IMG/VR virus record: IMGVR_UViG_3300020470_006081 | Span: 1 to 64,000 of that record | DNA length: 64,000 nucleotides | Source of the DNA: a virus | Strand: one strand, 5' to 3' | Shown: positions 1 through 64,000 of the stretch, piece after piece | Numbering within the stretch: the stretch's first letter is position 1 | Layout of the letters: each line of letters begins with the position of its first letter | Program-made: the position numbers and the translations under genes | Notes under the pieces: model-generated | The model's input: the letters and a program-made list of their open reading frames with translations, nothing else | Databases searched by the model: none | What the model was told of the DNA's origin: nothing

Positions 1-322
1 TAGAAAAAGTATTTTTTCTCCTGTGATATCTTGCAATAGGGTGCTGCCCACCTCTAATTTGTTTCCAAGAGGGGTGCTGATACGGACCGCTTCTATTTAA
101 GAGCAGGCTATTTAATTGGTTTGGATTGTTGGGATCTCCTTGGTTTTCTATCGCTGTATTATAATAAGCTGTTGAACTTAAAGATTCTGGTAATCCTAAC
201 GTGTTTGAAGAAGCTGATACTACATCTACTATAAGAGTATTAAGTCCTACAAAGTCAACATTAATATTATCAGAGCCAGTCAAACTAGCGCTTAAAAAAT
301 TTATTGATCCACTTAAAGCCAT
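1..322 (-). CDS. Partial tail/structural protein (N-terminal part)
   Basis: The open frame begins with ATG at 320-322, preceded by the ribosome site AGAGGA, and runs off the left edge after about 107 residues with no stop. The visible part ends with a segment containing SGPYQHPSWKQIRGGQHP. From memory, this S-W-K-Q-x-R motif recurs in long fibre or tail proteins of marine phages that carry a GPY-x-SWKQ segment. It is the last visible gene of the leftward baseplate block and follows the 1950-aa LamG protein, which supports a structural tail role. Exact function is not recognised. Confidence 0.65.
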   Translation of the reverse strand, partial: MALSGSINFLSASLTGSDNINVDFVGLNTLIVDVVSASSNTLGLPESLSSTAYYNTAIENQGDPNNPNQLNSLLLNRSGPYQHPSWKQIRGGQHPIARYHRRKNTFS

Positions 323-363
323 TTTTTCCTCTTGTTTATCCTATCATATAATTAGATCATTTT

Positions 364-3300
364 TTAAATAATTGACCCTGTTATCCATCTTGTTTGTTGA
401 TCTGTTCTTGGTATCATATGTGAAATAAAACCGTTATCATGTAAAGAAGCTGTAACAATAATAGCTTCCTCAAGAGTTGATTGATCACCAGTAAATTCTA
501 TTCTTTCAACATTATTTCTATGATACTTATGTTTTGATGCATCACCAGTAAGCTGATAATCTGCGCTGTGTATTGATCCTACAGCCTCTGACCCATAAAC
601 TCTAGAATTAGTAGAATTGTGTGTGCTAACACCATATAAGCCTTGATGTGCTTGAAGCTGTGAGTTATAAACTGTTCTTGCAGATAAGTTTTTAAACGTT
701 GTTACATTATAAACAGAGTAAGTTTCGTGCGCAGGGTCTAAAAACCCACGAGATGTTGTTTCAAAGCCAGGTGTACTAAACCTGCTCATTATTCTAGTTT
801 TATTTTTGGCGGTGCCAGAAACATATGTTCTGTCTGGTAATGTATAATCACTATAATGGAAGGTTGTCCTCTCTTCTAACACACCTGCTCTTGAAAGAGA
901 TCCAGTTGTCAAATTCAAAAGATCTTCTATTTTCATTATGTGTAATCTTTCAGAAGATGTAACATGTATTTGATCTGAGTTTTTAACAAAAAACGGATCA
1001 TTTGCCTCTGGACTAGTGGTATTAACGTATTCGTATCTATTGAGATAATTTCCTGCTACAGTTGGATTAATATCTGGTGTTGTGGGAGAATTACCAGTCA
1101 TGTGTATGTTACGAATATTGACTGGGCGCTTAGCATACGATTGACGAGTGAATATAGCAGTCGGTCTGTTAAAATGATCATCAAAAGTCGGGTGGAGAAG
1201 TTTGAATGAGTTCTGCCTTGTGCCAAAACCTGCACTTTCTTTCCAAATTTTAACCAAATCAATGGCGCAGTCACCTAAATGCGTAATCCCAGCAGTATAT
1301 AAAAATCTTATATAAAACCTTCTGCCAAGCCAACTCTTTAAGCCACCGCCGTAAGTTCCTCTTGTGTCCAGATATGCTATAGACCAATTGGTGCCAGCAG
1401 TAATGTGTTGCTGACCAGACAAGATTTTTGCGCCAGAAACTGCTGAAGTGGTGCTTCCAAGACTACCCCATCGAACTTCTAAATCTTCGACTGCAAAATC
1501 AAAATCAGGGCTCTCGCAAGCTTGTATTCTTAAATTACCTATGCCCAGGCCGTGCATGTGATAGCCAAATTGCATAATAATCCATGAATCATCACTCACG
1601 TCTAATAAATCAATTAATGGAGTTATTAAGCTGAAAGTCTGACCAACCTTGCTAGGCAAAACCTCACAATATGCATAAGGAGAATTTACGTCTGGAGTAG
1701 CACCATAGCCGCCGGCTGGGCCAGTGCCGGGTGATGGAGTAGGGCCTTTTAAAAACGTCCATTGGTTACTAGAATCAGTTCCATTTTTCCAGTATTCAGT
1801 TGGGTCAAGCTCGCTATTTGTTGAACCAATTGGAGGATTTAGTATCGATACATCTTTTGATCGAATAGTTGTTGCATTTGAAAAGCTTTCTTCTATTATT
1901 ACCTCATCAGATGATAAATTTAAAAATTCTTGTAAATGCCAACCTTCAGGTCTTGTATAAACAGTATCAGATCCTTGATTTAATTTAATATGTCTGTGTT
2001 GCATGCCACCAACATGCTGATCAGTAAATGGCCCTTGCATGGGAATTTCTAAATCGTTTCCATATTTATCATCGTGTGCGTTTGTAAAATCAACATTAAA
2101 CTGATCAGAATATAAACCTTGGTATCCAGTATTAACAGACGAGGAGTAAGCACTAAAAGGAAGTAGTAAGCTAGCTTTGCCATCTGTTGGTAACTTATCG
2201 TTTGCGCCTGAACCATCGTATTTTGAATCTATTGTTTCACCGGCAGTCATAGTTAATGCACGAAGCTTGAGCCTTTTTTTGTTTATTTCATCTGGCTTGA
2301 ATTTATCCTCACAATATTCCCTCTCTTCGTTGTCCATGTCAATATAAATAAAGTCATCATCGCTGGCCCATTTTATAATATTTTTATAAACATCATGCCT
2401 ATTTTCTTGTTGTGAGTTCGATCCGCCCTTAAGTTTTAAAGAGCGGCCTACAACTAAATCAATAGGACGTCTTAAGCTTCTGTTTGGGTAATAACTTTCA
2501 GAATAAACAACCCCATCTGACGTTATGAGGCCAGCGGTGGAACTTGAAACTTCAGTGACTGCTGCCTTTAAAATTATTTCCTTGTTTGAATCAATGTTTG
2601 AATTTCCAGAAGATAATACAACATCTCTTTCTGCTCTTTCTTTCCACCACAAACAATTTGTATTTTGATTTGTATTTTGCTCTGGGTTAACAGGTGCGTG
2701 TCCAACCCTCCAATTATATTTTAGTTCTTCAATTGCATGCATTGTTGAAACAGGCTCAGGTATACTACTTTCCATTGTTGGAAATTTTGTTAGATATTTG
2801 TTTCTTTCTAAAACATGACTCTCGACCATATTTCTTAAAAGCTCTACAGTATTAGCTGAAGCAGGTATTAATTGACCAATCATAATTGTGATTGCATCGT
2901 CGACCCATTTAAAATATTCAATAAACTTTTCTAAATCTGGCTCATTTTCAACTCTTTCAAAAAACATTTGTCTAAGTTTTTGCATGCGCTTATAATCTAA
3001 ACGATAGCGGTTAACAGGCTGACCAACCAAGTTATTAAAATCAACAATAGTAGCAAAATATTTTAACATCTCTTCAGATATTATTTGATACATGCTTTTT
3101 TCTACTGAAAGAAGATGCTGAACATATGTTGTATCTCTGGTAAAAACAAAATCATCTTGTTTATCTAAGATTTTAACCATGTCGTCGCTATTGACGACTT
3201 CTGGAAGTTTTTGTTTTGCAGTTTGAACATATTCAACATCAACAGCTTGATCAGTATATCCACTAGTTGTAGTAAAAAAATCACCTCTGGCAGGATAGTT

Positions 3301-6216
3301 TCTTTTGCTTACATCACTGAACCAGCCATACCTTTTATTATTAACATCGTCTAAAGAGCCAGAAGCAACATCGGCAATAAAAATCTGCCCATTAGTGTTC
3401 GAGCCTGTAACATTATCCAGAGACCAATGAAATAATAAAGTGTCAATCTGTGGGATAGAAAATTTAAAAAGTTGATCATTGCTAAATGCAACGTTAGAAT
3501 TTCTGTAAGGATTTAAAGTACCAAAACTACTTGCATCACGAGCGTGTGCACGAATTGTTTCATCGTCTAAATAGCTATACCACATTCTAGTTGATGATAC
3601 TTTTACATCAGAGTATAAAGTCGGCTCTCCAATAAAATCATTTCTTGCAGCGCCAACAAAAACTCTTTTGTTGCTGGCAAAAAACTTAGCAGCATTAGCT
3701 AAACTCATGGTGCCAGAAACAACAAATTCGTTTTGAAGAATGTTTGATAAATAATTTACACCGTAAAACTCATAAGTGTAAGCTGAACTAGGATCAAGCA
3801 ACGTATCATCAACAAAATCAGCTAGAGGATATTTTGTTGGCCTAAGTCTAAAAGCTAATGTCCATTTTTCATTATCATATGTACCTGTGTAAGTGTCATC
3901 ACTAAACAAATCAGATATAACATTGCCAGACCCAGAGGTTATAAGGCCAAACTTAACATTTCTTTTGTCATTATCAGGCTTGGTAGCAACAATATTGAAA
4001 TTTATTTTGTCGTCTGCAGCAAATGATAAGTCTGTATTGGAAGCTACAACAGCGTGCATTCCCATAATTGAAGAGGTGGTATGCTGAAACATAGAATAAT
4101 TTTTATCATCTTTTATTTCGCGCTTTGGAAAGAATACCTCTGTTTCAATCGTCATTGAGGCACCTGACATGTGAATTTCATTTATTGCCGGTACGTATGA
4201 AAGCGAATTAGAGTTTGTTGAATCATAATATTGATAAGCGTTTGCAGAAAAAGAATTGGTGTATAGACCAGTTGCGTCAAATCTGGTCTCTAAATCATCA
4301 AAATCTAAATATTTTTTGCGAACTGCAGTATTTGTAAAATTATTTTTAAATTCATATGTGTCGTTATTAGCATAAATGTTTAATTTTATAAGCTCCTCAT
4401 CTATGCCATAACATCTTAAGAAGTTTCTTAGTGACTTATATGTACCCTTAGATTTCTGTATATAAACAAGATTATTGTAAATGTTTTGATAAATAATATT
4501 TTTTATTTCATACAGCTTTTTTTCGAATAAAAGCTTCTCATCTCTTTCAAGATATTTTGCTAAAGCAGAAGCATGCGCAAAAAGCTCCGGAGCGTCGTAA
4601 CCGCGAGAAGATAAAAGCCTATCAGCAAAAGGTAGTGGCTTTTCATAGTTATTATCATCAGGATAATTAATGTCTTTTAATCTAGGCAGCTTCTGTATTT
4701 GAAGATAGATATCATCAAAAAAGTTAGCAATTATTTGAGTTAAATATTTTAAATGCTTAGATTGCCCTTCGTCCTCTTCAGCAATCCATCCCGGCAATGA
4801 CCGGTATATTGAAAAACTATTTTGATGATCATGGAAAGATCCACTAAGTTTCTTGTTTGTTAAAAGCGCTGATACTTGTGGATGACCAGAATAAATAATT
4901 GGATCTTTGAATTCCTTAGTTGCGTGACCCGATTGAACCATTGCTGACTGAATATTTCTTGTTTCAGAAGAATTATAGTTTACAAACTGACCATTTGAAA
5001 TTCTTCCAGAGTAATCTAATATAATAGAATCATCTGTTCTGTTTTCAGTAATCCCTTCATTAAATTTGTAATATACACCTAGATCTACAAAATTTGCTAT
5101 ATCATCATATTTTTCATTATCAGTGTTAGTGCCGCCGCCTACTTGATCGCGCCAATATCTTCCTATTTGCTGGCCGTCTCTTTCTGTTTTCCAATATCTA
5201 AACTCATCAAATGAGGTTGCCACTACATTTCCCCATCCCAAGGTAGCATCAGAGGTGCCTATGGGCCCTGCAAGAGACCCAATCGAGGCAATCATAGTCC
5301 CATCCATTGCATTGATGCTGGCTATAGACAAAGAAGAGGCGTGCTGGCCATCAACATAAAGATTGGCTATGTTATCTTTGGCTGTAATTGCATAATGATG
5401 CCACTTGCTATCCGCAATATCAGTCAAGCCGGTTTCAAAAGAGCTATTTATAGAAGTAGTTGAGCCAGATTGTATAGTTATATACAGATTATTTTTAGTT
5501 GCCGTGCTATTTCCATTGATGTATAGATGAAATGTACCATAATTACCAGCACCTGAAGAGCCAGATATGGTATTATGAAAAATAAATTCATCTTTATTGC
5601 CGCCTACCCAAGAATTCTTTTTCATCCAAAATTCAGTTGTTACACCTTTTGAAAGATCAAACTCAAGATTGTTTGTTCTTTGACTAGCGGTATGGTAGAT
5701 GTTAGCTTTAGACACTCCTTTTTTTGATGGCCCTGCAAAGAAGTCACTTTTAAAATCTCCGCCTGGATCAGGATGAGGTCCGCCTTTTATAAAAATATAT
5801 TGTGGATTGCTACTGTTAAAAATTGTTGCTACACCTGAATCTGCAGTAGAGGTGTATGTATTTGAGCCACTGTTTATTGTAACAAAGCCATTTGTTCTAG
5901 GATATTCATGTTCAAAAATAAATAAATCTAAATAATTACTGCTGTTTTCCCATTCTATTTTCTCAGCCCTAGATCCATCATAAGGATAAGTTTCATAGAT
6001 TCTTTTTATAGATGACTCATAATATTCTTCAGCTAAACCAAAACGTGCAAAATTAGAAGCTGTACTAAAATCAACATCAGGTATAAATCTAGCTTGTTTT
6101 TCTGCGTATGAATCAATATAACGATATGATTCTAAATCTTCTCTAATAGCATCGCGGCTTTTATTTTTCAAAAATTTTAGAGAATAGCCTTTATCGAATA
6201 GATCTTTAACGCCCAT
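364..6216 (-). CDS. Large virion structural protein with LamG-like jelly-roll domain
   Basis: 1950 residues. The N-terminal 110 residues are charged and contain a FIPDVDF...NFARFG segment, reminiscent of marine myovirus baseplate-associated proteins. Residues about 186-345 look like a LamG/concanavalin-A-like domain: TTEFWMKK, KWHHYAITAKD (271-281), NLYVDG (285-290) and SFDEFRYWK (335-343). The domain usually binds glycans or acts as a jelly-roll building block. Around residues 1030-1190 a helical, charged stretch (FVFTRDTTYVQHLLSVEKS onward) suggests an assembly region. No signal peptide or membrane segment is seen. It lies directly downstream of the gp6-like and DNRLRE-like genes, where T4 carries baseplate wedge and fibre-attachment genes, so peripheral baseplate or host-binding protein is the best inference. 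Confidence 0.75.
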   Translation of the reverse strand: MGVKDLFDKGYSLKFLKNKSRDAIREDLESYRYIDSYAEKQARFIPDVDFSTASNFARFGLAEEYYESSIKRIYETYPYDGSRAEKIEWENSSNYLDLFIFEHEYPRTNGFVTINSGSNTYTSTADSGVATIFNSSNPQYIFIKGGPHPDPGGDFKSDFFAGPSKKGVSKANIYHTASQRTNNLEFDLSKGVTTEFWMKKNSWVGGNKDEFIFHNTISGSSGAGNYGTFHLYINGNSTATKNNLYITIQSGSTTSINSSFETGLTDIADSKWHHYAITAKDNIANLYVDGQHASSLSIASINAMDGTMIASIGSLAGPIGTSDATLGWGNVVATSFDEFRYWKTERDGQQIGRYWRDQVGGGTNTDNEKYDDIANFVDLGVYYKFNEGITENRTDDSIILDYSGRISNGQFVNYNSSETRNIQSAMVQSGHATKEFKDPIIYSGHPQVSALLTNKKLSGSFHDHQNSFSIYRSLPGWIAEEDEGQSKHLKYLTQIIANFFDDIYLQIQKLPRLKDINYPDDNNYEKPLPFADRLLSSRGYDAPELFAHASALAKYLERDEKLLFEKKLYEIKNIIYQNIYNNLVYIQKSKGTYKSLRNFLRCYGIDEELIKLNIYANNDTYEFKNNFTNTAVRKKYLDFDDLETRFDATGLYTNSFSANAYQYYDSTNSNSLSYVPAINEIHMSGASMTIETEVFFPKREIKDDKNYSMFQHTTSSIMGMHAVVASNTDLSFAADDKINFNIVATKPDNDKRNVKFGLITSGSGNVISDLFSDDTYTGTYDNEKWTLAFRLRPTKYPLADFVDDTLLDPSSAYTYEFYGVNYLSNILQNEFVVSGTMSLANAAKFFASNKRVFVGAARNDFIGEPTLYSDVKVSSTRMWYSYLDDETIRAHARDASSFGTLNPYRNSNVAFSNDQLFKFSIPQIDTLLFHWSLDNVTGSNTNGQIFIADVASGSLDDVNNKRYGWFSDVSKRNYPARGDFFTTTSGYTDQAVDVEYVQTAKQKLPEVVNSDDMVKILDKQDDFVFTRDTTYVQHLLSVEKSMYQIISEEMLKYFATIVDFNNLVGQPVNRYRLDYKRMQKLRQMFFERVENEPDLEKFIEYFKWVDDAITIMIGQLIPASANTVELLRNMVESHVLERNKYLTKFPTMESSIPEPVSTMHAIEELKYNWRVGHAPVNPEQNTNQNTNCLWWKERAERDVVLSSGNSNIDSNKEIILKAAVTEVSSSTAGLITSDGVVYSESYYPNRSLRRPIDLVVGRSLKLKGGSNSQQENRHDVYKNIIKWASDDDFIYIDMDNEEREYCEDKFKPDEINKKRLKLRALTMTAGETIDSKYDGSGANDKLPTDGKASLLLPFSAYSSSVNTGYQGLYSDQFNVDFTNAHDDKYGNDLEIPMQGPFTDQHVGGMQHRHIKLNQGSDTVYTRPEGWHLQEFLNLSSDEVIIEESFSNATTIRSKDVSILNPPIGSTNSELDPTEYWKNGTDSSNQWTFLKGPTPSPGTGPAGGYGATPDVNSPYAYCEVLPSKVGQTFSLITPLIDLLDVSDDSWIIMQFGYHMHGLGIGNLRIQACESPDFDFAVEDLEVRWGSLGSTTSAVSGAKILSGQQHITAGTNWSIAYLDTRGTYGGGLKSWLGRRFYIRFLYTAGITHLGDCAIDLVKIWKESAGFGTRQNSFKLLHPTFDDHFNRPTAIFTRQSYAKRPVNIRNIHMTGNSPTTPDINPTVAGNYLNRYEYVNTTSPEANDPFFVKNSDQIHVTSSERLHIMKIEDLLNLTTGSLSRAGVLEERTTFHYSDYTLPDRTYVSGTAKNKTRIMSRFSTPGFETTSRGFLDPAHETYSVYNVTTFKNLSARTVYNSQLQAHQGLYGVSTHNSTNSRVYGSEAVGSIHSADYQLTGDASKHKYHRNNVERIEFTGDQSTLEEAIIVTASLHDNGFISHMIPRTDQQTRWITGSII

Positions 6217-6237
6217 AAAAAATGCCCAACTATATTA

Positions 6238-8184
6238 TTAATTATTCTCAACTCTAAATTTGTGCACCTCTTCTTGTTCTCTCCAGCCATCAGAAGAATG
6301 ATAAGCAAATTTAACACCGTACATGTAGCCAGGCTCCAACAAGGACATGTCTAAATCAAAATAACTACCTGAATTATCATATGATAAGTATGTATGGTAC
6401 ACAGCACTTCCAGTAGAATGCTCAATTACGCATCTTTCATCAATCATTCGTAAAACTTTAAAAGAAGCGCTATGTATAATTGTGTTCTCTATATCAGAAG
6501 TAGCCACGTTATATATTGTTGGACTGGAATTTCTGTCCCTAGTAAATACTCTAAATCTTGCCTGCTCTTCTTTGGAGTAGCTTTGTTTTAAATTAGTTAT
6601 TTTAGTAGTATAATTTGGATAAGCATTCCATCCTGATGAATATAATGTTTTTGGTTTTATGCTGCCAGTTGAATACAATATTGTCTCACCTTGACCATTG
6701 TGCCATACATCATATATGGTTTTTAAACTATCAGAGCCAGTAAAAGCAAATGAGGCTGAATATATACCTGTTGATACATGGCCACCAGTAACATGATAAT
6801 ATGTTCCACCTGCTAAAACGTCACCACCTGGACTTAATTGTAATTTGGGGCCAGAAGGCTTGCTGTCGTCAGCTGACCCTGAATAAATACTTAAATATAT
6901 TTTTCCGCTGTTGCCAATACCATTTGTACCAGGTATATCTCTTAATTGCCCTCTAACATAATTGTATAGATAAACTGTGTTTAGGTTTTCTTGAGCTGGA
7001 GCTAAAGAGGAGCTATAGTAAAAATTTCCGCGGTCATCTGATATTCTTGAATCCCATCTTGCCTCAAGAGCAGGCTTTTTAAAGAAAAACTCACTTGATC
7101 TAGAGAAAAATCTTTTTGTATAAAAACTTTTTTTAGAGCCGCCAGTATTAATAGCACCAAATATATCAGAAGATGTTGTATATGCTTCATATTCAGGTGA
7201 TAAAAATATTCCAAAACCATAATTTTGTTTATTACCAGCGATCCATTCTTCAACTGCTTCTGTAACATCTAGAAGCATATCTTCTCCACCACTATTAAAA
7301 GTATACGTATATTTTGGCATTGTTACACTGGAAACGTAAGATCCAGAAAAATAATCGCCGCCAGCGCTGACCCATTGGCCTGTGCCACCTGAAAAACCAG
7401 TCGAAGAAAGGTGTGTTACTCCACTAACATCAATATACGTATTACCACCCAGGCCAGTAGCGTCTTGCGTAAGAGCTAAAGTCATTTGTGAGTCAGAATC
7501 TCCAGCAGCGGTCACAGTTCCAGCAGTTATGCCTAAAGCCGAGACATTATTTATAGCAGTCTTAATTGAATCGATCGCTTGAGTAGTGTTTGAGTCTCCA
7601 GTAAAACCAATAGTTCCGGCTGAGTTAATTGAACCATCAAAATCAAAAGTAAATGTTTGTGAAACACCAGATGCATCTGTGAGCACAAAAGTTTGTGCGT
7701 CCATAGAAGCCAGATTGGCCCCACCTTGTAACACCAGAGTTGCTGTAGCAGCAGTAAAAGTACTGCCAGCGTTCACCCAGTTAGACCCCTCTATACCATC
7801 TTTTGTCTCGTCGGTGTAACTTTCCATATCTAGGCCATAGCCTTCTTGCCAACTCGCGGAAACAGCTTGTACAGATACATTAAAGTTTTTTGGAAGTTGC
7901 TCAGAGTGTCTAGCATTAAAAAGTCTTAAATAAAAATTAGCGCTACCTGAAGCTGGGATTTTTCCTGCCGCTCTATCTGTTGAAATAGAGTCAATGGGAA
8001 ATTGTACTAAAACACGAGATAACTCTGCTGAAGAAGTTGTTTGTTGCCCATAAATTGAAAAAACCTCTAATATATCAGACGCGCCCATATTAGATCCAGT
8101 TGCCCGACTAGACAAATTATTTTCTACACCAAACGCATTAGTAATGGTGTTATCTTTTGTGGCAATGTATTTTTTTATTCCCAT
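6238..8184 (-). CDS. Virion structural protein, DNRLRE-like with inserted beta domain
   Basis: 648 residues, starting with ATG that overlaps the gp6-like stop by one base. Residues 1-140 resemble the extracellular DNRLRE/carbohydrate-binding type of beta-sandwich: an ATKDNTITNAF start, a later ELSRVLVQFPIDSI strand and an NFYLRLFNARHSE strand. Residues about 143-290 look like a separate inserted beta domain rich in T, G, A and S (QTFVLTDASGVSQTFTFDF, then AIDSIKTAINNV), of a kind repeatedly seen in phage tail proteins. The scaffold resumes at VTMPKYTYTF and continues to the C-terminus. The DNA of the insert (about 7320-7760) is visibly less AT-rich than its flanks. Position after gp6 suggests a baseplate wedge or periphery protein. 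Confidence 0.7.
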   Translation of the reverse strand: MGIKKYIATKDNTITNAFGVENNLSSRATGSNMGASDILEVFSIYGQQTTSSAELSRVLVQFPIDSISTDRAAGKIPASGSANFYLRLFNARHSEQLPKNFNVSVQAVSASWQEGYGLDMESYTDETKDGIEGSNWVNAGSTFTAATATLVLQGGANLASMDAQTFVLTDASGVSQTFTFDFDGSINSAGTIGFTGDSNTTQAIDSIKTAINNVSALGITAGTVTAAGDSDSQMTLALTQDATGLGGNTYIDVSGVTHLSSTGFSGGTGQWVSAGGDYFSGSYVSSVTMPKYTYTFNSGGEDMLLDVTEAVEEWIAGNKQNYGFGIFLSPEYEAYTTSSDIFGAINTGGSKKSFYTKRFFSRSSEFFFKKPALEARWDSRISDDRGNFYYSSSLAPAQENLNTVYLYNYVRGQLRDIPGTNGIGNSGKIYLSIYSGSADDSKPSGPKLQLSPGGDVLAGGTYYHVTGGHVSTGIYSASFAFTGSDSLKTIYDVWHNGQGETILYSTGSIKPKTLYSSGWNAYPNYTTKITNLKQSYSKEEQARFRVFTRDRNSSPTIYNVATSDIENTIIHSASFKVLRMIDERCVIEHSTGSAVYHTYLSYDNSGSYFDLDMSLLEPGYMYGVKFAYHSSDGWREQEEVHKFRVENN

Positions 8185-9980
8185 TATTTGATAGTTCCTC
8201 TAATATCTGTGTTTGGAAATCTTAGCTCATATACAACATCTTGTGGTGCATATAAAATTCTGCCATCAGCTGATGTCCATTCTTTTATAGATAAAGTGTG
8301 ATCAGAATATAAACCGCCAGACTTATTTGTAATTTTAACATTTGTTACGTCAACAATCTCCTCTAAATTATTTAGAACATCATATATTTTAGTAATATAA
8401 ATTGGCTGGTTGATGTCCATTTTCTCTCTAAACATCCTCTGTAACTCTGTTATAGCGACATTTAAAGCTTCAAATTTATCTTGTGAATAATCAACAACAG
8501 CAGTAAAATCAATATTAATATTAATAACTTTAGGATCTAAAATATCTATTGTATCGTTTATCATTCGGTAATTGTTGAGCCAAACTTTAACATTGTTTTT
8601 AAGAACCTTACTACTAGTTGTAAGGAAACCATCAGAATTTTCTGATAATAAATACAAATTTAAATTTCTTTTAAAAGAATCATTATCTCTAAAAATTTTT
8701 GCCCTTTTCACCTGTCCAAATCTAGAGGGCATTCTATAGACCAAAGCCTCATAATCATCTGCTGTCACAGCTCTATTTTGTGAAGAAAAAACGTCATTAA
8801 CCCTTTGTTTAAGTTCTGCTACAGAAGGTAAACTTACATCACCATTTATTGGCTCTTCGTTGACAATTTCCAAGCTATCTCTTACAAAATCAATTTTTGT
8901 ATTATTTGTTGCAGAAGATCCAAAAACATAAATTGGATCTAAAATCGTAGTAAGTCCTCTGGTAGCAACGTTGACATTTTCTGAAGTATTCGATCGGTAT
9001 GTAACTCGTAAAGTTGTATTTGCAGGAGCGATTCCAAATTTATCAGCTTCAAGTAATTTTGAAGGGTCAAAAGACCGATCTTTTTCATAATCTCTGCCAT
9101 GAAGCTTTAAAACAACGTTTGAAGGATGGGAAAGATTATCGATTTTTAAAGATGATTCAGAGCCATATCCAAATTTCAACTGCATGCTTCCATTTTTGTT
9201 TATGGTTACAAATCTACGTGGAACTGATGTAGTAACAATTATATTAGGGACATGTTCACGTGTTGCAGAGTCTTTATTAACTACGCTTCTAAAAATAGTA
9301 TCTTGTGATAAATAATCAACCTCGAAATACTCATGACCCTCTGTATCTACAACTGAGACAATTTCTGTAATATTTGGATCTGCTAGAGTTAACGTTAAAA
9401 ATCTAGTAAAATCACCAACATTGAAATCTTCACGATTTTGTGTGCCTGATATTACTCGACCATACGCTTTGATAGCGTAAGAAGTAGGCTTACCGTCAGA
9501 ACTATTAGAGGTCGCAACAACTACTTCGTTATTAGAAGACTTAAAATCTACATCATCTATTAAAGTAAATACTTGCCCCCCATTTGAAGAAAAAGTACTA
9601 TTTTTTGCTAGTATCGGCAAGTAATCAGTATCTGGCCCTACGCCATTTGCCGCAGGAGGACATAAAACATATAAAGATATTACACCAGAAGAGTTAGCTC
9701 GTAATGGCTGTTTATAGCCAACTTGCTCTCCTAGTCTGAGAATATTTTCATATTCAATGGCAGTATCTAAAAAAGACTCGTTAGCTTGATAATCTAAATA
9801 GAAAGAAAGCATATCCCCAATGTAAGCTGTGGTGTCTAACATTAGCGAGCCAAATGAAGCTTCTGAAAAATCTTTGAATACATTTGGATAATATCTTTTT
9901 GTGTACTCTACTAAAGACTCTTTTATAGAATTAAATTCTCTATTTGTATATCTTATTAATTTTTTGTCTTTTTTAGCCAT
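8184..9980 (-). CDS. Baseplate wedge protein, gp6-like (baseplate J family)
   Basis: 598 residues against about 660 for T4 gp6. The N-terminus carries the family hallmark: a charged start, then FNSIKESLVEYTKRYYP, FSEASFGSLMLDTTAYIGDM and LSFYLDYQANESFLDTA. The C-terminal half contains a Baseplate_J-like fold region (SVAELKQRVNDVFSSQNRAV, TADDYEALVYRMPSRFGQV). In T4, gp6 dimers form the ring linking baseplate wedges and drive the hexagon-to-star change. The gene sits directly after the gp25-like gene, the conserved T4-type order 25-6, with two bases between them. The next gene starts on its last base, so translation is likely coupled. Confidence 0.92.
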   Translation of the reverse strand: MAKKDKKLIRYTNREFNSIKESLVEYTKRYYPNVFKDFSEASFGSLMLDTTAYIGDMLSFYLDYQANESFLDTAIEYENILRLGEQVGYKQPLRANSSGVISLYVLCPPAANGVGPDTDYLPILAKNSTFSSNGGQVFTLIDDVDFKSSNNEVVVATSNSSDGKPTSYAIKAYGRVISGTQNREDFNVGDFTRFLTLTLADPNITEIVSVVDTEGHEYFEVDYLSQDTIFRSVVNKDSATREHVPNIIVTTSVPRRFVTINKNGSMQLKFGYGSESSLKIDNLSHPSNVVLKLHGRDYEKDRSFDPSKLLEADKFGIAPANTTLRVTYRSNTSENVNVATRGLTTILDPIYVFGSSATNNTKIDFVRDSLEIVNEEPINGDVSLPSVAELKQRVNDVFSSQNRAVTADDYEALVYRMPSRFGQVKRAKIFRDNDSFKRNLNLYLLSENSDGFLTTSSKVLKNNVKVWLNNYRMINDTIDILDPKVININIDFTAVVDYSQDKFEALNVAITELQRMFREKMDINQPIYITKIYDVLNNLEEIVDVTNVKITNKSGGLYSDHTLSIKEWTSADGRILYAPQDVVYELRFPNTDIRGTIK

Positions 9981-9982
9981 TT

Positions 9983-10381
9983 TTAATTAATTTCCTCACT
10001 TTCCAACAAAAGAGATGCCTGTAAGCCTATACTTGGGACATCATATATAATTTTTATTGATATAACATTGGAATCTTCGTATACTGAGGGATCATAGTGG
10101 CCTGTGTCAAATTCAATAGAGCTTATCCTAATATAAGGTAAGTATTTATTTACTTGCTGCTCAATGCGTTGTCTAATTTGAGGCGCTGCATGAACACGAG
10201 GCTCAAAAAGATATCTTCTTAATCCTACACCAAAATCTGGGTTCATCATCCTCTCACCAGGAGATGTTAATAATAAATTTTTAAAATTTTGTTTTACTTC
10301 TTCTTTATAAGAGGTTATCTGAGAATAAACACCAAATTGTTCAGTTCTGTTAAGTGGCAATTCCGGTCCTATTCCATCCAT
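9983..10381 (-). CDS. Baseplate wedge protein, gp25-like
   Basis: 132 residues, the same length as T4 gp25. The W/gp25 family signature is present: NFKNLLLTSPGERMMNPDFG followed by VGLRRYLFEP, in which the glutamate-proline-arginine region forms the conserved core. Gp25 is a sheath-initiator and baseplate wedge component found in all contractile injection systems. It lies between the 3240-aa giant and gp6 in the same operon. Confidence is high because both sequence signature and gene order agree. Confidence 0.94.
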   Translation of the reverse strand: MDGIGPELPLNRTEQFGVYSQITSYKEEVKQNFKNLLLTSPGERMMNPDFGVGLRRYLFEPRVHAAPQIRQRIEQQVNKYLPYIRISSIEFDTGHYDPSVYEDSNVISIKIIYDVPSIGLQASLLLESEEIN

Positions 10382-10392
10382 AATTTTATCCT

Positions 10393-13300
10393 CTATAGTT
10401 GATCATCGCAGTCATCTGGGTTTAAATCTCTATGCTGTTTATCTTCTATTGCATCTATAAGTAGTAGCGCAAGATAAATCATACCAGGAACTGTGCTTGG
10501 CGGGCCCAAGTAAAAAGGTGGTGGAATAATCCCACCGCCAAGAGGCATCATAGAAGGTAAAAGCGCTGCCCAGAGACCAGGCAATAAATAAGGCGAAGAA
10601 AATACATCTTCCATTGTTTCCTTTGCTTCTTCATGAAACTCTTCTAAATCTTTTACTATGCCTTCTAATTCCTCAGTTATTTCATCTAGCTCTTGTTTCG
10701 CAGATATGTAGACAGAGATCAAACTGTCTTGGTTATCTTTGGCGAAAACTCGGTTGAATTCACGCGTGAAGCCTTCAAAAGTGTTTTTCTGATCTTCGTC
10801 TAATTTATCTAAGCAGTCCTGCGGAACATCATCAACTTTCATTTCCCATGTTTCTGGATCTTCACCATCCATCTGTATCGTTATATATGTTTTAAGAGGC
10901 TTGCAGCCATCAGCTTCTGCAGGAAAATTTAAAGTGTCTTTTGTCACTATTAACATTGAGCCAGCCATTTTAACCTGCATTAAAGCTTGTGTTAAAGCAC
11001 TCTCAGCCATAATTTTAGAACCATTCAATACTAATTTTGTAGCATTTAGACCGCTTTCAATAGCACCAAGCGTTGCCATTGTAATTGCATTAGCTATATC
11101 AATAATTAATTTAGCTATTATAACTGCTGGATCAGTAATTTCTACAAATCCTTTAAGAATCATAAACATTGTTTTGTATATCATCTTAAGAATTAAGGGA
11201 TATATATCTGTATCTTTTCCAGTGGTACCACCAGCGTTTCTAAGCATTGCATCACCTAGGGAATTCAATACATCATTTGGTACATATTTATAATCCTGCG
11301 AGTTAATTAAGTTTTCCATTATCATCATAAGTTTTTTCTTAGTCAGATCCAAAACATCTGTTGGCTCCGGAATAAACTTTGATAAGCCATCTGCAGCATA
11401 CATAAAACCCATAACCATGTATTTACGCATAGGTATGCAATGATCAAAAATAAGCTTAAACTCTGCAGAATTTTTCAACTCCTGTACTAAACCCGGAGCC
11501 AAGTTCTTGTAGAAGAAAGAACTTGCAGAATTAGCCATATATTTTAACTTTTCTTCGCTAAGATTAGCTAAAGAATAGTAGTCGGGATTTTTATACTCAC
11601 TATTTCCATAGCCTGATGAGCCAGCGTACGCCCAGAATCCTAATTCGTCTAAGTTTATTAAATCGCTGCTATCATCCAAGACAAAGCTGTAGCTACCTTC
11701 TACAACATTTAAAGATCTTTCAACTTCCACTACTGGTACATGAATCTCAGACATTATTATTTTAGCTTGCTCTTTATTCTGGTCATTATAAATATAATAT
11801 GGACGCTGCACATATAAGGACTTGCTTCTTTTTAGGCCTTCAATTTCTTGCTCTCCCCTAAAAGCATCAAACATAACATTTCTTATATTTTCTTCTGGAA
11901 AAGCAGAGTGAAATTGGTCTAAAGTTTCCGCAGGTATTGCATAAGTCAAGCGAAGACCTATTTTTAGCTCCTTAAACATCAATTTAAAGCCATATTTTTT
12001 GTATAATTCAAATAGCGGGCTCTGCACACCAGGATGCGCTGGACTGTAATGATTAAAAATTGTCTTTAAAAATATACTACTATAAAAATGACTCCAAGCT
12101 GTTAAAGGAACATAATCAAAAATATGACATTTAAATATGTTTCCTTCTTCTTTTCTTTTTCCATTTATTTCTTGGAAAACGCCCTCAAATTCAGAAGCAG
12201 AAATAGGATCAGATAAACTGTATTCCGGATCACAAGGCTCGCCTGTTGTTGGGTCTACATCGGAGCCATCTATCTTAGTTAACACAGAAACTGTCATATT
12301 CTGTCTTTCTTCTGGCGTAGTATCAACTATCTTAATGTAAGGTTGAATTATGAAATTTCCTAATTCTTTATGTAATTCTGTACCAAAAGTGTTTTCAAGT
12401 ATGTTCTCTTTTGAAAAAGCATTTGCATTATGAGCCTGGGTCAAGCGCGCAAAATTTAATCTAGTAAAGTCTCTATATTCTTCGTCAAATTCACCTCCAC
12501 TATTGAAAAAGTCAGTATCTGCATACGCTCTGTAGGCATCATATTTAGCAACGTGTTGCTTTGCATTTAAACCAACTTTCCAATCAAGCGAATATGCACC
12601 AGGAGTGTGATTAGTCTTAATTTCCCCCACGTAGTAGGTGTCAATGTCAACAGAACTGCGATGACTCATCGGTAAAGAGTGAAAGAAATTTTTATTATCT
12701 GTTGAAATTACTCTACCCTCTTCGGTCTTTGTTCCCTTGAATGGGAAAAAGCCAAATAGTTCTGAGTCTCTCCATTCTGTAGAGATAGTTGGGCCAGAAT
12801 TACCACCTTGAGTATTATAGAACGGCGTATTATGTTTATGACCGTGGTGATAATTCATTGTGTATATATTATTTGTGAACCTTGCGTCATGTACAAAGTC
12901 TATTCCTGTTTGAGTATTAAAAGAGTTAACTTGTGCTTCAAAACGAGATCCAGTTAACAATAATTCTTGTGGACCACTGTCGCTGCCACCTGAAAAACCC
13001 ATTTTCTTTACAACATCTCTAGCGTTAATGTCGCTAGATTTTATTACTTCTAAATTTAAATCTTCGGACATTGGGTTTGAGTTACTAAACAAATCTTTTA
13101 CAGTAGAAATTATATTTCTGCTTTCTGCTTTAATAAGATACTCTAATCCGCTACTTTGTCCTCTAAAATAAGCAATCTCTATATCAGACATTCCTTCTTC
13201 TTTTCTTAAAATATCATTGGCAATTTTAGATATCATTTCAATGCTAATATCTTCTTTGATATTTTGAACGATTATTTTTACCATAATATCGTCTTTTATA

Positions 13301-16300
13301 ATATCGCTAAGATCATAGCTGTCCCATGCAATTATACTAGCTAAGCATACTTCTAGAGCGTATACTTTAACTAATAATATTACACAACCCTGAAGAAGAG
13401 CAACACGAGCAGCATTATCGTCAGGATCATTTTTCTCATATACATCATGGCAAAGTGATTTTTCATAGAATGACATTATTCTTTGTTTTACATCATCTAA
13501 ATTAAAAAAGTCAGTCTCTGCATTTTCCAAGTCGTCTCTGTCAAAAGCAGCAAATTGATCTAAAACTGTAGCGCAACGAGGGTCTACAGGCGCATTAGAG
13601 TTCATAGGATGTTTAAGTATTTTTTTCCATAAAGATTTCATCATGCCGCGTTCGTGTAAGCGAGAATCTTTTAATTTAGAAAAAGCTTGATGCACATGTG
13701 TTGCTTGCATTGCTGTAAAAGAGTGTCTAGTGAAAGATAATCTCATCCTTGCTTTACAATTATTAGGTATGGTATAACTGTCAGGCTTATATTGTTCAAA
13801 TGCTTCAAAAAATCTTTTTGTAAGTAACATACCAAATATTTGACCTTTAAGATTTAAAGGATGCACACGCGGCGCTGAGGACCAGCTTTGATAAGCGTTC
13901 ATTGCTTTATCTATAAATCTTTCTCCAGAAAAAGAATTATATAAGTTATCAACAAGTTCCTTTACATCATCGTCTACTTTTTTTCCAAAGTTAAAATTAT
14001 ATTTTTCTTTACCAATGTAATTTTCTCCAGCAATAATATCTGGATAATCATATGCACCAGTTATTTTTCCCTTTACAAATTTAAAAGCGTCTTTGAACTC
14101 TTCTGAGTTAATAGAAAAATTGTTATATAATGGCAAAATAGCATTTTGATATATTAAACTTTCTCTTTTATTATGAAATTCTAATTCGCTAGTAAGAGAA
14201 GCAAACTGGTCTGTTGTATTTTCCATACTGGTTGCTATACTAGCAATTTTGTTTGTTAAGTCTACTCCGCTAAAACCAGCAACTGATTGAGCGGTTAATT
14301 CTGTAAAAGAAGTATCAATTTTAATAATATCCGGATTCCAATGATCACTCTGTTTATTAATATCTTTTGACACAGGATTAGAATTATATTTATAATCAAA
14401 CCCTATACTTTTTTGAAACGTGCTTCCGTCTGTCAAAGCAGTATAAAGCTCTTCATTGACTTTATCTTTATCATTCGAAAAATATTCAATCATTTTTTCA
14501 GGCTCGTAACTTAAAGGACTTTCTGGGTCAGGAAAGTGTTGCCTGAAAACAATATATTGTGCACCCCATTGACCAGTAGTATCTTGTGTTACTTTTTTTG
14601 TTGCTTCAGTAGTCGCCCACTCACCCAAAGTAGTTGTTTCTTGTAGAGGGCCCTTATAAGTATCGCCGCTCATGACCCATTGTGTCGACCCTTCATACTC
14701 ATCAGGAATACTTTCAGGGTTAAACGCAGAAAACTTAGAAATTCTTATTACTCTACCGCGCCAAGTACCTCTTTTTAATATTACTCCGCCGGCGCCGACG
14801 ACAGGACCAAAACTTGGAAACATCCCAATTACGCGGGAGTCTTCAAGACCTAGAGCTTCTGCCAAAGTTAAGTTCATGAATGTTTTAACAATCCACTGAT
14901 TGCCTTTAAAAGGATTATTATCATCTACGATTAGAGATAGTTCGCCTTCAGCTTCGCTTGTTTCACCAAAGTCATCACTGTCTTCATCATCATTTACTAA
15001 AGCGCGCTCATAAAGTTGTAACCAATCTTCATATAATTTTGCATAGCCTGGCGATATTGACAGGGCAGATGCCATCACTGAATCATGAAGCAAATCATCA
15101 ATTTCTTCTTTAGTAGCTCCTATAAAGTCACTAAATGTAATTTCACCAGCGTCATTCTTTAAAACTGGATATGTTGCATCTGTAAGTTCATAATTAGCAG
15201 TCTGGCTAAATTCGTATCTAAATGCATCGTATGGTGTTCCACCTACAGCTAGTGCTGCGTTGTCACTTTTAGAGTGCCTTAAGCCGGTATAAGACTGCAG
15301 CATGCCTATCCAGTTTTGAGGGTTGTCATCTATGTCTCTTAATTTCATATGAAGAGGAAATACAACGCGTGTTTCAGCTCTTGGCACAGGACCTAGGTCA
15401 TTACCCTGATTAAGAAAAAATAAATCTCTCTTGGGTATCATAAGGTCTTTTAAAAATCTAGGTTTAGAATCATTTTGCCAATATTCTGATATTTTATTAT
15501 TTATATTCACTGCACTTTCGTGTGTAAGTATAGTGTTTTCCCCAGTCAATACTTGTTGAACTGGCAAACTTTCTCCAGCTTCATTTACAACTTTTGAAAT
15601 TGCTGTTACATACCCTGGCCTCCTTGAAACTACTTTTTGTAGGGTAGCCGCAGATGAACTACGAACGTCTGTTGTAGAATTTTCACTAATCGCTCTAATA
15701 ATATTACCATAATGTATAGGTTCAAAAAATCTAGAATTTTTTACAAAAGATTCCCACTTTGTAAGATCTTCTTTTATATCTTTTTCAGATAACGGCCAAT
15801 ACATATTCCACTGTGGAGCGGTCTCCAAAGTTTCTAATAATTCAAATTGATTTGCATCATTTACATTTTTGCTAGTTTGTGGCAACTCTTCGCCTGAGAA
15901 TATAAATCGGTTTTTAGAGTTTGGAATTTCTATTTCCATCGGCCCTGTATCTGGCCACGACCATATTTGCCCATTATCATTTTCTTCAATCAGAATTTTT
16001 TGTTCTAATGCTTTTTCAAGCCAGGAAGGTATATTAGTTGTTGAAACTACTTCGTTGTCACCTCTGGTTATTAAACCACCATAATGTGAGTATTTATTAT
16101 AAGTTATAGGATAAATTTTACCTCTCCAACTTTGATGAAAGCCTGAGGTAAAACTGTAACTATAAGGATCACCAATATATGCAAAAGCTTCTTTATAATA
16201 AGGATTGTTTGTTATCTGCGAAAATATTTGCATTGAATCCTTCATTTGTTGAGGATCTGTCATAACAGCTATAGCTCGCGGCGGAACAGCAAAAAATTCT

Positions 16301-19300
16301 AAAGAAGCAAGATCTTGTATTAAAGAACCCTTTACTGTCGACAAAATGTTGTCAGTGACTCTTGACATTGAATCTTTTACACCAGGCGGTATTTCAAAAA
16401 AACCTCCTTCGCCGCATGCTGGGGGCATAACATTGTCTAGGGGGTCCATCCCAAACATCCCTAATCCTGCCATGGCAATTACTTTATTTCTTAAGTCGTC
16501 TAGCTCTCTTTCTATTTGTGTTTCACACTCTTCCGGTGTTAAGCCTGACATTTTCAACTCTTCGCATCTGGCATCTCTGTTATAAATTGCGTCACAAACA
16601 TCAATTATGACCGGTGATGAGGCAGTAAGCAAATCACAGACATCCAAATCGTCTCCAAGACTCGTTCCTAAATCTTCAAAAATGATACGTATTTCATTTA
16701 TTGTATCTATTCCTGCAGCGTATATTTGTGGCCATCTATCTTGAGTTATTATTAAACAATCATATAGTGTAGATTTTGAAGCAATACCTCTTAAAAGATT
16801 ACATAATTGTCTATTTTTTAAACTATCTATCAAATCTTGAAGCCACGCAACGACATCTGCATCTGATATTCCAGGAATTTGCGGTAAGTTTTCTCTCCTT
16901 AAGGACGGGATTGTTTCAGATGCAGGTCTTTTAGTTAAGGCAGGATTTGGGCCCGGGCCTTGATCAGTGTTTTCCTCTAAACATCTTTCTAATGCATCTT
17001 TTATGAGAAGATGTGCTATTTGTCCTAATATTATGCCTATCATCGATAGCAACATCATTAACAATTTAGGTCCATAGTCCCCCATATGACTGTCAGTATT
17101 TAATTTTTCTGGAAAACGTATTGAAGGGATCTTAAGAGGAAAAGCTCTCACTAAAGTCTCTATAAAATCCTCCCACCAAGTTCCCAAGCCTCCAAGCAGG
17201 GCGCCGGGATTTTTAAATAAATCCTCTAAGCCATCCAATAAATCACCTACAATCAGCTCACAAATCTCTTCTATATTAATTACATTATTTTTCATGTAAT
17301 CTAGCCACTCTTTGGCATCTTGTAAGGCTTTTCTAGAATCTTCTGCAGCAGAATATTCTGCAACTGATTTAGCTGTTTTTAGTAGACTTTTATAATCAAC
17401 AGCACTAATCGGGCCCGCAAAAGAATCTCCAGATAAATAAGGCCCATATTGATTGGGATCCGGAATTAAATAATTATTTTGAACCAACAAAGCGTTAGCT
17501 TCAGCAATACTATAGCCAAGCTCTATTAGGCGTGTTTTTTCAAATTCAATTTCATCTGATCTATATTGTCGGGGATTAAAACTATTTTGATTAGATATAG
17601 GTGGTACCTCGCCGTGCGCTTGTGGTATACTAATTGGACCTTTATCTTCAATAGCTTTATTTAACAAGTTAATTTCTATGTTTGCTTTTTCAAAATTTCT
17701 AATAACTTCAATCGCTTTTGGATTGATATTGATTTCTCCAACTATCAACGCTGTTGCGATAGGACAATCATTAAACCTTGCGTCCAACACCAATCTTTGA
17801 CTATTTTCTGTGTCAATTGCCTCTGACTTATTATCAACTTTTAGAGCATCCGGATGTGCGTAAGGAGAGTCAGGGTTTCCTAGTATAGCCAATATTCTTT
17901 GTGAAGACTGCCTATTGGGGTGGAGAAGAGCGTTGGCTACCAATATACCGCCTACAGCATGTGGTCCAATTGATTCAACTAGTTTTAAAATAGCAGACTC
18001 ACATATTGCCTGTAAGGTTAAATCTAAACCTAATTTTTTCTGAAGACATGCAAATATAAGAGAAAGCAATGCCATAGGATCCAAAGAATGAAAAAAGCCT
18101 CTGTATAACATAGTAAGGCCTTTTTTAGCAGCGTCCGGACTTTTAGCATCAAATGTCCCAGCCATTTCGCCTAATTCTTCGCTTGTCTTTTCTAAGCTTT
18201 TCTTTTGAAGCGAAGGATCACCAGCATATGTAGGTGTTTTAAACTGTTCAAAATATTTTTCTTTACATTTAGGATTGTTATATAGCTTTTCTTGTAATAA
18301 CTTCTCTTGCCGGCCAGAATTAGGTCCTGTTTTATTCAATTGATCTATAAGTTCATCACAGTCAATTTCTTCAGGATCATCAAATTTTTGTGGATCTTTA
18401 GACGGATATATCTTTAAAGGTGGTACACAATATTTTTGCAAAAACTCAGCCCAATCATATGAACTCATATCAGAGCCACCATCATTTAAAGTTTTAGTGA
18501 TACTACTATGAGAAAGAATTATATGGAGTGTTCTACTGCCATATGCGCCAGCAAATACTTCTCTTATATAAGGCAATGCGACTTTTAGATTAACGCCGCT
18601 GCGGTTAACCCCTGTGCTGCCATCTATTTCATTATTCGTTATAAAAGGGTCAAAATCAAATAAGCTTAAATTACTTTCTTCGCCCTCTAAAGATTTTGGG
18701 TCTGGAGAGAACATAACGTATGAAATTGTCTCTCTAACAGAGCAACCTTTTTTATCATTGTCCGTTATACCAAACTGTAGTATATGATCAAACTCTGTTT
18801 TAGTGCCGGATGAAGCAAGAGAGGAAATTTGTGAAGTATCTGTTGTTGCAGGAAAAGACTGTCTAGCTAAAAATAAATCAATTTCTTTTGCAAAATTTTC
18901 TATTTGCTCAATTTGTACGTTTATATTATAATCCAGGCCATTAACATCTGTAATTTTAAGCTTTGACGTTTCTAGCTTTCCCTTCACATTTTTAAACTTT
19001 TTAGCTAAATCTGCACATATTTTAGGCAATTCTTTTATATTAACTGAGAAAGCATAATTTTTACCATTTTCATATTCAGTGCCAGCTAAAATATTAGAAA
19101 AGCTTGTATCTGGAAGGGCATCAATATAATTTGCTCGAATAGCAAAAAGTGCTTTTTGATTATTTGGATTGGCTGTCTGAGTATTTACTTTCAAGCCGGC
19201 TAAAATAAAATGTTCATCTCTTAGCATATCAGCCGCAGGTGTATTTCTTTTTCCTAGATAAGTCAATAAATTATCAAAAGCGTTTTGTTTTAGTTCCGCT

Positions 19301-20115
19301 ATTGAATTACTTGAGACTACCTGCTTTTCACTCTCTATCTGTTGTTCGCTTTTATATTCACCGTATATTTCACCACTTGTAACAGCTTCGGATTGTCTTT
19401 TATTCTCACCTAAAATAAAATAATAATATCCCTCTGAGCACTTCAGTGTCGGGTTTTTATTAATTCCTTCAGCATTATAAGAAGTACCGACAATGCCACT
19501 TTTAGAATTGTGCTCATTAAAATTATAATACACAAGTCTTACATCGTTTGCAGTAAGAGATAGCCAACTTTCGTTATCCTTAGGAGAAACTTCGCGGGCG
19601 CCTTCGGGAACGTATACTTTTGACAGGGGATCGCTGGGCTGTAAAAATCTTTTTGATATTAAAGCACAGGTCTGCCCATCTTTTATTCTAATATACTCTG
19701 GCTTTGTATATAATAAACGTGATTGGCCACGAGTATGTTTAATCAATAATTCAGGAGAATGAAATCCAACCCAAATACCTGTTTCGCTCTCAACAATCTC
19801 AACAGGAATAATTGGCATCCCTAAATTAACCTCAATTCCATCAGAATTTTTATCTTTTGATTTAATCAACGAGCCATCGTTATTTAAAATAGAAAAATCT
19901 AAATTTGACCAACCACCCTCAAGCTTTTCTAAATGAGGGGCCACACGACATGGTAAATAAGATCTTGCTGGCTTATTAGGTGAATCAGAACTCATTAGAA
20001 ACCCAATGTAATAATCATAATCACCAATATTTATTTGAGATTCTAAATACTTATCACTTGTTATTGGTGATGGTATTGTATTTTCATGAATTTCTGGTGC
20101 TGGTTTAGTATCCAT
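10393..20115 (-). CDS. Giant virion-associated protein of unknown function (3240 aa)
   Basis: A single uninterrupted 9.7-kb frame with ATG and a good AAGGA ribosome site. No catalytic motif was recognised. The N-terminal 300 residues look globular and include DYYIGFLMSSDSP. Hydrophobic helices occur near residue 1020 (LLMMLLSMIGIILGQIAHLL), in the C-terminal third (PAVIIAKLIIDIANAITMAT) and at the C-terminus (LLPGLWAALLPSMMPLGGG). Much of the rest is acidic and mixed alpha/beta. It sits between the hub-like genes and gp25 in a polycistronic structural block, so it is almost certainly in the virion. It is too heterogeneous to call a tape measure. An ejected or membrane-interacting protein is possible. 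The low-complexity NPDDCDDQL tail is acidic. Confidence 0.6.
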   Translation of the reverse strand: MDTKPAPEIHENTIPSPITSDKYLESQINIGDYDYYIGFLMSSDSPNKPARSYLPCRVAPHLEKLEGGWSNLDFSILNNDGSLIKSKDKNSDGIEVNLGMPIIPVEIVESETGIWVGFHSPELLIKHTRGQSRLLYTKPEYIRIKDGQTCALISKRFLQPSDPLSKVYVPEGAREVSPKDNESWLSLTANDVRLVYYNFNEHNSKSGIVGTSYNAEGINKNPTLKCSEGYYYFILGENKRQSEAVTSGEIYGEYKSEQQIESEKQVVSSNSIAELKQNAFDNLLTYLGKRNTPAADMLRDEHFILAGLKVNTQTANPNNQKALFAIRANYIDALPDTSFSNILAGTEYENGKNYAFSVNIKELPKICADLAKKFKNVKGKLETSKLKITDVNGLDYNINVQIEQIENFAKEIDLFLARQSFPATTDTSQISSLASSGTKTEFDHILQFGITDNDKKGCSVRETISYVMFSPDPKSLEGEESNLSLFDFDPFITNNEIDGSTGVNRSGVNLKVALPYIREVFAGAYGSRTLHIILSHSSITKTLNDGGSDMSSYDWAEFLQKYCVPPLKIYPSKDPQKFDDPEEIDCDELIDQLNKTGPNSGRQEKLLQEKLYNNPKCKEKYFEQFKTPTYAGDPSLQKKSLEKTSEELGEMAGTFDAKSPDAAKKGLTMLYRGFFHSLDPMALLSLIFACLQKKLGLDLTLQAICESAILKLVESIGPHAVGGILVANALLHPNRQSSQRILAILGNPDSPYAHPDALKVDNKSEAIDTENSQRLVLDARFNDCPIATALIVGEININPKAIEVIRNFEKANIEINLLNKAIEDKGPISIPQAHGEVPPISNQNSFNPRQYRSDEIEFEKTRLIELGYSIAEANALLVQNNYLIPDPNQYGPYLSGDSFAGPISAVDYKSLLKTAKSVAEYSAAEDSRKALQDAKEWLDYMKNNVINIEEICELIVGDLLDGLEDLFKNPGALLGGLGTWWEDFIETLVRAFPLKIPSIRFPEKLNTDSHMGDYGPKLLMMLLSMIGIILGQIAHLLIKDALERCLEENTDQGPGPNPALTKRPASETIPSLRRENLPQIPGISDADVVAWLQDLIDSLKNRQLCNLLRGIASKSTLYDCLIITQDRWPQIYAAGIDTINEIRIIFEDLGTSLGDDLDVCDLLTASSPVIIDVCDAIYNRDARCEELKMSGLTPEECETQIERELDDLRNKVIAMAGLGMFGMDPLDNVMPPACGEGGFFEIPPGVKDSMSRVTDNILSTVKGSLIQDLASLEFFAVPPRAIAVMTDPQQMKDSMQIFSQITNNPYYKEAFAYIGDPYSYSFTSGFHQSWRGKIYPITYNKYSHYGGLITRGDNEVVSTTNIPSWLEKALEQKILIEENDNGQIWSWPDTGPMEIEIPNSKNRFIFSGEELPQTSKNVNDANQFELLETLETAPQWNMYWPLSEKDIKEDLTKWESFVKNSRFFEPIHYGNIIRAISENSTTDVRSSSAATLQKVVSRRPGYVTAISKVVNEAGESLPVQQVLTGENTILTHESAVNINNKISEYWQNDSKPRFLKDLMIPKRDLFFLNQGNDLGPVPRAETRVVFPLHMKLRDIDDNPQNWIGMLQSYTGLRHSKSDNAALAVGGTPYDAFRYEFSQTANYELTDATYPVLKNDAGEITFSDFIGATKEEIDDLLHDSVMASALSISPGYAKLYEDWLQLYERALVNDDEDSDDFGETSEAEGELSLIVDDNNPFKGNQWIVKTFMNLTLAEALGLEDSRVIGMFPSFGPVVGAGGVILKRGTWRGRVIRISKFSAFNPESIPDEYEGSTQWVMSGDTYKGPLQETTTLGEWATTEATKKVTQDTTGQWGAQYIVFRQHFPDPESPLSYEPEKMIEYFSNDKDKVNEELYTALTDGSTFQKSIGFDYKYNSNPVSKDINKQSDHWNPDIIKIDTSFTELTAQSVAGFSGVDLTNKIASIATSMENTTDQFASLTSELEFHNKRESLIYQNAILPLYNNFSINSEEFKDAFKFVKGKITGAYDYPDIIAGENYIGKEKYNFNFGKKVDDDVKELVDNLYNSFSGERFIDKAMNAYQSWSSAPRVHPLNLKGQIFGMLLTKRFFEAFEQYKPDSYTIPNNCKARMRLSFTRHSFTAMQATHVHQAFSKLKDSRLHERGMMKSLWKKILKHPMNSNAPVDPRCATVLDQFAAFDRDDLENAETDFFNLDDVKQRIMSFYEKSLCHDVYEKNDPDDNAARVALLQGCVILLVKVYALEVCLASIIAWDSYDLSDIIKDDIMVKIIVQNIKEDISIEMISKIANDILRKEEGMSDIEIAYFRGQSSGLEYLIKAESRNIISTVKDLFSNSNPMSEDLNLEVIKSSDINARDVVKKMGFSGGSDSGPQELLLTGSRFEAQVNSFNTQTGIDFVHDARFTNNIYTMNYHHGHKHNTPFYNTQGGNSGPTISTEWRDSELFGFFPFKGTKTEEGRVISTDNKNFFHSLPMSHRSSVDIDTYYVGEIKTNHTPGAYSLDWKVGLNAKQHVAKYDAYRAYADTDFFNSGGEFDEEYRDFTRLNFARLTQAHNANAFSKENILENTFGTELHKELGNFIIQPYIKIVDTTPEERQNMTVSVLTKIDGSDVDPTTGEPCDPEYSLSDPISASEFEGVFQEINGKRKEEGNIFKCHIFDYVPLTAWSHFYSSIFLKTIFNHYSPAHPGVQSPLFELYKKYGFKLMFKELKIGLRLTYAIPAETLDQFHSAFPEENIRNVMFDAFRGEQEIEGLKRSKSLYVQRPYYIYNDQNKEQAKIIMSEIHVPVVEVERSLNVVEGSYSFVLDDSSDLINLDELGFWAYAGSSGYGNSEYKNPDYYSLANLSEEKLKYMANSASSFFYKNLAPGLVQELKNSAEFKLIFDHCIPMRKYMVMGFMYAADGLSKFIPEPTDVLDLTKKKLMMIMENLINSQDYKYVPNDVLNSLGDAMLRNAGGTTGKDTDIYPLILKMIYKTMFMILKGFVEITDPAVIIAKLIIDIANAITMATLGAIESGLNATKLVLNGSKIMAESALTQALMQVKMAGSMLIVTKDTLNFPAEADGCKPLKTYITIQMDGEDPETWEMKVDDVPQDCLDKLDEDQKNTFEGFTREFNRVFAKDNQDSLISVYISAKQELDEITEELEGIVKDLEEFHEEAKETMEDVFSSPYLLPGLWAALLPSMMPLGGGIIPPPFYLGPPSTVPGMIYLALLLIDAIEDKQHRDLNPDDCDDQL

Positions 20116-20123
20116 CTTTTTCC

Positions 20124-21578
20124 TTAGTTTACTTTATTCAAAGTACTGTTTATATAATTATCGCCGCTTTCTGTTAAATAATTCGCTCTAATACCTTGCA
20201 AATTTGTTGATTGTTTTATGGTTGATAATTCAGTCTTAGTCATAGTTTCTATGCCACACTGAATTCCGCCTGCTTCTGCTTGCCCAGAAACAGTTGTTGG
20301 TAGGGCAAAAAATGGAGACAAGTGTGTATGACTCATTACCGCTTGATTCATTTTCATTTGATATTTTACACTAGCATGTGTTATATTTGCTAAACTCTCT
20401 ATTTGGCCAATAATTGTATCTAGTAATTTTATTAAATTATCACCTAAAACCATTGGCTGCAGGCTATCAGTTTTATTCATAGCAACAATTTCAATTCCGC
20501 TTTTACCTAATACTTCTCCACCTTGAGAATTAAATTTATCTGTACCGGTAACTATTCTAATACTTTCTCGCCCTATTAAACGTACATTATCGGCCTTAAC
20601 AACCACTGCAGATTTTGCTCCATATTTTCCTATCGCAGTTATATCTGTTTCTTGGTTTTCTTCTTCATTTGATTTTCCAAATTCACCTATTGCAAAGTTT
20701 TTATCTACATCAGTTTTTTGTGACATGTATATTCTAGCAGAATCAATTAGAAAGTAAGGATTAACCTTTATCTCACTCTCAACCATATCACCATTATCAG
20801 TCTCTATTTTTTCTACTTCCTTTGGATTATAACCGCCTAGACCAGCTACTAAATCAATAGAATCACATTGTGTATGGCCTTTTCCGCCATATCCAGTGTG
20901 TGGTTTATTTACTCTGTCGTTACCTATTACAATAAAAGCATTATTATCTACGCCGCGGCCTACAATTACTTCGCTAGCTGTGTTTTCTCTCTTAACCATC
21001 GCTTGGACGCGCTTTGAGCCAAAGACTCCGCTAATATTTTTCTGTCCTCTTTGCTCTTCAGATAATTTTTCAAATTGCTCTTTTTTCTTCTCTGAAGAGC
21101 CACCAAGATCGCGGGCCTTTTTTTCAAAAAGTGAAGTACTAAAAAGTGAAGTGCGAGAAAGACCACTTTTACCCGGAGGGTTATAAGGCGGTACAGTATC
21201 ATCAAAATTACTTAAATTATTATATGAACTTACATTACTATCATTTGTAGCAGGCACGCCTTGTTCGTTTAATAAATTATTTTGTATGTCAGCATCTAAA
21301 TTTAAATCTTCTCTGTCTTTTTCTTCATCAAAGTTTTTTTCTGGTTCAAATGTGCCATCAGAAAAAGGATCGGTGTCTGATTGTCCGTTTATTGTAAAAT
21401 TTGAATTTTTTTCTTTTTGTTCTGCAATAAATGCTTCTGCTTCAGATTGCTTAGTTGTTAAAATAGCCGCATCAATTTGGCCTGTCTGTTCATTTACAAC
21501 CACCATATTATAGTATGTCTTTACACCATCGGCAGTAGGTACATTAATATTTTTTGCGACTGCATTAAAATTAGCCAT
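20124..21578 (-). CDS. Baseplate/tail structural protein, beta-rich
   Basis: 484 residues. Residues 40-200 are polar and low in complexity. The middle contains VGRGVDNNAFIVIGNDRVN and a stretch of alternating beta strands (AVVVKADNVRLIGRESIRIV) that could form a beta-solenoid or OB-type unit like the C-terminal half of gp5-type spike proteins. The C-terminus has an HTHLSPFF motif after a helical LIKLLDTIIGQIESLA segment. It lies four bases downstream of the hub/peptidase gene and ten before the giant gene, so it probably belongs to the central hub or spike. No close family is recognised. Confidence 0.5.
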   Translation of the reverse strand: MANFNAVAKNINVPTADGVKTYYNMVVVNEQTGQIDAAILTTKQSEAEAFIAEQKEKNSNFTINGQSDTDPFSDGTFEPEKNFDEEKDREDLNLDADIQNNLLNEQGVPATNDSNVSSYNNLSNFDDTVPPYNPPGKSGLSRTSLFSTSLFEKKARDLGGSSEKKKEQFEKLSEEQRGQKNISGVFGSKRVQAMVKRENTASEVIVGRGVDNNAFIVIGNDRVNKPHTGYGGKGHTQCDSIDLVAGLGGYNPKEVEKIETDNGDMVESEIKVNPYFLIDSARIYMSQKTDVDKNFAIGEFGKSNEEENQETDITAIGKYGAKSAVVVKADNVRLIGRESIRIVTGTDKFNSQGGEVLGKSGIEIVAMNKTDSLQPMVLGDNLIKLLDTIIGQIESLANITHASVKYQMKMNQAVMSHTHLSPFFALPTTVSGQAEAGGIQCGIETMTKTELSTIKQSTNLQGIRANYLTESGDNYINSTLNKVN

Positions 21579-21581
21579 TTT

Positions 21582-24500
21582 TTAACCTATCCTCTTTTTT
21601 GTAGCAGCAATCTGGGACCATGGCACCAATGATCTTCCTGACCAAAAATGAAAATGCATATGATCTTCCACAGACGTTGTCGTCCAAGATATTGCTTTAA
21701 TTCTTTTAACTATGTTGGGTATATTATATATTTCTGAAATTCTTTTTTGTTCTGCTTCTGACCATCTAGATCCACCTCGCCAGCGTTTTTTCATAAATTT
21801 TGCGTTTCCCCACCTCATTCCTGAAGTTTCGCAAAAAGTGATTAGCCATAGAGTTGGATTTGCGCCTGGAGGCACAATCGGACCTCCTGCTGCAGCGCGC
21901 ATAATTTTTTTGTATATTTCTCTTTGGCCTCCAGATTCACCGCCGCCTTTATAAGCGTTTGGAGCTTGCTCCCAATTTTCAGCCATCCTTAACACATTGC
22001 TAGCTTCAAAAGCATTATTTGATAGAGTAGAAGGTCTAGTTTTAAAAACACCCAAATCATATAATTCTTGTGCGTGTTGTGATAAGAAAGCTGCTGACCA
22101 AGCGCCAGTGTAAACACTATATAAAGGAGAACCATCGCGGCTATAACCAGTAATAAAAGGATCTACATCAATAGCCAGGCCAAATGCATGCAGAGACATA
22201 CCAAAACGATAAGCGGTATTGCCTTTAAAATTTCCATAGCCTCTTATTCCACGAACAATTGAAAACGGAACATAATTTGATATACCGCATGCTGACGACC
22301 AAGCGCTAGAAACTCTGTCTGTTATACACGACCATATGGGAGGACTTTTTGAATTAGTTGTCTGGCCTGAAGCAGCGCGATGTTGAAAATCAAAACTTTT
22401 AATCTCATACGTATTAATCGTATCTAGTTTAGTTGGTATCTTAGAAGATCTGCCAGAAATTACAAATCTTTTTTTATCTGGAAGATACGGTATCATTTCA
22501 TAGATTTGATCAAAATTGTTAGGAACTGAAACTTGTATACCAGCGCAATCAGCGGCGCCTACTGCGTTAAAAGCTTCTGGAGTATCAACCGGCTTTGGAG
22601 CTATCATATCTCCTAGTTTTATAGGTGGTGGCGCACATTCTGGATCTAAACTAACGGCTTTCGAAGAAATTTTTTCAATTGTATTTTCTACTTTAAGTTT
22701 TATTTTTTCGTATGCGTCTGCTGCAGCCATAGTTTGAGCGTATTGATTTAAAGTACCATCAACATTAGCATCACCATTAACAAATTGAACTGTACCAAAC
22801 GTATTAAAATCAAATCTTTTATATAAATCGTTCCAACTTCCAGAAACTAGTTTTTGTGTTTTTTTTGCAGCTGCTAGCATTTCATCTAGATCTGTTTTAA
22901 ATTTTTCAAGCCTAGGTTTATACAGACTGTGAGAAAGCAATTGCTGTTCAAAATTAGATATTATTGTAAGTTCTGCTAAATCTTTTTTGCTTGTCAAGTA
23001 TCTGGTATAATCAGAAAAAAATTGACTGGTTTTATTTGTCACTAAACCACCGTTAGCATCACAATATATCCTAAGATTAGGATTATCTGGATTCCCCTCA
23101 TCTCTGCAATAAGCCTGGGATCCGTTCTGTATAACATTCGTTAAGAAAGTTTCAAAATAATTTATTGATTCATTTAATTGACTAATCTTTTTTTGAATCT
23201 TAGCGGCATCAGCTGCGGCTTGAGATTTAGTGCAAGCCTCTGCATGATCAGGCACAGAATCAAAAGATCTTGATTGGCTATTGTCACTATCGCTTTTTCT
23301 TCTTGCAATATCTCCAGAATAATCATTTAACATTGAGAAAGCATAACCAACTTTTCCTTTTAAATTTGCTTTATCTTTTGCTGTAACATGAAAGCTAACA
23401 AAACTATTAACACCTTCTTCAAAATTAAAAGAAAATTTTCTTTCACCCAATCCTCCGACTTGCTTATTATGTTTTTTATAAAGGTCTATCCTGTTAAGTT
23501 CATCAAAAAATTGGTTAACGTTTTGATTTGAAGGAGCGTATTCAGTTATGTAGTTAAATTCAAATACAGAATCAACCGGCTTGTGCATTATATAATCAGT
23601 ATAAAGTGTTCTAGATGGTGATTTATTATCAAAGAATGGGTCAAAACCAGCAGTGTCATACCCTGTGTCAACAAAATCTATTCTTCTAACTTCACTAACT
23701 GACATAAAGCTTTGTCTAGCAACAACATGACTAGCATTTGTTGTAATATCTTTTGCCATAGCTGCTAGAGCTACACCACCCATGCCTTCAGCTAATATCG
23801 ATGCATATTCAATTTTATCAGAAATATTTGGAAAATGCCTTCCTAAAACCGTAACCACTTCATCATAAAATTTTCCGAAATCTCCACCACTAAAAGTACC
23901 ATCAAAAGTTGCAAATTGACGATTATACAGATGATTTACCTCAGACAAGTTTTCTCCTGCACTACTTGGCATGTTTTTAAGATAATTTTTCATCATCTCT
24001 CTAACTTGAGGATCCATAAAAGTTCTGGATGTAGTTTTTCTATACCCCAATATACCATTAGCTACTTCTTCACCATTCATTATTTCTCTTGTGCGCGCTG
24101 AGCCAACTGTTCCAAAACCTCTAGAATAAGACATTTCCGGTATAACTAAAATAAAATTTCTACCGTCACGGATCAAATCTTTTATTCCGGGCGCAACTTT
24201 CTCTTTAAAATCATTGTCTTTTATTGTTGTCGCATGTTGTATTGCTGCTTCAACTGATGTTAATGGCCCTGTAATCCAAGGATACCCAAAACCACCTCTA
24301 TCATGAAAATAAAACTTAAGTTCTATTTCAGAATTTAAGTCTAAAGTCCCAGGTGCATATATTATTGTCTCTCTACCCAAATTAAGCGGGCGGTCAATAA
24401 CGTCTAAATAGCCATTATTTTTTAAATGCCCCACCCATATAAAGGCATTGCTTGAGTTTGGCGCTGCGCCAGGGATATTGTGCTTTGCTGATGGAGTAGC

Positions 24501-25301
24501 AAGCCTTAAACATTCATCGAAATGTTGTTTAGTTTGTTGAGTTCCGTTACCAAACAGGCCAGTTTTTATTCTACCTTTGAATTTTCTTATTGGAGGGCCC
24601 ATAAATAATACTGGATCAGGCTCTGTATGACCTATATATATACCGCCTCCAGGTGCTGTCAAATTTCTAAGAGACTTACAAGGTGGATTAAACCCTTCTT
24701 CAGAGCTATCTTCCGTCTCCATATGAGCAAAATTTCCAGGCTCATGAAGAGCAACTATTTTACCAGCTGGACCTCCATGATAACCAGTAGTATTATTCAA
24801 AGAGTGGTATTCAACCCATATTAATGAGCCAGGTACAACCTGCTCCAAAAGTTTGTCTTCTCTCATTTGATGAAATTCACCATGAGCTGCTAGGCGAGCC
24901 TCATCTTCTTCGTCTTCAGGCCAATCTATGTCAGAATCTATTTCTGGTACTCTAGCTATAACTTTTAAAGGCTGAGGCTTGTTAGCTTTTTCTTTTTCTT
25001 CTGATAAAGCTGATTTATAGTTATTTAAACTAATTGATTTTGTTAAATTACCGCCGTTTGTAGCAGCCTCATTATTAACCTGAGGGCCAGACAAGACTTT
25101 TAGAACAACTGCTAAATAAGGCCCTGCTTTATTCGAAAGCAAGTCGTGAGAGAAATTTTTTCTATGAATCTCAGAATAACTAGCAAAGATATCTTTACCT
25201 TGATCATACGATGTAAAATCAAAAATATTATCATCTAGAGGATTTAACTCTCCTAGATCATAATTTTCATATACTGCCCAGGGTGGTTTGGGTTTTGCCA
25301 T
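21582..25301 (-). CDS. Baseplate hub protein with C-terminal M15 (VanY/endolysin-type) peptidase
   Basis: 1239 residues. N-terminal residues about 50-200 look OB-fold-like as in gp5 (LAVVLKVLSGPQV, KVIARVPEIDSDIDWP, GSLIWVEYHSLN). Residues about 330-560 resemble an alpha/beta-hydrolase: LKFYFHDRGG as a possible oxyanion loop and ILAEGMGGVALA at the nucleophile elbow, where GxSxGG would be expected but the serine position is glycine. Residues 650-900 are partly coiled coil. The C-terminus is an M15 zinc peptidase: SLHAFGLAIDVDP (H1038, D1045) and EDHMHFHFW (H1216 or H1218 as third ligand). M15 enzymes cut peptidoglycan stem peptides, so this probably replaces the gp5 lysozyme in opening the cell wall during injection. 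Its position ahead of gp25 and gp6 agrees. Confidence 0.82.
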   Translation of the reverse strand: MAKPKPPWAVYENYDLGELNPLDDNIFDFTSYDQGKDIFASYSEIHRKNFSHDLLSNKAGPYLAVVLKVLSGPQVNNEAATNGGNLTKSISLNNYKSALSEEKEKANKPQPLKVIARVPEIDSDIDWPEDEEDEARLAAHGEFHQMREDKLLEQVVPGSLIWVEYHSLNNTTGYHGGPAGKIVALHEPGNFAHMETEDSSEEGFNPPCKSLRNLTAPGGGIYIGHTEPDPVLFMGPPIRKFKGRIKTGLFGNGTQQTKQHFDECLRLATPSAKHNIPGAAPNSSNAFIWVGHLKNNGYLDVIDRPLNLGRETIIYAPGTLDLNSEIELKFYFHDRGGFGYPWITGPLTSVEAAIQHATTIKDNDFKEKVAPGIKDLIRDGRNFILVIPEMSYSRGFGTVGSARTREIMNGEEVANGILGYRKTTSRTFMDPQVREMMKNYLKNMPSSAGENLSEVNHLYNRQFATFDGTFSGGDFGKFYDEVVTVLGRHFPNISDKIEYASILAEGMGGVALAAMAKDITTNASHVVARQSFMSVSEVRRIDFVDTGYDTAGFDPFFDNKSPSRTLYTDYIMHKPVDSVFEFNYITEYAPSNQNVNQFFDELNRIDLYKKHNKQVGGLGERKFSFNFEEGVNSFVSFHVTAKDKANLKGKVGYAFSMLNDYSGDIARRKSDSDNSQSRSFDSVPDHAEACTKSQAAADAAKIQKKISQLNESINYFETFLTNVIQNGSQAYCRDEGNPDNPNLRIYCDANGGLVTNKTSQFFSDYTRYLTSKKDLAELTIISNFEQQLLSHSLYKPRLEKFKTDLDEMLAAAKKTQKLVSGSWNDLYKRFDFNTFGTVQFVNGDANVDGTLNQYAQTMAAADAYEKIKLKVENTIEKISSKAVSLDPECAPPPIKLGDMIAPKPVDTPEAFNAVGAADCAGIQVSVPNNFDQIYEMIPYLPDKKRFVISGRSSKIPTKLDTINTYEIKSFDFQHRAASGQTTNSKSPPIWSCITDRVSSAWSSACGISNYVPFSIVRGIRGYGNFKGNTAYRFGMSLHAFGLAIDVDPFITGYSRDGSPLYSVYTGAWSAAFLSQHAQELYDLGVFKTRPSTLSNNAFEASNVLRMAENWEQAPNAYKGGGESGGQREIYKKIMRAAAGGPIVPPGANPTLWLITFCETSGMRWGNAKFMKKRWRGGSRWSEAEQKRISEIYNIPNIVKRIKAISWTTTSVEDHMHFHFWSGRSLVPWSQIAATKKRIG

Positions 25302-25313
25302 CTAAGTTTATCC

Positions 25314-25613
25314 TCAATCATCTTTCTGAATTAAATCATATATATCAGACTTATCTGCTGAAGATAAACTAGATACAACAGTCTCTTTTTTAGAGACCAA
25401 AGAAGCCAATTTCACCAGTTGTTCATTTGATCTTTGTAATGTTTCTAAATATTTAGCAGCAACAGGTCCAGAGTATTGATGTTTTGTCTCATCTTGCTTA
25501 AGAACTTTCATCAATTCCACTAACAAGGTTGAGGCTAGCGCGCGATCTTTACGTACATTGTCGATTGCTTCTTCAACAAATTCCTGTGAATTTAAATTAT
25601 TCCCTTTTCCCAT
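25314..25613 (-). CDS. Small helical hypothetical protein
   Basis: 99 residues, hydrophilic and predicted helical (FVEEAIDNVRKDRALASTLL, VKLASLVSKKE), no cysteines and no membrane segment. Its start lies 22 bases inside the 3' end of the gp55-like sigma gene, implying translational coupling. It could be a sigma co-activator or a small assembly factor, but nothing in the sequence proves either. No family recognised. Confidence 0.55.
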   Translation of the reverse strand: MGKGNNLNSQEFVEEAIDNVRKDRALASTLLVELMKVLKQDETKHQYSGPVAAKYLETLQRSNEQLVKLASLVSKKETVVSSLSSADKSDIYDLIQKDD

Positions 25614-26311
25614 TCGTTTTTAAATGTCCTATATTTTTTTCTTATTCTGTTAAGATTGTTAACAATCTGTTTTGTATTCAATCCTGTTATCTCGCGCATG
25701 TATAGGTAAATAGCTTTTTTATTAAAAATTTCAATTTCATTAATACTATTGAAAAGTATATTAATAGCGTCTAATACCTTTTTTTCATTTTCTTTAAGCT
25801 TCATGTTCTCCCAGCTCTTCATTTCTGTAAATAAGTGCTGCCAAAACTCTGCTTCTTCGCGTTGGTCTTCATAAGTATTTTCTACTATTAATTCTTTTGA
25901 TTCTATCTCTGATGATAAATCTTCGTATTGTAAATCTCTTTTTAATCTTTTTGAATTTTGCTTAACTTTATGAATAAACCAGTTTTTTGTAATTACGCTA
26001 AAATAAGAAAAAGCTTTAGACTTCTTACTAGAGTCATATTTGTCTAAGATAGTCATTAACCATATTTTACAATCATCTTTTAAATAATCTATGTTAGGTA
26101 AATTATTAAACTTATATGTATAAACTATCTTGTCTACCATTTCGTCAAAAGCAGGGCCAATATAAGATATATATAACTCTGATCTGACACTCTTGTCATC
26201 AGTCAACGCATATTTTATTATGGCGTCTTCATGGACTTTTGTAAAATAATTATTCTTCTTGCGTTTCGCCCTCTTCTTCGGAGGACTCGTCGTATTCTTC
26301 GTCTGACTCAA
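25592..26311 (-). CDS. Late-transcription sigma factor, gp55-like
   Basis: 239 residues, longer than T4 gp55 (about 185). A basic N-terminus (KKRAKRKKNN) leads to a region-2-like core: DDCKIWLMTILDKYDSSKK, then AFSYFSVITKNWFIHKVKQN, which matches the sigma70 region-2 segment typical of phage gp55 proteins. The C-terminal part (IYLYMREITGLNTKQIVNNL) could be a helix-turn-helix. Gp55 directs host RNA polymerase to late promoters, in T4 together with gp33 and the gp45 clamp, neither of which is seen in this window. It lies immediately upstream of the structural block, the expected place for coupling late regulation to virion genes. Confidence 0.85.
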   Translation of the reverse strand: MSQTKNTTSPPKKRAKRKKNNYFTKVHEDAIIKYALTDDKSVRSELYISYIGPAFDEMVDKIVYTYKFNNLPNIDYLKDDCKIWLMTILDKYDSSKKSKAFSYFSVITKNWFIHKVKQNSKRLKRDLQYEDLSSEIESKELIVENTYEDQREEAEFWQHLFTEMKSWENMKLKENEKKVLDAINILFNSINEIEIFNKKAIYLYMREITGLNTKQIVNNLNRIRKKYRTFKNEWEKGII

Positions 26312-26666
26312 TTTCTACCTCTATATCAAAATACCTTTCTTGCATATCTATATACTCGTTAATTAATTCTTTCGAGTGTATAATAAGGCTTTCTAAATTT
26401 TGATCTCCGTAATACATCTCTAATTCATATAAGTTTTCTAGATGATTGATAAACTTATCTGTGCTTTGAAATATAAAACCTAAATCTTCTTCAATTTTTT
26501 TATTTTCATTTATAAATTGATATGAATACCATAATAAAAATACGTTTACTAAGATACTAATATATAGAAAAAATGGCACTATTCCTGCCAAATACATTAA
26601 AAGTATTGCATTTAAGATTAAAGATATATATAATACATATCTACTAATTTTCGTCATAATATTCAT
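26250..26666 (-). CDS. Small membrane protein with coiled/acidic tail
   Basis: 138 residues (or 135 from the second methionine). The N-terminus has two closely spaced hydrophobic segments (YVLYISLILNAILLMYLAGI and VPFFLYISILVNVFLLW) forming a helical hairpin. A charged helical stretch and an acidic tail rich in E and D (ESDEEYDESSEEEGETQEE) follow. The last 62 bases overlap the start of the sigma gene in another frame. That overlap encodes the acidic tail on one side and the lysine-rich sigma N-terminus on the other. Function unknown. Confidence 0.6.
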   Translation of the reverse strand: MNIMTKISRYVLYISLILNAILLMYLAGIVPFFLYISILVNVFLLWYSYQFINENKKIEEDLGFIFQSTDKFINHLENLYELEMYYGDQNLESLIIHSKELINEYIDMQERYFDIEVEIESDEEYDESSEEEGETQEE

Positions 26667-26898
26667 TACTTATTTTTTCTTTCTCTAGCTTAAGATCTTT
26701 CTCAAAATCTTCTATTGATTTTTTAACAACGTCACCAACATTTTTTTTATCTTCTTTTGTATTTATTAAAAATCTAGTTGGTATTTTATTGAGAGTTTCT
26801 TTTTTGCAAGATTCACACTCTAATTTTTTCTCAGTCATAGAATGAAAATAAGTAAACTCCGCATTACACTCTGAACACCTATAAAAATATTTAGGCAT
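26644..26898 (-). CDS. FmdB-like zinc-ribbon protein
   Basis: 84 residues from the ATG at 26896-26898, giving the typical MPKYFYRCSEC start. An upstream in-frame ATG would add three residues. The ribbon is C-x2-C (RCSECNAEF), then HSMTE and CESCKKE, the pattern of the FmdB/Zn-ribbon family, which binds one zinc and acts in regulation. The C-terminal half is charged and helical. The start overlaps the stop of the 60-aa gene upstream, and its own stop overlaps the membrane-protein gene. Target unknown. Small zinc ribbons of this kind are common in phages. Confidence 0.8.
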   Translation of the reverse strand: MPKYFYRCSECNAEFTYFHSMTEKKLECESCKKETLNKIPTRFLINTKEDKKNVGDVVKKSIEDFEKDLKLEKEKISNEYYDEN

Positions 26899-27073
26899 CA
26901 TCCTCATCTTCTCTAAGTTTTATAAGAGGGGGATTCATTACAAACAATTCTTTTTCTTCGCCAACCTTAAAATTAAAACCTTTTAAAACAGGAACAATAT
27001 CACTCTGTTCCATTAAAGAATTTTGCAGTGCCATCATAACGGCCCCTAGCGCTTCATCTGATAATTTATACAT
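26891..27073 (-). CDS. Small conserved-looking hypothetical protein
   Basis: 60 residues: helical start (LSDEALGAVMMALQNSLMEQ), a short beta segment (GFNFKVGEEKELFVMNPP) and an acidic end (LREDEDDA). The layout resembles small proteins often seen beside zinc-ribbon genes in marine phages. Its 5' end overlaps the epimerase stop by eight bases, so it is probably translated on the same messenger. Function not recognised. Confidence 0.6.
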   Translation of the reverse strand: MYKLSDEALGAVMMALQNSLMEQSDIVPVLKGFNFKVGEEKELFVMNPPLIKLREDEDDA

Positions 27074-27980
27074 TTTGTAACTCCTTTTTTAGCCATTTTT
27101 CTAAATTAACTTTAGGCTCCCAGCCTAATTTTTTATTTGCTTTTTTGTTGTCTGCTAGTGTTTCTTCACATTCAGCTGGGCGCGGTGGGAGGTAAACACA
27201 CTCACCATCTAAAATTTTTACTAGTTCTAGTATATTATAATTCATACCGGTGCCAATGTTCAATATTTCTCCAAATATATTACTTTTTGACTTTGCTGCT
27301 AATAAATTAGCCTGAACAGCGTCTCCGACATACGTGAAATCTCTTCTTTGTAGCCCGTCACCTATAACTGTTAATGGTTGTCCTAGTTTTTTCTGATTTA
27401 AAAATTTTCCAATAACGGTAGCGTATTGACCTTTTAAAGGCTGTCTTTCGCCATATATATTAAAATATCTTAATATAACTGTTTCAAGTCCATACAATCT
27501 ATAAAACATCTTGCAAAGATCTTCGCCAGCAACTTTTGATACACAATATGGATTCATACAATCAACTTGCATATCTTCTTTGTGCGGAGGCTTGTTGTTT
27601 CCATAAGATGAAGAAGTTGAAGAATATATAACTCTTTTAACATTATTTTTACGAGCAGCTTGTAAAACATTGCATGTTCCCACAACGTTAACGTTAGTTG
27701 TAAGCACGGGATTTTCTATTGAAGGTTGTATTCTAGCCTCTGCCGCTAAATGAAAAACTACATCGACGCCCTCAAAGAGAGGAAATATTTTTTCATATTC
27801 ACAAATATCATATTTATAATTTTTGGCTCTTTCATTCCAATAAAACTGATCATGGCAATCAGAAGACTCGTTGTCTATTACAACGACTTCGAAACCTTTT
27901 TTTAAAAGTTCATCAACTAAATTAGAACCTATAAAACCAGCGCCCCCTGTAACTAAAGCTTTTTTAATATTGTTTTCCAT
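27066..27980 (-). CDS. NAD-dependent nucleotide-sugar epimerase/dehydratase
   Basis: 304 residues, the normal length of an extended short-chain dehydrogenase. The Rossmann nucleotide-binding loop TGGAGFIGSN spans residues 11-20. The catalytic pattern is SSTSSSYG (120-127) followed by Y145-x3-K149 (YCVSK). The substrate-binding half includes RYFNIYGERQP and the C-terminal NIGTG motif. These features fit the UDP-glucose/GlcNAc 4-epimerase group. It closes the sugar cluster and presumably supplies an activated sugar to the adjacent glycosyltransferases. Exact sugar cannot be read. Confidence 0.9.
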   Translation of the reverse strand: MENNIKKALVTGGAGFIGSNLVDELLKKGFEVVVIDNESSDCHDQFYWNERAKNYKYDICEYEKIFPLFEGVDVVFHLAAEARIQPSIENPVLTTNVNVVGTCNVLQAARKNNVKRVIYSSTSSSYGNNKPPHKEDMQVDCMNPYCVSKVAGEDLCKMFYRLYGLETVILRYFNIYGERQPLKGQYATVIGKFLNQKKLGQPLTVIGDGLQRRDFTYVGDAVQANLLAAKSKSNIFGEILNIGTGMNYNILELVKILDGECVYLPPRPAECEETLADNKKANKKLGWEPKVNLEKWLKKELQNV

Positions 27981-29017
27981 TTATCATATACCATTTCTTT
28001 TCTAAAACTATTATGTTTTTTCATATTTTTAGATATTACATCTAAATCGACATTTTGTAATAAACTTTTAAGATCTTCAAAAGAATCAAAATATTGAATA
28101 AAAGGCATATTATCCTGATCATAATAATCAGCTAGCCTTACCCACTCCATCATAACTTCGTTATCTAAAAAATTATTTGGATCTTGGCCTTCCTTTAAAA
28201 TAAGAGATTTAGATTCTAAACCATGAACTTGATTCCAAGAAAGCTCAGATAAAACGCCGTTTCTAAAAAAAGTTTCTCTTAATTGAGAAAGAAACTTATG
28301 TGAAGGAAAAAATAAAGGAATATTACAAGTATACTGCTCAAACAAAGACATAGTTGATGCATTGTATGGAATATTAACAATACCAGAGTAATCTGCTAAA
28401 TCTTGCCACTTATAATTTTGCCCTAAAGCGTAATTTTTTTCTAAAAGATTTTCGATATAAGAAGTATTGATTCTTAATTTTGATGAAAAAATAAACTGTT
28501 TTTTTTGCCCAGTATACTTTGAGCTTGTATATTCGCAAAGACTAGGTATGTGTTGCCAATCTCTCTCAGTAAAAAGCTCTGTGTATTTTTTATCATATTT
28601 ATTATTAGCAACCGGTATAATTTTTCCACTATCTATGTTATTTTTAAGATAAGAATTAAAATCTTTCCAGCCAGATAAATTTTTTGAAAACGGATCCTCG
28701 TATCTAGTGCTAGCAACAGTTATAATTGGCTTATCAAATTTTTCGTATAATAAAGAAAAACAAGGTGTATGCGTAACAATAAAACCATCGTATTCACTTA
28801 ACTCTTCCTTATAAAAATTATAAAATTTTTCAATCAAATCTTCATCAATATTTCTCCAAGTATTTTGATTAATGTGTTTTAAATTTTTTTGCTGCCACCC
28901 CATTATATGGGAATGGCCAGATATACTCCAATTATCAACTTGATGGCCTAGTTTTTCAAATATGTATTTAATATCTGAAATAACAGAAATATGCAAATCT
29001 AAGTTAAAAAATTTCAT
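27953..29017 (-). CDS. Probable glycosyltransferase (GT-B-like), divergent
   Basis: 354 residues. A first half that could be a Rossmann-type donor or acceptor domain contains HISVISDIKYIFEKLGHQV and DGFIVTHTPCFSLLYEK. The second half has YKWQDLADYSGIVNIPYNAS followed by TMSLFEQYTCNIPLFFPSHK, resembling the C-terminal nucleotide-sugar region of GT-B enzymes where the acidic residue after the loop contacts the sugar. No strict E-x7-E motif is present. It overlaps the epimerase by 28 bases and is adjacent to the GT32-like gene. Cluster position supports the call more than its sequence. Confidence 0.55.
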   Translation of the reverse strand: MKFFNLDLHISVISDIKYIFEKLGHQVDNWSISGHSHIMGWQQKNLKHINQNTWRNIDEDLIEKFYNFYKEELSEYDGFIVTHTPCFSLLYEKFDKPIITVASTRYEDPFSKNLSGWKDFNSYLKNNIDSGKIIPVANNKYDKKYTELFTERDWQHIPSLCEYTSSKYTGQKKQFIFSSKLRINTSYIENLLEKNYALGQNYKWQDLADYSGIVNIPYNASTMSLFEQYTCNIPLFFPSHKFLSQLRETFFRNGVLSELSWNQVHGLESKSLILKEGQDPNNFLDNEVMMEWVRLADYYDQDNMPFIQYFDSFEDLKSLLQNVDLDVISKNMKKHNSFRKEMVYDKWKTILKKL

Positions 29018-29928
29018 TATTTTAGTATGCCTTTCTGTTTAAGCTTTGCGTCAATACTAGTCTGAAATTTTTCAAACTTTGAGCCTTGTTTAACCTCTTT
29101 GTGTTTATTGGAAGAATTATGCCAGTGCCAAGTAAAAACTCCGTCAAATATAAAATCCTCATCATACCCAGCGTCTTCAAACCAACCCTTTTGGATGTGT
29201 AAACTTTTACCTTTATGCTTAACATTAACACACCACTCTGTATTGAAAAAAGTAGATGGTAATACTGTAAAGGGGTGTCTTCTGTATAATGTAGCAAACA
29301 TATCCTTACCCCAACATGTAGTTGCTGGGCGTGCAGGGGTTATCAACACCTCCTTAAGTAATTCTTCTGAAAGTTTGCTTTCTTTCTGTAATGACAGGAC
29401 AGTAGCACATGCACCCTCTGTCGCATAATCTGTTTCAGAACCCCACATGTACATATACTCTTGGTCCAGTAGGGGTTTAAAATCTCTGAGAAAAATTATG
29501 TCCATATCCGCCCATACACCACCATATTTGTGAAGAGCAATCAACCTTAGTAAGTCAGATTGAAGATAATATTTGTGATCTTTAGCATTCAAGATATCAT
29601 ATTTATTTTCCAAAACAGTGCCGCGCGCTTCTTCAATTGCGTCCCAGACTTTAAAAGTAACATGATCTTTGTAGGGCTGAATTAAAGGATTATCATTTAT
29701 ATTATAATCAGACCAAACTATCATTTCACAATGTTGTAAATTTTGTGTTGCAAGAAAAGATTTAATTACCATTAGCTCTTTAGGATTTTTTATCTCAGTA
29801 TATACGTGAAAAATTGTTTTATTTTCAGGATATTTATAATCTTTTATATCAATTTTTTTTAAAAAAGAAAGACACGCTTCGTAGTCTTTATACAGTAAAG
29901 GATGAGTCTCTAAGCTTACATCAATCAT
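29017..29928 (-). CDS. Glycosyltransferase, capsular-polysaccharide/GT32-like (DXD)
   Basis: 303 residues. A clear GT-A sugar-transferase core: DLLRLIALHKYGGVWADMDI (about 125-144), with D141-M-D143 as the metal/nucleotide-binding DXD motif, followed by FLRDFKPLL. N-terminal KTIFHVYTEI and the late WHWHNS near residue 279 also fit the family (Gly_transf_sug/Caps_synth group). It transfers a sugar from a nucleotide donor, probably in the cytoplasm. Start overlaps the exostosin-like gene by eight bases. Confidence 0.8.
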   Translation of the reverse strand: MIDVSLETHPLLYKDYEACLSFLKKIDIKDYKYPENKTIFHVYTEIKNPKELMVIKSFLATQNLQHCEMIVWSDYNINDNPLIQPYKDHVTFKVWDAIEEARGTVLENKYDILNAKDHKYYLQSDLLRLIALHKYGGVWADMDIIFLRDFKPLLDQEYMYMWGSETDYATEGACATVLSLQKESKLSEELLKEVLITPARPATTCWGKDMFATLYRRHPFTVLPSTFFNTEWCVNVKHKGKSLHIQKGWFEDAGYDEDFIFDGVFTWHWHNSSNKHKEVKQGSKFEKFQTSIDAKLKQKGILK

Positions 29929-30901
29929 TATTATTTTCCTTGTTTGTGTGTTGAAAGTATTTCATAAAAAAATTACTTGGTCTGATATATTCTTCGTATA
30001 CTTTTCTACAATCTTTTTGTCTTGTTAAAAATTGTTTTTGTGTCATATTATTATAATCACTTAAGATAATATTATCAATGTTTTTTATTTCAGAAGAATC
30101 AACAAAGACTGAAATTTCTTTCCACGGAATTAATTTTTCGTGAGGAAGTACAATATCGGTATCAATTATAATTGGTATTCGACCAGCTGAAAGAGTTTCA
30201 TATAGTCTATAAGAAAAATTTCCGGCTCCTCTACAACATAAAATATAATCAGAATTACTCATATTTTCTCGAAAATTACCCCTAGCATCATTAGCATAAC
30301 TGTAGTCGTTACTATCTGCGGATCCGTATCCCCAGCCGGCCCAAAACTTATCATGCAAAATAAAATTAGAAATTAATTTTTCGCTTTCATATATTTCTTT
30401 TAGAGAATGAAAACGAAAATAGTTGTTGTTAGCACATCCGCAAAAACCAACAATTGGCTTTTCGCTTTTTTCCCTTAAAGAAAACGCCCCATAATCAGGA
30501 CTCCATCCTGGCAAGGCAATTTCATTATTTTTTTGCCTACTCTTATAAAAAGAAGTTCTAAATACAACTACATTTTCCTCTTGAAGATTCATATCACAAT
30601 CAGAATCATCATTAAAAAAAACTAATGTTTTCTTATCATATTTTTTTGCTTCTAATAAAAAATTTTTAAACTGTGTTGAATTATCCTGCCATTTAACAGG
30701 ATAAACAAAATAATCAGAATTTTCTGGGTTCTCTGTTAAAGTTAAAAAATTATTACCATTTTTCTCTAAATTTTTAAATCTGCCATATTGTGGGTGCTTA
30801 TCATTTTTATCACTATCGCCAAAAAATGGTATTAAAACTTCAATGTGATTTTTATCGTTAATCAAAGATCGATCAGTATATAAGCTATATTTTTTTGTCA
30901 T
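29921..30901 (-). CDS. Exostosin-family (GT47-like) glycosyltransferase
   Basis: 326 residues from ATG at 30899-30901, chosen because GAGG lies six bases upstream. A longer TTG-start frame would add four residues and reads through that ribosome site. The diagnostic segment is NFRENMSNSDYILCCRGAGN, followed by FSYRLYETLSAGRIPIII, the conserved region that recognises the nucleotide sugar in exostosin-like enzymes. Stop overlaps the GT32-like start. Exostosin-type enzymes in phages sit in glycan-modifying clusters such as this one. Confidence 0.78.
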   Translation of the reverse strand: MTKKYSLYTDRSLINDKNHIEVLIPFFGDSDKNDKHPQYGRFKNLEKNGNNFLTLTENPENSDYFVYPVKWQDNSTQFKNFLLEAKKYDKKTLVFFNDDSDCDMNLQEENVVVFRTSFYKSRQKNNEIALPGWSPDYGAFSLREKSEKPIVGFCGCANNNYFRFHSLKEIYESEKLISNFILHDKFWAGWGYGSADSNDYSYANDARGNFRENMSNSDYILCCRGAGNFSYRLYETLSAGRIPIIIDTDIVLPHEKLIPWKEISVFVDSSEIKNIDNIILSDYNNMTQKQFLTRQKDCRKVYEEYIRPSNFFMKYFQHTNKENNND

Positions 30902-31697
30902 AATTTTCCTCAATTATACGCTTGGTTAAATAATATGATCCTTTAGGAGAGGCATTTCTTTCATACCAACCAATGCACTCGTTTGACATGTATTCCCATT
31001 TATCTTTGCTACATTCTAACACAATTCTAGGAGCGTCTTCAGGCTTTTCAGCAAAAAGAAAATGTTTATCTTTTTCTAGTTTTTCATAATACTGGGTTGA
31101 CACACCAGGAGTAAAAATTGGTACCGTTCCTAGGCCAATTAACTCCATATCTCTCAAGCACTTTGGGCCAACGCCTGGGAGACATAAACCAAATTTAAAC
31201 TCAGACAAAGTCTGTAAATATTTTTCATGATCAAAAAGTCTTTGATTAGCATAGCCCATCCAAAAAAAATCAATATTTTTAGACCAGTCTGCTAATCTTT
31301 TTGGTGTCGTATAACTACCAATAAAAATGCTTCCCCCAGGCCGGCCATAATAGCTGTTTATGCCTTTATGAACAATTTTTGCATGTTTTTTAGGATGTTT
31401 TGGCCAAAATGTCCAAGAAAAACTGTTTTCTTCTTCTAGTACAGCATTTGCCCAAAGAGCCATTTTCCAGTTTAAATTTTCGTGCAATTTATCTAAAATT
31501 GGATTATCATATAACATAATATCCCCAATTTCATTTACCCATGGTCTTGCTTCAGGATATAGAGTTTCATTTTTATAATTTCCACTTCCAGCAGGCCCTG
31601 GTATGACTTCACAATACCCTGCTTCTTCCCACATATCTATAAGCTCTCTAAAAGAGCTTCCGTCATGACCTCCAACTGTTGGCTTAATTATTTTCAT
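30885..31697 (-). CDS. Exostosin-like glycosyltransferase, divergent
   Basis: 270 residues. The C-terminal part carries FKFGLCLPGVGPKCLRDMEL followed by IGLGTVPIFTPGV, a variant of the exostosin region (sequence of a glycine-rich donor loop, then E-L-G/A-GxxPI). The N-terminal half is less typical (GGHDGSSFRELIDMWEEAGY). The same motif style occurs in the neighbouring 326-aa gene, so the two may be paralogs working in sequence on one glycan. Overlaps both neighbours by 14-17 bases. Confidence 0.6.
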   Translation of the reverse strand: MKIIKPTVGGHDGSSFRELIDMWEEAGYCEVIPGPAGSGNYKNETLYPEARPWVNEIGDIMLYDNPILDKLHENLNWKMALWANAVLEEENSFSWTFWPKHPKKHAKIVHKGINSYYGRPGGSIFIGSYTTPKRLADWSKNIDFFWMGYANQRLFDHEKYLQTLSEFKFGLCLPGVGPKCLRDMELIGLGTVPIFTPGVSTQYYEKLEKDKHFLFAEKPEDAPRIVLECSKDKWEYMSNECIGWYERNASPKGSYYLTKRIIEENYDKKI

Positions 31698-32265
31698 AAT
31701 ATTTCCTTATATTCTCTTCCCACCCTTGTTTTGTATTCCAACCATGGATCCATTGTCTAGGATGATCATCAGGTAGGCCAGATTCATCATCATAAGTATT
31801 TTTAAATAAGAGTGATTTTTCTTGTGTAAGATTCAAAATTTTATCATGTTTGATAGGATCAAATATCCATAAGTTTTTAATATTTTTAGTATTTTGTGCT
31901 GCACGTACAACTTCTTGATGCACTTGTATATGGTGCGGATGGCCATATTCACCATTAGGGCCATGTGTTAAAATATTGCTCCAATTTTTACTTTTTATTT
32001 TGTTTAATATAGGTGTATAAATATCTCCTATAATATTACGATAATAACCAGTATCTACAAATTCTAACATTTCTGTATTCGCAGATAAATAAGAACTGAC
32101 TTTATCTAAAAATATTGGTATTCTAAAAAGGCTCTGATAATCCGGGCGCACTATGCAGAGTATATCCCACTGCTCTTTTTCTTTAAGAAGCTTTTCGCCA
32201 GCCCAAATTAATTCGTCGTCTGCATGCGCAACAATCAATAAATTTTTTGTGTTTTTAAATTTCAT
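31684..32265 (-). CDS. PIG-L/LmbE-family sugar N-deacetylase
   Basis: 193 residues, a little short for the family. The metal site is obvious: IVAHADDELIWAGE (residues 11-24, H14, D16-D17) and GPNGEYGHPHHIQVH around residue 105. In this family His, Asp and the second His bind zinc and remove the acetyl group from N-acetylglucosamine in glycans or lipids. Within the cluster it would expose an amino sugar for further modification. Four-base overlap with the methyltransferase-like gene. Confidence 0.87.
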   Translation of the reverse strand: MKFKNTKNLLIVAHADDELIWAGEKLLKEKEQWDILCIVRPDYQSLFRIPIFLDKVSSYLSANTEMLEFVDTGYYRNIIGDIYTPILNKIKSKNWSNILTHGPNGEYGHPHHIQVHQEVVRAAQNTKNIKNLWIFDPIKHDKILNLTQEKSLLFKNTYDDESGLPDDHPRQWIHGWNTKQGWEENIRKYYENN

Positions 32266-32831
32266 TTTTTACGCAAGAACCTTATATCCCATATAGTACC
32301 GTATACTGGACACTGTATAACCTCAACAGGCTGATAGTTAGAAAATTTGCTAGACACAAAGTTTGGCGCGATAAACTTCTCTAAGTTAATTTGATATTCT
32401 GGATCTTGCTCAATACGATCAGAGTGCAATATATACAATCCATCTTTTTTTAAAAGTCTAATAATATTTTTAATATATTTTTCTTGCTCTAATTGGTTAA
32501 ATTTTGTACCATTCCAACCTAGTACTCCAATGTCAAATATTATATCAAACTTAGAAATACTATCTGGATATTTATCAGCGCATTCTTGCATTGTGCAAAA
32601 ATAAAAACCATCATTTGTTTTAGATTTTTTAAAAGGATCTAGCTGCCAATATTCTACTAAATCATTGTTGATTAGTTGCGGACAAATAGAGTTATAATCT
32701 TCAACACCAATATCTAGAATTCTAGGCTCTTCTTTATCTTGCAAGAAAATACCAGCTTCTTTATAAACGTTTTTTAAAAATTTTCTATCTGTTACGTTAT
32801 TCCACCAGGTTATACTCATCTGCAAGCCCAC
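32262..32831 (-). CDS. Probable SAM-dependent methyltransferase (class I)
   Basis: 189 residues. The core runs PRILDIGVEDYNS (motif I region, although the usual GxGxG is degenerate), FDIIFDIGVLGW (motif II/post-I strand) and a helix-strand KNIIRLLKKDGLYILHSDRI typical of motif IV and the late core of small methyltransferases. Substrate unknown. Given its neighbours it probably methylates a sugar or end group of the phage glycan. Degenerate motif I keeps confidence moderate. Confidence 0.6.
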   Translation of the reverse strand: MGLQMSITWWNNVTDRKFLKNVYKEAGIFLQDKEEPRILDIGVEDYNSICPQLINNDLVEYWQLDPFKKSKTNDGFYFCTMQECADKYPDSISKFDIIFDIGVLGWNGTKFNQLEQEKYIKNIIRLLKKDGLYILHSDRIEQDPEYQINLEKFIAPNFVSSKFSNYQPVEVIQCPVYGTIWDIRFLRKK

Positions 32832-33565
32832 TTCATATTAGAAATTTTATTATACCATATTAAGGGTGAGTCTATAATCATAGACTTATTATAATAAAAA
32901 AGTGTATCCATGCAGAAATCATAATCATAGGAGACATCCATATTCCATTCCCAATTAATTTTTTCTAAAACTTCTTTTTTTATTGCAGTACTGCCTCCAG
33001 TAATTGACCAACCAAAACCACTACCATATGGTAAAGAATTTCCGGCTGGGCCATATACTTTTCTAGGTCTATTTTGTCTTATTCTTTTATCTTGTTCTAC
33101 ATTCAAAAAATCAGAAAAGTAAAGAGAAAATAAATCACTAGAATTTTTGCTCCTCACAGAATCAATTTTAATTTGATTGAATTCTTGTGCAAAAGTAAAA
33201 CTATGATTTAAGTGTAATATGTTTTCATTTTTAAAAAAATGTTTTATAATTTCAATTCTTTGAGGGTGAGGAATATCATCTGAATCTTGATAAATTATTA
33301 TTTCATTTTTTGCAGACCTACTACCAAAACCTCGATTAGGACCTTCTGGTACAGTCATATTATGTGAAACAATGTTTACGGTATCAAAAGAATTTTCATA
33401 TTTATTTTGTAAATTACAAATTGCATCGACGTCCATTAAGTGGCCATTAGAAATAGATATTATAACCTCATCCGGACGAACAGTGCCAGCAGCATAATGC
33501 TTCAATATACAGTCTACATAATGAAAATGATTATTAGTTGATGGAATAACTAGACTAGTTTTCAT
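32816..33565 (-). CDS. Glycosyltransferase family 2-like
   Basis: 249 residues. Begins TSLVIPSTNNHFHYVDCILK, the usual beta-strand/helix of GT2 enzymes, followed by NRGFGSRSAKNEIIIYQDSD with a D-S-D (DXD-type) motif at the end of the strand and DIPHPQRIEII. GT2 enzymes are inverting, single-domain GT-A transferases. Overlaps the methyltransferase start by 16 bases. Confidence 0.82.
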   Translation of the reverse strand: MKTSLVIPSTNNHFHYVDCILKHYAAGTVRPDEVIISISNGHLMDVDAICNLQNKYENSFDTVNIVSHNMTVPEGPNRGFGSRSAKNEIIIYQDSDDIPHPQRIEIIKHFFKNENILHLNHSFTFAQEFNQIKIDSVRSKNSSDLFSLYFSDFLNVEQDKRIRQNRPRKVYGPAGNSLPYGSGFGWSITGGSTAIKKEVLEKINWEWNMDVSYDYDFCMDTLFYYNKSMIIDSPLIWYNKISNMKWACR

Positions 33566-33566
33566 T

Positions 33567-34343
33567 TTATTGATATCCTTCCGTAACTGGATATGGTAGA
33601 TTACGATTTATATTTTTGTGATACTTTAGTGTAAGAGGGTGAAAAATATTTCCACATATTACAGCCCATGGAATTGGATATATCGATCTTGCTCCAGTCT
33701 CTGGATTTATATGACCATATGAATCCCTAGGCCAAGAGCCTGGATTAGCTTTTAATTCTTTTAAATAACCATTCATTTTTTCGTTTAAACCATCCCACCA
33801 GTCTTGTGTCAAAGGGGAGTTCTTACGACATATAAATGCTCCATTTCCTATTAGTAATCTCCAATTTGCTCTTATGTGAGTTGAAGACCAAGCATCTTCA
33901 GACATATTTAAAGTAAAGTCTCTACAAAACTTTGATTTTTCTGGATTTAAACGACAATTTTCTAAACGTGCAACATCGCTGACTTCTTTTTCTCCGTATC
34001 CTATAGCATATAAATCTTTATTCTCTATAATTGCGTTAAAATATTTTGACCAAGGTTCGTCAGTAGCTTTAATATCACTATACCCACCGCCATAATGATG
34101 AAGAAAATAACATTTGAGATAATCACCTTTTTGTATTTCAGATAAATATTGATATCCTTCATGCAAGTTAGGAAGATTGTCAATTTGCTCATGTGTAATT
34201 AATCGAACATCGCAATCTTCATTTACTTCACAAAATTTGTCATATGATTCTTTTCTATTTTTAGACATTTTATTTTTTCCTGTCCAAAACATCCAAATAG
34301 TTTTTTTCTGTAAATAATCTTTTTCTTGGTCTAACACACTCAT
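33567..34343 (-). CDS. Glycosyltransferase, capsular polysaccharide-type (GT32-like) with altered DXD
   Basis: 258 residues. KKTIWMFWTGKNKMSKNR and CYFLHHYGGGYSDIKATDEP (about 78-97) mark the sugar-transferase family. Where most members have a D-x-D after the glycine run, this protein shows S-D90-I-K92, so the second acidic residue is lysine, with D95 nearby. Such variants occur in the family, so this need not mean inactivity. It lies one base from the GT2-like gene. Confidence 0.72.
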   Translation of the reverse strand: MSVLDQEKDYLQKKTIWMFWTGKNKMSKNRKESYDKFCEVNEDCDVRLITHEQIDNLPNLHEGYQYLSEIQKGDYLKCYFLHHYGGGYSDIKATDEPWSKYFNAIIENKDLYAIGYGEKEVSDVARLENCRLNPEKSKFCRDFTLNMSEDAWSSTHIRANWRLLIGNGAFICRKNSPLTQDWWDGLNEKMNGYLKELKANPGSWPRDSYGHINPETGARSIYPIPWAVICGNIFHPLTLKYHKNINRNLPYPVTEGYQ

Positions 34344-34999
34344 CCTAATACTCTCTTTAAAATCTCTTTATGTTCTAACACTGTATTTTCGTTTTCGTCA
34401 AATATTTGACCTACAAATTCATAATTTTCTCTAGCAATTGGAAATGGCTTTCTTTCAAAAAATTCATCATGAACACAAGAGTTATCTTTTACGATGGGAT
34501 ATATAATTTCCTTTAAAAAGTTTTGATCAACTTGCCAAAAATCACCTTTTTTATAATTTTGTATTAGATTTTTCATATTGTTAAGAAAATTATTTTTTAC
34601 TCCCCACATACCACCCAATATCTCAGTTGCATGATGCGGGTGGTCTCTCATAATGTGAAAATCTTTCTCGCTTGCTAGCCATTGATCAACAGCTTTTTTT
34701 TCTCTATACGTTAAGCGGCTATCAGTATCACGAGATATCATTGCATATACATTTTGATCTGATGCTGCGTAAAAACGCCAAAACATCCCAGTCCAGTCGC
34801 CAGGCTCATTCATTATAATAATCTCTGTGTTATCAAACTTTACTATATTTTCTATAATAGAAATAGGCACAGATTTACCAATATAAAACCTGCATATCCA
34901 TTCAGGAAAAATTTCTTTTGCTAACTGTATATTTTTCAAAGCGCCCACAGTATATTTCGGACTGTCTCCCCATAAACTAAAACATATAACTTTTTTCAT
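34340..34999 (-). CDS. Glycosyltransferase-like protein (GT-A)
   Basis: 219 residues. Begins VICFSLWGDSPKYTVGALKN and contains VYAMISRDTDSRLTYREKKA around residue 107, a DxD-type motif (RDTDSR). These features match small GT-A-like transferases common in marine phages. It overlaps both neighbours by four bases. Donor and acceptor cannot be read from the sequence. Confidence 0.68.
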   Translation of the reverse strand: MKKVICFSLWGDSPKYTVGALKNIQLAKEIFPEWICRFYIGKSVPISIIENIVKFDNTEIIIMNEPGDWTGMFWRFYAASDQNVYAMISRDTDSRLTYREKKAVDQWLASEKDFHIMRDHPHHATEILGGMWGVKNNFLNNMKNLIQNYKKGDFWQVDQNFLKEIIYPIVKDNSCVHDEFFERKPFPIARENYEFVGQIFDENENTVLEHKEILKRVLG

Positions 35000-36624
35000 T
35001 GTGAAAAATAATCCTTAAAGTTGTCTGTCACGGACTTGCCAAATATATCAGTATAATTCCAAAAAATTGATTTCTCTTCTAGATATTTTTTATTTTGAGT
35101 TTCGTGGTTTGTTGATAGCCCTTTAGGATTGTGGTAATACAATCCATAAATTCCGTCAACTTTTAAAAATTTTGATCCGTTTTGTACTGATCTTAGCCAC
35201 ATATCCCAATCGCCGGCTGATTTTAATTTTTCATTAAATAATCCAATATTTTTATGCATTGAGCGACGCCATAAAGGCATGCAGCCGGGAAGGCACTTTA
35301 TCATGGCCTGTTTAGAAAAATTAGCTACGGGATACACATTGTACTGAGAGGAATTTTCAGAAAACTTCTCATTTGGCTTGTGTGTTACGTAGCATTCAGA
35401 ATATACTAAATCAACGTCTGGATTATTGCTTAGATGATGTAGCAGTATTTCTATTTGTTGTTTTGACCTGCAATCGTCTAAATTAGCATTTGTTAAAAAT
35501 TCGCCGGATGATTTTTCAATAGCAATATTCCAGCAACCATATATACCTGGATCGTAATCTAGCTTTTGATAAATAATATTTGAAAATGACTCCATGTATT
35601 TTTTAACAACAGAACATTCATTGCCAGGAGAATTAGCATTTATTATTATAAGTTCACAATCAGAAAAAATAGTTTGTGAAGTTATGTTTTTGAGAAATTC
35701 TTCAATATGATCATCTCCTTTGTAGAGGGAAGTTATGATAGATACCTTTGGGTTTTTTGCCTTCTTTAGTTGCCAATATACGTTTTCTTCGTTAAAAATA
35801 TTCTCCACAGAATCAACTATATCTTCTTTTTTTTGACGCATAAAATCAATCAATTCTTGACCTTTTAATTTAAACCAGGGTTCACTGCTGGCGCCAAGTC
35901 TAGAATTAGTGTGTACTTCTACATCCATCATACGTGCCTCGACTGCAACCCTAGACAAAGTTTCAGGCGTTTTAGGTAAAAAAACAAATTTTTTGTTTTC
36001 TGATAGTTTTTTTAAAAACTGGTGATAATCATTAGATTTAATAAGATTATATTTTTGTTTTATTGAATTACAATATTCTATAGCGCCGAAAGTATTTTTG
36101 TGTTGTATCGGAGAATCCATAATAGAAAAACAATTCTTTTTGTCAACAAGGCGTAAACTCTCTAATAAGCTTAGTATTTCTTCCGACCAAATATTACCAC
36201 CTACATTTTTAATATTATCAATGTTGATGTTTCTGGCAACTATACTAGAGTGAAGAGCACTCTGACAATAAACTGCTTTAGCGTTTTTATAGAAGCTTTC
36301 GTTAATTTTTGCTAAGTTTGGAGCCTTATAATCATTATAAAGAGCAGGATTTCTAGATTTGAGATATTTGTGGTCGTGTTCATATATAATATATGATAGG
36401 TTCTGAAGTTTCTTTATTACAACTGCAGAAAGCTGAACAAAATTACCAATAATAAAATTATAATTGGAGTGGGCCTCAATAAAATTGACATCGACATCAA
36501 TTGATTTTTTTTCTATTATATTATGCCCGCGCTCTCTCAAGGATTCAATTAAATATTGATTATTTAATTCACCGCCACCATTGATCTCGTTAGAGAAAAA
36601 ATCGGCTATGAAAACAAATCTCAT
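34996..36624 (-). CDS. Two-domain glycosyltransferase (GT-B-like half fused to GT2)
   Basis: 542 residues. The N-terminal half has a GT-B-like opening (FIADFFSNEINGGGELNNQY followed by LIESLRERGH) and a second Rossmann-like part with ENKKFVFLPKTPETLSRVAV and ARMMDVEVHTN. From about residue 292 a GT2 domain begins: KVSIITSLYKGDDHIEEFLK, GEFLTNANLDDCRS (a DXD-type region, DD) and a late QNGSKFLKVDGIYGLYYHN. A fusion of two transferases would add two residues in succession. It overlaps both neighbours by four bases. Confidence 0.78.
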   Translation of the reverse strand: MRFVFIADFFSNEINGGGELNNQYLIESLRERGHNIIEKKSIDVDVNFIEAHSNYNFIIGNFVQLSAVVIKKLQNLSYIIYEHDHKYLKSRNPALYNDYKAPNLAKINESFYKNAKAVYCQSALHSSIVARNINIDNIKNVGGNIWSEEILSLLESLRLVDKKNCFSIMDSPIQHKNTFGAIEYCNSIKQKYNLIKSNDYHQFLKKLSENKKFVFLPKTPETLSRVAVEARMMDVEVHTNSRLGASSEPWFKLKGQELIDFMRQKKEDIVDSVENIFNEENVYWQLKKAKNPKVSIITSLYKGDDHIEEFLKNITSQTIFSDCELIIINANSPGNECSVVKKYMESFSNIIYQKLDYDPGIYGCWNIAIEKSSGEFLTNANLDDCRSKQQIEILLHHLSNNPDVDLVYSECYVTHKPNEKFSENSSQYNVYPVANFSKQAMIKCLPGCMPLWRRSMHKNIGLFNEKLKSAGDWDMWLRSVQNGSKFLKVDGIYGLYYHNPKGLSTNHETQNKKYLEEKSIFWNYTDIFGKSVTDNFKDYFSQ

Positions 36625-37868
36625 CCATATACCTCTACCTTTTGCTCCTCAGTAGAATCAGTATTTAGACCTAAAAGATCAATAAATTGATTATAGATTT
36701 TTTGTTCTTCAAATTCATCGCAAATCCATTTTTGTAGTTCTTTAGAGCGCTTTTTAAAACGACCATGATCTTTATAAATTTCTCTCATTGCAGTTTTTGT
36801 AGAGCCCTCTTCTGGAAATGCCCATAAGGAATCTTCCGGTACAACACCCTCCCAGACGGCAGCTTTTTGCACTGGTTGCAGCGTATAGGTTATTCTACCA
36901 AACATATGCTTCTTTTTAATATTGCCGTTCTTTTGCTTAACAGGCTTATAAAGAAAATCCAAATGTCCACTCCAATCGGTTGCAGCAATTGGCAACCCAT
37001 AATAAGCTGCTTCGTAAAGAGGTAAGCCAAATCCTTCACCGTGTGCAGTAGAAACAATAGCTTTAATCTTTGGGTGTGTATACAGGCCTGCCATTTCATG
37101 ATCAGAAAGATATCCGTGAAGAAGATATATCTTACACTTTCTTCCAGAATATCTAGCTAATAAATTTTTAAAATTATTAATTGTAGTAACTCTATCGATG
37201 AGCGAGTTTTTAGCAATATTGCCTTTTATTACAAGACCGACATCTGGATTATCTCCAAATTCTTCTACAAAACATCTTATAAGATGCTCTGCATTTTTTC
37301 TAGGTGATAGTTGTGCAACAGTAAGAAAATTAAATTTAGTCGTTAGATTTAAATCTAATTTTACAGGGTCAAATTTTCTAACAGGATACGTAATGTATTC
37401 AACCGGAGTTTCTACTTTTAAAGAAAATTGTTCACCAGTCTGCTCGTTCACAGCTTCATATTCAGTATTCTCGAAAACTTGCTTAGAGTGTTGGCTAATT
37501 GTAATAATCTTATCCATCAGGAAAGACTTCTCAACCCACTGCGGGGCAATTCTAGTAGTCTCAATGCCGGCAGTAATCCCAATATTAACTGGTGCTAATT
37601 TTTCCCACTCGTTAGGAATGGTTACCTGTAATGAAACATCGAATTGGCCTCCGGAAGAAGTGTAATGAATTGTTTTTTGTAGTGCATTATCAATCCATTG
37701 TCTTTCTTCATTATCTTGCCATAGCCAACTAGTTTGCCCCCAGTTGAGTGGATGAATAAAAACATCAAATATATCTTCTTTTGTACGTAGCGCTCTCAAG
37801 ACAGTTCTTGCATGATGGCCATAGCCAGTTTGTGTTAAAAGCGGCCCTTTAAGTAAAACTTTTATCAT
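36621..37868 (-). CDS. Glycosyltransferase family 4 (GT-B)
   Basis: 415 residues. N-terminal GPLLTQTGYGHHARTVLRAL and a C-terminal donor domain FNFLTVAQLSPRKNAEHLIR, then STAHGEGFGLPLYEAAYYGL with the EGFGLPxxEA motif (E-x7-E), the GT4 nucleotide-sugar signature. These retaining transferases act at the cytoplasmic face of the membrane. Four-base overlap with the downstream two-domain enzyme. Confidence 0.87.
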   Translation of the reverse strand: MIKVLLKGPLLTQTGYGHHARTVLRALRTKEDIFDVFIHPLNWGQTSWLWQDNEERQWIDNALQKTIHYTSSGGQFDVSLQVTIPNEWEKLAPVNIGITAGIETTRIAPQWVEKSFLMDKIITISQHSKQVFENTEYEAVNEQTGEQFSLKVETPVEYITYPVRKFDPVKLDLNLTTKFNFLTVAQLSPRKNAEHLIRCFVEEFGDNPDVGLVIKGNIAKNSLIDRVTTINNFKNLLARYSGRKCKIYLLHGYLSDHEMAGLYTHPKIKAIVSTAHGEGFGLPLYEAAYYGLPIAATDWSGHLDFLYKPVKQKNGNIKKKHMFGRITYTLQPVQKAAVWEGVVPEDSLWAFPEEGSTKTAMREIYKDHGRFKKRSKELQKWICDEFEEQKIYNQFIDLLGLNTDSTEEQKVEVYG

Positions 37869-37869
37869 T

Positions 37870-39123
37870 TTATAATTCCTCTAATTGCCAAGTCTTATAT
37901 CCAGTTCTAGTTTCCCAAGAACCATATTTTTCATGTATTTCAGTCAATAAAGATTGCCATTTTTCACTGTATTTATCAAATCCATAATTTTCCTGTACAT
38001 GAGCAAGCCCTAGCTTAGCCATTTCATCGCGTTCAGCATGAGACATATTGTAAAGTTTTTCTAAAGCTGATATAAAATCTTCTTTACTAACTCTATCCTC
38101 ATAAATATAAGGAATATCTTGTGACCCTATGACAGCTTTAGCTGTCGGCTCTAGACCAACACCAAACCAATTTTCACCATCAGTTACTTGCTCTTGCAGA
38201 CCACCTGTCATATTAACAATAACTGGCGTACCACAGAACAAAGATTCTAAGGTAGCTAGACCAAAACCTTCGGCATCAGAAATATTAACAGTTACATCAG
38301 AAGCGTTGTAAATTGCCGCTAATTCTGGAAAATCAACTTTTTGAGTTGAGAACTGTACCTCTCCATTTTCCAACCCAAGCTTATTAATTATAGAAATTAA
38401 ATTTGGTCCGTTAGTATCATTAGGATCAGTATGCATAACTAATTTTGCATTTTCATGACCCACTCTATCTAAAAATTCTTTAAACCAAAAAATCAAAGTG
38501 CCTGGGTGTTTTCTCCTTGCATTTCGATTATTCCAAAAAACAACAAATTTATCTTCAGAAACTCCCATTTTGTTACGTAGCTCTCTTTTTTGGTCTCTAT
38601 CAATGGGCTTAAAATGGTTTGTGTTAACAGTATGTGGCAGGTAATGAGACTCAACATCTGGCGCAACTTTTTGCACAATATCGTAAGTTAACTTAGAAAT
38701 ACATGCTACTACATCACATGAATCATACCAAATCTTATTAAAATCCGGATAAGGATAATTATCCCACACATGGTAATATACCATTGGAATCAAGGATCTA
38801 ATTTCATCCTCTATTTCCCATAGCCATGGGAAAAACCTTGGATCAGTCATAAACCATAACATGTCTGGTCTTTCAGTGCGAATAATTGATCGTACAGCTT
38901 CTTGCGTGCCGTAGCCATCTACGGGATATATAACTAAATCATCTCCCCATTGATCCAATTTTTGAGGGGAGTAATCTTTATGTTTTATTGCTCCACCAAA
39001 ACATATAAAACTAAATTTTCCTGTTTTCAATAGAGGTTCGATCATATATCTTGTCTGCACACCAACTCCTGATGGAGAAAAAGGATGATCTGCAATAACA
39101 AAGATCTTTATTTTTTCTTTCAT
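37870..39123 (-). CDS. Glycosyltransferase family 4 (GT-B)
   Basis: 417 residues. IFVIADHPFSPSGVGVQTRY at the N-terminus, SDVTVNISDAEGFGLATLES and LFCGTPVIVNMTGGLQEQV at the donor site, showing the E-x7-E GT4 motif. It is the first gene of the sugar cluster in transcription order, following a four-gene block that ends at the nuclease. Likely partner of the next GT4 gene on one glycan. Confidence 0.86.
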   Translation of the reverse strand: MKEKIKIFVIADHPFSPSGVGVQTRYMIEPLLKTGKFSFICFGGAIKHKDYSPQKLDQWGDDLVIYPVDGYGTQEAVRSIIRTERPDMLWFMTDPRFFPWLWEIEDEIRSLIPMVYYHVWDNYPYPDFNKIWYDSCDVVACISKLTYDIVQKVAPDVESHYLPHTVNTNHFKPIDRDQKRELRNKMGVSEDKFVVFWNNRNARRKHPGTLIFWFKEFLDRVGHENAKLVMHTDPNDTNGPNLISIINKLGLENGEVQFSTQKVDFPELAAIYNASDVTVNISDAEGFGLATLESLFCGTPVIVNMTGGLQEQVTDGENWFGVGLEPTAKAVIGSQDIPYIYEDRVSKEDFISALEKLYNMSHAERDEMAKLGLAHVQENYGFDKYSEKWQSLLTEIHEKYGSWETRTGYKTWQLEEL

Positions 39124-39125
39124 TT

Positions 39126-39905
39126 TTACCTACAATGTTTTGTTTTATAAAACTCACAACCAAAACCTGAAGTGCAGGATAGTCGATTTTTTATAAAGTT
39201 CTTATTTTCAATATTATAAACAGCTTTTGACAATAATTTAAGTGAATTTTGTATTTTTTTAGATCCACTGGTCGTACGAAAAATTTCAACTTTATTACTT
39301 TTAGCTGTTCTTTTTAAAAGAGCAAAATAAGTTTCAATATTTTTTGGATCGATGCCATGCTTTATAGCAAAAAAGTTTTTATAAAGAGCAAGTTGATAGT
39401 TGGTAATTTTTTCATTTTTTCGTTTTGTATCCCAGCCCCAAGAACATGTTTTCCAATCAATAACATGATATTTTCCATCTGAGGTTTTTAACACCAAATC
39501 AACATAGCCTTTAAACTTTAAGTTAGTGTTTTCAAGATCTTCCATCAAGCTTTCTTCAACCGATACAACATCAAAAGAATCAAAATATTTTTTTACTGCA
39601 GGAAATATAAAATCAATTAAATTATTTCCCTGGCCTCTCATAGAATTTATAAGTTCTTTTTTTAATTCTACATTTGATTTCTTAAGAAGAGACAGTTCTT
39701 CTAAAAATTTTTCTTCAAATAGAGAGGAATAATTTTGTTTTTTCTTGTCTGTTAATACTCTCTCACAAACGTAATGCATTGCAGTACCAAAAGCAGTATG
39801 TTCGTTTCCTACAAACTTTTTGATATTGTCAATATAAACTAGCTTATGTTTAAAAGCACACTCATTCCATATTTTCATCTCTGAAAACGATATGTGTTTT
39901 CTCAT
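39126..39905 (-). CDS. PD-(D/E)XK nuclease, RecB/Cas4-type, probable Fe-S
   Basis: 259 residues. The nuclease core includes FGTAMHYVCERVL, YVDLVLKTSDGKYHVIDWKT (D then D-x-K, the PD-(D/E)XK pair) and the QxxxY-like NYQLALYKNFF. An early cysteine (NECAFKHK, about residue 16) and three late ones (C-x5-C-x7-C in SCTSGFGCEFYKTKHCR) fit the four-cysteine iron-sulfur arrangement of Cas4/AddB-type exonucleases. Likely role: DNA end processing, recombination or host DNA degradation. Four-base overlap with the small basic gene upstream. Confidence 0.85.
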   Translation of the reverse strand: MRKHISFSEMKIWNECAFKHKLVYIDNIKKFVGNEHTAFGTAMHYVCERVLTDKKKQNYSSLFEEKFLEELSLLKKSNVELKKELINSMRGQGNNLIDFIFPAVKKYFDSFDVVSVEESLMEDLENTNLKFKGYVDLVLKTSDGKYHVIDWKTCSWGWDTKRKNEKITNYQLALYKNFFAIKHGIDPKNIETYFALLKRTAKSNKVEIFRTTSGSKKIQNSLKLLSKAVYNIENKNFIKNRLSCTSGFGCEFYKTKHCR

Positions 39906-40246
39906 TTTTTTACACTAGTTTTCTTAGTGCGAGGTGCAGCTGACTTTTTAGTAGTTTTTTTAACCTCTGCTTTAGACTGCGTAACCGGTGGGCTTTTCTG
40001 CAATAATTGGAAGGTCCAAGATCCTGTACAATTTGAATCATAAAAGCTGTCTAATTTAACATGCATATTTGAAATTAAATTTCCCAGAGTATGTGTGTCT
40101 GGAACAGAATAATTTTCTTTTAACAACTTTATTACATCATCATATTTAAAGATTCTTCTCTCTTCACTAGCTTTTTTTCTAGAAGGAATATCAACATCTA
40201 CTGTTACAGTGTTGTTTTCCAAATCTTCTTTAAATTTAAAATTCAT
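39902..40246 (-). CDS. Small hypothetical protein with lysine-rich C-terminus
   Basis: 114 residues from ATG at 40244-40246, chosen because AGGAG stands six bases upstream. A longer frame would start on TTG and contain that ribosome site. The core (RRIFKYDDVIKLLKENYSV, then LGNLISNMHVKLDSF) is followed by a tail rich in K, P and T (KKTTKKSAAPRTKKTSVKK) that should bind nucleic acid. It sits just upstream of the nuclease and may be its DNA-binding partner, which is inference only. Confidence 0.6.
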   Translation of the reverse strand: MNFKFKEDLENNTVTVDVDIPSRKKASEERRIFKYDDVIKLLKENYSVPDTHTLGNLISNMHVKLDSFYDSNCTGSWTFQLLQKSPPVTQSKAEVKKTTKKSAAPRTKKTSVKK

Positions 40247-40259
40247 ATTTTTCTCCTGT

Positions 40260-40934
40260 TTATTCAAACGTGTCTAATAATATAGATAATTTATTAAAAA
40301 TATACGGACAAACTTCTTTTAAGTAAAGTCTATCACCTAAAAAATACTCTTCAAAGCCCCGGGCAAAAAATTCTCTTAATGACGTTGCGGAATAAGACCC
40401 TAAAAAAATACCTCGTGATAAGTTATTTAATTTTTCATATCCAATGTGCCAGAAAAAAAGTTTATCTAACTCATCATCAAAATCAACAACGTCAAAATTA
40501 TAATCTTCTACATTGTATTCTAAATATTTTAAAATATTTTTTAGTTTATTTCTTTTAAATAAGAAGCTTTCTTCAATCGAACCGTCACCATATAAATAAT
40601 CACCATATCTATCTTCTACTGCATGGGCAAACTCATGAATAATATCATCTATTAGATCTTCTTCATCGTCTTGTTCATTAGTAACATATATGGCGCCATC
40701 AGAATATTTAGCGTTCATTTGTTTTTTATTTAAATCTTCAAAATTTCCTACATATATCACGTCGACTAATTCTAATATCTCATCTGGTAACAAAGAATTA
40801 ACTTTTTTAAAAACTAATTCGTCATTTATTTGATCTTGAAATCGATCTTTAAAGAAGATATTTAGTTGTCCGTGGCGTTGATTAGAAAGTAGTTTATTTT
40901 TATTTTTCACATAGTTTACAAGTTTTTCTTTCAT
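40260..40934 (-). CDS. Putative zinc metallopeptidase (zincin)
   Basis: 224 residues. H100-E-F-A-H104 in DDIIHEFAHAVEDRYGDYLY is the HExxH zinc motif. The later segment SLREFFARGFEEYFLGD supplies a candidate third ligand (glutamate). No signal peptide is seen, so it would act in the cytoplasm. Substrate unknown. It lies next to PhoH and a small conserved gene, a region of early host-takeover genes. A minimal, phage-type proteolytic modifier is possible but not shown. Confidence 0.7.
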   Translation of the reverse strand: MKEKLVNYVKNKNKLLSNQRHGQLNIFFKDRFQDQINDELVFKKVNSLLPDEILELVDVIYVGNFEDLNKKQMNAKYSDGAIYVTNEQDDEEDLIDDIIHEFAHAVEDRYGDYLYGDGSIEESFLFKRNKLKNILKYLEYNVEDYNFDVVDFDDELDKLFFWHIGYEKLNNLSRGIFLGSYSATSLREFFARGFEEYFLGDRLYLKEVCPYIFNKLSILLDTFE

Positions 40935-41190
40935 TTTTTTCTAAACTTACCCCTGTTTCAACATCTTGTAGCGCTTGCTGATAGCCTCTAACCCAATTTT
41001 CCTCTGCAACTGCAAGAAGAAACTCTGGAAATTCTTGTGCCATCGTGTCGACAATCATCTCAACTGTGATATTTTTATCTTCCGGATTAAATTTTTCACC
41101 GGTATATTCTACCAAAAAATTTTTTAAATCATTTTCTGGCTCTACAAGCTCATGTAGAGTTGGATTTTCATTTTCATTAGTTATGTTCAT
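40900..41190 (-). CDS. Small hypothetical protein upstream of zincin
   Basis: 96 residues with an AAAGG ribosome site eight bases from ATG. Acidic and helical, with DTMAQEFPEFLLAVAEENWV then RGYQQALQDVETG, a segment that often appears beside phoH in marine myoviruses, as I recall. It ends in C-x2-C (TCKLCEK). Overlaps the next gene by 35 bases. Function unknown. Confidence 0.6.
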   Translation of the reverse strand: MNITNENENPTLHELVEPENDLKNFLVEYTGEKFNPEDKNITVEMIVDTMAQEFPEFLLAVAEENWVRGYQQALQDVETGVSLEKNERKTCKLCEK

Positions 41191-42498
41191 TTATAATACC
41201 TTTGAAGCTAAAGTCGCGACTTTCGAACGTTCACCCTTTACAAGAGTCATGTGCGCAGATATGTCATAAGGTTTGAATTTTTCAACTGCATAAGATAGAC
41301 CATTTGATGTTGAATCTAAATACACGCTATCAACCTGCTCAATATCTCCTGTAAGAATTATTTTAGTGTTCTCACCCACACGAGTAATTATAGTCTTTAA
41401 TTCATGCATTGTTAAATTTTGTGCCTCATCAACGATAATAAATGCGTTTGATATTGATCGCCCACGAATATATGTAAGAGCCTCTATTTGAATGGTTCCA
41501 TTATCAAAAAATATTTCCATATTATCTTTTTTACCATTTAATAAGTGATCAATATTATCTTGTATAGGCATTAACCATGGCCGCATCTTTTCTTCCATTG
41601 TTCCCGGCAAATATCCAATATCTTTGCCTAAAGGCTGCACCGGTCGTGAAACAACTAATTTTTTATATCGACTTTCTTCTAATACTTGATCTAAACCAGC
41701 TGCAATTGCTAAAAGAGTCTTTCCACAGCCAGCTTTTCCAACTAAAGTTACAATTGGTATTGAAGGATCTAATAAAATGTCTAAAGCAAACATTTGCTCT
41801 TTATTTCTAGGTTTCAAACCCCAAACACTATTTTTATATTCAGATATTTTATGTAATGGTAAATTATAATTTTTAAATCTAACTAAAGCAGTCTTTTTTT
41901 CGTTTGCGTTTGAAACTAACATTAAAAATTGATTTGGTGTAAATCTTCCTTCTTCTTTGTCAAAAACAACTTCTTGTCCCTCATATATGTGATCTATTAG
42001 CTGGTCATCTACTAGATGCTTTTTAAAACCAGAAAACAACTTATTGTGATCAGTCACAATTTTATTAGTTGTATAATCTTCAGTTAATATACCTAAAGAA
42101 TCACACTTAACTCTCATATTAATATCACGTGTAACAACTATAACTTTTCGTTTAGGATTTTTCTTCTGTTCTGTAATAGCTGTAGTAATAATTTCATTGT
42201 CAGCGCTTTTTAAATCACATGCAGCGGGAAGATCTTCAATATCATAGCCCCTCACAGATAAAATACCTTTTCCTCTTGCAATACGTATACCTTTATGAAG
42301 ATTACCCTTACTTCTTAAATTATCCAGTATTCTTATGATAGATCGCGCATTTAGCCCTACTCCATCTTGTCTTTTTTTATGTTTGTCTATTTCATCTAAC
42401 ACTTTTAAAGGAATGACAATATCATTGTTTTTAAACTCAAATAACGACCTTGAATTCGTTAAAAATACATTAGTATCCAATACATAAGTTTTTTTCAT
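41191..42498 (-). CDS. phoH: PhoH-like protein with N-terminal PIN domain
   Basis: 435 residues. Residues 1-140 form a PIN-like ribonuclease domain: YVLDTNVFLTN (D7), PLKVLDEIDKHKK, and a late acidic cluster in CDLKSADNEII and VVTRDINMRVKCDSLG. The C-terminal half is a PhoH ATPase: Walker A GKAGCGKTLLA, Walker B AFIIVDEAQNLTMHELK. PIN-PhoH fusions act as RNA-dependent helicase/nucleases in bacteria. In phages PhoH is a common auxiliary metabolic gene, although its exact benefit is debated. Stop and next start overlap in TATAAATG-like fashion. Confidence 0.93.
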   Translation of the reverse strand: MKKTYVLDTNVFLTNSRSLFEFKNNDIVIPLKVLDEIDKHKKRQDGVGLNARSIIRILDNLRSKGNLHKGIRIARGKGILSVRGYDIEDLPAACDLKSADNEIITTAITEQKKNPKRKVIVVTRDINMRVKCDSLGILTEDYTTNKIVTDHNKLFSGFKKHLVDDQLIDHIYEGQEVVFDKEEGRFTPNQFLMLVSNANEKKTALVRFKNYNLPLHKISEYKNSVWGLKPRNKEQMFALDILLDPSIPIVTLVGKAGCGKTLLAIAAGLDQVLEESRYKKLVVSRPVQPLGKDIGYLPGTMEEKMRPWLMPIQDNIDHLLNGKKDNMEIFFDNGTIQIEALTYIRGRSISNAFIIVDEAQNLTMHELKTIITRVGENTKIILTGDIEQVDSVYLDSTSNGLSYAVEKFKPYDISAHMTLVKGERSKVATLASKVL

Positions 42499-42533
42499 GC
42501 TTTACTCTTTTGCCGAAAACTAGTTAAGATATA

Positions 42534-43280
42534 GTGAAAAAATATTTTACATTTTTTATATTATTCTTTTTAGCATCGTTTATAAATAGTTGTGCAATTC
42601 AAACAAATGTAAATAAGTCGCTTCAAAACGTCAAAAAATCGATTTTAAAGATTGAAACATGGGCCAGACTAGGCGCATGTGATGAAGAATCAAAAGTCTG
42701 CTCAGATCATGAACTGATATCTATGGGCTCGGGTGCTGTTGTACTTTATAATAATAAAAAAGCTGTTTTAACAGCAGCACATGTATGCAAACAAGAAAGT
42801 TTTGAAGCTTTTGTAAAAATGCATAATGGTCACTTTTTTTTAAAAGCTATTGATCGAGATAACAAAGAATATGTTATAAAAGTAATAAAATATGATCATA
42901 GTCAAGATATATGTTTATTAGATAGCACATCTGGTGAGTTACCCCCTTATTTAAAAATAAGTGTAAAAAAACCAGAATATGCAGAACTAACATATAATCT
43001 AGCTGCACCGCTTGGAATTATCGACGAGGAAATGGTGCCGGTATATCAAGGATTCTTTTTTGGTGACTCAGAGGGTAGTGCGTTCTATAGCATTGCAGTA
43101 GCTCAAGGATCCTCAGGATCTCCTATAATTAACTCTAAAGGAGATTTAATTGGAATGGTACATTCTGTACACTATAAGTTTCATCACATAAGTCTTTCTG
43201 CAACTTACCAGCAGCTGTGGAACTTTTTAAAGATTCCAGGAAACTATACATTAGAATTCCAGAACTCGTCCCAACGTTAA
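42534..43280 (+). CDS. Trypsin-like serine protease, predicted lipoprotein
   Basis: 248 residues, GTG start, the main plus-strand gene of the window. The N-terminus is a lipoprotein signal (basic KK, hydrophobic run, FINSC with Cys20). The catalytic triad is readable: H83 in LTAAHVCK, D125 in SQDICLLD, S194 in AQGSSGSPII. Such proteases would be exported and anchored in the periplasm or outer membrane of the host. It lies antiparallel to phoH and its 3' end overlaps the SpoU methyltransferase gene by 146 bases. A moron-type gene expressed on its own is likely; no clear promoter is visible in the 35 bases from phoH. Confidence 0.8.
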   Translation: MKKYFTFFILFFLASFINSCAIQTNVNKSLQNVKKSILKIETWARLGACDEESKVCSDHELISMGSGAVVLYNNKKAVLTAAHVCKQESFEAFVKMHNGHFFLKAIDRDNKEYVIKVIKYDHSQDICLLDSTSGELPPYLKISVKKPEYAELTYNLAAPLGIIDEEMVPVYQGFFFGDSEGSAFYSIAVAQGSSGSPIINSKGDLIGMVHSVHYKFHHISLSATYQQLWNFLKIPGNYTLEFQNSSQR

Positions 43281-43794
43281 GGCTACGTACCGATCCATAC
43301 TGCGGAATTTCTACGCTATAATCGGCAATTTCTAACGTTTCTTTAGTTAATCCGACTCCCTCTTCACCAAAGACCATAAGAGGTGGTTTTTCTAGAGATT
43401 GCCAATTAAATTCATTCAATTTGCGGGTGTTGGGTACATTGTTGTCGATTGCAACAATAGTATACTTGTTTTTTAAGTCTACCAGCTCATATATACCACC
43501 GCTAAGAAATACCAAATCCACATAATGGTGTGAACCAACAGTGCCACGTCGGTCAAAGCGCTTTTTACCCAAATAAAAAACTTTTTCAGCATTGAATGCA
43601 TTTGCGTTGCGAATGAGTGTGCTGATGTTGAAATCGCCCTGCCAATGTTCCATACAGACTGCAAAGGGATTTGCGGTTCTCTGCAAATCCCTCTTAATGG
43701 ATTCAGTAGACCAATTTTTGTATCTGTCAACAACATTTCGCTTCCATAGACTCCAACGTTCAGACATTGTCTGAGCCGATGGTAATTTCAACAT
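43135..43794 (-). CDS. SpoU/TrmH-family RNA 2'-O-methyltransferase
   Basis: 219 residues. Motif order: FNISTLIRNANAFNAEKVFY, then VFGEEGVGLTK, then IPQYGSVRSLNVGTSSGILM, the trefoil-knot SAM-binding motifs of SPOUT enzymes. Alternative start Met10 (43767) overlaps the stop of the upstream gene as ATGTCTGA and may be the true start. The 3' 146 bases are antisense to the lipoprotein protease and encode residues 172-219 including the motif-3 asparagine, whose codon lies at the protease stop. Likely target is a tRNA, perhaps connected with the tRNA-Ile gene 2 kb away. Confidence 0.85.
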   Translation of the reverse strand: MLKLPSAQTMSERWSLWKRNVVDRYKNWSTESIKRDLQRTANPFAVCMEHWQGDFNISTLIRNANAFNAEKVFYLGKKRFDRRGTVGSHHYVDLVFLSGGIYELVDLKNKYTIVAIDNNVPNTRKLNEFNWQSLEKPPLMVFGEEGVGLTKETLEIADYSVEIPQYGSVRSLNVGTSSGILMYSFLESLKSSTAAGKLQKDLCDETYSVQNVPFQLNLL

Positions 43795-44083
43795 AATCTT
43801 CTAGATTTGAAAACAATTCATGTTGTTTATTTTCAATTGCAATAATAGCACTTTCAAGATTTTCATGCTGCCCACAACTTTCATTTGGGTATGAAATAGC
43901 ATTGTAGAGAGTAACTAGACGATCGCTAACTGTCATTTTAAGAGTTTTATCTTTTTTATATTCTGACCAATCGATATCTTGACGTTCTTTAATTTCAGAA
44001 AAAACATGGCCTAAACAACGACCATCTTTCCATACATATCTTTTAGATGATAGAAAATTATCTTTTTTAAGCTTATAATTCAT
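43760..44083 (-). CDS. Small hypothetical protein
   Basis: 107 residues, start overlapping UvdE by 11 bases. Core includes RYVWKDGRCLGHVFSEIKER and RLVTLYNAISYPNESCGQHE. Hydrophilic, no membrane segment. Its stop overlaps an alternative start of the SpoU gene, so the three genes uvdE-this-SpoU are likely co-translated. Function unknown. Confidence 0.6.
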   Translation of the reverse strand: MNYKLKKDNFLSSKRYVWKDGRCLGHVFSEIKERQDIDWSEYKKDKTLKMTVSDRLVTLYNAISYPNESCGQHENLESAIIAIENKQHELFSNLEDYVEITIGSDNV

Positions 44084-44999
44084 ATTTCATTAGTTCCTTC
44101 ATTTTAAACAAGCCAATTTCTTTATGTTTACATTCTAGCATTACATCTAGATCTAGGTTATAAAGATTAATTGGCGTCCAATACGAATCTGAGTGAGCAT
44201 TAGCACGAATTTTAGGATCATTATACTCTTCAGATCTAGATTGTGAATAGTGCACAACTGGTTTAATGTCTTTCCAAGTCATGCATGCAGTTAGAAGCGC
44301 CTCTTCTTCGTCTTGACCACCAGTACAAAATTTGTGATGATGATAATCAAATACAATTGGAATTCCAATTTGCTTGTAAATGTCATTATATAATTCTTTG
44401 GTGGAATATAGGCTAGCTTTATCATCATTTTCTACAGTCAAACGAGACTTAACTGCATCAGACAACCTATCAAAGTTACGACAGAAATTAGCAACAGCCA
44501 TTGGTTTGTTATTATAGTGTGCGCCGACATGAATATTAATTTTAGCGTAGGGCGTACGTGGTAAGCCCATCAAATCAAAAATTCTACCATGATTTTCAAG
44601 ATCTACTATAGTATTGGTAACTACATGCGCAGTAGGACTAGTCAGCTTGTTAAAGGGGCCCGGGTGCGTTGTAATTCTCTGACCATAAGACTTAGCTAAG
44701 TTGCCTGAGCGCTTTAAAGACGACGCAATTGCTTTAAAATCAGGCAGCTGTTCAAGCTCATACTCACTATGCCAAGGAGCAATATCTGATGACATACGAT
44801 AAAACTTAATTCCGTTGTCTTCATTCCACTGAATAATTTTTTCAAGATCTAGACAATTTTGAAGAGTTAGTTCTGACGCGTATGGTAAGCCTTTTTCATC
44901 AAAAGTTCTTCGAATCATCGATCGATTCGTAGTAATTCTTTTAGATTTGGGTAAATTACTTAAGCCCATGTTGATACAAGCGTATCCTAAGTTGTACAT
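44073..44999 (-). CDS. UV-damage endonuclease, UvdE-like
   Basis: 308 residues, typical for the single-domain form. LGYACINMGLSNLPKSKRIT at the N-terminus, KFYRMSSDIAPWHS, ITTHPGPFNKL, AKINIHVGAH, LTVENDDKASL, IVFDYHHHKFC and HYSQSR give the metal-binding histidines, glutamates and aspartates of the TIM-barrel family. The enzyme nicks 5' of UV photoproducts and abasic sites, allowing repair without photolyase. In a surface-ocean phage it would protect the genome after UV exposure. The gene pairs with the small downstream gene. Confidence 0.92.
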   Translation of the reverse strand: MYNLGYACINMGLSNLPKSKRITTNRSMIRRTFDEKGLPYASELTLQNCLDLEKIIQWNEDNGIKFYRMSSDIAPWHSEYELEQLPDFKAIASSLKRSGNLAKSYGQRITTHPGPFNKLTSPTAHVVTNTIVDLENHGRIFDLMGLPRTPYAKINIHVGAHYNNKPMAVANFCRNFDRLSDAVKSRLTVENDDKASLYSTKELYNDIYKQIGIPIVFDYHHHKFCTGGQDEEEALLTACMTWKDIKPVVHYSQSRSEEYNDPKIRANAHSDSYWTPINLYNLDLDVMLECKHKEIGLFKMKELMKYEL

Positions 45000-45019
45000 A
45001 CAAATACCTCCATGTATGA

Positions 45020-46027
45020 TCAGCTAAGATTGTTTTTATTTCCAGAAAAATATATTTCTTGTAATTCTTGTAATAATTCTGGTGTTTCTAATCTACCCAT
45101 AATATAAGCACACATATCACTAATATCATCAAAATTATTAATTTCTTTTTGATCATATAATGCATATGCCTTTACTTTGTCTAAAACATCAACTTTATTT
45201 AATACTAAATGAGTAATTCCATTAATATTGATAGATTTAATTAACCTATCAATGTCCAACCAATCACATTGTCGAGGTCGACCAGTTGTTGCTCCGTATT
45301 CTTCACCAACTTCTCTAATTTTTTTAAATATTTTATCATCTGGCTCAAAACTTTTCTGGCCAACATAAGTGTCGTAGACTTTTCCAACACCCCAGACATT
45401 TCGAACTGCATGTGCTGGAATGCTGTTGAGTAAAGCGCTCGCAGACGTACAGTGGCTGGACGTAACATATGGGTAATCACCCCAATCAATATCCAACTCA
45501 AAGCCTTGAGCACCCTCACATAAAATTTGTACATTATTTTCATTATTAAAAAATTCCTCATAAAGATCGATCAAAAAAGGTCTAAGCTCTAGAGCATCTT
45601 TGGCGCGGAGTCCTGTACGATTATATTTATTTCTATAAGCTGGACCTGTGCCTTTTTTAGTCGTGCCAATCTTTTGATCTCTGCTATCTTCTTCTAGATG
45701 ATCACGGGTAATAATATGACAATTTTTAGCAATTTTTACTAAAGAAGTATCGATACCAGCCTTTCTTAGTTGACTTAATTCATTAAAAAAATGTTGGACA
45801 TTTAAAACACAACCATTTCCAATAATGCTAGTGATTCCATGAAACACTCCGGCTGGTATGTAATGTGTAATAAATTTTTGCCCGTTATGATAAATTGTAT
45901 GACCGGCATTACCGCCACCATTAAATCTCAATACATGCGTATATTCACCCTTTGAGCAAAGATGGTGGGTAACTTTTCCTTTCGCTTCATCTCCATGTTG
46001 TAATCCAACAACAATATCTGCAATCAT
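45020..46027 (-). CDS. purA: Adenylosuccinate synthetase, short PurA-type
   Basis: 335 residues from ATG at 46025-46027, preceded by AAAGGA. A longer in-frame start at 46081 reads through the tRNA gene and is rejected. Motifs: VGLQHGDEAKGKVTHHL (Asp retained), VLRFNGGGNAGHTIYHNG, GTTKKGTGPAYRNKYNR, EGAQGFELDIDWGDYPYVTS, ATTGRPRQCDWLD. The family uses GTP to join IMP and aspartate. The length matches the short archaeal-type enzyme rather than the roughly 430-aa bacterial one. The related phage enzyme PurZ makes diaminopurine. The retained aspartate argues for ordinary PurA. Confidence 0.9.
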   Translation of the reverse strand: MIADIVVGLQHGDEAKGKVTHHLCSKGEYTHVLRFNGGGNAGHTIYHNGQKFITHYIPAGVFHGITSIIGNGCVLNVQHFFNELSQLRKAGIDTSLVKIAKNCHIITRDHLEEDSRDQKIGTTKKGTGPAYRNKYNRTGLRAKDALELRPFLIDLYEEFFNNENNVQILCEGAQGFELDIDWGDYPYVTSSHCTSASALLNSIPAHAVRNVWGVGKVYDTYVGQKSFEPDDKIFKKIREVGEEYGATTGRPRQCDWLDIDRLIKSININGITHLVLNKVDVLDKVKAYALYDQKEINNFDDISDMCAYIMGRLETPELLQELQEIYFSGNKNNLS

Positions 46028-46044
46028 TTTTTTTCCTTTATGTT

Positions 46045-46121
46045 TGGTTGGCCCAACGGGACTTGAACCCGTGACTCCCACTTTATAAGAATGGCGCTCT
46101 AACCTACTGAGCTATGGGCCA
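46045..46121 (-). tRNA. tRNA-Ile (anticodon UAU) with encoded CCA
   Basis: A complete 77-base cloverleaf on the minus strand. The 7-bp acceptor stem (TGGCCCA/TGGGCCA) is perfect. The D stem is GCTC/GAGC. The anticodon arm is CCATT-CTTATAA-AGTGG with U33 and anticodon TAT, reading AUA. A 5-base variable loop and a T arm ACGGG-TTCAAGT-CCCGT complete it. A discriminator A and a genomic CCA end follow. Most bacteria read AUA with a lysidine-modified CAU tRNA, so the UAU form is notable. The gene lies in the 5' leader of purA and probably shares its transcript. Confidence 0.93.
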
Positions 46122-46160
46122 TTATTTTACAGTATAATTGTAAGCTCAGATTAATGGTCG

Positions 46161-46198
46161 TAAATAAAAAATCCCTAGTGAAAAATCACTAGGGATTT
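46161..46198 (-). terminator. Rho-independent terminator
   Basis: On the minus strand a perfect 13-bp stem (AAATCCCTAGTGA / TCACTAGGGATTT) with a TTTT loop is followed by a run of T. It stands just 3' of the 27-aa membrane-protein gene (46210-46293) and 5' of the tRNA gene, so it probably closes the transcript of the small genes upstream and separates it from the tRNA-purA unit. This is one of the few strong terminators in the window. Confidence 0.85.
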
Positions 46199-46209
46199 AG
46201 TTTAGCTAA

Positions 46210-46293
46210 TTAAAGAATATTCTTTTTAGCTAGTACCCAGCCGACAACTGCGCCGACAACACCGCACAAAGCGGGGACCAATAAGCTTTCCAT
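46210..46293 (-). CDS. 27-aa membrane peptide
   Basis: A short frame with ATG at 46291-46293 and a strong GGAGG site eight bases upstream, ending at TAA 46210-46212 just before the terminator. The product MESLLVPALCGVVGAVVGWV followed by LAKKNIL is one hydrophobic glycine-rich segment with a basic end, typical of a single-pass membrane peptide. It could be a holin-like or small toxin-like protein, which is inference. Placement next to the terminator makes it a convincing gene despite its size. Confidence 0.65.
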   Translation of the reverse strand: MESLLVPALCGVVGAVVGWVLAKKNIL

Positions 46294-46309
46294 AGAAAAC
46301 CTCCTTTAG

Positions 46310-46480
46310 TTAGTCCAACAAAAGTTGGAGTTGGTTATTTGAATCCTCATTTAATTTGCTTTCTTCTGAAAGTTCTTCATATTGAAGAGAGGCAAGATGA
46401 GGATATTTTTCAAATACTTGTGGTAGGGTCAAATTTTCTTCCACCTGAATTTTTTTTATTTTTTTTGCGACTTTTCCCAC
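46310..46480 (-). CDS. Small basic/helical hypothetical protein (GTG start)
   Basis: 56 residues. The start is placed at GTG (46478-46480) because a near-perfect AAGGAGG lies eight bases upstream; the longest frame would begin with TTG and contain that site. MGKVAKKIKKIQVEENLTLP is followed by QVFEKYPHLASLQYEELSEE. It overlaps the 93-aa gene by 71 bases in another frame. Function unknown; possible translational coupling. Confidence 0.55.
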   Translation of the reverse strand: MGKVAKKIKKIQVEENLTLPQVFEKYPHLASLQYEELSEESKLNEDSNNQLQLLLD

Positions 46481-46691
46481 TTTTCTTTTCCTCCTTTTTT
46501 GGCTCAAAGTCAGGATGTAATCTTATTTTTACTACAAATTTATTTTTAGAAGACATCCATCTTACTTTAACTTGCATGCCTTCATATATTGGATTTTCTT
46601 TCCAAATTCTAAGAAGCTTACCTCTAATATAATCTGCTTCTTCAAAGGTAGCATGTGTACTCTCAATTTTCCATGGCTTATTTACACTCAA
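46410..46691 (-). CDS. Small hypothetical protein with lysine-rich tail
   Basis: 93 residues, TTG start (46689-46691) with AAGGAG six bases upstream. A compact N-terminus (KPWKIESTHATFEEADYIRG, QVKVRWMSSKNKFVVKIRLH) is followed by a lysine-rich tail (KKEEKKSGKSRKKNKKNSGG). The N-terminal form is one I have seen in marine phages as a short protein of unknown role, and the tail suggests nucleic-acid binding. Its 3' end overlaps the 56-aa gene in another frame. Confidence 0.6.
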   Translation of the reverse strand: MSVNKPWKIESTHATFEEADYIRGKLLRIWKENPIYEGMQVKVRWMSSKNKFVVKIRLHPDFEPKKEEKKSGKSRKKNKKNSGGRKFDPTTSI

Positions 46692-46781
46692 TATTTTCTC
46701 CTTATAATATAGGCTGAGGACTGCATAAATAATATTATAATAACAAATAATAAATAATTTAAATAAAATAAATTAATATTA

Positions 46782-47330
46782 TTATTTTCTTATTTGAATT
46801 ATTGGATCACTAGCTTTTCTATTATTATAATTATAATACTCTATACGAGTACCAACAGCTTTATCAACCCAATCAGTAGTAACACCCCAGTTAGCATCTT
46901 GATTTTTACCCATATGGTGATCATAATGCCATGGCAAATGTTTCTTACACCACTCAACATCTAAGTGAGCTTTTTTATGAATTTTAAAATATCTTATTGC
47001 ACATACTATTAAAGTATAGTAAAATAAAGGTGATATTAATATTGTAGGAATATGTATTAACCCCAAAGCTAATAATCCTAAAATTTCTGACCTAACAGAC
47101 ACATCAAACATTCCTTTACTATAATCTGAATCGTAGTTATCATTTTTACGTGAGCTTCTATGATGCGCATGCCAGTGTGAAGCCCATCTACTTTTTTTAT
47201 TTTTCCCCAATCTATGTAATACATATTTATGCAATACCCACTCTAAAATATGCGAATACATAATTGCAAGTGGGATGCACAAAAGATGCAACACTGCCAA
47301 CAAGGTTACCCCATAGATTGGTACCTCCAA
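46782..47330 (-). CDS. Fatty acid hydroxylase/sterol desaturase-family membrane protein
   Basis: 182 residues. Two hydrophobic regions (LLAVLHLLCIPLAIMYSHIL and IPTILISPLFYYTLIVCAI) and the histidine clusters typical of non-heme di-iron membrane hydroxylases: HKYVLH (H-x4-H), SHWHAHHR, HKKAH and WHYDHHMG. The family hydroxylates or desaturates lipids such as sterols, carotenoids or fatty acids. It is followed downstream by a possible terminator and preceded by an AT-rich gap of about 90 bases. Within the phage this would be an auxiliary metabolic gene acting on host membrane lipids. Confidence 0.82.
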   Translation of the reverse strand: MEVPIYGVTLLAVLHLLCIPLAIMYSHILEWVLHKYVLHRLGKNKKSRWASHWHAHHRSSRKNDNYDSDYSKGMFDVSVRSEILGLLALGLIHIPTILISPLFYYTLIVCAIRYFKIHKKAHLDVEWCKKHLPWHYDHHMGKNQDANWGVTTDWVDKAVGTRIEYYNYNNRKASDPIIQIRK

Positions 47331-47353
47331 TCATAACTAGCAGATAATATTAT

Positions 47354-47411
47354 AAAAAGCTGGCTATTTTAAAGAAGTTCTAATAAAACCACCTCGCCGA
47401 GCCGGCTTTTT
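47354..47411 (-). terminator. Possible terminator-like stem with long loop
   Basis: Minus-strand AAAAAGCCGGCT pairs with AGCCAGCTTTTT (12 bp with one G-T pair) across a loop of about 34 bases, followed by more T and A. It lies directly 3' of the 87-aa gene stop at 47418. The large loop makes it weaker than a normal intrinsic terminator, so the call is tentative. Confidence 0.35.
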
Positions 47412-47417
47412 ATCAGG

Positions 47418-47681
47418 TCACTGCTCTTCTAAACCTTTTTTACCTCTATTAGCATCATCTTCTTTTTGTTCACCATGCTCATCATCGCGCTTATGGCCAT
47501 CTTGTTCTCCAATTATTTCTTCTCGTAATAAATTGCGAACAATTGTATTACCAAATTTCATATCATAAACACCGATATCGCCATTCTCATTCAATGAATG
47601 CCAAAGTACCTTGCCGACAGCATCTTTGTCGGAGATTCCATATCTTTCTTGAAGGTCTGAACTCAGACGCCCTTCCTTCAT
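47418..47681 (-). CDS. Small hypothetical protein, separated from upstream ORF by one in-frame TGA
   Basis: 87 residues. The ATG directly follows the TGA of the 37-aa leader-type ORF and is in the same frame, so the two could be one gene broken by a stop. The body contains KEGRLSSDLQERYGISDKDA and VGKVLWHSLNENGDIGVYDM, followed by an acidic, polar end (EQDGHKRDDEHGEQKEDD). No family recognised. No good ribosome site precedes its ATG, so it may depend on reinitiation, readthrough or be a remnant. Confidence 0.5.
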   Translation of the reverse strand: MKEGRLSSDLQERYGISDKDAVGKVLWHSLNENGDIGVYDMKFGNTIVRNLLREEIIGEQDGHKRDDEHGEQKEDDANRGKKGLEEQ

Positions 47682-47795
47682 TCACTTGTGGTTGATCTTC
47701 TCTAATTCACCTTCAAGTTCTTTTTTTCTTTTTTTATCAGCGTCAGTTAATTCTTCATTAACAAAACTTCTAAAATTTTCAAATAATTTTTTCAT
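47682..47795 (-). CDS. Short leader-type ORF (37 aa), perhaps first half of an interrupted gene
   Basis: Not long enough for automatic calling. ATG at 47793-47795 with AAGGAG seven bases upstream; product starts MKKLFENFRSFVNEELTDAD and ends at TGA 47682-47684. This is the LFENWRKYLNE-type leader found at the start of several neighbours. The frame continues beyond the TGA into the 87-aa gene. It may be a functional peptide carrying only the leader, or the 5' part of one protein with a premature stop. Confidence 0.5.
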   Translation of the reverse strand: MKKLFENFRSFVNEELTDADKKRKKELEGELEKINHK

Positions 47796-47815
47796 TTTTT
47801 TACTCCTTAAGGACT

Positions 47816-48091
47816 TTATTCAACTTCTTCTTCTAAACTACCCCAACTCCATCCTTCATCATCAGCCTCTAAAGACTGTTTCAGGCCGGGGTCTTCTAAA
47901 GCTTTTTTTAGTCTTCTTTCTTCTTGTTCTCTACGTTTTCTTTCTTCTGTTTCTTTTTCTAGTTTTTGCAAGTGTCTTTCCATAGCACTAGTAATTTTTG
48001 GACTGAGAATTATTTCACGTGACTGTTCATTTAAGATTTTATTTAATTCTTCTTTAATAATTCGTTTTAATTGTAATTTTGTTATTTTCAT
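47816..48091 (-). CDS. Leader-type acidic protein (KITK class)
   Basis: 91 residues beginning MKITKLQLKRIIKEELNKIL then NEQ. This is the second leader class of the cluster: a short amphipathic helix followed by a glutamate-rich V/I-L-x-E site. The body is charged and coiled (KLEKETEERKRREQEERRLK), acidic at the end. Likely capsid-internal or virion-associated by analogy with its neighbours, which is inference. No domain recognised. Confidence 0.6.
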   Translation of the reverse strand: MKITKLQLKRIIKEELNKILNEQSREIILSPKITSAMERHLQKLEKETEERKRREQEERRLKKALEDPGLKQSLEADDEGWSWGSLEEEVE

Positions 48092-48103
48092 AAAATTGAC
48101 TCT

Positions 48104-48511
48104 TTAGTAAATATTACCTAACTTTTCTTTAATTCCTTTTATTATGTCTCCAGGCTTAACATTATTTTGATCAAACCATCCTTGATTCATTTCTAAGGCA
48201 TATTGAGCTGGTCCCATTGACTTAATTGGCGACATACTATGTGGAGTCATATCTTCTATGTTTAAAATAGAGCCGTCACTATTAGCATATGCAATTGATA
48301 ATGGAATTTGTGTATTTTTCATCCAAAAAGATCGATCTTTCTGGTCCGGAAAACAAAAAAGCATGCCTGAATTATTATCTAAATTTTTTCTGTGCATCAA
48401 ACCTTTTTTTATACTATCAGGGCTGTGAGATATTTCAACATTAATTGGCATCCCATTAATTGATATAGTTTCATTTAAAAACATACGCCAACTTTCAAAT
48501 AGTGTTTTCAT
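48104..48511 (-). CDS. DUF192-family protein with N-terminal virion leader
   Basis: 135 residues. Residues 1-14 are MKTLFESWRMFLNE, the LFENWRKYLNE leader. From residue 17 on the sequence follows the DUF192 pattern: GLMHRKNLDNNSGMLFCFPD, RSFWMKNTQIPLSIAYANSD, ALEMNQGWFDQN. DUF192 is a small beta-barrel family, often exported, of unclear function. Here it lacks a signal peptide and has the leader instead. It overlaps the next gene by one base (TAATG). Confidence 0.82.
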   Translation of the reverse strand: MKTLFESWRMFLNETISINGMPINVEISHSPDSIKKGLMHRKNLDNNSGMLFCFPDQKDRSFWMKNTQIPLSIAYANSDGSILNIEDMTPHSMSPIKSMGPAQYALEMNQGWFDQNNVKPGDIIKGIKEKLGNIY

Positions 48512-48861
48512 TATTCTTCAGCCCAATCTCTACATGCTTGACCTTTTGGAGTATTTGATTTAGCCCCCGCACAGCCATGTCTAGCTTTAAAAGATTTCTT
48601 TCTTTTTGTGTTGCCAGATTTTCCAGTAACACGTACGCCTTTCTGACCCCAGTGAATTCTTTTGTAACCTTTTCCATTTTTTTTAACACACTTCATCCAC
48701 TTTTTACCTTTAGAAGTAGAAGATGCTTTTTTTGTTGGTCCAGTACATCTACTAGATTTTTTCTTTTTCTCTTCTAGAGAATCTTCTTGTAAATCTTCCT
48801 CAAGAACAGCTGCTAATTCTTCTTTGATAATTTGTTGTAATTGTGATCTTGTAATTTTCAT
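48511..48861 (-). CDS. Leader-type basic protein with lysine-rich Cys-containing body
   Basis: 116 residues beginning MKITRSQLQQIIKEELAAVL then EED. The body is strongly basic (KKASSTSKGKKWMKCVKKNG, KGYKRIHWGQKGVRVTGKSG) with a later KSFKARHGCAGAKSN stretch. The segment with KGVRVTG...KSFKARH resembles the C-terminus of the 208-aa gene at 52290 (QQGVKTNQTAGQRKAFKSRH), suggesting a shared small domain. Basic composition fits DNA condensation or internal-head role. Last base overlaps the DUF192 start. Confidence 0.65.
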   Translation of the reverse strand: MKITRSQLQQIIKEELAAVLEEDLQEDSLEEKKKKSSRCTGPTKKASSTSKGKKWMKCVKKNGKGYKRIHWGQKGVRVTGKSGNTKRKKSFKARHGCAGAKSNTPKGQACRDWAEE

Positions 48862-49088
48862 TTCTTTTTTGATAAATCCTGAGTTTTTGTTTGAAGAATA
48901 TTTGATTTAATAATAAATCTTAATATTCTTTTTAGTTCAGAGTCTTTAATGTTTTTATCTTTTGCTACTTTTTTAAGATAATTTAAATCTTTTTTTGATA
49001 AACCATGGCCCTCGTCTAGACGGCGATCTCTGTAATTCTTTAGTTCTTCTTTGATAATTTGCTCTAATTGTAATTTTGTAATTTTCAT
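48858..49088 (-). CDS. Leader-type small helical protein
   Basis: 76 residues beginning MKITKLQLEQIIKEELKNYR then DRRLDEGHG. The leader is the same as in its neighbours and the LDE|G motif sits at the expected cleavage position. The rest is basic and helical (KDLNYLKKVAKDKNIKDSEL, RFIIKSNIL). Overlaps its neighbours by four bases on one side. No domain recognised. Confidence 0.6.
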   Translation of the reverse strand: MKITKLQLEQIIKEELKNYRDRRLDEGHGLSKKDLNYLKKVAKDKNIKDSELKRILRFIIKSNILQTKTQDLSKKK

Positions 49089-49091
49089 ATC

Positions 49092-50066
49092 TTAAGATCT
49101 CTTTTTTGGCTTTGTACTAACATTTTTAGCTTTGCCTTTCCGATCCGGATTAGGATCTTCTTTGCGTTTTCTACGCGCTGCGCTTTCTTTTTCAGCTTTA
49201 GTCATGGTAGCAGCTTTTTCTGGTGACGCACATTTTGGTTTTGTTGTTTGCCCGGGCTGTCTTGCGCAGGGCTTTCCATCATACTTGCCGCCAATCTGTT
49301 CCCAGCCTTTTTGTCCATCACCATCTGCATCATCAAACCATGAACGTAAATTCTCTTCCTCTAACTCTTGTTTTAATAAGCCTTCTTTTGGTACGCAATT
49401 AGGCACCATTCGTCCGCCTTTTTTCTTCATACCAACTTGTTTGTGGGTATCCCAACATGCTTCATCTAATACATTTTGTATTTCTTCTCTAATAATATCT
49501 TCTAGTGATAGAGATTCGTTCTTCCGTTTCTTCTTCTTTTTGCCACCAGTACCCCAGTTTTTAGCGCCTTTATTACGACATTTTACAAGAGCACCAGATG
49601 CATATGCGGATGGCCAAACTTTGTATCTTGCTTTGACTTTATAATAACAAGCATCTCTTTTTTTTGCTTTCTTTTTTTTCTTCTTGCGTTTTTTACGTTT
49701 ACGTTTTTCGTCAAGCGTTTCTTCCTGTGCTTCTAGAAAAATCTCAATACCTTCAGCAATTTCTTCTTTTGTAATGTTTATCTCTTTGCCATCAGCTGCA
49801 ATGATATCTTTATGGTCATGAACTCCAATATCATTACTACCTTCAATAAATTCATCAATAAAAGCATCTAGATCAAAACCATCGGGAAGTTCAACACCTT
49901 GTTTTTTTAAAAAAGGCTCAAGCTCTTCTGGATCTTTTAACATTTTACGACCAATAGCACCACCTTCTTTAGCGATTAGATCTCTGGCCGCAGTCTCAAC
50001 TTCTTTTTTAGAAGCTTCTTTATCTTCGTTTATGTATTTTCGCCAGTTTTCAAATAATAATTTCAT
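49092..50066 (-). CDS. Leader-type modular basic protein with tandem second leader
   Basis: 324 residues: leader MKLLFENWRKYINEDKEA; an acidic middle; a lysine block (KRKRKKRKKKKKKAKK); a compact module ACYYKVKARYKVWPSAYASG then ALVKCRNKGAKNWG, found in several phage virion proteins (probably DUF6321, from memory); an internal leader-like segment LEDIIREEIQNVLDEA; the widespread QVGMKKKGGRMVPNCVP; and a C-terminal GGKYDGKPCARQPGQTT...KPKCASPEKA, probably DUF5872. It looks like two leader proteins joined end to end. Likely virion-internal. Confidence 0.7.
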   Translation of the reverse strand: MKLLFENWRKYINEDKEASKKEVETAARDLIAKEGGAIGRKMLKDPEELEPFLKKQGVELPDGFDLDAFIDEFIEGSNDIGVHDHKDIIAADGKEINITKEEIAEGIEIFLEAQEETLDEKRKRKKRKKKKKKAKKRDACYYKVKARYKVWPSAYASGALVKCRNKGAKNWGTGGKKKKKRKNESLSLEDIIREEIQNVLDEACWDTHKQVGMKKKGGRMVPNCVPKEGLLKQELEEENLRSWFDDADGDGQKGWEQIGGKYDGKPCARQPGQTTKPKCASPEKAATMTKAEKESAARRKRKEDPNPDRKGKAKNVSTKPKKRS

Positions 50067-50221
50067 TTACTATTTTTCCTTGCTATTCTCTTTATTTGTT
50101 TTTGTAGTTTTGTAACTTCTTGTTCTAGACTATCAAGTCTAATTTGTGTTGTATAATAAAAACCACTCAATGTAGCTGTTATTGTTAGTAAAGTAATTAG
50201 TGTTTTTATGTCAAGTTTCAT
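50063..50221 (-). CDS. 52-aa membrane/coiled-coil peptide
   Basis: Too short for automatic calling. ATG at 50219-50221, AAAGG upstream and a T run, TGA overlapping the next start. One transmembrane segment (IKTLITLLTITATLSGFYYT) and a short coiled coil (RLDSLEQEVTKLQKQIKRIA). The 79-aa product at 63113 has the same membrane-plus-coiled-coil plan. A spanin-like or small membrane structural function is possible. Evidence: position, start, stop coupling and composition. Confidence 0.55.
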   Translation of the reverse strand: MKLDIKTLITLLTITATLSGFYYTTQIRLDSLEQEVTKLQKQIKRIARKNSK

Positions 50222-50232
50222 AAAAAAAACCT

Positions 50233-50268
50233 TTAAAATATAATCCAGTTTTCAAATAGTTTCTGCAT
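50233..50268 (-). pseudogene. Truncated leader remnant (11 codons)
   Basis: The frame reads MQKLFENWIIF then TAA. Its first eight codons match the start of the 190-aa gene 0.6 kb upstream in transcription (MQKLFENWRKYLNE), and the DNA around it is a near-perfect copy of that gene's start (see the direct repeat). It looks like a leftover of duplication or recombination at the leader. No gene follows it in this frame. Confidence 0.6.
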
Positions 50269-50280
50269 ATTATTAAATAG
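50245..50280. repeat. Direct repeat copy A (36 bp)
   Basis: Plus-strand sequence from 50245, CCAGTTTTCAAATAGTTTCT onward, recurs at 50830 with a single mismatch over 36 bases. It covers the first codons and 5' leader DNA of the MQKLFENW-type start. One copy is active (gene 50281-50853) and one is truncated. The repeats flank the 190-aa gene exactly, as recombination sites for gene exchange would. Confidence 0.85.
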
Positions 50281-50853
50281 TTAGTTTGATTCTAAATCAG
50301 GAGAGGTAACTGTTCTTTGATCGTAATTGGCTGATATAAAGTCTCGCAGAAGTTTATTAATATTAACATTCTGTAAAAGCGTCTCATCAGGAAGTTGCTT
50401 TAAACGATCAGATATAGTGTTCAAGAAATTATTCTCTACATCATTTGCAACGATCGCTGATATCTCTGGATCTATTTGTAGTTGATCTAAACCAGTGCCA
50501 GTAATTTTTTCATCTGGTAATTTATATGCTTTTACAATTAATTCTCCTACAGATGCTACTTGTGCAAGAGGAAATCCTAGTGCACTACCCAACGCTGTAA
50601 AAAATCCCCCTTTAGCAGCACCCGCAGCTGCTTGCTGTATTTCAGAAGATGCTTGCTGTTTTCTTTTTGCAGTTTTTGCTTTATTGATGATTCTTCTTAA
50701 ATCACCGATTGTACGTACATTTAAATTACCTTGAACCGGCTCGCTCTCGATAGAATTTGGATGTATAGAAGTTTCTGCTTCGTCTGGCAATCCATCATTA
50801 TCTATATCTGCTTCGTTTAGGTATTTTCGCCAATTTTCAAATAGTTTCTGCAT
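50281..50853 (-). CDS. Leader-type protein with Ca-loop-like motif
   Basis: 190 residues, ATG 50851-50853. MQKLFENWRKYLNEADIDND with DIDNDGLPDEAE, a D-x-D-x-D-G loop of the kind that binds calcium, then a hydrophobic part (AAAGAAKGGFFTALGSALGF) that could insert in a membrane, then a helical C-terminus (NTISDRLKQLPDETLLQNVN). L-N-E|A fits the T4 prohead-protease site. The gene lies between the two copies of the 36-bp repeat. Function unknown. Confidence 0.65.
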   Translation of the reverse strand: MQKLFENWRKYLNEADIDNDGLPDEAETSIHPNSIESEPVQGNLNVRTIGDLRRIINKAKTAKRKQQASSEIQQAAAGAAKGGFFTALGSALGFPLAQVASVGELIVKAYKLPDEKITGTGLDQLQIDPEISAIVANDVENNFLNTISDRLKQLPDETLLQNVNINKLLRDFISANYDQRTVTSPDLESN

Positions 50854-50865
50854 ATTATTAAATAG
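50830..50865. repeat. Direct repeat copy B (36 bp)
   Basis: Second copy of the 36-bp repeat, differing from copy A at one base. Here it contains the intact MQKLFENW start of the 190-aa gene and its upstream 5' region. Together with copy A it forms the flanks of a 585-base unit. Confidence 0.85.
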
Positions 50866-50867
50866 AA

Positions 50868-52136
50868 CTAAGAATTAGAAAATGGAGTAGGATCCCAAAT
50901 TGGATAAGCTGTTGTGTCTCCAGAAATAGCAGCAAAAGTTGCGTGATTGCCATTTCCGGAATGATCTGTAACAGTAGTTCCGGTGCCTTCATTAAATTTC
51001 CAATACCCTACAAGACCACTTTGGTTTCTAAGATCAAATTTTCTTCGTGTTCGTGGTCTGTTTGGGCCATTAGTATCATACACAGTTTTAACCCAGTCAG
51101 CATCTTTTGCTGTATTAAAAATAGCTACTTCACTAAGAGCACAAGCCCAGCCATTGTTGTAGCTATCGACATTATTCCTTGCCCCAAAATACATACCACC
51201 AGTCGAGCCGCCTGTAGCATCCCAATTGAAAGTGTTTGTGTGACGAAGCACACCGTTTACATATATCTTACGATCCGCACCAGAAGATGTATCTGAACGG
51301 TCGTCATACGTTACTGCTATATGATACCAAGTGCCATCTGTTTTTAGATTCCAGTATTCACCTTCCTGAACTAACAATGATTCTTCCACCGGGGTGTCCA
51401 TGTTAACCCACGCTGTTGTTGTTTTATTTTTACCAATACCGAAGTATGATTGACGTTTTCTAAGTATGCCAAACACAAATCGTTGATTATTGTTATGTCT
51501 TCTACCAAATGCAAACATACTATTTCCTACTTCATCCGGCCTAAGCCAATAAGAAACAGTAAATCCTAAATTAAGATTATAATCATCAGGATTAAAGTCA
51601 GTTGTTGCATAGCTCCGCGACGCGTCACCGGTATTTCCGCTAAATACTAAGACATCACTTGGAGTTCTTCCCCTCTCACGCGTACCGTGGCGTCGTTTTG
51701 CCATTAGGTTGTCGTGTTTGAACATTTCCATCGCGCGATCATAATCTAATTCAGCTAATCTTTGGTTGAGAGGATCAGATAACCAGGCATCCCAATCTAG
51801 ATTTTGAATAGAAGGCTCGCGATTTTGGATTATAATCCTTATTTCTTCAAGCTTATTGTTTTCTTGTTTTCGACGATCTAGCTGGCCTAATAAAGTATCA
51901 AGCTGTTCGTTCCATTTATCTTCAGCTAATTTTTCTTTTGCTTGAATATACTTTTGACGAAGACGTTCAGCTTCCTTTTGTTCTTGAAGAAGTCTTTTGC
52001 GTGTTGCAATCTCTTTTTTTTTACGAGCTTCGGCTTCCATTAAAGCAACTCGCTCTGCTTCTTTTTTAGCTTCTAGTTCAGCTTCGCGTTGCCATTTCTT
52101 TTGCCATTGTTTTTGCCGTCGCTTAATATATTCCAA
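50868..52136 (-). CDS. Coiled-coil plus LamG (concanavalin-A-like) protein
   Basis: 422 residues. TTG start (52134-52136) with GGAG six bases upstream. Residues 5-125 are a highly charged coiled coil (EAKKEAERVALMEAEARKKK). Residues about 160-420 form a LamG/jelly-roll: GFTVSYWLRP, TWYHIAVTYDDRS, KIYVNGVLRHT, LSEVAIFNTAKD, LVGYWKFNEGTGTTVTDHSG. Only the LFENW-type leader is missing. The coiled coil may trimerise or anchor the LamG head at a virion surface. It resembles the 1950-aa LamG protein in domain type. Confidence 0.78.
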   Translation of the reverse strand: MEYIKRRQKQWQKKWQREAELEAKKEAERVALMEAEARKKKEIATRKRLLQEQKEAERLRQKYIQAKEKLAEDKWNEQLDTLLGQLDRRKQENNKLEEIRIIIQNREPSIQNLDWDAWLSDPLNQRLAELDYDRAMEMFKHDNLMAKRRHGTRERGRTPSDVLVFSGNTGDASRSYATTDFNPDDYNLNLGFTVSYWLRPDEVGNSMFAFGRRHNNNQRFVFGILRKRQSYFGIGKNKTTTAWVNMDTPVEESLLVQEGEYWNLKTDGTWYHIAVTYDDRSDTSSGADRKIYVNGVLRHTNTFNWDATGGSTGGMYFGARNNVDSYNNGWACALSEVAIFNTAKDADWVKTVYDTNGPNRPRTRRKFDLRNQSGLVGYWKFNEGTGTTVTDHSGNGNHATFAAISGDTTAYPIWDPTPFSNS

Positions 52137-52160
52137 AGTTTACTCCGTATATTTTCTTGC

Positions 52161-52262
52161 TTAGCAAGCTCCGGAACAACAAGCACATGTACAACATCCA
52201 CAACAACAGCAGCAATGACTGCCATTAAATAGATTTGCTAATTTTTGTAATAATAATTTCAT
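52161..52262 (-). CDS. 33-aa cysteine-rich peptide with LFENW-like start
   Basis: Short frame (ATG 52260-52262, GGGAG upstream, TAA 52161-52163). MKLLLQKLANLFNGSH followed by CCCCCGCCTCACCSGAC: eleven cysteines among the last seventeen residues. The start resembles a shortened LFENW leader. Such a composition could bind zinc, copper or iron or form disulfides; in a reducing cytoplasm metal binding is more likely. The sequence is striking but functionally unassigned. Confidence 0.6.
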   Translation of the reverse strand: MKLLLQKLANLFNGSHCCCCCGCCTCACCSGAC

Positions 52263-52289
52263 AATTTTATCTCCCAGATTTATTTTGTA

Positions 52290-52916
52290 TTAAGATCCTT
52301 TTACCCATTTCTCATTATCTTTATCTTTTGTGTCTTTTGCGCTCCATTTTACTTTGTCAGCCCAATATGCTGCTGACATTTTTCCCTTTGCAATATTTTT
52401 TGCATGCCGACTTTTAAATGCTTTGCGCTGACCGGCTGTTTGATTAGTCTTAACACCTTGCTGGCCAAATCTAATTATTTTTTCTTCTCCACCTTCACAA
52501 GCTTTTACAATATGGGATTTTGTAGGATGACTTGGTGTTCTTTTGGGCTTGTTGCAGGGCATATTTTTTTTATCAATTTCTTCTTGTAAGTTAATTTGAT
52601 TATCAGGCCGATCAGCAAATTTACGATCTGCGATTGTTTCGTAATCATCATCATACCAATCACTTCCTTGCCTATCTTTGCCTCTCATATAATTCATTAC
52701 AGAAGAAAGATAATCTAAAGATTTAGTTATTTTTGATTCAACCCATTCTTCAAGATTTTCCGAATCATCAAATTCTTGAGATATCATACCGGCCAACTCA
52801 GAAATTCTTTTAAGCTGCCCCTGCGCCATACTACCTTCGCCGCCATGTGCTTCATTAACAACATCAGCTAGTTCTTCTTTAATAAGTTGTTTTAATTGCG
52901 ACTTAGTAATTTTCAT
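52290..52916 (-). CDS. Leader-type protein with basic C-terminal module
   Basis: 208 residues beginning MKITKSQLKQLIKEELADVV then NEAHGG. The centre is acidic with a helical part (ELAGMISQEFDDSENLEEWV). The C-terminus (KIIRFGQQGVKTNQTAGQRK, then KSRHAKN and SAAYWADKVKW) resembles the body of the 116-aa gene at 48511, so the module appears twice in the cluster. Overlaps the next gene by four bases. Basic C-terminus again fits DNA-associated internal protein. Confidence 0.65.
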   Translation of the reverse strand: MKITKSQLKQLIKEELADVVNEAHGGEGSMAQGQLKRISELAGMISQEFDDSENLEEWVESKITKSLDYLSSVMNYMRGKDRQGSDWYDDDYETIADRKFADRPDNQINLQEEIDKKNMPCNKPKRTPSHPTKSHIVKACEGGEEKIIRFGQQGVKTNQTAGQRKAFKSRHAKNIAKGKMSAAYWADKVKWSAKDTKDKDNEKWVKGS

Positions 52917-53755
52917 TTTTTCATATACTTTTTAATTAATGCGGCTTCTTCTTTTTCAAATTTCTTAACATATTCTTCAAAAGTCTTTCTCATATTATCA
53001 GTACTAGCATTTCTTGCGCTGCGGGCAGCCTGCTCTCTTTTTCTTCTTACAGCTTCAATTTCTTTTTTAGCTTCAGGAGAAACCACTGCTGATGCTGGTC
53101 CACCGCCAACTCGCTCTACACCAGATTTGCCAAAAACTTCTCCTCTTTTCTCAAGGTCTTTTTTGGTTTGTAAAGCTTTCTTAATTAATTGTTGTATATT
53201 AGCAACTTGTTTTTTATCGCCTTTTTTCTTAGCTTTCTCCAAACTTACTCTTAAGTTTCGCAATGAGGCTTCATTAGCTTCAACATCAGCTGTCTCTGCA
53301 GCGCCTTTAGCTCCTGCCTTAGAACCTAAAATATCCATACTATGAATAGAAGTGCCTTTATCAACTCTTTGCTGGATTGCATTTTTTCTTCTAAGCTTGT
53401 CTTCAGGACTAAGATTTTTACTTGAGCCCATTGCTTTTGCTAAGCGAGATTTTTTTAATGATCTTAACTTTCTATAAGCTTTAGAAAATTCTTTTCTTGC
53501 TCGGCCGGCCGGAGAATCATCTTTTGGCATCTTATAAATGCTAGCATATTGACCACCAGATTTTTTAAGAAAAGGCCTTAGCTTCGTACGCGCTCTTGCA
53601 AAATCTCTTCTAGCAGCTTTCACAGTCTTTTGATATTTGATTTGAATAGGATCTAATTCTATGGGGTTTTCAAAAGATCCTTTTTCTTGTTCAGAAAGAA
53701 CTGCTTGTAGCTCTTCTTTGATTATCTGCTTAAGCTGTGTTTTCGAAAGTTTCAT
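52913..53755 (-). CDS. Leader-type lysine/arginine-rich helical protein
   Basis: 280 residues beginning MKLSKTQLKQIIKEELQAVL then SEQEKG. Almost all the remainder is charged helix: KTVKAARRDFARARTKLRPF, KLRSLKKSRLAKAMGSSKNL and a late KKEIEAVRRKREQAARSARN. No catalytic motif or membrane segment. A basic, coiled internal head or DNA-binding protein is a fair inference. Overlaps the 208-aa gene. Confidence 0.6.
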   Translation of the reverse strand: MKLSKTQLKQIIKEELQAVLSEQEKGSFENPIELDPIQIKYQKTVKAARRDFARARTKLRPFLKKSGGQYASIYKMPKDDSPAGRARKEFSKAYRKLRSLKKSRLAKAMGSSKNLSPEDKLRRKNAIQQRVDKGTSIHSMDILGSKAGAKGAAETADVEANEASLRNLRVSLEKAKKKGDKKQVANIQQLIKKALQTKKDLEKRGEVFGKSGVERVGGGPASAVVSPEAKKEIEAVRRKREQAARSARNASTDNMRKTFEEYVKKFEKEEAALIKKYMKK

Positions 53756-53758
53756 ACA

Positions 53759-54511
53759 TTAGTCCCTAAAGATTGTGCTAATTGGAGCAACGTCCATACC
53801 TAGCATGCATGCTTTTACAACAGCAGCTGCTTTGTTCTCACCATCGTCACGCAGCCAGTCAATAAGGTCACCAGATTCTGTATCTTTCTTACGTTCCAAA
53901 ACTTTATTGTAAGCTTTGTAAAGCGCTTTCATACATACACAATCTTGGTTCTTTTGAAGAATTCTATAAATTGCTTCTTCATCTGTACCCAAACCTTTCA
54001 TAGCATCATATAGTTCAAATGCGTCGTACATCACATCTTCATTCTCGCAGACTCCCTCCATATCTTCCTCGGGGCAAGGAATAGGATTCAAATCTGCGTC
54101 AAAGCAATCACCCACTTCTGCCTCTTCAGGCTCTGGCCCAGGTCCAGGTCCTGGACCAGGCTTGGGTTTAGGTTTGGGCTTGGGTTTACCTGGTTTAACA
54201 GTAAAGCCTTTGTTTGGATCTACAATTTTTGCTTTTCTGCCTCCAGCTCTTTGCTGCATGCCTGCAGCCCTAGCCATTGCCGCTTTTTTAATTGCCTCTT
54301 TGTTTCTTCCCTGGGCGGTAAATTCTTCTTCTTCCGCGCCGCCCAAATTATATCCCAATGAACTAACCTTTGTAGGATCTACAATTTTTGCTTTGTCACT
54401 AAGTTGGCCCGTTGGGTCCCACCATGGATCATCATCAAAAATCTGTTCGTTTAGAACATTTTCAATTTCTTCTTTAATAATTTGCCTAAGTTTTGATTTA
54501 GTAACTTTCAT
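53759..54511 (-). CDS. Leader-type protein with Pro-rich linker and annexin-like repeat
   Basis: 250 residues. MKVTKSKLRQIIKEEIENVL then NEQIF; an acidic region with two KAKIVDP motifs (KAKIVDPTKVSS and KAKIVDPNKGFT); a linker of alternating Pro-Lys and Pro-Gly (KPKPKPKPGPGPGPGPEP); and a C-terminal domain AFELYDAMKGLGTDEEAIYR then ILQKNQDC. The GLGTDE loop and following helices match the type II calcium-binding loop of an annexin repeat. A nearly identical domain ends the 565-aa protein at 55647. Annexin-like domains in phages are rare. Confidence 0.7.
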   Translation of the reverse strand: MKVTKSKLRQIIKEEIENVLNEQIFDDDPWWDPTGQLSDKAKIVDPTKVSSLGYNLGGAEEEEFTAQGRNKEAIKKAAMARAAGMQQRAGGRKAKIVDPNKGFTVKPGKPKPKPKPKPGPGPGPGPEPEEAEVGDCFDADLNPIPCPEEDMEGVCENEDVMYDAFELYDAMKGLGTDEEAIYRILQKNQDCVCMKALYKAYNKVLERKKDTESGDLIDWLRDDGENKAAAVVKACMLGMDVAPISTIFRD

Positions 54512-54586
54512 TTTTTTCCCCTATCAACTTTAAAAGTTGTTTTTCTCAATAAATAGATTATAATGTTGTAAAATTCTCAAATTATA
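54512..54586 (-). promoter_or_regulatory. Largest gap inside the leader cluster; weak TATAAT box
   Basis: Seventy-five AT-rich bases between two leader-type genes. On the minus strand a TATAAT hexamer lies at 54557-54562, about 45 bases ahead of the ATG at 54511, but no matching TTGACA lies at a proper distance (TTGAGA is 12 bases away). A short AACTTTTAAAGTT inverted repeat lies nearby. A promoter is possible only. Confidence 0.25.
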
Positions 54587-55621
54587 TTATCTTTGTGCTC
54601 TATAAGCAGCTATAATTTCTCTTGCAAGCTTATGACGTCTGTGGTTTGGATTATTTGCTGCATCAACAACACGCTTAATAAAACCCTGATCTTTATTTCT
54701 AATTCTTTCTAAAGACCGATCAATTGCCGCTTGTCGAGTCATAGATTTTTTAGCTTTCTTAGGTTGCTCGCCAGTTTTAGCAGCTTGCGCACCAGGTACG
54801 TCTTCTCCCATACTAGACAAAGTAGCCTTCGCTAAAAGATGTTTTTTATGATTAGGATCTGCAGCAATTCTTTTTAAGTCTTTGCGTAGTTGTTGTTTTT
54901 GTCTATCAGAAAACTTATCACTATTTAAAGCACTTACAATTCTGTCAATTTGTGGCTTGTACTGTTGCTGCATATATCTATCTTTAAAAGCAGCTGCTCC
55001 AGTTTTTCCAGTTTTATAAGTTTTTCCAGTTTTTGGATCTGTACGATATTCCGGGTTGACAGGCTGACCTTCTGGTTGTGCTGGTTCATCAGTTACAGCC
55101 GCAACTTTTTTACCCGCTCGCCAATCACGGTAAGCAACACGAGCTGGGTCATTATACGGAAGTTGTGACCAAGTTTTACCTTGAGCTTTTGCTTTGTCAG
55201 TCATTGCTTTCCATAATTTTCGACCCATTGACCTGCCACCCTGTCTTTTAGCTCCTCCGCCTTTGTTTTTTTTCTTTGTCGGTGCAGGACCTGGGACATA
55301 GGAGCCGCCTTCAGGAGGTAGAACAAACATTTTCCCTCCAACTTTTACTTTTGGATGCTGTGCTCCCTTACTTTGCGCTTCCCACTCATCCCAATTTTTG
55401 TAAGATGGCACACCGCCTTTCTTTTTCTTTACAATTGTGCCAGGAGGTGTTTTTAATTTTGTTTTTTCTTTTTCGGCCGGCTTCTCTTCCTCGGGCTCGG
55501 GCTCGGGAGTTTGTGTTCCAGTCTGCGTCGCCGTCATCGTTCTTAAAGCGGCTTCGGTCCCCTGCTCATTTAAAAACAACTTGTAATCTTTTGAGAATTT
55601 TTCTTCTTTTAGAGTTTTCAT
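54587..55621 (-). CDS. Leader-type basic protein with WxQLPYxxPAR motif
   Basis: 344 residues beginning MKTLKEEKFSKDYKLFLNEQ, a variant of the LFENWRKYLNE leader. Basic and low complexity with glycine-rich parts. The motif KTWSQLPYNDPARVAYRDWR (about residues 154-173) also occurs in the 565-aa protein (SWTQLPYTHPARVDYRAW). The C-terminus has paired SDRQKQQLRKDLKRIAADPN and NHRRHKLAREIIAAY helices resembling one another. Likely DNA-associated or internal virion. Confidence 0.62.
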   Translation of the reverse strand: MKTLKEEKFSKDYKLFLNEQGTEAALRTMTATQTGTQTPEPEPEEEKPAEKEKTKLKTPPGTIVKKKKGGVPSYKNWDEWEAQSKGAQHPKVKVGGKMFVLPPEGGSYVPGPAPTKKKNKGGGAKRQGGRSMGRKLWKAMTDKAKAQGKTWSQLPYNDPARVAYRDWRAGKKVAAVTDEPAQPEGQPVNPEYRTDPKTGKTYKTGKTGAAAFKDRYMQQQYKPQIDRIVSALNSDKFSDRQKQQLRKDLKRIAADPNHKKHLLAKATLSSMGEDVPGAQAAKTGEQPKKAKKSMTRQAAIDRSLERIRNKDQGFIKRVVDAANNPNHRRHKLAREIIAAYRAQR

Positions 55622-55646
55622 AAATTAATTTCCTTAAAAAATTTAA

Positions 55647-57344
55647 TTAAGAGCCGCCCATCATAGCGCGCTTGACCATCATTGCTGCTCGATCTTCACC
55701 ATCGTCTCTTAACCAATCAATAAGATCGCCAGATTCTGTATCACGCTTCCGCTCTAATACCTTATTATAAGCATTATATAAATCTCTTATATTGTCAGAA
55801 TTTTTTTGTAGTACAGAATAAACTACTTCTTCGTCAGTACCTAAGCCCTTAAGAGCTTCATACATCTGAAAAGCGTCTTGAATGACTTCTTGATTGACTT
55901 GAGCTTTCGCTGGCTGATCACCACCAAATAAATCTGAGTAATCTTCTTCCTCTGGTGCTTCGGCACCGCCTTGCTCACTTGGCACTGGCTTACATTGGTA
56001 CCATGCTCTATAATCAACACGAGCAGGATGCGTATATGGAAGTTGTGTCCAACTCCCAACTCCTGCTGCTTGAGCGGCCCTCTCCATTGCGCCTTGATAT
56101 TTACTAGCTAGAGACATATCACGATTTTTGCAACCAGGAGGATATTTTACTTGTGCTTGTCGAACAATTTCTTTTTTCTGTTCTGGAGGCAAAGCCGCTG
56201 CTTTGTCTGCAACACTTTCTGGATCTTCATCATCATCAGCTAACAAATCGTAAGCTAGCATACCAACACTTAAGGCAATACCCACAGGACCAAGAAAACC
56301 AAGAAGCCTCGATCCTACTGTTCGAACAGCCGTCGCTCCTGCAGTCCTTGCCGCATTTAAACCAAGAGTTCTACCGGCATGCTGCGCGCGTAAAGCAACG
56401 TTACTAGCAACTCGACCGGGAGTTGCAGCTGCAGCAGGTGCTCCAGGAACAACAGCCGGCGGCCTAAGTTTAGCTGCTCTATTAACATTTTTTACCCATG
56501 TATTGCGATTAGTGGTGTGTCTTAATTTTCCTGCGCTATCAACATACTGAATATGCGGCGCGCCACGATACTGAACAATCTTTCCTCGATATCTTCTTCC
56601 ATCAATCGTTGTACTAACACTCTGTTGTCCTGGCCTTATTCCGCCTCCTGCTCTAGCAACTTGGCCTCCTGTAGTGGCTAATTGACCTCCTGCAGGCGCT
56701 GGTAAGTTTGCACCACCAGCAGTTGGCACAAGCCCACCACCAGTTGTTGCAACACCCCCAGGTATTCTTGCTGGTGTCATCGCTGCTCTTTGTGCCGCGG
56801 CCTGTTGTGCTTGTGTTGTATACTGTGCTCCAGCACCTCGCATTGCTCTACCTTGAGCACTCATACGTTCTGGATTGACCCCAGCTGGCGGGGTAGTCTG
56901 AAATCTAGCTGGGTTTGTCTGCGGCCGCGCCCCGGCTGGAGCAGGTCGAGGCGACGCCATAGCTTGGCTGATTGCCCTACCTGCAGGCGCCTGTCTATTA
57001 TAAGCTGCGAGCGCTTCTGGGTTGCCTGCTAATAATCTACTTACTGCGCGATCAACAGCTTGTTTTTGTGAGGGATCTCTAGCTGCTCTGTCCATAAGTG
57101 TGTTCAATACTTGAACTGTGGTTTGTAAATCGCGAGGCCGTCCTTGAAGCACCTGTTCGTCTAATTGTAGTTGCTGTACAGTTTCTCTAATTATATTTAA
57201 TATTTCTGGTTCATTATCATAAACATGGTTATAGTTCTCTTTTAAAAGACTTTTTATTATTTTGTTTTCTTGAATTGTTTTTTTGTACTCTTCCTGCACA
57301 AGTTTTTTCAATATTTTTTTATAATTGGATTTTTTAGTTGTCAT
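55647..57344 (-). CDS. Virion-associated modular protein ending in annexin-like repeat
   Basis: 565 residues. N-terminus lysine-rich and helical (KKILKKLVQEEYKKTIQENK, KSLLKEN). Residues 130-340 are proline/alanine/glycine-rich with many RAGG and PAG runs. One hydrophobic segment (LLGFLGPVGIALSVGMLAYD) around residue 345. Then YPPGCKNRDMSLASKYQGAM with the QLPYTHPAR motif, and a C-terminal annexin-like repeat (AFQMYEALKGLGTDEEVVYS) almost equal to that of the 250-aa gene. It could be a membrane-penetrating or ejected protein. Confidence 0.65.
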   Translation of the reverse strand: MTTKKSNYKKILKKLVQEEYKKTIQENKIIKSLLKENYNHVYDNEPEILNIIRETVQQLQLDEQVLQGRPRDLQTTVQVLNTLMDRAARDPSQKQAVDRAVSRLLAGNPEALAAYNRQAPAGRAISQAMASPRPAPAGARPQTNPARFQTTPPAGVNPERMSAQGRAMRGAGAQYTTQAQQAAAQRAAMTPARIPGGVATTGGGLVPTAGGANLPAPAGGQLATTGGQVARAGGGIRPGQQSVSTTIDGRRYRGKIVQYRGAPHIQYVDSAGKLRHTTNRNTWVKNVNRAAKLRPPAVVPGAPAAAATPGRVASNVALRAQHAGRTLGLNAARTAGATAVRTVGSRLLGFLGPVGIALSVGMLAYDLLADDDEDPESVADKAAALPPEQKKEIVRQAQVKYPPGCKNRDMSLASKYQGAMERAAQAAGVGSWTQLPYTHPARVDYRAWYQCKPVPSEQGGAEAPEEEDYSDLFGGDQPAKAQVNQEVIQDAFQMYEALKGLGTDEEVVYSVLQKNSDNIRDLYNAYNKVLERKRDTESGDLIDWLRDDGEDRAAMMVKRAMMGGS

Positions 57345-57708
57345 GTGTATGAACCTCGCTAAAATAATTAGTTGTATTATATTTCTTTAGTAATTTTTTA
57401 AAAGTATTGATATCAATACCTAAAAAAGAAGCAGCTTCTCTTTTTGTTCTAGCGGCAGAATACGCATATTTTATTATACCGTCTTTTACAATATCTTGAA
57501 TAGAGTGCCAAATGTTTGCACCATATAATTTATAGTTAACTGTTTTCGCAGCTAACTCAAGACGAAGACCAATAATTTCTTCTAAAGTTAAACTAGATAG
57601 CATAATTTCAAAACGCTCATTTACTTTACCTTCAGATTTAAGCTTGTTGGCAATACTATAGAAATCTTGATTTTGTTTTTTAAATCGGCTACGTTTACCT
57701 TCCCACAT
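57334..57708 (-). CDS. Small helix-turn-helix protein
   Basis: 124 residues, ATG 57706-57708 overlapping the stop of the acidic 295-aa gene (TAATG). The C-terminal SAARTKREAASFLGIDINTF and KKLLKKYN form a Fis-like helix-turn-helix. The N-terminal half is helical (LTLEEIIGLRLELAAKTVNY). A DNA-binding regulator or, in this context, a head-associated DNA protein. Lies between two large cluster genes. Confidence 0.62.
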   Translation of the reverse strand: MWEGKRSRFKKQNQDFYSIANKLKSEGKVNERFEIMLSSLTLEEIIGLRLELAAKTVNYKLYGANIWHSIQDIVKDGIIKYAYSAARTKREAASFLGIDINTFKKLLKKYNTTNYFSEVHTHDN

Positions 57709-58595
57709 TATATTTCACCTAGTTGTGGTATACCCTCTTCTTGCTCTTCTTCAGGCTCCATTCCAAGATCTTCAAAATCCTCCTCAGGAGATCTGCCACC
57801 AGGAGTTTCAAATTCTTGTGCAGAAGCTGAAACTTTTGCACCTGAGGGCTTATCAACCATTGGCTCTGAAAATGCTGGCTCTTGTGCTTTTGTATCAGCT
57901 AGTTCTTTTTCATATGTTAAAAGCCACAGATCTATGTTATAGAGACCAAATTCTCTAAATTCTTGCTTGTCCGCATCATCAAAAAGAGTTTTTCTTTTAT
58001 CAGCCAAGGTAGTTTCTATATTTGATTTGTTAATTGTTTCAAAAGCTACTCTCGCGCCAGTTGGATTTCTTCCAGGCTTGGCAAAGCTTTGAAATTCGTT
58101 TTCAAACTCTTGTTCAGGATCTATTTTATCTTCTTTAAATCGATCGTCTTCCTTACCGTCTGAAGGCATAATTCTATCTGGATCATCAACTTTGACATTG
58201 ACACCTTCAACATCAGTTTCTTGCTCCATTAGGCCGCTCTCACCTAAAGCACCAGCTGGGCCTACAGCACCGGAATCTAAAGCCTCGAAGCCATCAAAAA
58301 TTGATTTAAACTTTTCTACTACATGTTCTCTGTAGGACTCTCTTTCTTCAGGTTTTGACAATTTTCTTAAGCCCGATTTTATAATCGGCAAAATTTCGTT
58401 GAAAGCATCAGCCAACATATTAATCGGAGTCGACTCATATGGTGCTGGTTTTGTATCAGAATCTACATCGCCCTCGACAATAAGATTTCTTATAACACTT
58501 CTTAATTGATTTTCCTCAAACATTTGCTTTTTATTTTTTAATTGAAGCACTTCGCGAATCAATAGTCTAAGCTTTTTTTCTTCTGATTTATTCAT
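57708..58595 (-). CDS. Acidic protein with leader-like N-terminus
   Basis: 295 residues. Two leader-like helices (EKKLRLLIREVLQLKNKKQM and QLRSVIRNLIVEGDVDSDT), the second with I-V-E|G, then a strongly acidic body (EEDFEDLGMEPEEEQEE) and several L-x-E sites. Acidic, helical and rich in possible cleavage sites, as prohead core or scaffold proteins are in T4. It could be a head-core component. Overlaps the ligase-like gene start by eight bases. Confidence 0.55.
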   Translation of the reverse strand: MNKSEEKKLRLLIREVLQLKNKKQMFEENQLRSVIRNLIVEGDVDSDTKPAPYESTPINMLADAFNEILPIIKSGLRKLSKPEERESYREHVVEKFKSIFDGFEALDSGAVGPAGALGESGLMEQETDVEGVNVKVDDPDRIMPSDGKEDDRFKEDKIDPEQEFENEFQSFAKPGRNPTGARVAFETINKSNIETTLADKRKTLFDDADKQEFREFGLYNIDLWLLTYEKELADTKAQEPAFSEPMVDKPSGAKVSASAQEFETPGGRSPEEDFEDLGMEPEEEQEEGIPQLGEI

Positions 58596-61092
58596 AAAAA
58601 TCCCTCTTTTCTAAATCGCCCCAAGGCCCTTGAGGTTTCTTTTTTCCTTGCGCTCCGGCGTAACCAGCAACTGCAGAAACACCGCTAGTTTCTAATACGG
58701 GCTCTGTAGCCGGCTTTTCTTCTGGTTTTCTTTCAATTGCACCTTGTTGTCTTTTTGCCTCTTCTTCTCTTTCTGCTTTTTTTCTTTCTTCTGCAGCTGT
58801 AACTTTAGTAAATAGTGTGTTAGTTATTCCATCGATATAAGATTCAATACCTTCAACCCCAGCTTTTGCAAGAGGTTCTTTTAAGTTTGTTAATAAAGTG
58901 CTTATCATCCCTCTTAAATTTGCTTCTTCTTGTTCGGTTAATTTTCCGCGCTCTTCCATATCATTAGCAATTGCGTACGCTTGTTTTGGATCCTTGCCTT
59001 CTTTGTCAATTAGATATTGAGTTTTAGCATTGATGCGTTTTTTTGATGCAGATACTTCTTCAACCAAGGAAAATAGGGAGGTCAGTGAAAAAAAATTTTC
59101 ATCTAGTTTTCTCTCCCCTGAAGCTTGCCAATCTGTATCATCAATATCTAAAATATTTAAAACATTATTATAAACACTTTCATTTGGTAGAAGACTTAAA
59201 AACTCCTCCCGATCTTTGTTTACTATGGCTCTTCTCATCCTACTGGCGCTAGCAGCCTCTCCACCTACTTCATATGCCTTTGCTGGCTCAACTGCTATTA
59301 TTTTAACATCAACCAATCCGGGGTTATTTTCATTGAAGTATTTTTCAAAAGCATATATTCTAGCTGCATCTTTGTCTTTATCACTTGCGCCTAAAGACCA
59401 AGCAGCATTACGAAATCTTTTAGTAAATTGAGAATCTTTCATAAATTCATAACATGCAGTCATCGGCGTAGGATATCCATCTGCATTTTTAAACTCAACT
59501 TTATCAGAAAAACCTCCATATATATCAAAAATTTTCATACTCTGTTGATGAGTGACACCTCCCCTAGGTTTAAAACCTACAACTACAAAAATCTTCACAA
59601 CATCAGGATTTTTATCGTATTGTCGTATCATATTATAGTGTCCGACTGTCGGAGGCTTAAAACCACCAGGGATAAGAATTACATATTTGGCTCCGCCTGC
59701 AGTTTTTTCTAGATCTTGGTAAGTCAGCTCTTTAATGAGCTTTCCTTTTCTGTATTTTTGCTCATCTAAGCCACCAAAAGGACCCTCGACGCCATCTAAA
59801 ATAAAATTACCAGTTATTTTAAAAGGCACTCCACCACAAATATTTGCATCATCTACAACACAACCTTCCTGTTCATTAACTGCGCCAAAATCTTCTGCAT
59901 CCATAGCATCTAGAACAGCATTACCCATTATTCTTGTGGCATGCCAGACTACTGCAGCATCGACAATAGCTTCAATATCTTGTTTTATTTCCTCTCTTGT
60001 TCTATCAACCATTTCTTTTGTGTCAGGATCTTTTTTCTTTTTAGATATTATTTTATCAACTGGTATTTTGTTTTTTCCTTTTGCGCCAATTGAAATATAA
60101 AAATTCTTAGCCATTGCGTCTTGTACACGGCCCATTCTAGGAAATTTGTTCATCATATAATCAGAAATAATAACTTTTTTTCCTAGCGGGCTTTCACTTA
60201 CATTTTCAAGCCACTGTTTAATGCTTTGTTGATTTCCTTCGCCTATTCCAAGCTCGCCCGGCTCTTCTTCATCTCGCATTTCTGAACTATACAAAACTAA
60301 AAATTGCTGGTTTAAGGCATCGTCCAGAAAAATCTCTCTTTTTACAGAGGCAGGAATTTTTGTAAAAATCTTAAAATCTTGTTGATTTGCAAATTTTTCC
60401 ACTTTGTCTCGAATAATATCAAGTATTTTTTGATCAGCTTGTTTGCCTGCTCTAATTAAATCTTTTATTTTTTGTATTTCTGCAGGATCTCCACCAGAAG
60501 CCTCTAGATTTTTCCATTGGTTGATTAAATCTTGTCTTGGGTCGACACCATGTCTTGATTTAGGTCCTTTTGGAACAAACTTTTTTATTCCATGCACAGC
60601 TATGAAATCAAATGGATATTCTCTAACATTAATTTGCTTGCGAACAAACTCAGTATTAAGATATAATCCATAATGCCCACCTGTACCAGTTTCCGGATTA
60701 TATGGGCTAGTTAACTCTAATTCTTCTAATTCTGGCATAATATCTGGTAATGCATTATTAAAAATACTTAAAAGAATATTTGTTGCTTCAACCATTCCAT
60801 GAGGTTCACCTGTTTTCGGATTTGGAGGAAATCTTTGCTCTGCATTTCTTGCTGTAATTCCATCGATGTCCAATTGCTTCATTGAAGACCGATCAACAAC
60901 AAATTCATAAGGTGGAGATAAATTAGGATTTTGAATAAGACGAAAACTTAGATTTACACCATCTATTTTGAGTGCACATCCCTCTTCTCTTAAAGATTGT
61001 ATACTTTTTCGAAAAAACTCAATTAAATCTGTTCCTGAATTGACATCTGGACAATCAAAAGGATGCCACATATGTCCGCCGGCGCCGCCCAT
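58588..61092 (-). CDS. Ligase-like nucleotidyltransferase fused to HIGH-type nucleotidylyltransferase
   Basis: 834 residues, AAGGAG eight bases ahead of ATG. Residues about 35-430 carry the RNA/DNA-ligase-type motifs: K42-I-D-G45 (ALKIDGVNLSFRL), an N-T-E148 motif III candidate, E409-G410 (QEGCVVDD) and FKITG (K425). Residues 470-640 form a cytidylyltransferase-like domain: IPGGFKPPTVGHYNMIRQ (HxGH type) and EAASASRMRRAIV near residue 618, the SxxxR motif. The C-terminus is acidic and charged. The first domain should adenylate RNA or DNA ends, the second couple a nucleotide to a phosphate. No leader is seen, but it lies in the same cluster. Confidence 0.72.
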   Translation of the reverse strand: MGGAGGHMWHPFDCPDVNSGTDLIEFFRKSIQSLREEGCALKIDGVNLSFRLIQNPNLSPPYEFVVDRSSMKQLDIDGITARNAEQRFPPNPKTGEPHGMVEATNILLSIFNNALPDIMPELEELELTSPYNPETGTGGHYGLYLNTEFVRKQINVREYPFDFIAVHGIKKFVPKGPKSRHGVDPRQDLINQWKNLEASGGDPAEIQKIKDLIRAGKQADQKILDIIRDKVEKFANQQDFKIFTKIPASVKREIFLDDALNQQFLVLYSSEMRDEEEPGELGIGEGNQQSIKQWLENVSESPLGKKVIISDYMMNKFPRMGRVQDAMAKNFYISIGAKGKNKIPVDKIISKKKKDPDTKEMVDRTREEIKQDIEAIVDAAVVWHATRIMGNAVLDAMDAEDFGAVNEQEGCVVDDANICGGVPFKITGNFILDGVEGPFGGLDEQKYRKGKLIKELTYQDLEKTAGGAKYVILIPGGFKPPTVGHYNMIRQYDKNPDVVKIFVVVGFKPRGGVTHQQSMKIFDIYGGFSDKVEFKNADGYPTPMTACYEFMKDSQFTKRFRNAAWSLGASDKDKDAARIYAFEKYFNENNPGLVDVKIIAVEPAKAYEVGGEAASASRMRRAIVNKDREEFLSLLPNESVYNNVLNILDIDDTDWQASGERKLDENFFSLTSLFSLVEEVSASKKRINAKTQYLIDKEGKDPKQAYAIANDMEERGKLTEQEEANLRGMISTLLTNLKEPLAKAGVEGIESYIDGITNTLFTKVTAAEERKKAEREEEAKRQQGAIERKPEEKPATEPVLETSGVSAVAGYAGAQGKKKPQGPWGDLEKRDFYE

Positions 61093-61103
61093 AGTAAAAC
61101 TCC

Positions 61104-61895
61104 TTATTTAGTCCATTTTCTAACTAATTCTTCAAATAAAAACTGATCTTTACTACCTTTGTGCCAGTTTTCCTTAACTTCGTCGCCGTCGTCGGTCTCG
61201 TCGTCGTCGTCGCCAAATGCTGCTTTCGCGCGGGCCATTTCCCAATCTTCTACTTTACCGCTATCGTCTATATCGGCTTTTTCCATGTCTACTGCCTCTT
61301 CCATTGGATCTACTTCTATACTAGATAACCAATCTAAATTCTTTTGATTGGCAGCTGCCTTTTCTTCTTCGGTTAATTCAATCTCTTGAACATTGCCCAC
61401 CTCATCTTCAACTAATTCAACAATTTCGCTGATTAATTTTGCAAATTTATTGCTTTTCATTTTTTTATTCTCCTGTTGTTGTTTTTTTATACCGTCTTCC
61501 CAATCGCGAAAACAAATATTTCCATTTTTATAAGCGTCTAGCTCTAAATTTCGAAGATTTTCATCTTCTTGGGCATATCCAACGCCCATATTCGACCCAC
61601 CCATAAATTTTCCTTGACAGTTTTGTCTATGGTGAACTAATTCGTGAGATAAGGATCGCATAATGTCCTTAACATGACGACCGTCTACAAAAAGTGATAT
61701 TTTCATCGCATTTGGCTCGTAAAAAGCAGTTTTGCCTAGTGGATTTTGAGCATTTTTTGGATCTGAAAGTAAATTTATGGTTACTGGCTTGTCAAAACCC
61801 ATTTTTTGCTCTGCATAAGGCACATATTGCTTAATAAGTTTTTTTAAAACGTCTAAATGTTCGTATTTTTCAGGATTTCCAACAATTTTATGCAT
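61104..61895 (-). CDS. Putative zinc metallopeptidase with nested in-frame start
   Basis: 263 residues. H84-E-L-V-H88 (SLSHELVHHRQNC) is the HExxH motif, with E118 (NLELDAY) as possible third ligand. Residues about 145-170 (KMKSNKFAKLISEIVELVED) resemble the KITK-class leader, and an AGGAG lies nine bases before that ATG (61458-61460), so a second product of 118 residues may be made. The body has an EF-hand-like DIDDSGKVEDWE and a long Asp run (from a GTC repeat). It ends LFEELVRKWTK. Overlaps the NTase stop by one base. Confidence 0.68.
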   Translation of the reverse strand: MHKIVGNPEKYEHLDVLKKLIKQYVPYAEQKMGFDKPVTINLLSDPKNAQNPLGKTAFYEPNAMKISLFVDGRHVKDIMRSLSHELVHHRQNCQGKFMGGSNMGVGYAQEDENLRNLELDAYKNGNICFRDWEDGIKKQQQENKKMKSNKFAKLISEIVELVEDEVGNVQEIELTEEEKAAANQKNLDWLSSIEVDPMEEAVDMEKADIDDSGKVEDWEMARAKAAFGDDDDETDDGDEVKENWHKGSKDQFLFEELVRKWTK

Positions 61896-62845
61896 TATAC
61901 GCCTCCAAAGCCTGGCGGAGCTGATTTTCCTCTGTTATAATTAGGCTTGTTCGGATAAGCTGAACCAGCTTTTTGTTTTCCACGGCCAATATTGAGATTT
62001 TTAAGACGATTATGCTTGTCTCGTACTCTTTTTTGAAATATTTCAATCTCGTTTAGCCGATCAAAGCCCGGTTTTTCTAAAATTTCATCATTATTTATAT
62101 AAATTTTAAATTTTTTGTCATATTTGCCTTCATATGATCTCATTTTGTCATAAGATTCATCTCTTATGTCAAATAGTCTCTTCATATGTTCATAATTTCT
62201 TAAATATTTAAATGCTAAATTCTCATATGAATACTCACCTCGTTCTTCAAGACCTGACTGACGAAATTTTTTAATTTTTTTAATTAAACTTTTTGATTCT
62301 AGGTGTGCTTGCTTAAATTTTTTAGCTTCAAACACATCTTCTGTTCTTTCTATCATATCAATAATTGATTTTATCTTTCTTTTTGCCATTTGTTCATCAA
62401 TTTCTGGTTCAATTCTATTAGGTTGTGCAATCCATTCATTGTTCATGATGGAAAAAACACCTGTTGAGTGGTGGTCTTCATTCATGTCCTGCACATATAT
62501 CTCTATTTCATAACCAAAAACAGTAATGTTGTGTTTTTTGTTCCAGTTCGAGGTTTTTGCACTAAAAAAATTTCTAACTAATTCTTTGTTTTCATCAACT
62601 TTATTAAAATCTACTATCAAATGTAAATCAACATCTGAAAACTTAGTGTAATTATAATTAGCTAGCGAGCCTGTAAAGGTAACATCCTCTAATTTTACGT
62701 CGTCTAACTTGAGATCGTTAAAAAAATCTCTTGCAATAAGCAAAAGCTGCCATGAAACTTCAGAATTTAATCTTTCCCCACGCTCGCCGGCCCAAAATTT
62801 TTCATTTAAATTGTCGTTTATTGTTAAAAGATTATTAATTTTCAT
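61895..62845 (-). CDS. Nucleotidyltransferase-fold protein (pol-beta type) with leader-like N-terminus
   Basis: 316 residues. MKINNLLTINDNLNEKFW resembles the leaders and ends in L-N-E. The core G59-S60-LANYNYTKFSD71-V-D73 is the GS-x10-DxD motif of the nucleotidyltransferase fold, with a later EIEIYVQD strand that gives a third acidic residue. The C-terminal part is helical and basic. Enzymes of this type add nucleotides to RNA, proteins or antibiotics. An MNT-like or AMPylating role on a host target is possible. Overlaps the peptidase start by one base. Confidence 0.7.
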   Translation of the reverse strand: MKINNLLTINDNLNEKFWAGERGERLNSEVSWQLLLIARDFFNDLKLDDVKLEDVTFTGSLANYNYTKFSDVDLHLIVDFNKVDENKELVRNFFSAKTSNWNKKHNITVFGYEIEIYVQDMNEDHHSTGVFSIMNNEWIAQPNRIEPEIDEQMAKRKIKSIIDMIERTEDVFEAKKFKQAHLESKSLIKKIKKFRQSGLEERGEYSYENLAFKYLRNYEHMKRLFDIRDESYDKMRSYEGKYDKKFKIYINNDEILEKPGFDRLNEIEIFQKRVRDKHNRLKNLNIGRGKQKAGSAYPNKPNYNRGKSAPPGFGGV

Positions 62846-62942
62846 TACTAAGGTTCCTAAAGTAAGTAGTTTTATTCTTTTACAATGTTAAATAATGTTT
62901 TTATATTATTAATAGATAAAAAACATAACTTTGGAGGAAGCT

Positions 62943-63116
62943 ATGCTAACGTTTTTCGAAATTATCTGGGCAATTATTTGTTTTACGCTTTGGATCCCAT
63001 TCAAAGCTTTAGGTATGATTTTTGGTGCTACAGTTGTAACTGGTAGAACAGCTGGTACCATGATGATTGCAGACCATGGAATTAGAAAAGTTAGAAAATA
63101 TTACAAAGAAAGTTAA
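62943..63116 (+). CDS. Small plus-strand membrane protein
   Basis: 57 residues. The start is ATG 62943-62945, not the longer TTG frame, because GGAGG lies five bases upstream. The product begins MLTFFEIIWAIICFTLWIPF, continues KALGMIFGATVVTGRTAGTM and ends basic (IRKVRKYYKES), one or two hydrophobic segments. Faces the 79-aa gene, with a four-base overlap of stops. A holin-like or membrane-targeting role is possible. A gap of 97 bases to the NTase start may carry divergent promoters; none is clear. Confidence 0.6.
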   Translation: MLTFFEIIWAIICFTLWIPFKALGMIFGATVVTGRTAGTMMIADHGIRKVRKYYKES

Positions 63117-63352
63117 TTTTTCTCTAATTTTCCCTCTAGTCTTCCAACAATTCTTAAAATTTCATTGTTGTTTACTCTAATTTGTGTAATATCTTGTCTT
63201 AAAACTTGAATTTCTTTTTCAATTTTATTAAATTTGGGTTCATTAATTGATTGAACCCAAAATATTACACCTGCAACTGTAGCAACTATACCTACAACAA
63301 CAGTAAGCCACTCTTTAATATCTTGTACATTAATGGAACTAGAACTACTCAT
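63113..63352 (-). CDS. Small membrane protein with coiled coil
   Basis: 79 residues. One membrane segment (EWLTVVVGIVATVAGVIFWV) and a C-terminal coiled coil (FNKIEKEIQVLRQDITQIRV, NNNEILRIVGRLEGKLEKN). Plan is like the 52-aa peptide at 50063. The spacer to the next minus gene is about 50 bases. Convergent with the plus-strand gene. Possible spanin or membrane-scaffold component; no family recognised. Confidence 0.6.
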   Translation of the reverse strand: MSSSSSINVQDIKEWLTVVVGIVATVAGVIFWVQSINEPKFNKIEKEIQVLRQDITQIRVNNNEILRIVGRLEGKLEKN

Positions 63353-63403
63353 AAATTGTCTTTCCTTAAGTTCGTCTTTTAAATAGTTTATAAGAATATA
63401 AAA

Positions 63404-64000
63404 TTATGTTGTGGTGTCATATTCCCACACACAAGTCGCTCTTGCATCATATAGTTGTGCATTAGCATCAACGCTAATGGACAAAAATTGATTTTTACTA
63501 AATGTATTACTGCTAGTAAAATTAAATGTTTGAGTAACTCCCACACCAGCTGAAGATTGAGCTAATGTTTCCGTTACTGTAGTAGCTGCTGTTGTATTCT
63601 GGTCTAAATGAAGCCCTACAACTGTTGATCCAGGAGCTGTGCCGCCGCCGGCGTGATCGCCGTCAGCGTTTATTATTACTTTAACTAATTTACCATCATA
63701 AGGCGCTATCATATGTACAAATACATATGTAATATCTGTATTTTCCACAGGAGAGTTGATGGGAAGATAAATTTTTGCAGTGCCAGTATAATTAAAATTA
63801 TGATGTGTAAAATATAAATATTTTCCTTTTATAGGATCAGAAAAATGAAATTCAGACTCATCTTCTTTCCAAGTTATTGAGCCATCACTGGTATTACCCT
63901 TAAAGGACACCACTACATCAGTATCACCGTCATTTCCAATATTTAGAGCATCAGATTCAATGTTAACTGCGGCAGCAGAGTCCAGAGTAACAACCGTACC
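63404..64000 (-). CDS. Partial fibre/structural protein (C-terminal part)
   Basis: The frame is open through the right edge of the window; the first GTG used by ORF calling at 63913 is not the real start, as the same frame continues upstream with SDALNIGNDGDTDVVVSFKG. Beta-strand-rich repeats with alternating polar and hydrophobic residues (HFSDPIKGKYLYFTHHNFNY) are typical of phage fibre or surface proteins. The final WEYDTTT ends at TAA 63404-63406 (minus). Function beyond structural cannot be read. Confidence 0.65.
   Translation of the reverse strand, partial: GTVVTLDSAAAVNIESDALNIGNDGDTDVVVSFKGNTSDGSITWKEDESEFHFSDPIKGKYLYFTHHNFNYTGTAKIYLPINSPVENTDITYVFVHMIAPYDGKLVKVIINADGDHAGGGTAPGSTVVGLHLDQNTTAATTVTETLAQSSAGVGVTQTFNFTSSNTFSKNQFLSISVDANAQLYDARATCVWEYDTTT

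Follow-up and report, generated by a model that had tools for sequence, protein, structure and literature searches.

Two N-terminal leader families with a fixed L-x-E motif mark candidate prohead cargo in uncultured T4-like marine phages

The window, that is, the whole stretch of DNA analysed here (64 kb from a virus record of 65,354 bases), carries a cluster of ten genes on the minus strand, from 47682 to 54511, each of which starts with one of two leader peptides (Table 1; genes are named by their lower coordinate). Leader T1, MKITKxQLKQIIKEEL..VLNE, opens six of them and leader T2, MKxLFENWRKYLNE, the other four, including one short ORF. Nearly all genes of the window lie on the minus strand, and they encode baseplate wedge proteins of the gp6 and gp25 types, a late sigma factor, PhoH and adenylosuccinate synthetase. 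By its gene content, the virus is a T4-like myovirus, an assignment to which the capsid family phrog_138 contributes through relative G001 only, where it was seen. In this 180.7-kb relative, 29 window genes have homologues, mostly in conserved order, and there is also a leader cluster with both T1 and T2 genes. The window interval 27066-39123, flanked by the PhoH region and the tail genes, contains a run of sugar- or glycosyltransferase-like genes, two of which match phage glycosyltransferases. The T4 late promoter, searched for as the T4 consensus TATAAATA, gave 14 matches in the window against 11 expected by chance, none of them inside the leader cluster.

Table 1. Leader genes of the window and neighbouring genes; a slash follows the E of the L-x-E motif.
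Coordinates	Strand	Feature	Basis
47682..47795	-	Short ORF, 37 aa, T2 leader MKKLFENFRSFVNE/E	Sequence
47816..48091	-	91-aa protein, T1 leader MKITKLQLKRIIKEELNKILNE/Q	PSSM 43.2
48104..48511	-	DUF192 domain with T2 leader MKTLFESWRMFLNE/T	Matrix score; PF02643 E=5.9e-31
48511..48861	-	Basic phrog_7595 body, T1 leader MKITRSQLQQIIKEELAAVLEE/D	PHROG match, matrix score
48858..49088	-	76-aa protein, T1 leader MKITKLQLEQIIKEELKNYRDRRLDE/G	Matrix score
49092..50066	-	phrog_727/38880/3477 modules, T2 leader MKLLFENWRKYINE/D	PHROG matches, matrix score
50281..50853	-	Small conserved family, T2 leader MQKLFENWRKYLNE/A	Matrix score
52290..52916	-	phrog_7595 body, T1 leader MKITKSQLKQLIKEELADVVNE/A	PHROG match, matrix score
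52913..53755	-	Basic body (pI 10.3), T1 leader MKLSKTQLKQIIKEELQAVLSE/Q	Matrix score
53759..54511	-	T1 leader MKVTKSKLRQIIKEEIENVLNE/Q; C-terminus with sub-threshold Pfam similarity to annexin	Matrix score
54587..55621	-	Basic protein, weak T2-like start MKTLKEEKFSKDYKLFLNE/Q	L-x-E at residue 19
55647..57344	-	Start resembling a degenerate leader (NYKKILKKLVQEEYKKTIQE)	Sequence alone; PSSM score under threshold
57708..58595	-	Degenerate double leader-like start (..LLIREV..; ..SVIRNLIVE/G); conserved neighbour	Sequence; G001 homologue
58588..61092	-	834-aa protein, weak cytidylyltransferase similarity, without leader	Syntenic in G001
61895..62845	-	Nucleotidyltransferase-like protein, without leader here	T2 leader on homologues elsewhere

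A sequence-only reading of this region had counted at least twelve leader genes with unrelated bodies. Ten of these genes are strong, whereas 54587 (KDYKLFLNE) has only a weak resemblance to T2 and 61895 has no leader; the latter is ruled out as a leader gene, its 'LNE' reading 'LNP' in the G001 homologue, and a T2 leader is present on homologues of its nucleotidyltransferase body in contigs L183 and L086. Leader-like starts that the earlier list lacked are the degenerate ones of 55647 and 57708, together with a T1-like motif within 49092, IIREEIQNVLDE/A, which lies at about residue 195 and ends in VLDE/A near residue 207. To call all bodies unrelated was too strong, given that 48511 and 52290 have the phrog_7595 body in common, and stretches common to 53759 and 55647 and to 54587 and 55647 can be seen by eye. 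A small ORF (47418-47681) lies directly downstream of the short T2 ORF, in the same frame past its stop, and is possibly the remainder of a broken leader gene. Beside the cluster, 58588 is the kind of protein with which the finding of a putative cytidylyltransferase in a cyanophage virion (PMC3037559) fits, its similarity being weak.

The leaders stand far from chance when scored with position matrices that were derived exclusively from other virus contigs and omit the L-x-E columns. Scores range from 40 to 50 for the T1 genes of the window and from 22 to 39 for its three longer T2 genes, against a best score among 1,552 gene starts of randomly drawn contigs of -18.8 with the T1 matrix and 5.0 with the T2 matrix. 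An L-x-E within about 25 residues had been proposed as the common mark of these genes, and [LIV]-x-E does follow the leader in all ten, but the loose test proves little because 29% of random genes have L-x-E somewhere in residues 10-27. What counts is the exact position of the motif: L-x-E is found at residue 14 in 2.3% and at residue 21 or 22 in 3.4% of random genes, and in the window all T2 genes have the end of the motif at residue 14, five of the six T1 genes at residue 22 and the sixth, 48858, at residue 26.

Both leaders recur in other viruses, where T1 and T2 genes stand together in the same gene clusters. A scan of IMG/VR with degenerate DNA patterns returned at least 119 stretches for T1 and 53 for T2, and neither the T1 DNA pattern nor the accompanying regular expression placed any constraint past residue 16. 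Among the matches listed, there are 234 distinct T1 leaders, in which the frequency of E climbs to 28% at residue 21 and reaches 42% at residue 22, and [LIVMF]xE ends at residue 21 in 23% and at residue 22 in 33% (56% together), compared with a background of about 1.5% per position in T1 bodies. The E at these residues is tied to a hydrophobic residue exactly two positions earlier (p=7e-6 at 21 and p=1e-12 at 22, with an odds ratio of 7.9 at 22), N is enriched at P2 (18% vs 3%) and A or G at P1' (33% vs 16%), and information in T1 is down to background past residue 23. Within residues 18-26, [LIVMF]xE occurs in 185 and is missing in 49 of the 234 leaders of the matches listed. Upstream, I12-K13-E14 is near invariant in T1 and could be a further cut site. 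For T2, 35 pattern matches were collected without selection for the motif; 26 of them have L-x-E at the same position, the rest being mostly chance matches, and nearly all true LFENW starts have it at residue 14. As a separate observation, two randomly drawn contigs, L272 (gene 5962) and L295 (gene 4417), each contain a gene start MKKSELRQIIRKAINEVVNE/A, and T1-like leaders may thus exist in other phage lineages.

The 65-kb record of the window has no head genes, neither protease nor capsid, and the gp21-like protease for which the sequence-only reading had suggested a search could be looked for only through a relative, G001, which has both a protease of the S77 family (E=4.5e-35) and a capsid gene; the protease of the window virus is presumed through this relative, which is not proof for the window virus itself. 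The S77 (gp21) family is present in 15 of 24 T1 records and 10 of 25 T2 records (25/49 in all). Of the 14 leader records that reach 140 kb or more, 13 have it; all 20 random records lack it, and these, at 41-91 kb, are shorter than the longest leader records. Where a T4-type capsid gene and a leader occur in one record (24 records), the S77 protease accompanies them in 23, and the exception, G040, ends just beyond its capsid gene. At the level of loci, the protease lies inside 21 of 119 T1 loci among the matches listed, against none of the 120 random loci, which have a comparable total length (p=1.7e-7), and all 56 leader genes in protease-bearing loci are on the protease strand. Moreover, leader genes are located in or near the cassette of protease, core and capsid genes, among core and scaffold genes, and some lie between the protease and the core gene, as in L011 and L021. 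The capsid propeptide of the relatives ends in LL[KR]E/[ASQ], the same type of motif as in the leaders, and cleavage at this site is predicted.

A small gene downstream of the protease starts with MKKSELKKLIKPLVKECIHEVLLEE/G and is the best T1 look-alike. This gene has no PHROG match and, from its place beside the protease, would encode a core protein; its N-terminus accounts for 15 of the top 29 T1 look-alikes among 4,666 non-leader genes, which suggests that T1 is a copy of a core-protein segment. Some terminase N-termini also score with the T1 matrix, T1 being a common kind of amphipathic helix. That T2 might imitate the capsid delta domain was considered and rejected, capsid genes of these phages ranking about 976 of 4,244.

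The proteins that follow the leaders are diverse. Among the matches listed, 484 leader proteins fall into 316 body clusters, of which 265 are single, with domains of protein kinases, NUDIX, SET, DnaJ, HNH, guanylate kinase, amidase, HAD and nucleotidyltransferase. One leader is found on different bodies, leaders are swapped between unrelated bodies, and the cargo lies in variable islands that are differently placed among relatives and show high turnover. One T2 cargo family (L214 12598-13125) was modelled with AF2 (pLDDT 79), and its best structural matches are the ADP-ribosyltransferase-fold proteins KptA/Tpt1 and DarT; the TM-scores are modest (0.3-0.5), and the ADP-ribosyltransferase fold is a putative one. 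The model of window gene 50281 was useless (pLDDT 41). A general character of the cargo as basic DNA-binding proteins like the T4 internal proteins was rejected, a pI over 9 being found in 16% of bodies and 21% of other genes. T1 leaders also occur inside fused chains, at residues 164 and 255 of L141 1723-2910 and at residue 214 of L161 11642-12643, and it is possible that these are polyproteins cut in the head.

In T4, the corresponding precursor endings are FIAE/A in IPII and IPIII, LFDE/D in Alt and LLRE/S in gp24. T4 Alt is an ADP-ribosyltransferase, the fold that the modelled cargo family would likewise have. The T4 protease gp21 cuts after L/I-X-E, and propeptides of 10-19 residues target the internal proteins to the core (PMC9026906). 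As in IPI, IPII, IPIII and Alt (PMC9026906, PMC3012670), a short N-terminal leader with an L/I-x-E end is here followed by unrelated bodies; the cargo is likewise variable, and a gp21-type protease and a T4-type capsid are present in the relatives. Unlike in T4, there are two longer leader families, which cannot be aligned to the T4 capsid-targeting sequence (CTS) and have only length, N-terminal place and terminal L-x-E in common with it; the best matches to the T1 and T2 matrices include no T4 gene. In addition, one island here holds at least ten cargo genes, compared with the four known from T4, the bodies are not basic on average, unlike those of the T4 internal proteins, and leaders also occur within fused proteins. 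The leader system seems to work like the T4 CTS system, and it is not counted as a member of the T4 CTS by sequence because the leaders are not alignable and packaging is a prediction.

In the giant phages phiKZ and SPN3US, many internal proteins lose N-terminal propeptides to a gp21-like protease, at a short motif that ends in E, as here; their head and lineage are different, and the parts of the two reports used here describe no leader family across dozens of unrelated cargo proteins (PMC10052503, PMC5694885). The polyvalent proteins of phages and conjugative elements (PMC5512222) are predicted to be injected and to act early as enzymes with a range of activities, ARTs among them, as proposed here, but they are multidomain, whereas the leader proteins are mostly shorter and have a common leader. 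On the 484-kb uncultured phage LR756508.1, short leaders of the form MxxLxxLLxE were observed at 212652-223149, where nearby genes have the T4-like starts MRLKKLLVE, MVRLYRILKE and MQKLQDLLFE; two of the short-leader genes have ART-like HVT motifs, and three T1-like genes are also present.

Among deposited phages, Flavobacterium phage immuto and Microcystis phage Mel-JY01 come closest in capsid and gp6, and Rhodothermus phage RM378 is near by capsid. Immuto (NC_055915.1), a cultured T4-type phage with a capsid 48% identical over the aligned parts, has looser, diverged T1-like starts, among them MKKSQLRQIIKEAL, upstream of the genes for its terminase and head, and its capsid propeptide ends in V-S-E/A. 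A third leader, FDLKKFLVENKLT (FDLKKFLVENKLTxNSxLL), is common to its genes 103806, 117631 and 118632. Immuto also shows that a search of deposited phages by tblastn overlooks diverged leaders because the queries are short; such a search for near-identical leaders in 50,697 deposited phage records, performed without a positive control, gave no near-identical leader and a single weak match. A literature search found no published description of the T1 and T2 leaders, the motif letters giving nothing relevant, nor of the immuto leaders, the third type included. With its T1-like starts and another shared leader, immuto offers a practical test system.

The best explanation, which we regard as likely, is that T1 and T2 target cargo to the prohead, where a gp21-type protease cleaves it. 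The sequence-only reading had already proposed that the leaders lead to the prohead, and this proposal is strengthened by the fixed L-x-E with loss of conservation behind it, the co-occurrence with protease and capsid, the synteny with the head cassette, the capsid motif and the likeness of T1 to the core protein. The leaders would be capsid-targeting sequences of a T4-type head on cargo made as precursors, the helical leader binding the growing prohead core, which T1 probably does through its likeness to the N-terminus of the core protein whose gene adjoins that of the protease. Cleavage after [L/I/V]-x-E by the gp21-type serine protease would then release the cargo within the head, where it would be packaged along with the DNA before ejection into the next host. 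We infer packaging, cleavage and injection from comparison, as well as roles of individual cargo proteins in host takeover or counter-defence, and injection into the host is less certain than prohead targeting and cleavage, since it rests on the T4 precedent and the type of cargo.

It is unlikely that the leaders bind the core and are trimmed on proteins that are assembly, DNA-condensing or structural parts of the head and are not injected. Such a role would suit the very basic bodies of window genes 48511, 48858 and 52913, a body module of 49092 that resembles a cyanophage protein annotated as structural, and the place of leader genes among core and scaffold genes, but the hundreds of unrelated bodies include many enzymes ill-suited as structure (kinases, NUDIX, HNH, SET, ART fold), and turnover between relatives is high, unlike that of structural genes. 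The fixed place of the motif and the abrupt loss of conservation, together with a capsid precursor that has the same motif and the synteny with the head cassette, make it quite improbable that the leaders serve as uncleaved helices for docking or localisation at another phage structure or a host site, unrelated to the head, even though the second L-x-E is missing in about a fifth of T1 leaders and T1 is amphipathic like many protein-interaction helices.

Least credible, and already disfavoured, is that the shared N-termini are a by-product of recombination copying translation-start regions between genes. The variable, differently placed cargo islands and the swapping of leaders between unrelated bodies agree with it, but synonymous codons differ at 35% of the identical residues of the six window T1 leaders, and L8 is written with five different leucine codons, so that the peptide has been conserved and no recent copy of the DNA is seen; two distinct leader families with the same terminal motif also argue against it.

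If T1 and T2 are prohead-targeting leaders, virions are predicted to carry new N-termini after L-x-E. A broader reading is offered tentatively, and with more doubt than confidence: a large uncultured marine T4-type lineage may load dozens of rapidly exchanged effectors via interchangeable leaders, one of which mimics the core N-terminus, and some may be polyproteins with internal leaders, from which the head protease would release several proteins for injection, the candidates being L141 1723-2910, L161 11642-12643 and window gene 49092. Little is known of the proteins that phages inject with their DNA, since packaged cargo does not readily reveal itself in sequence, and the leader would provide a readable label for candidate injected proteins. 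The two patterns alone give hundreds of such candidates, most of them without known relatives, in uncultured marine phages, and the resulting catalogue would likely consist of host-takeover and counter-defence proteins.
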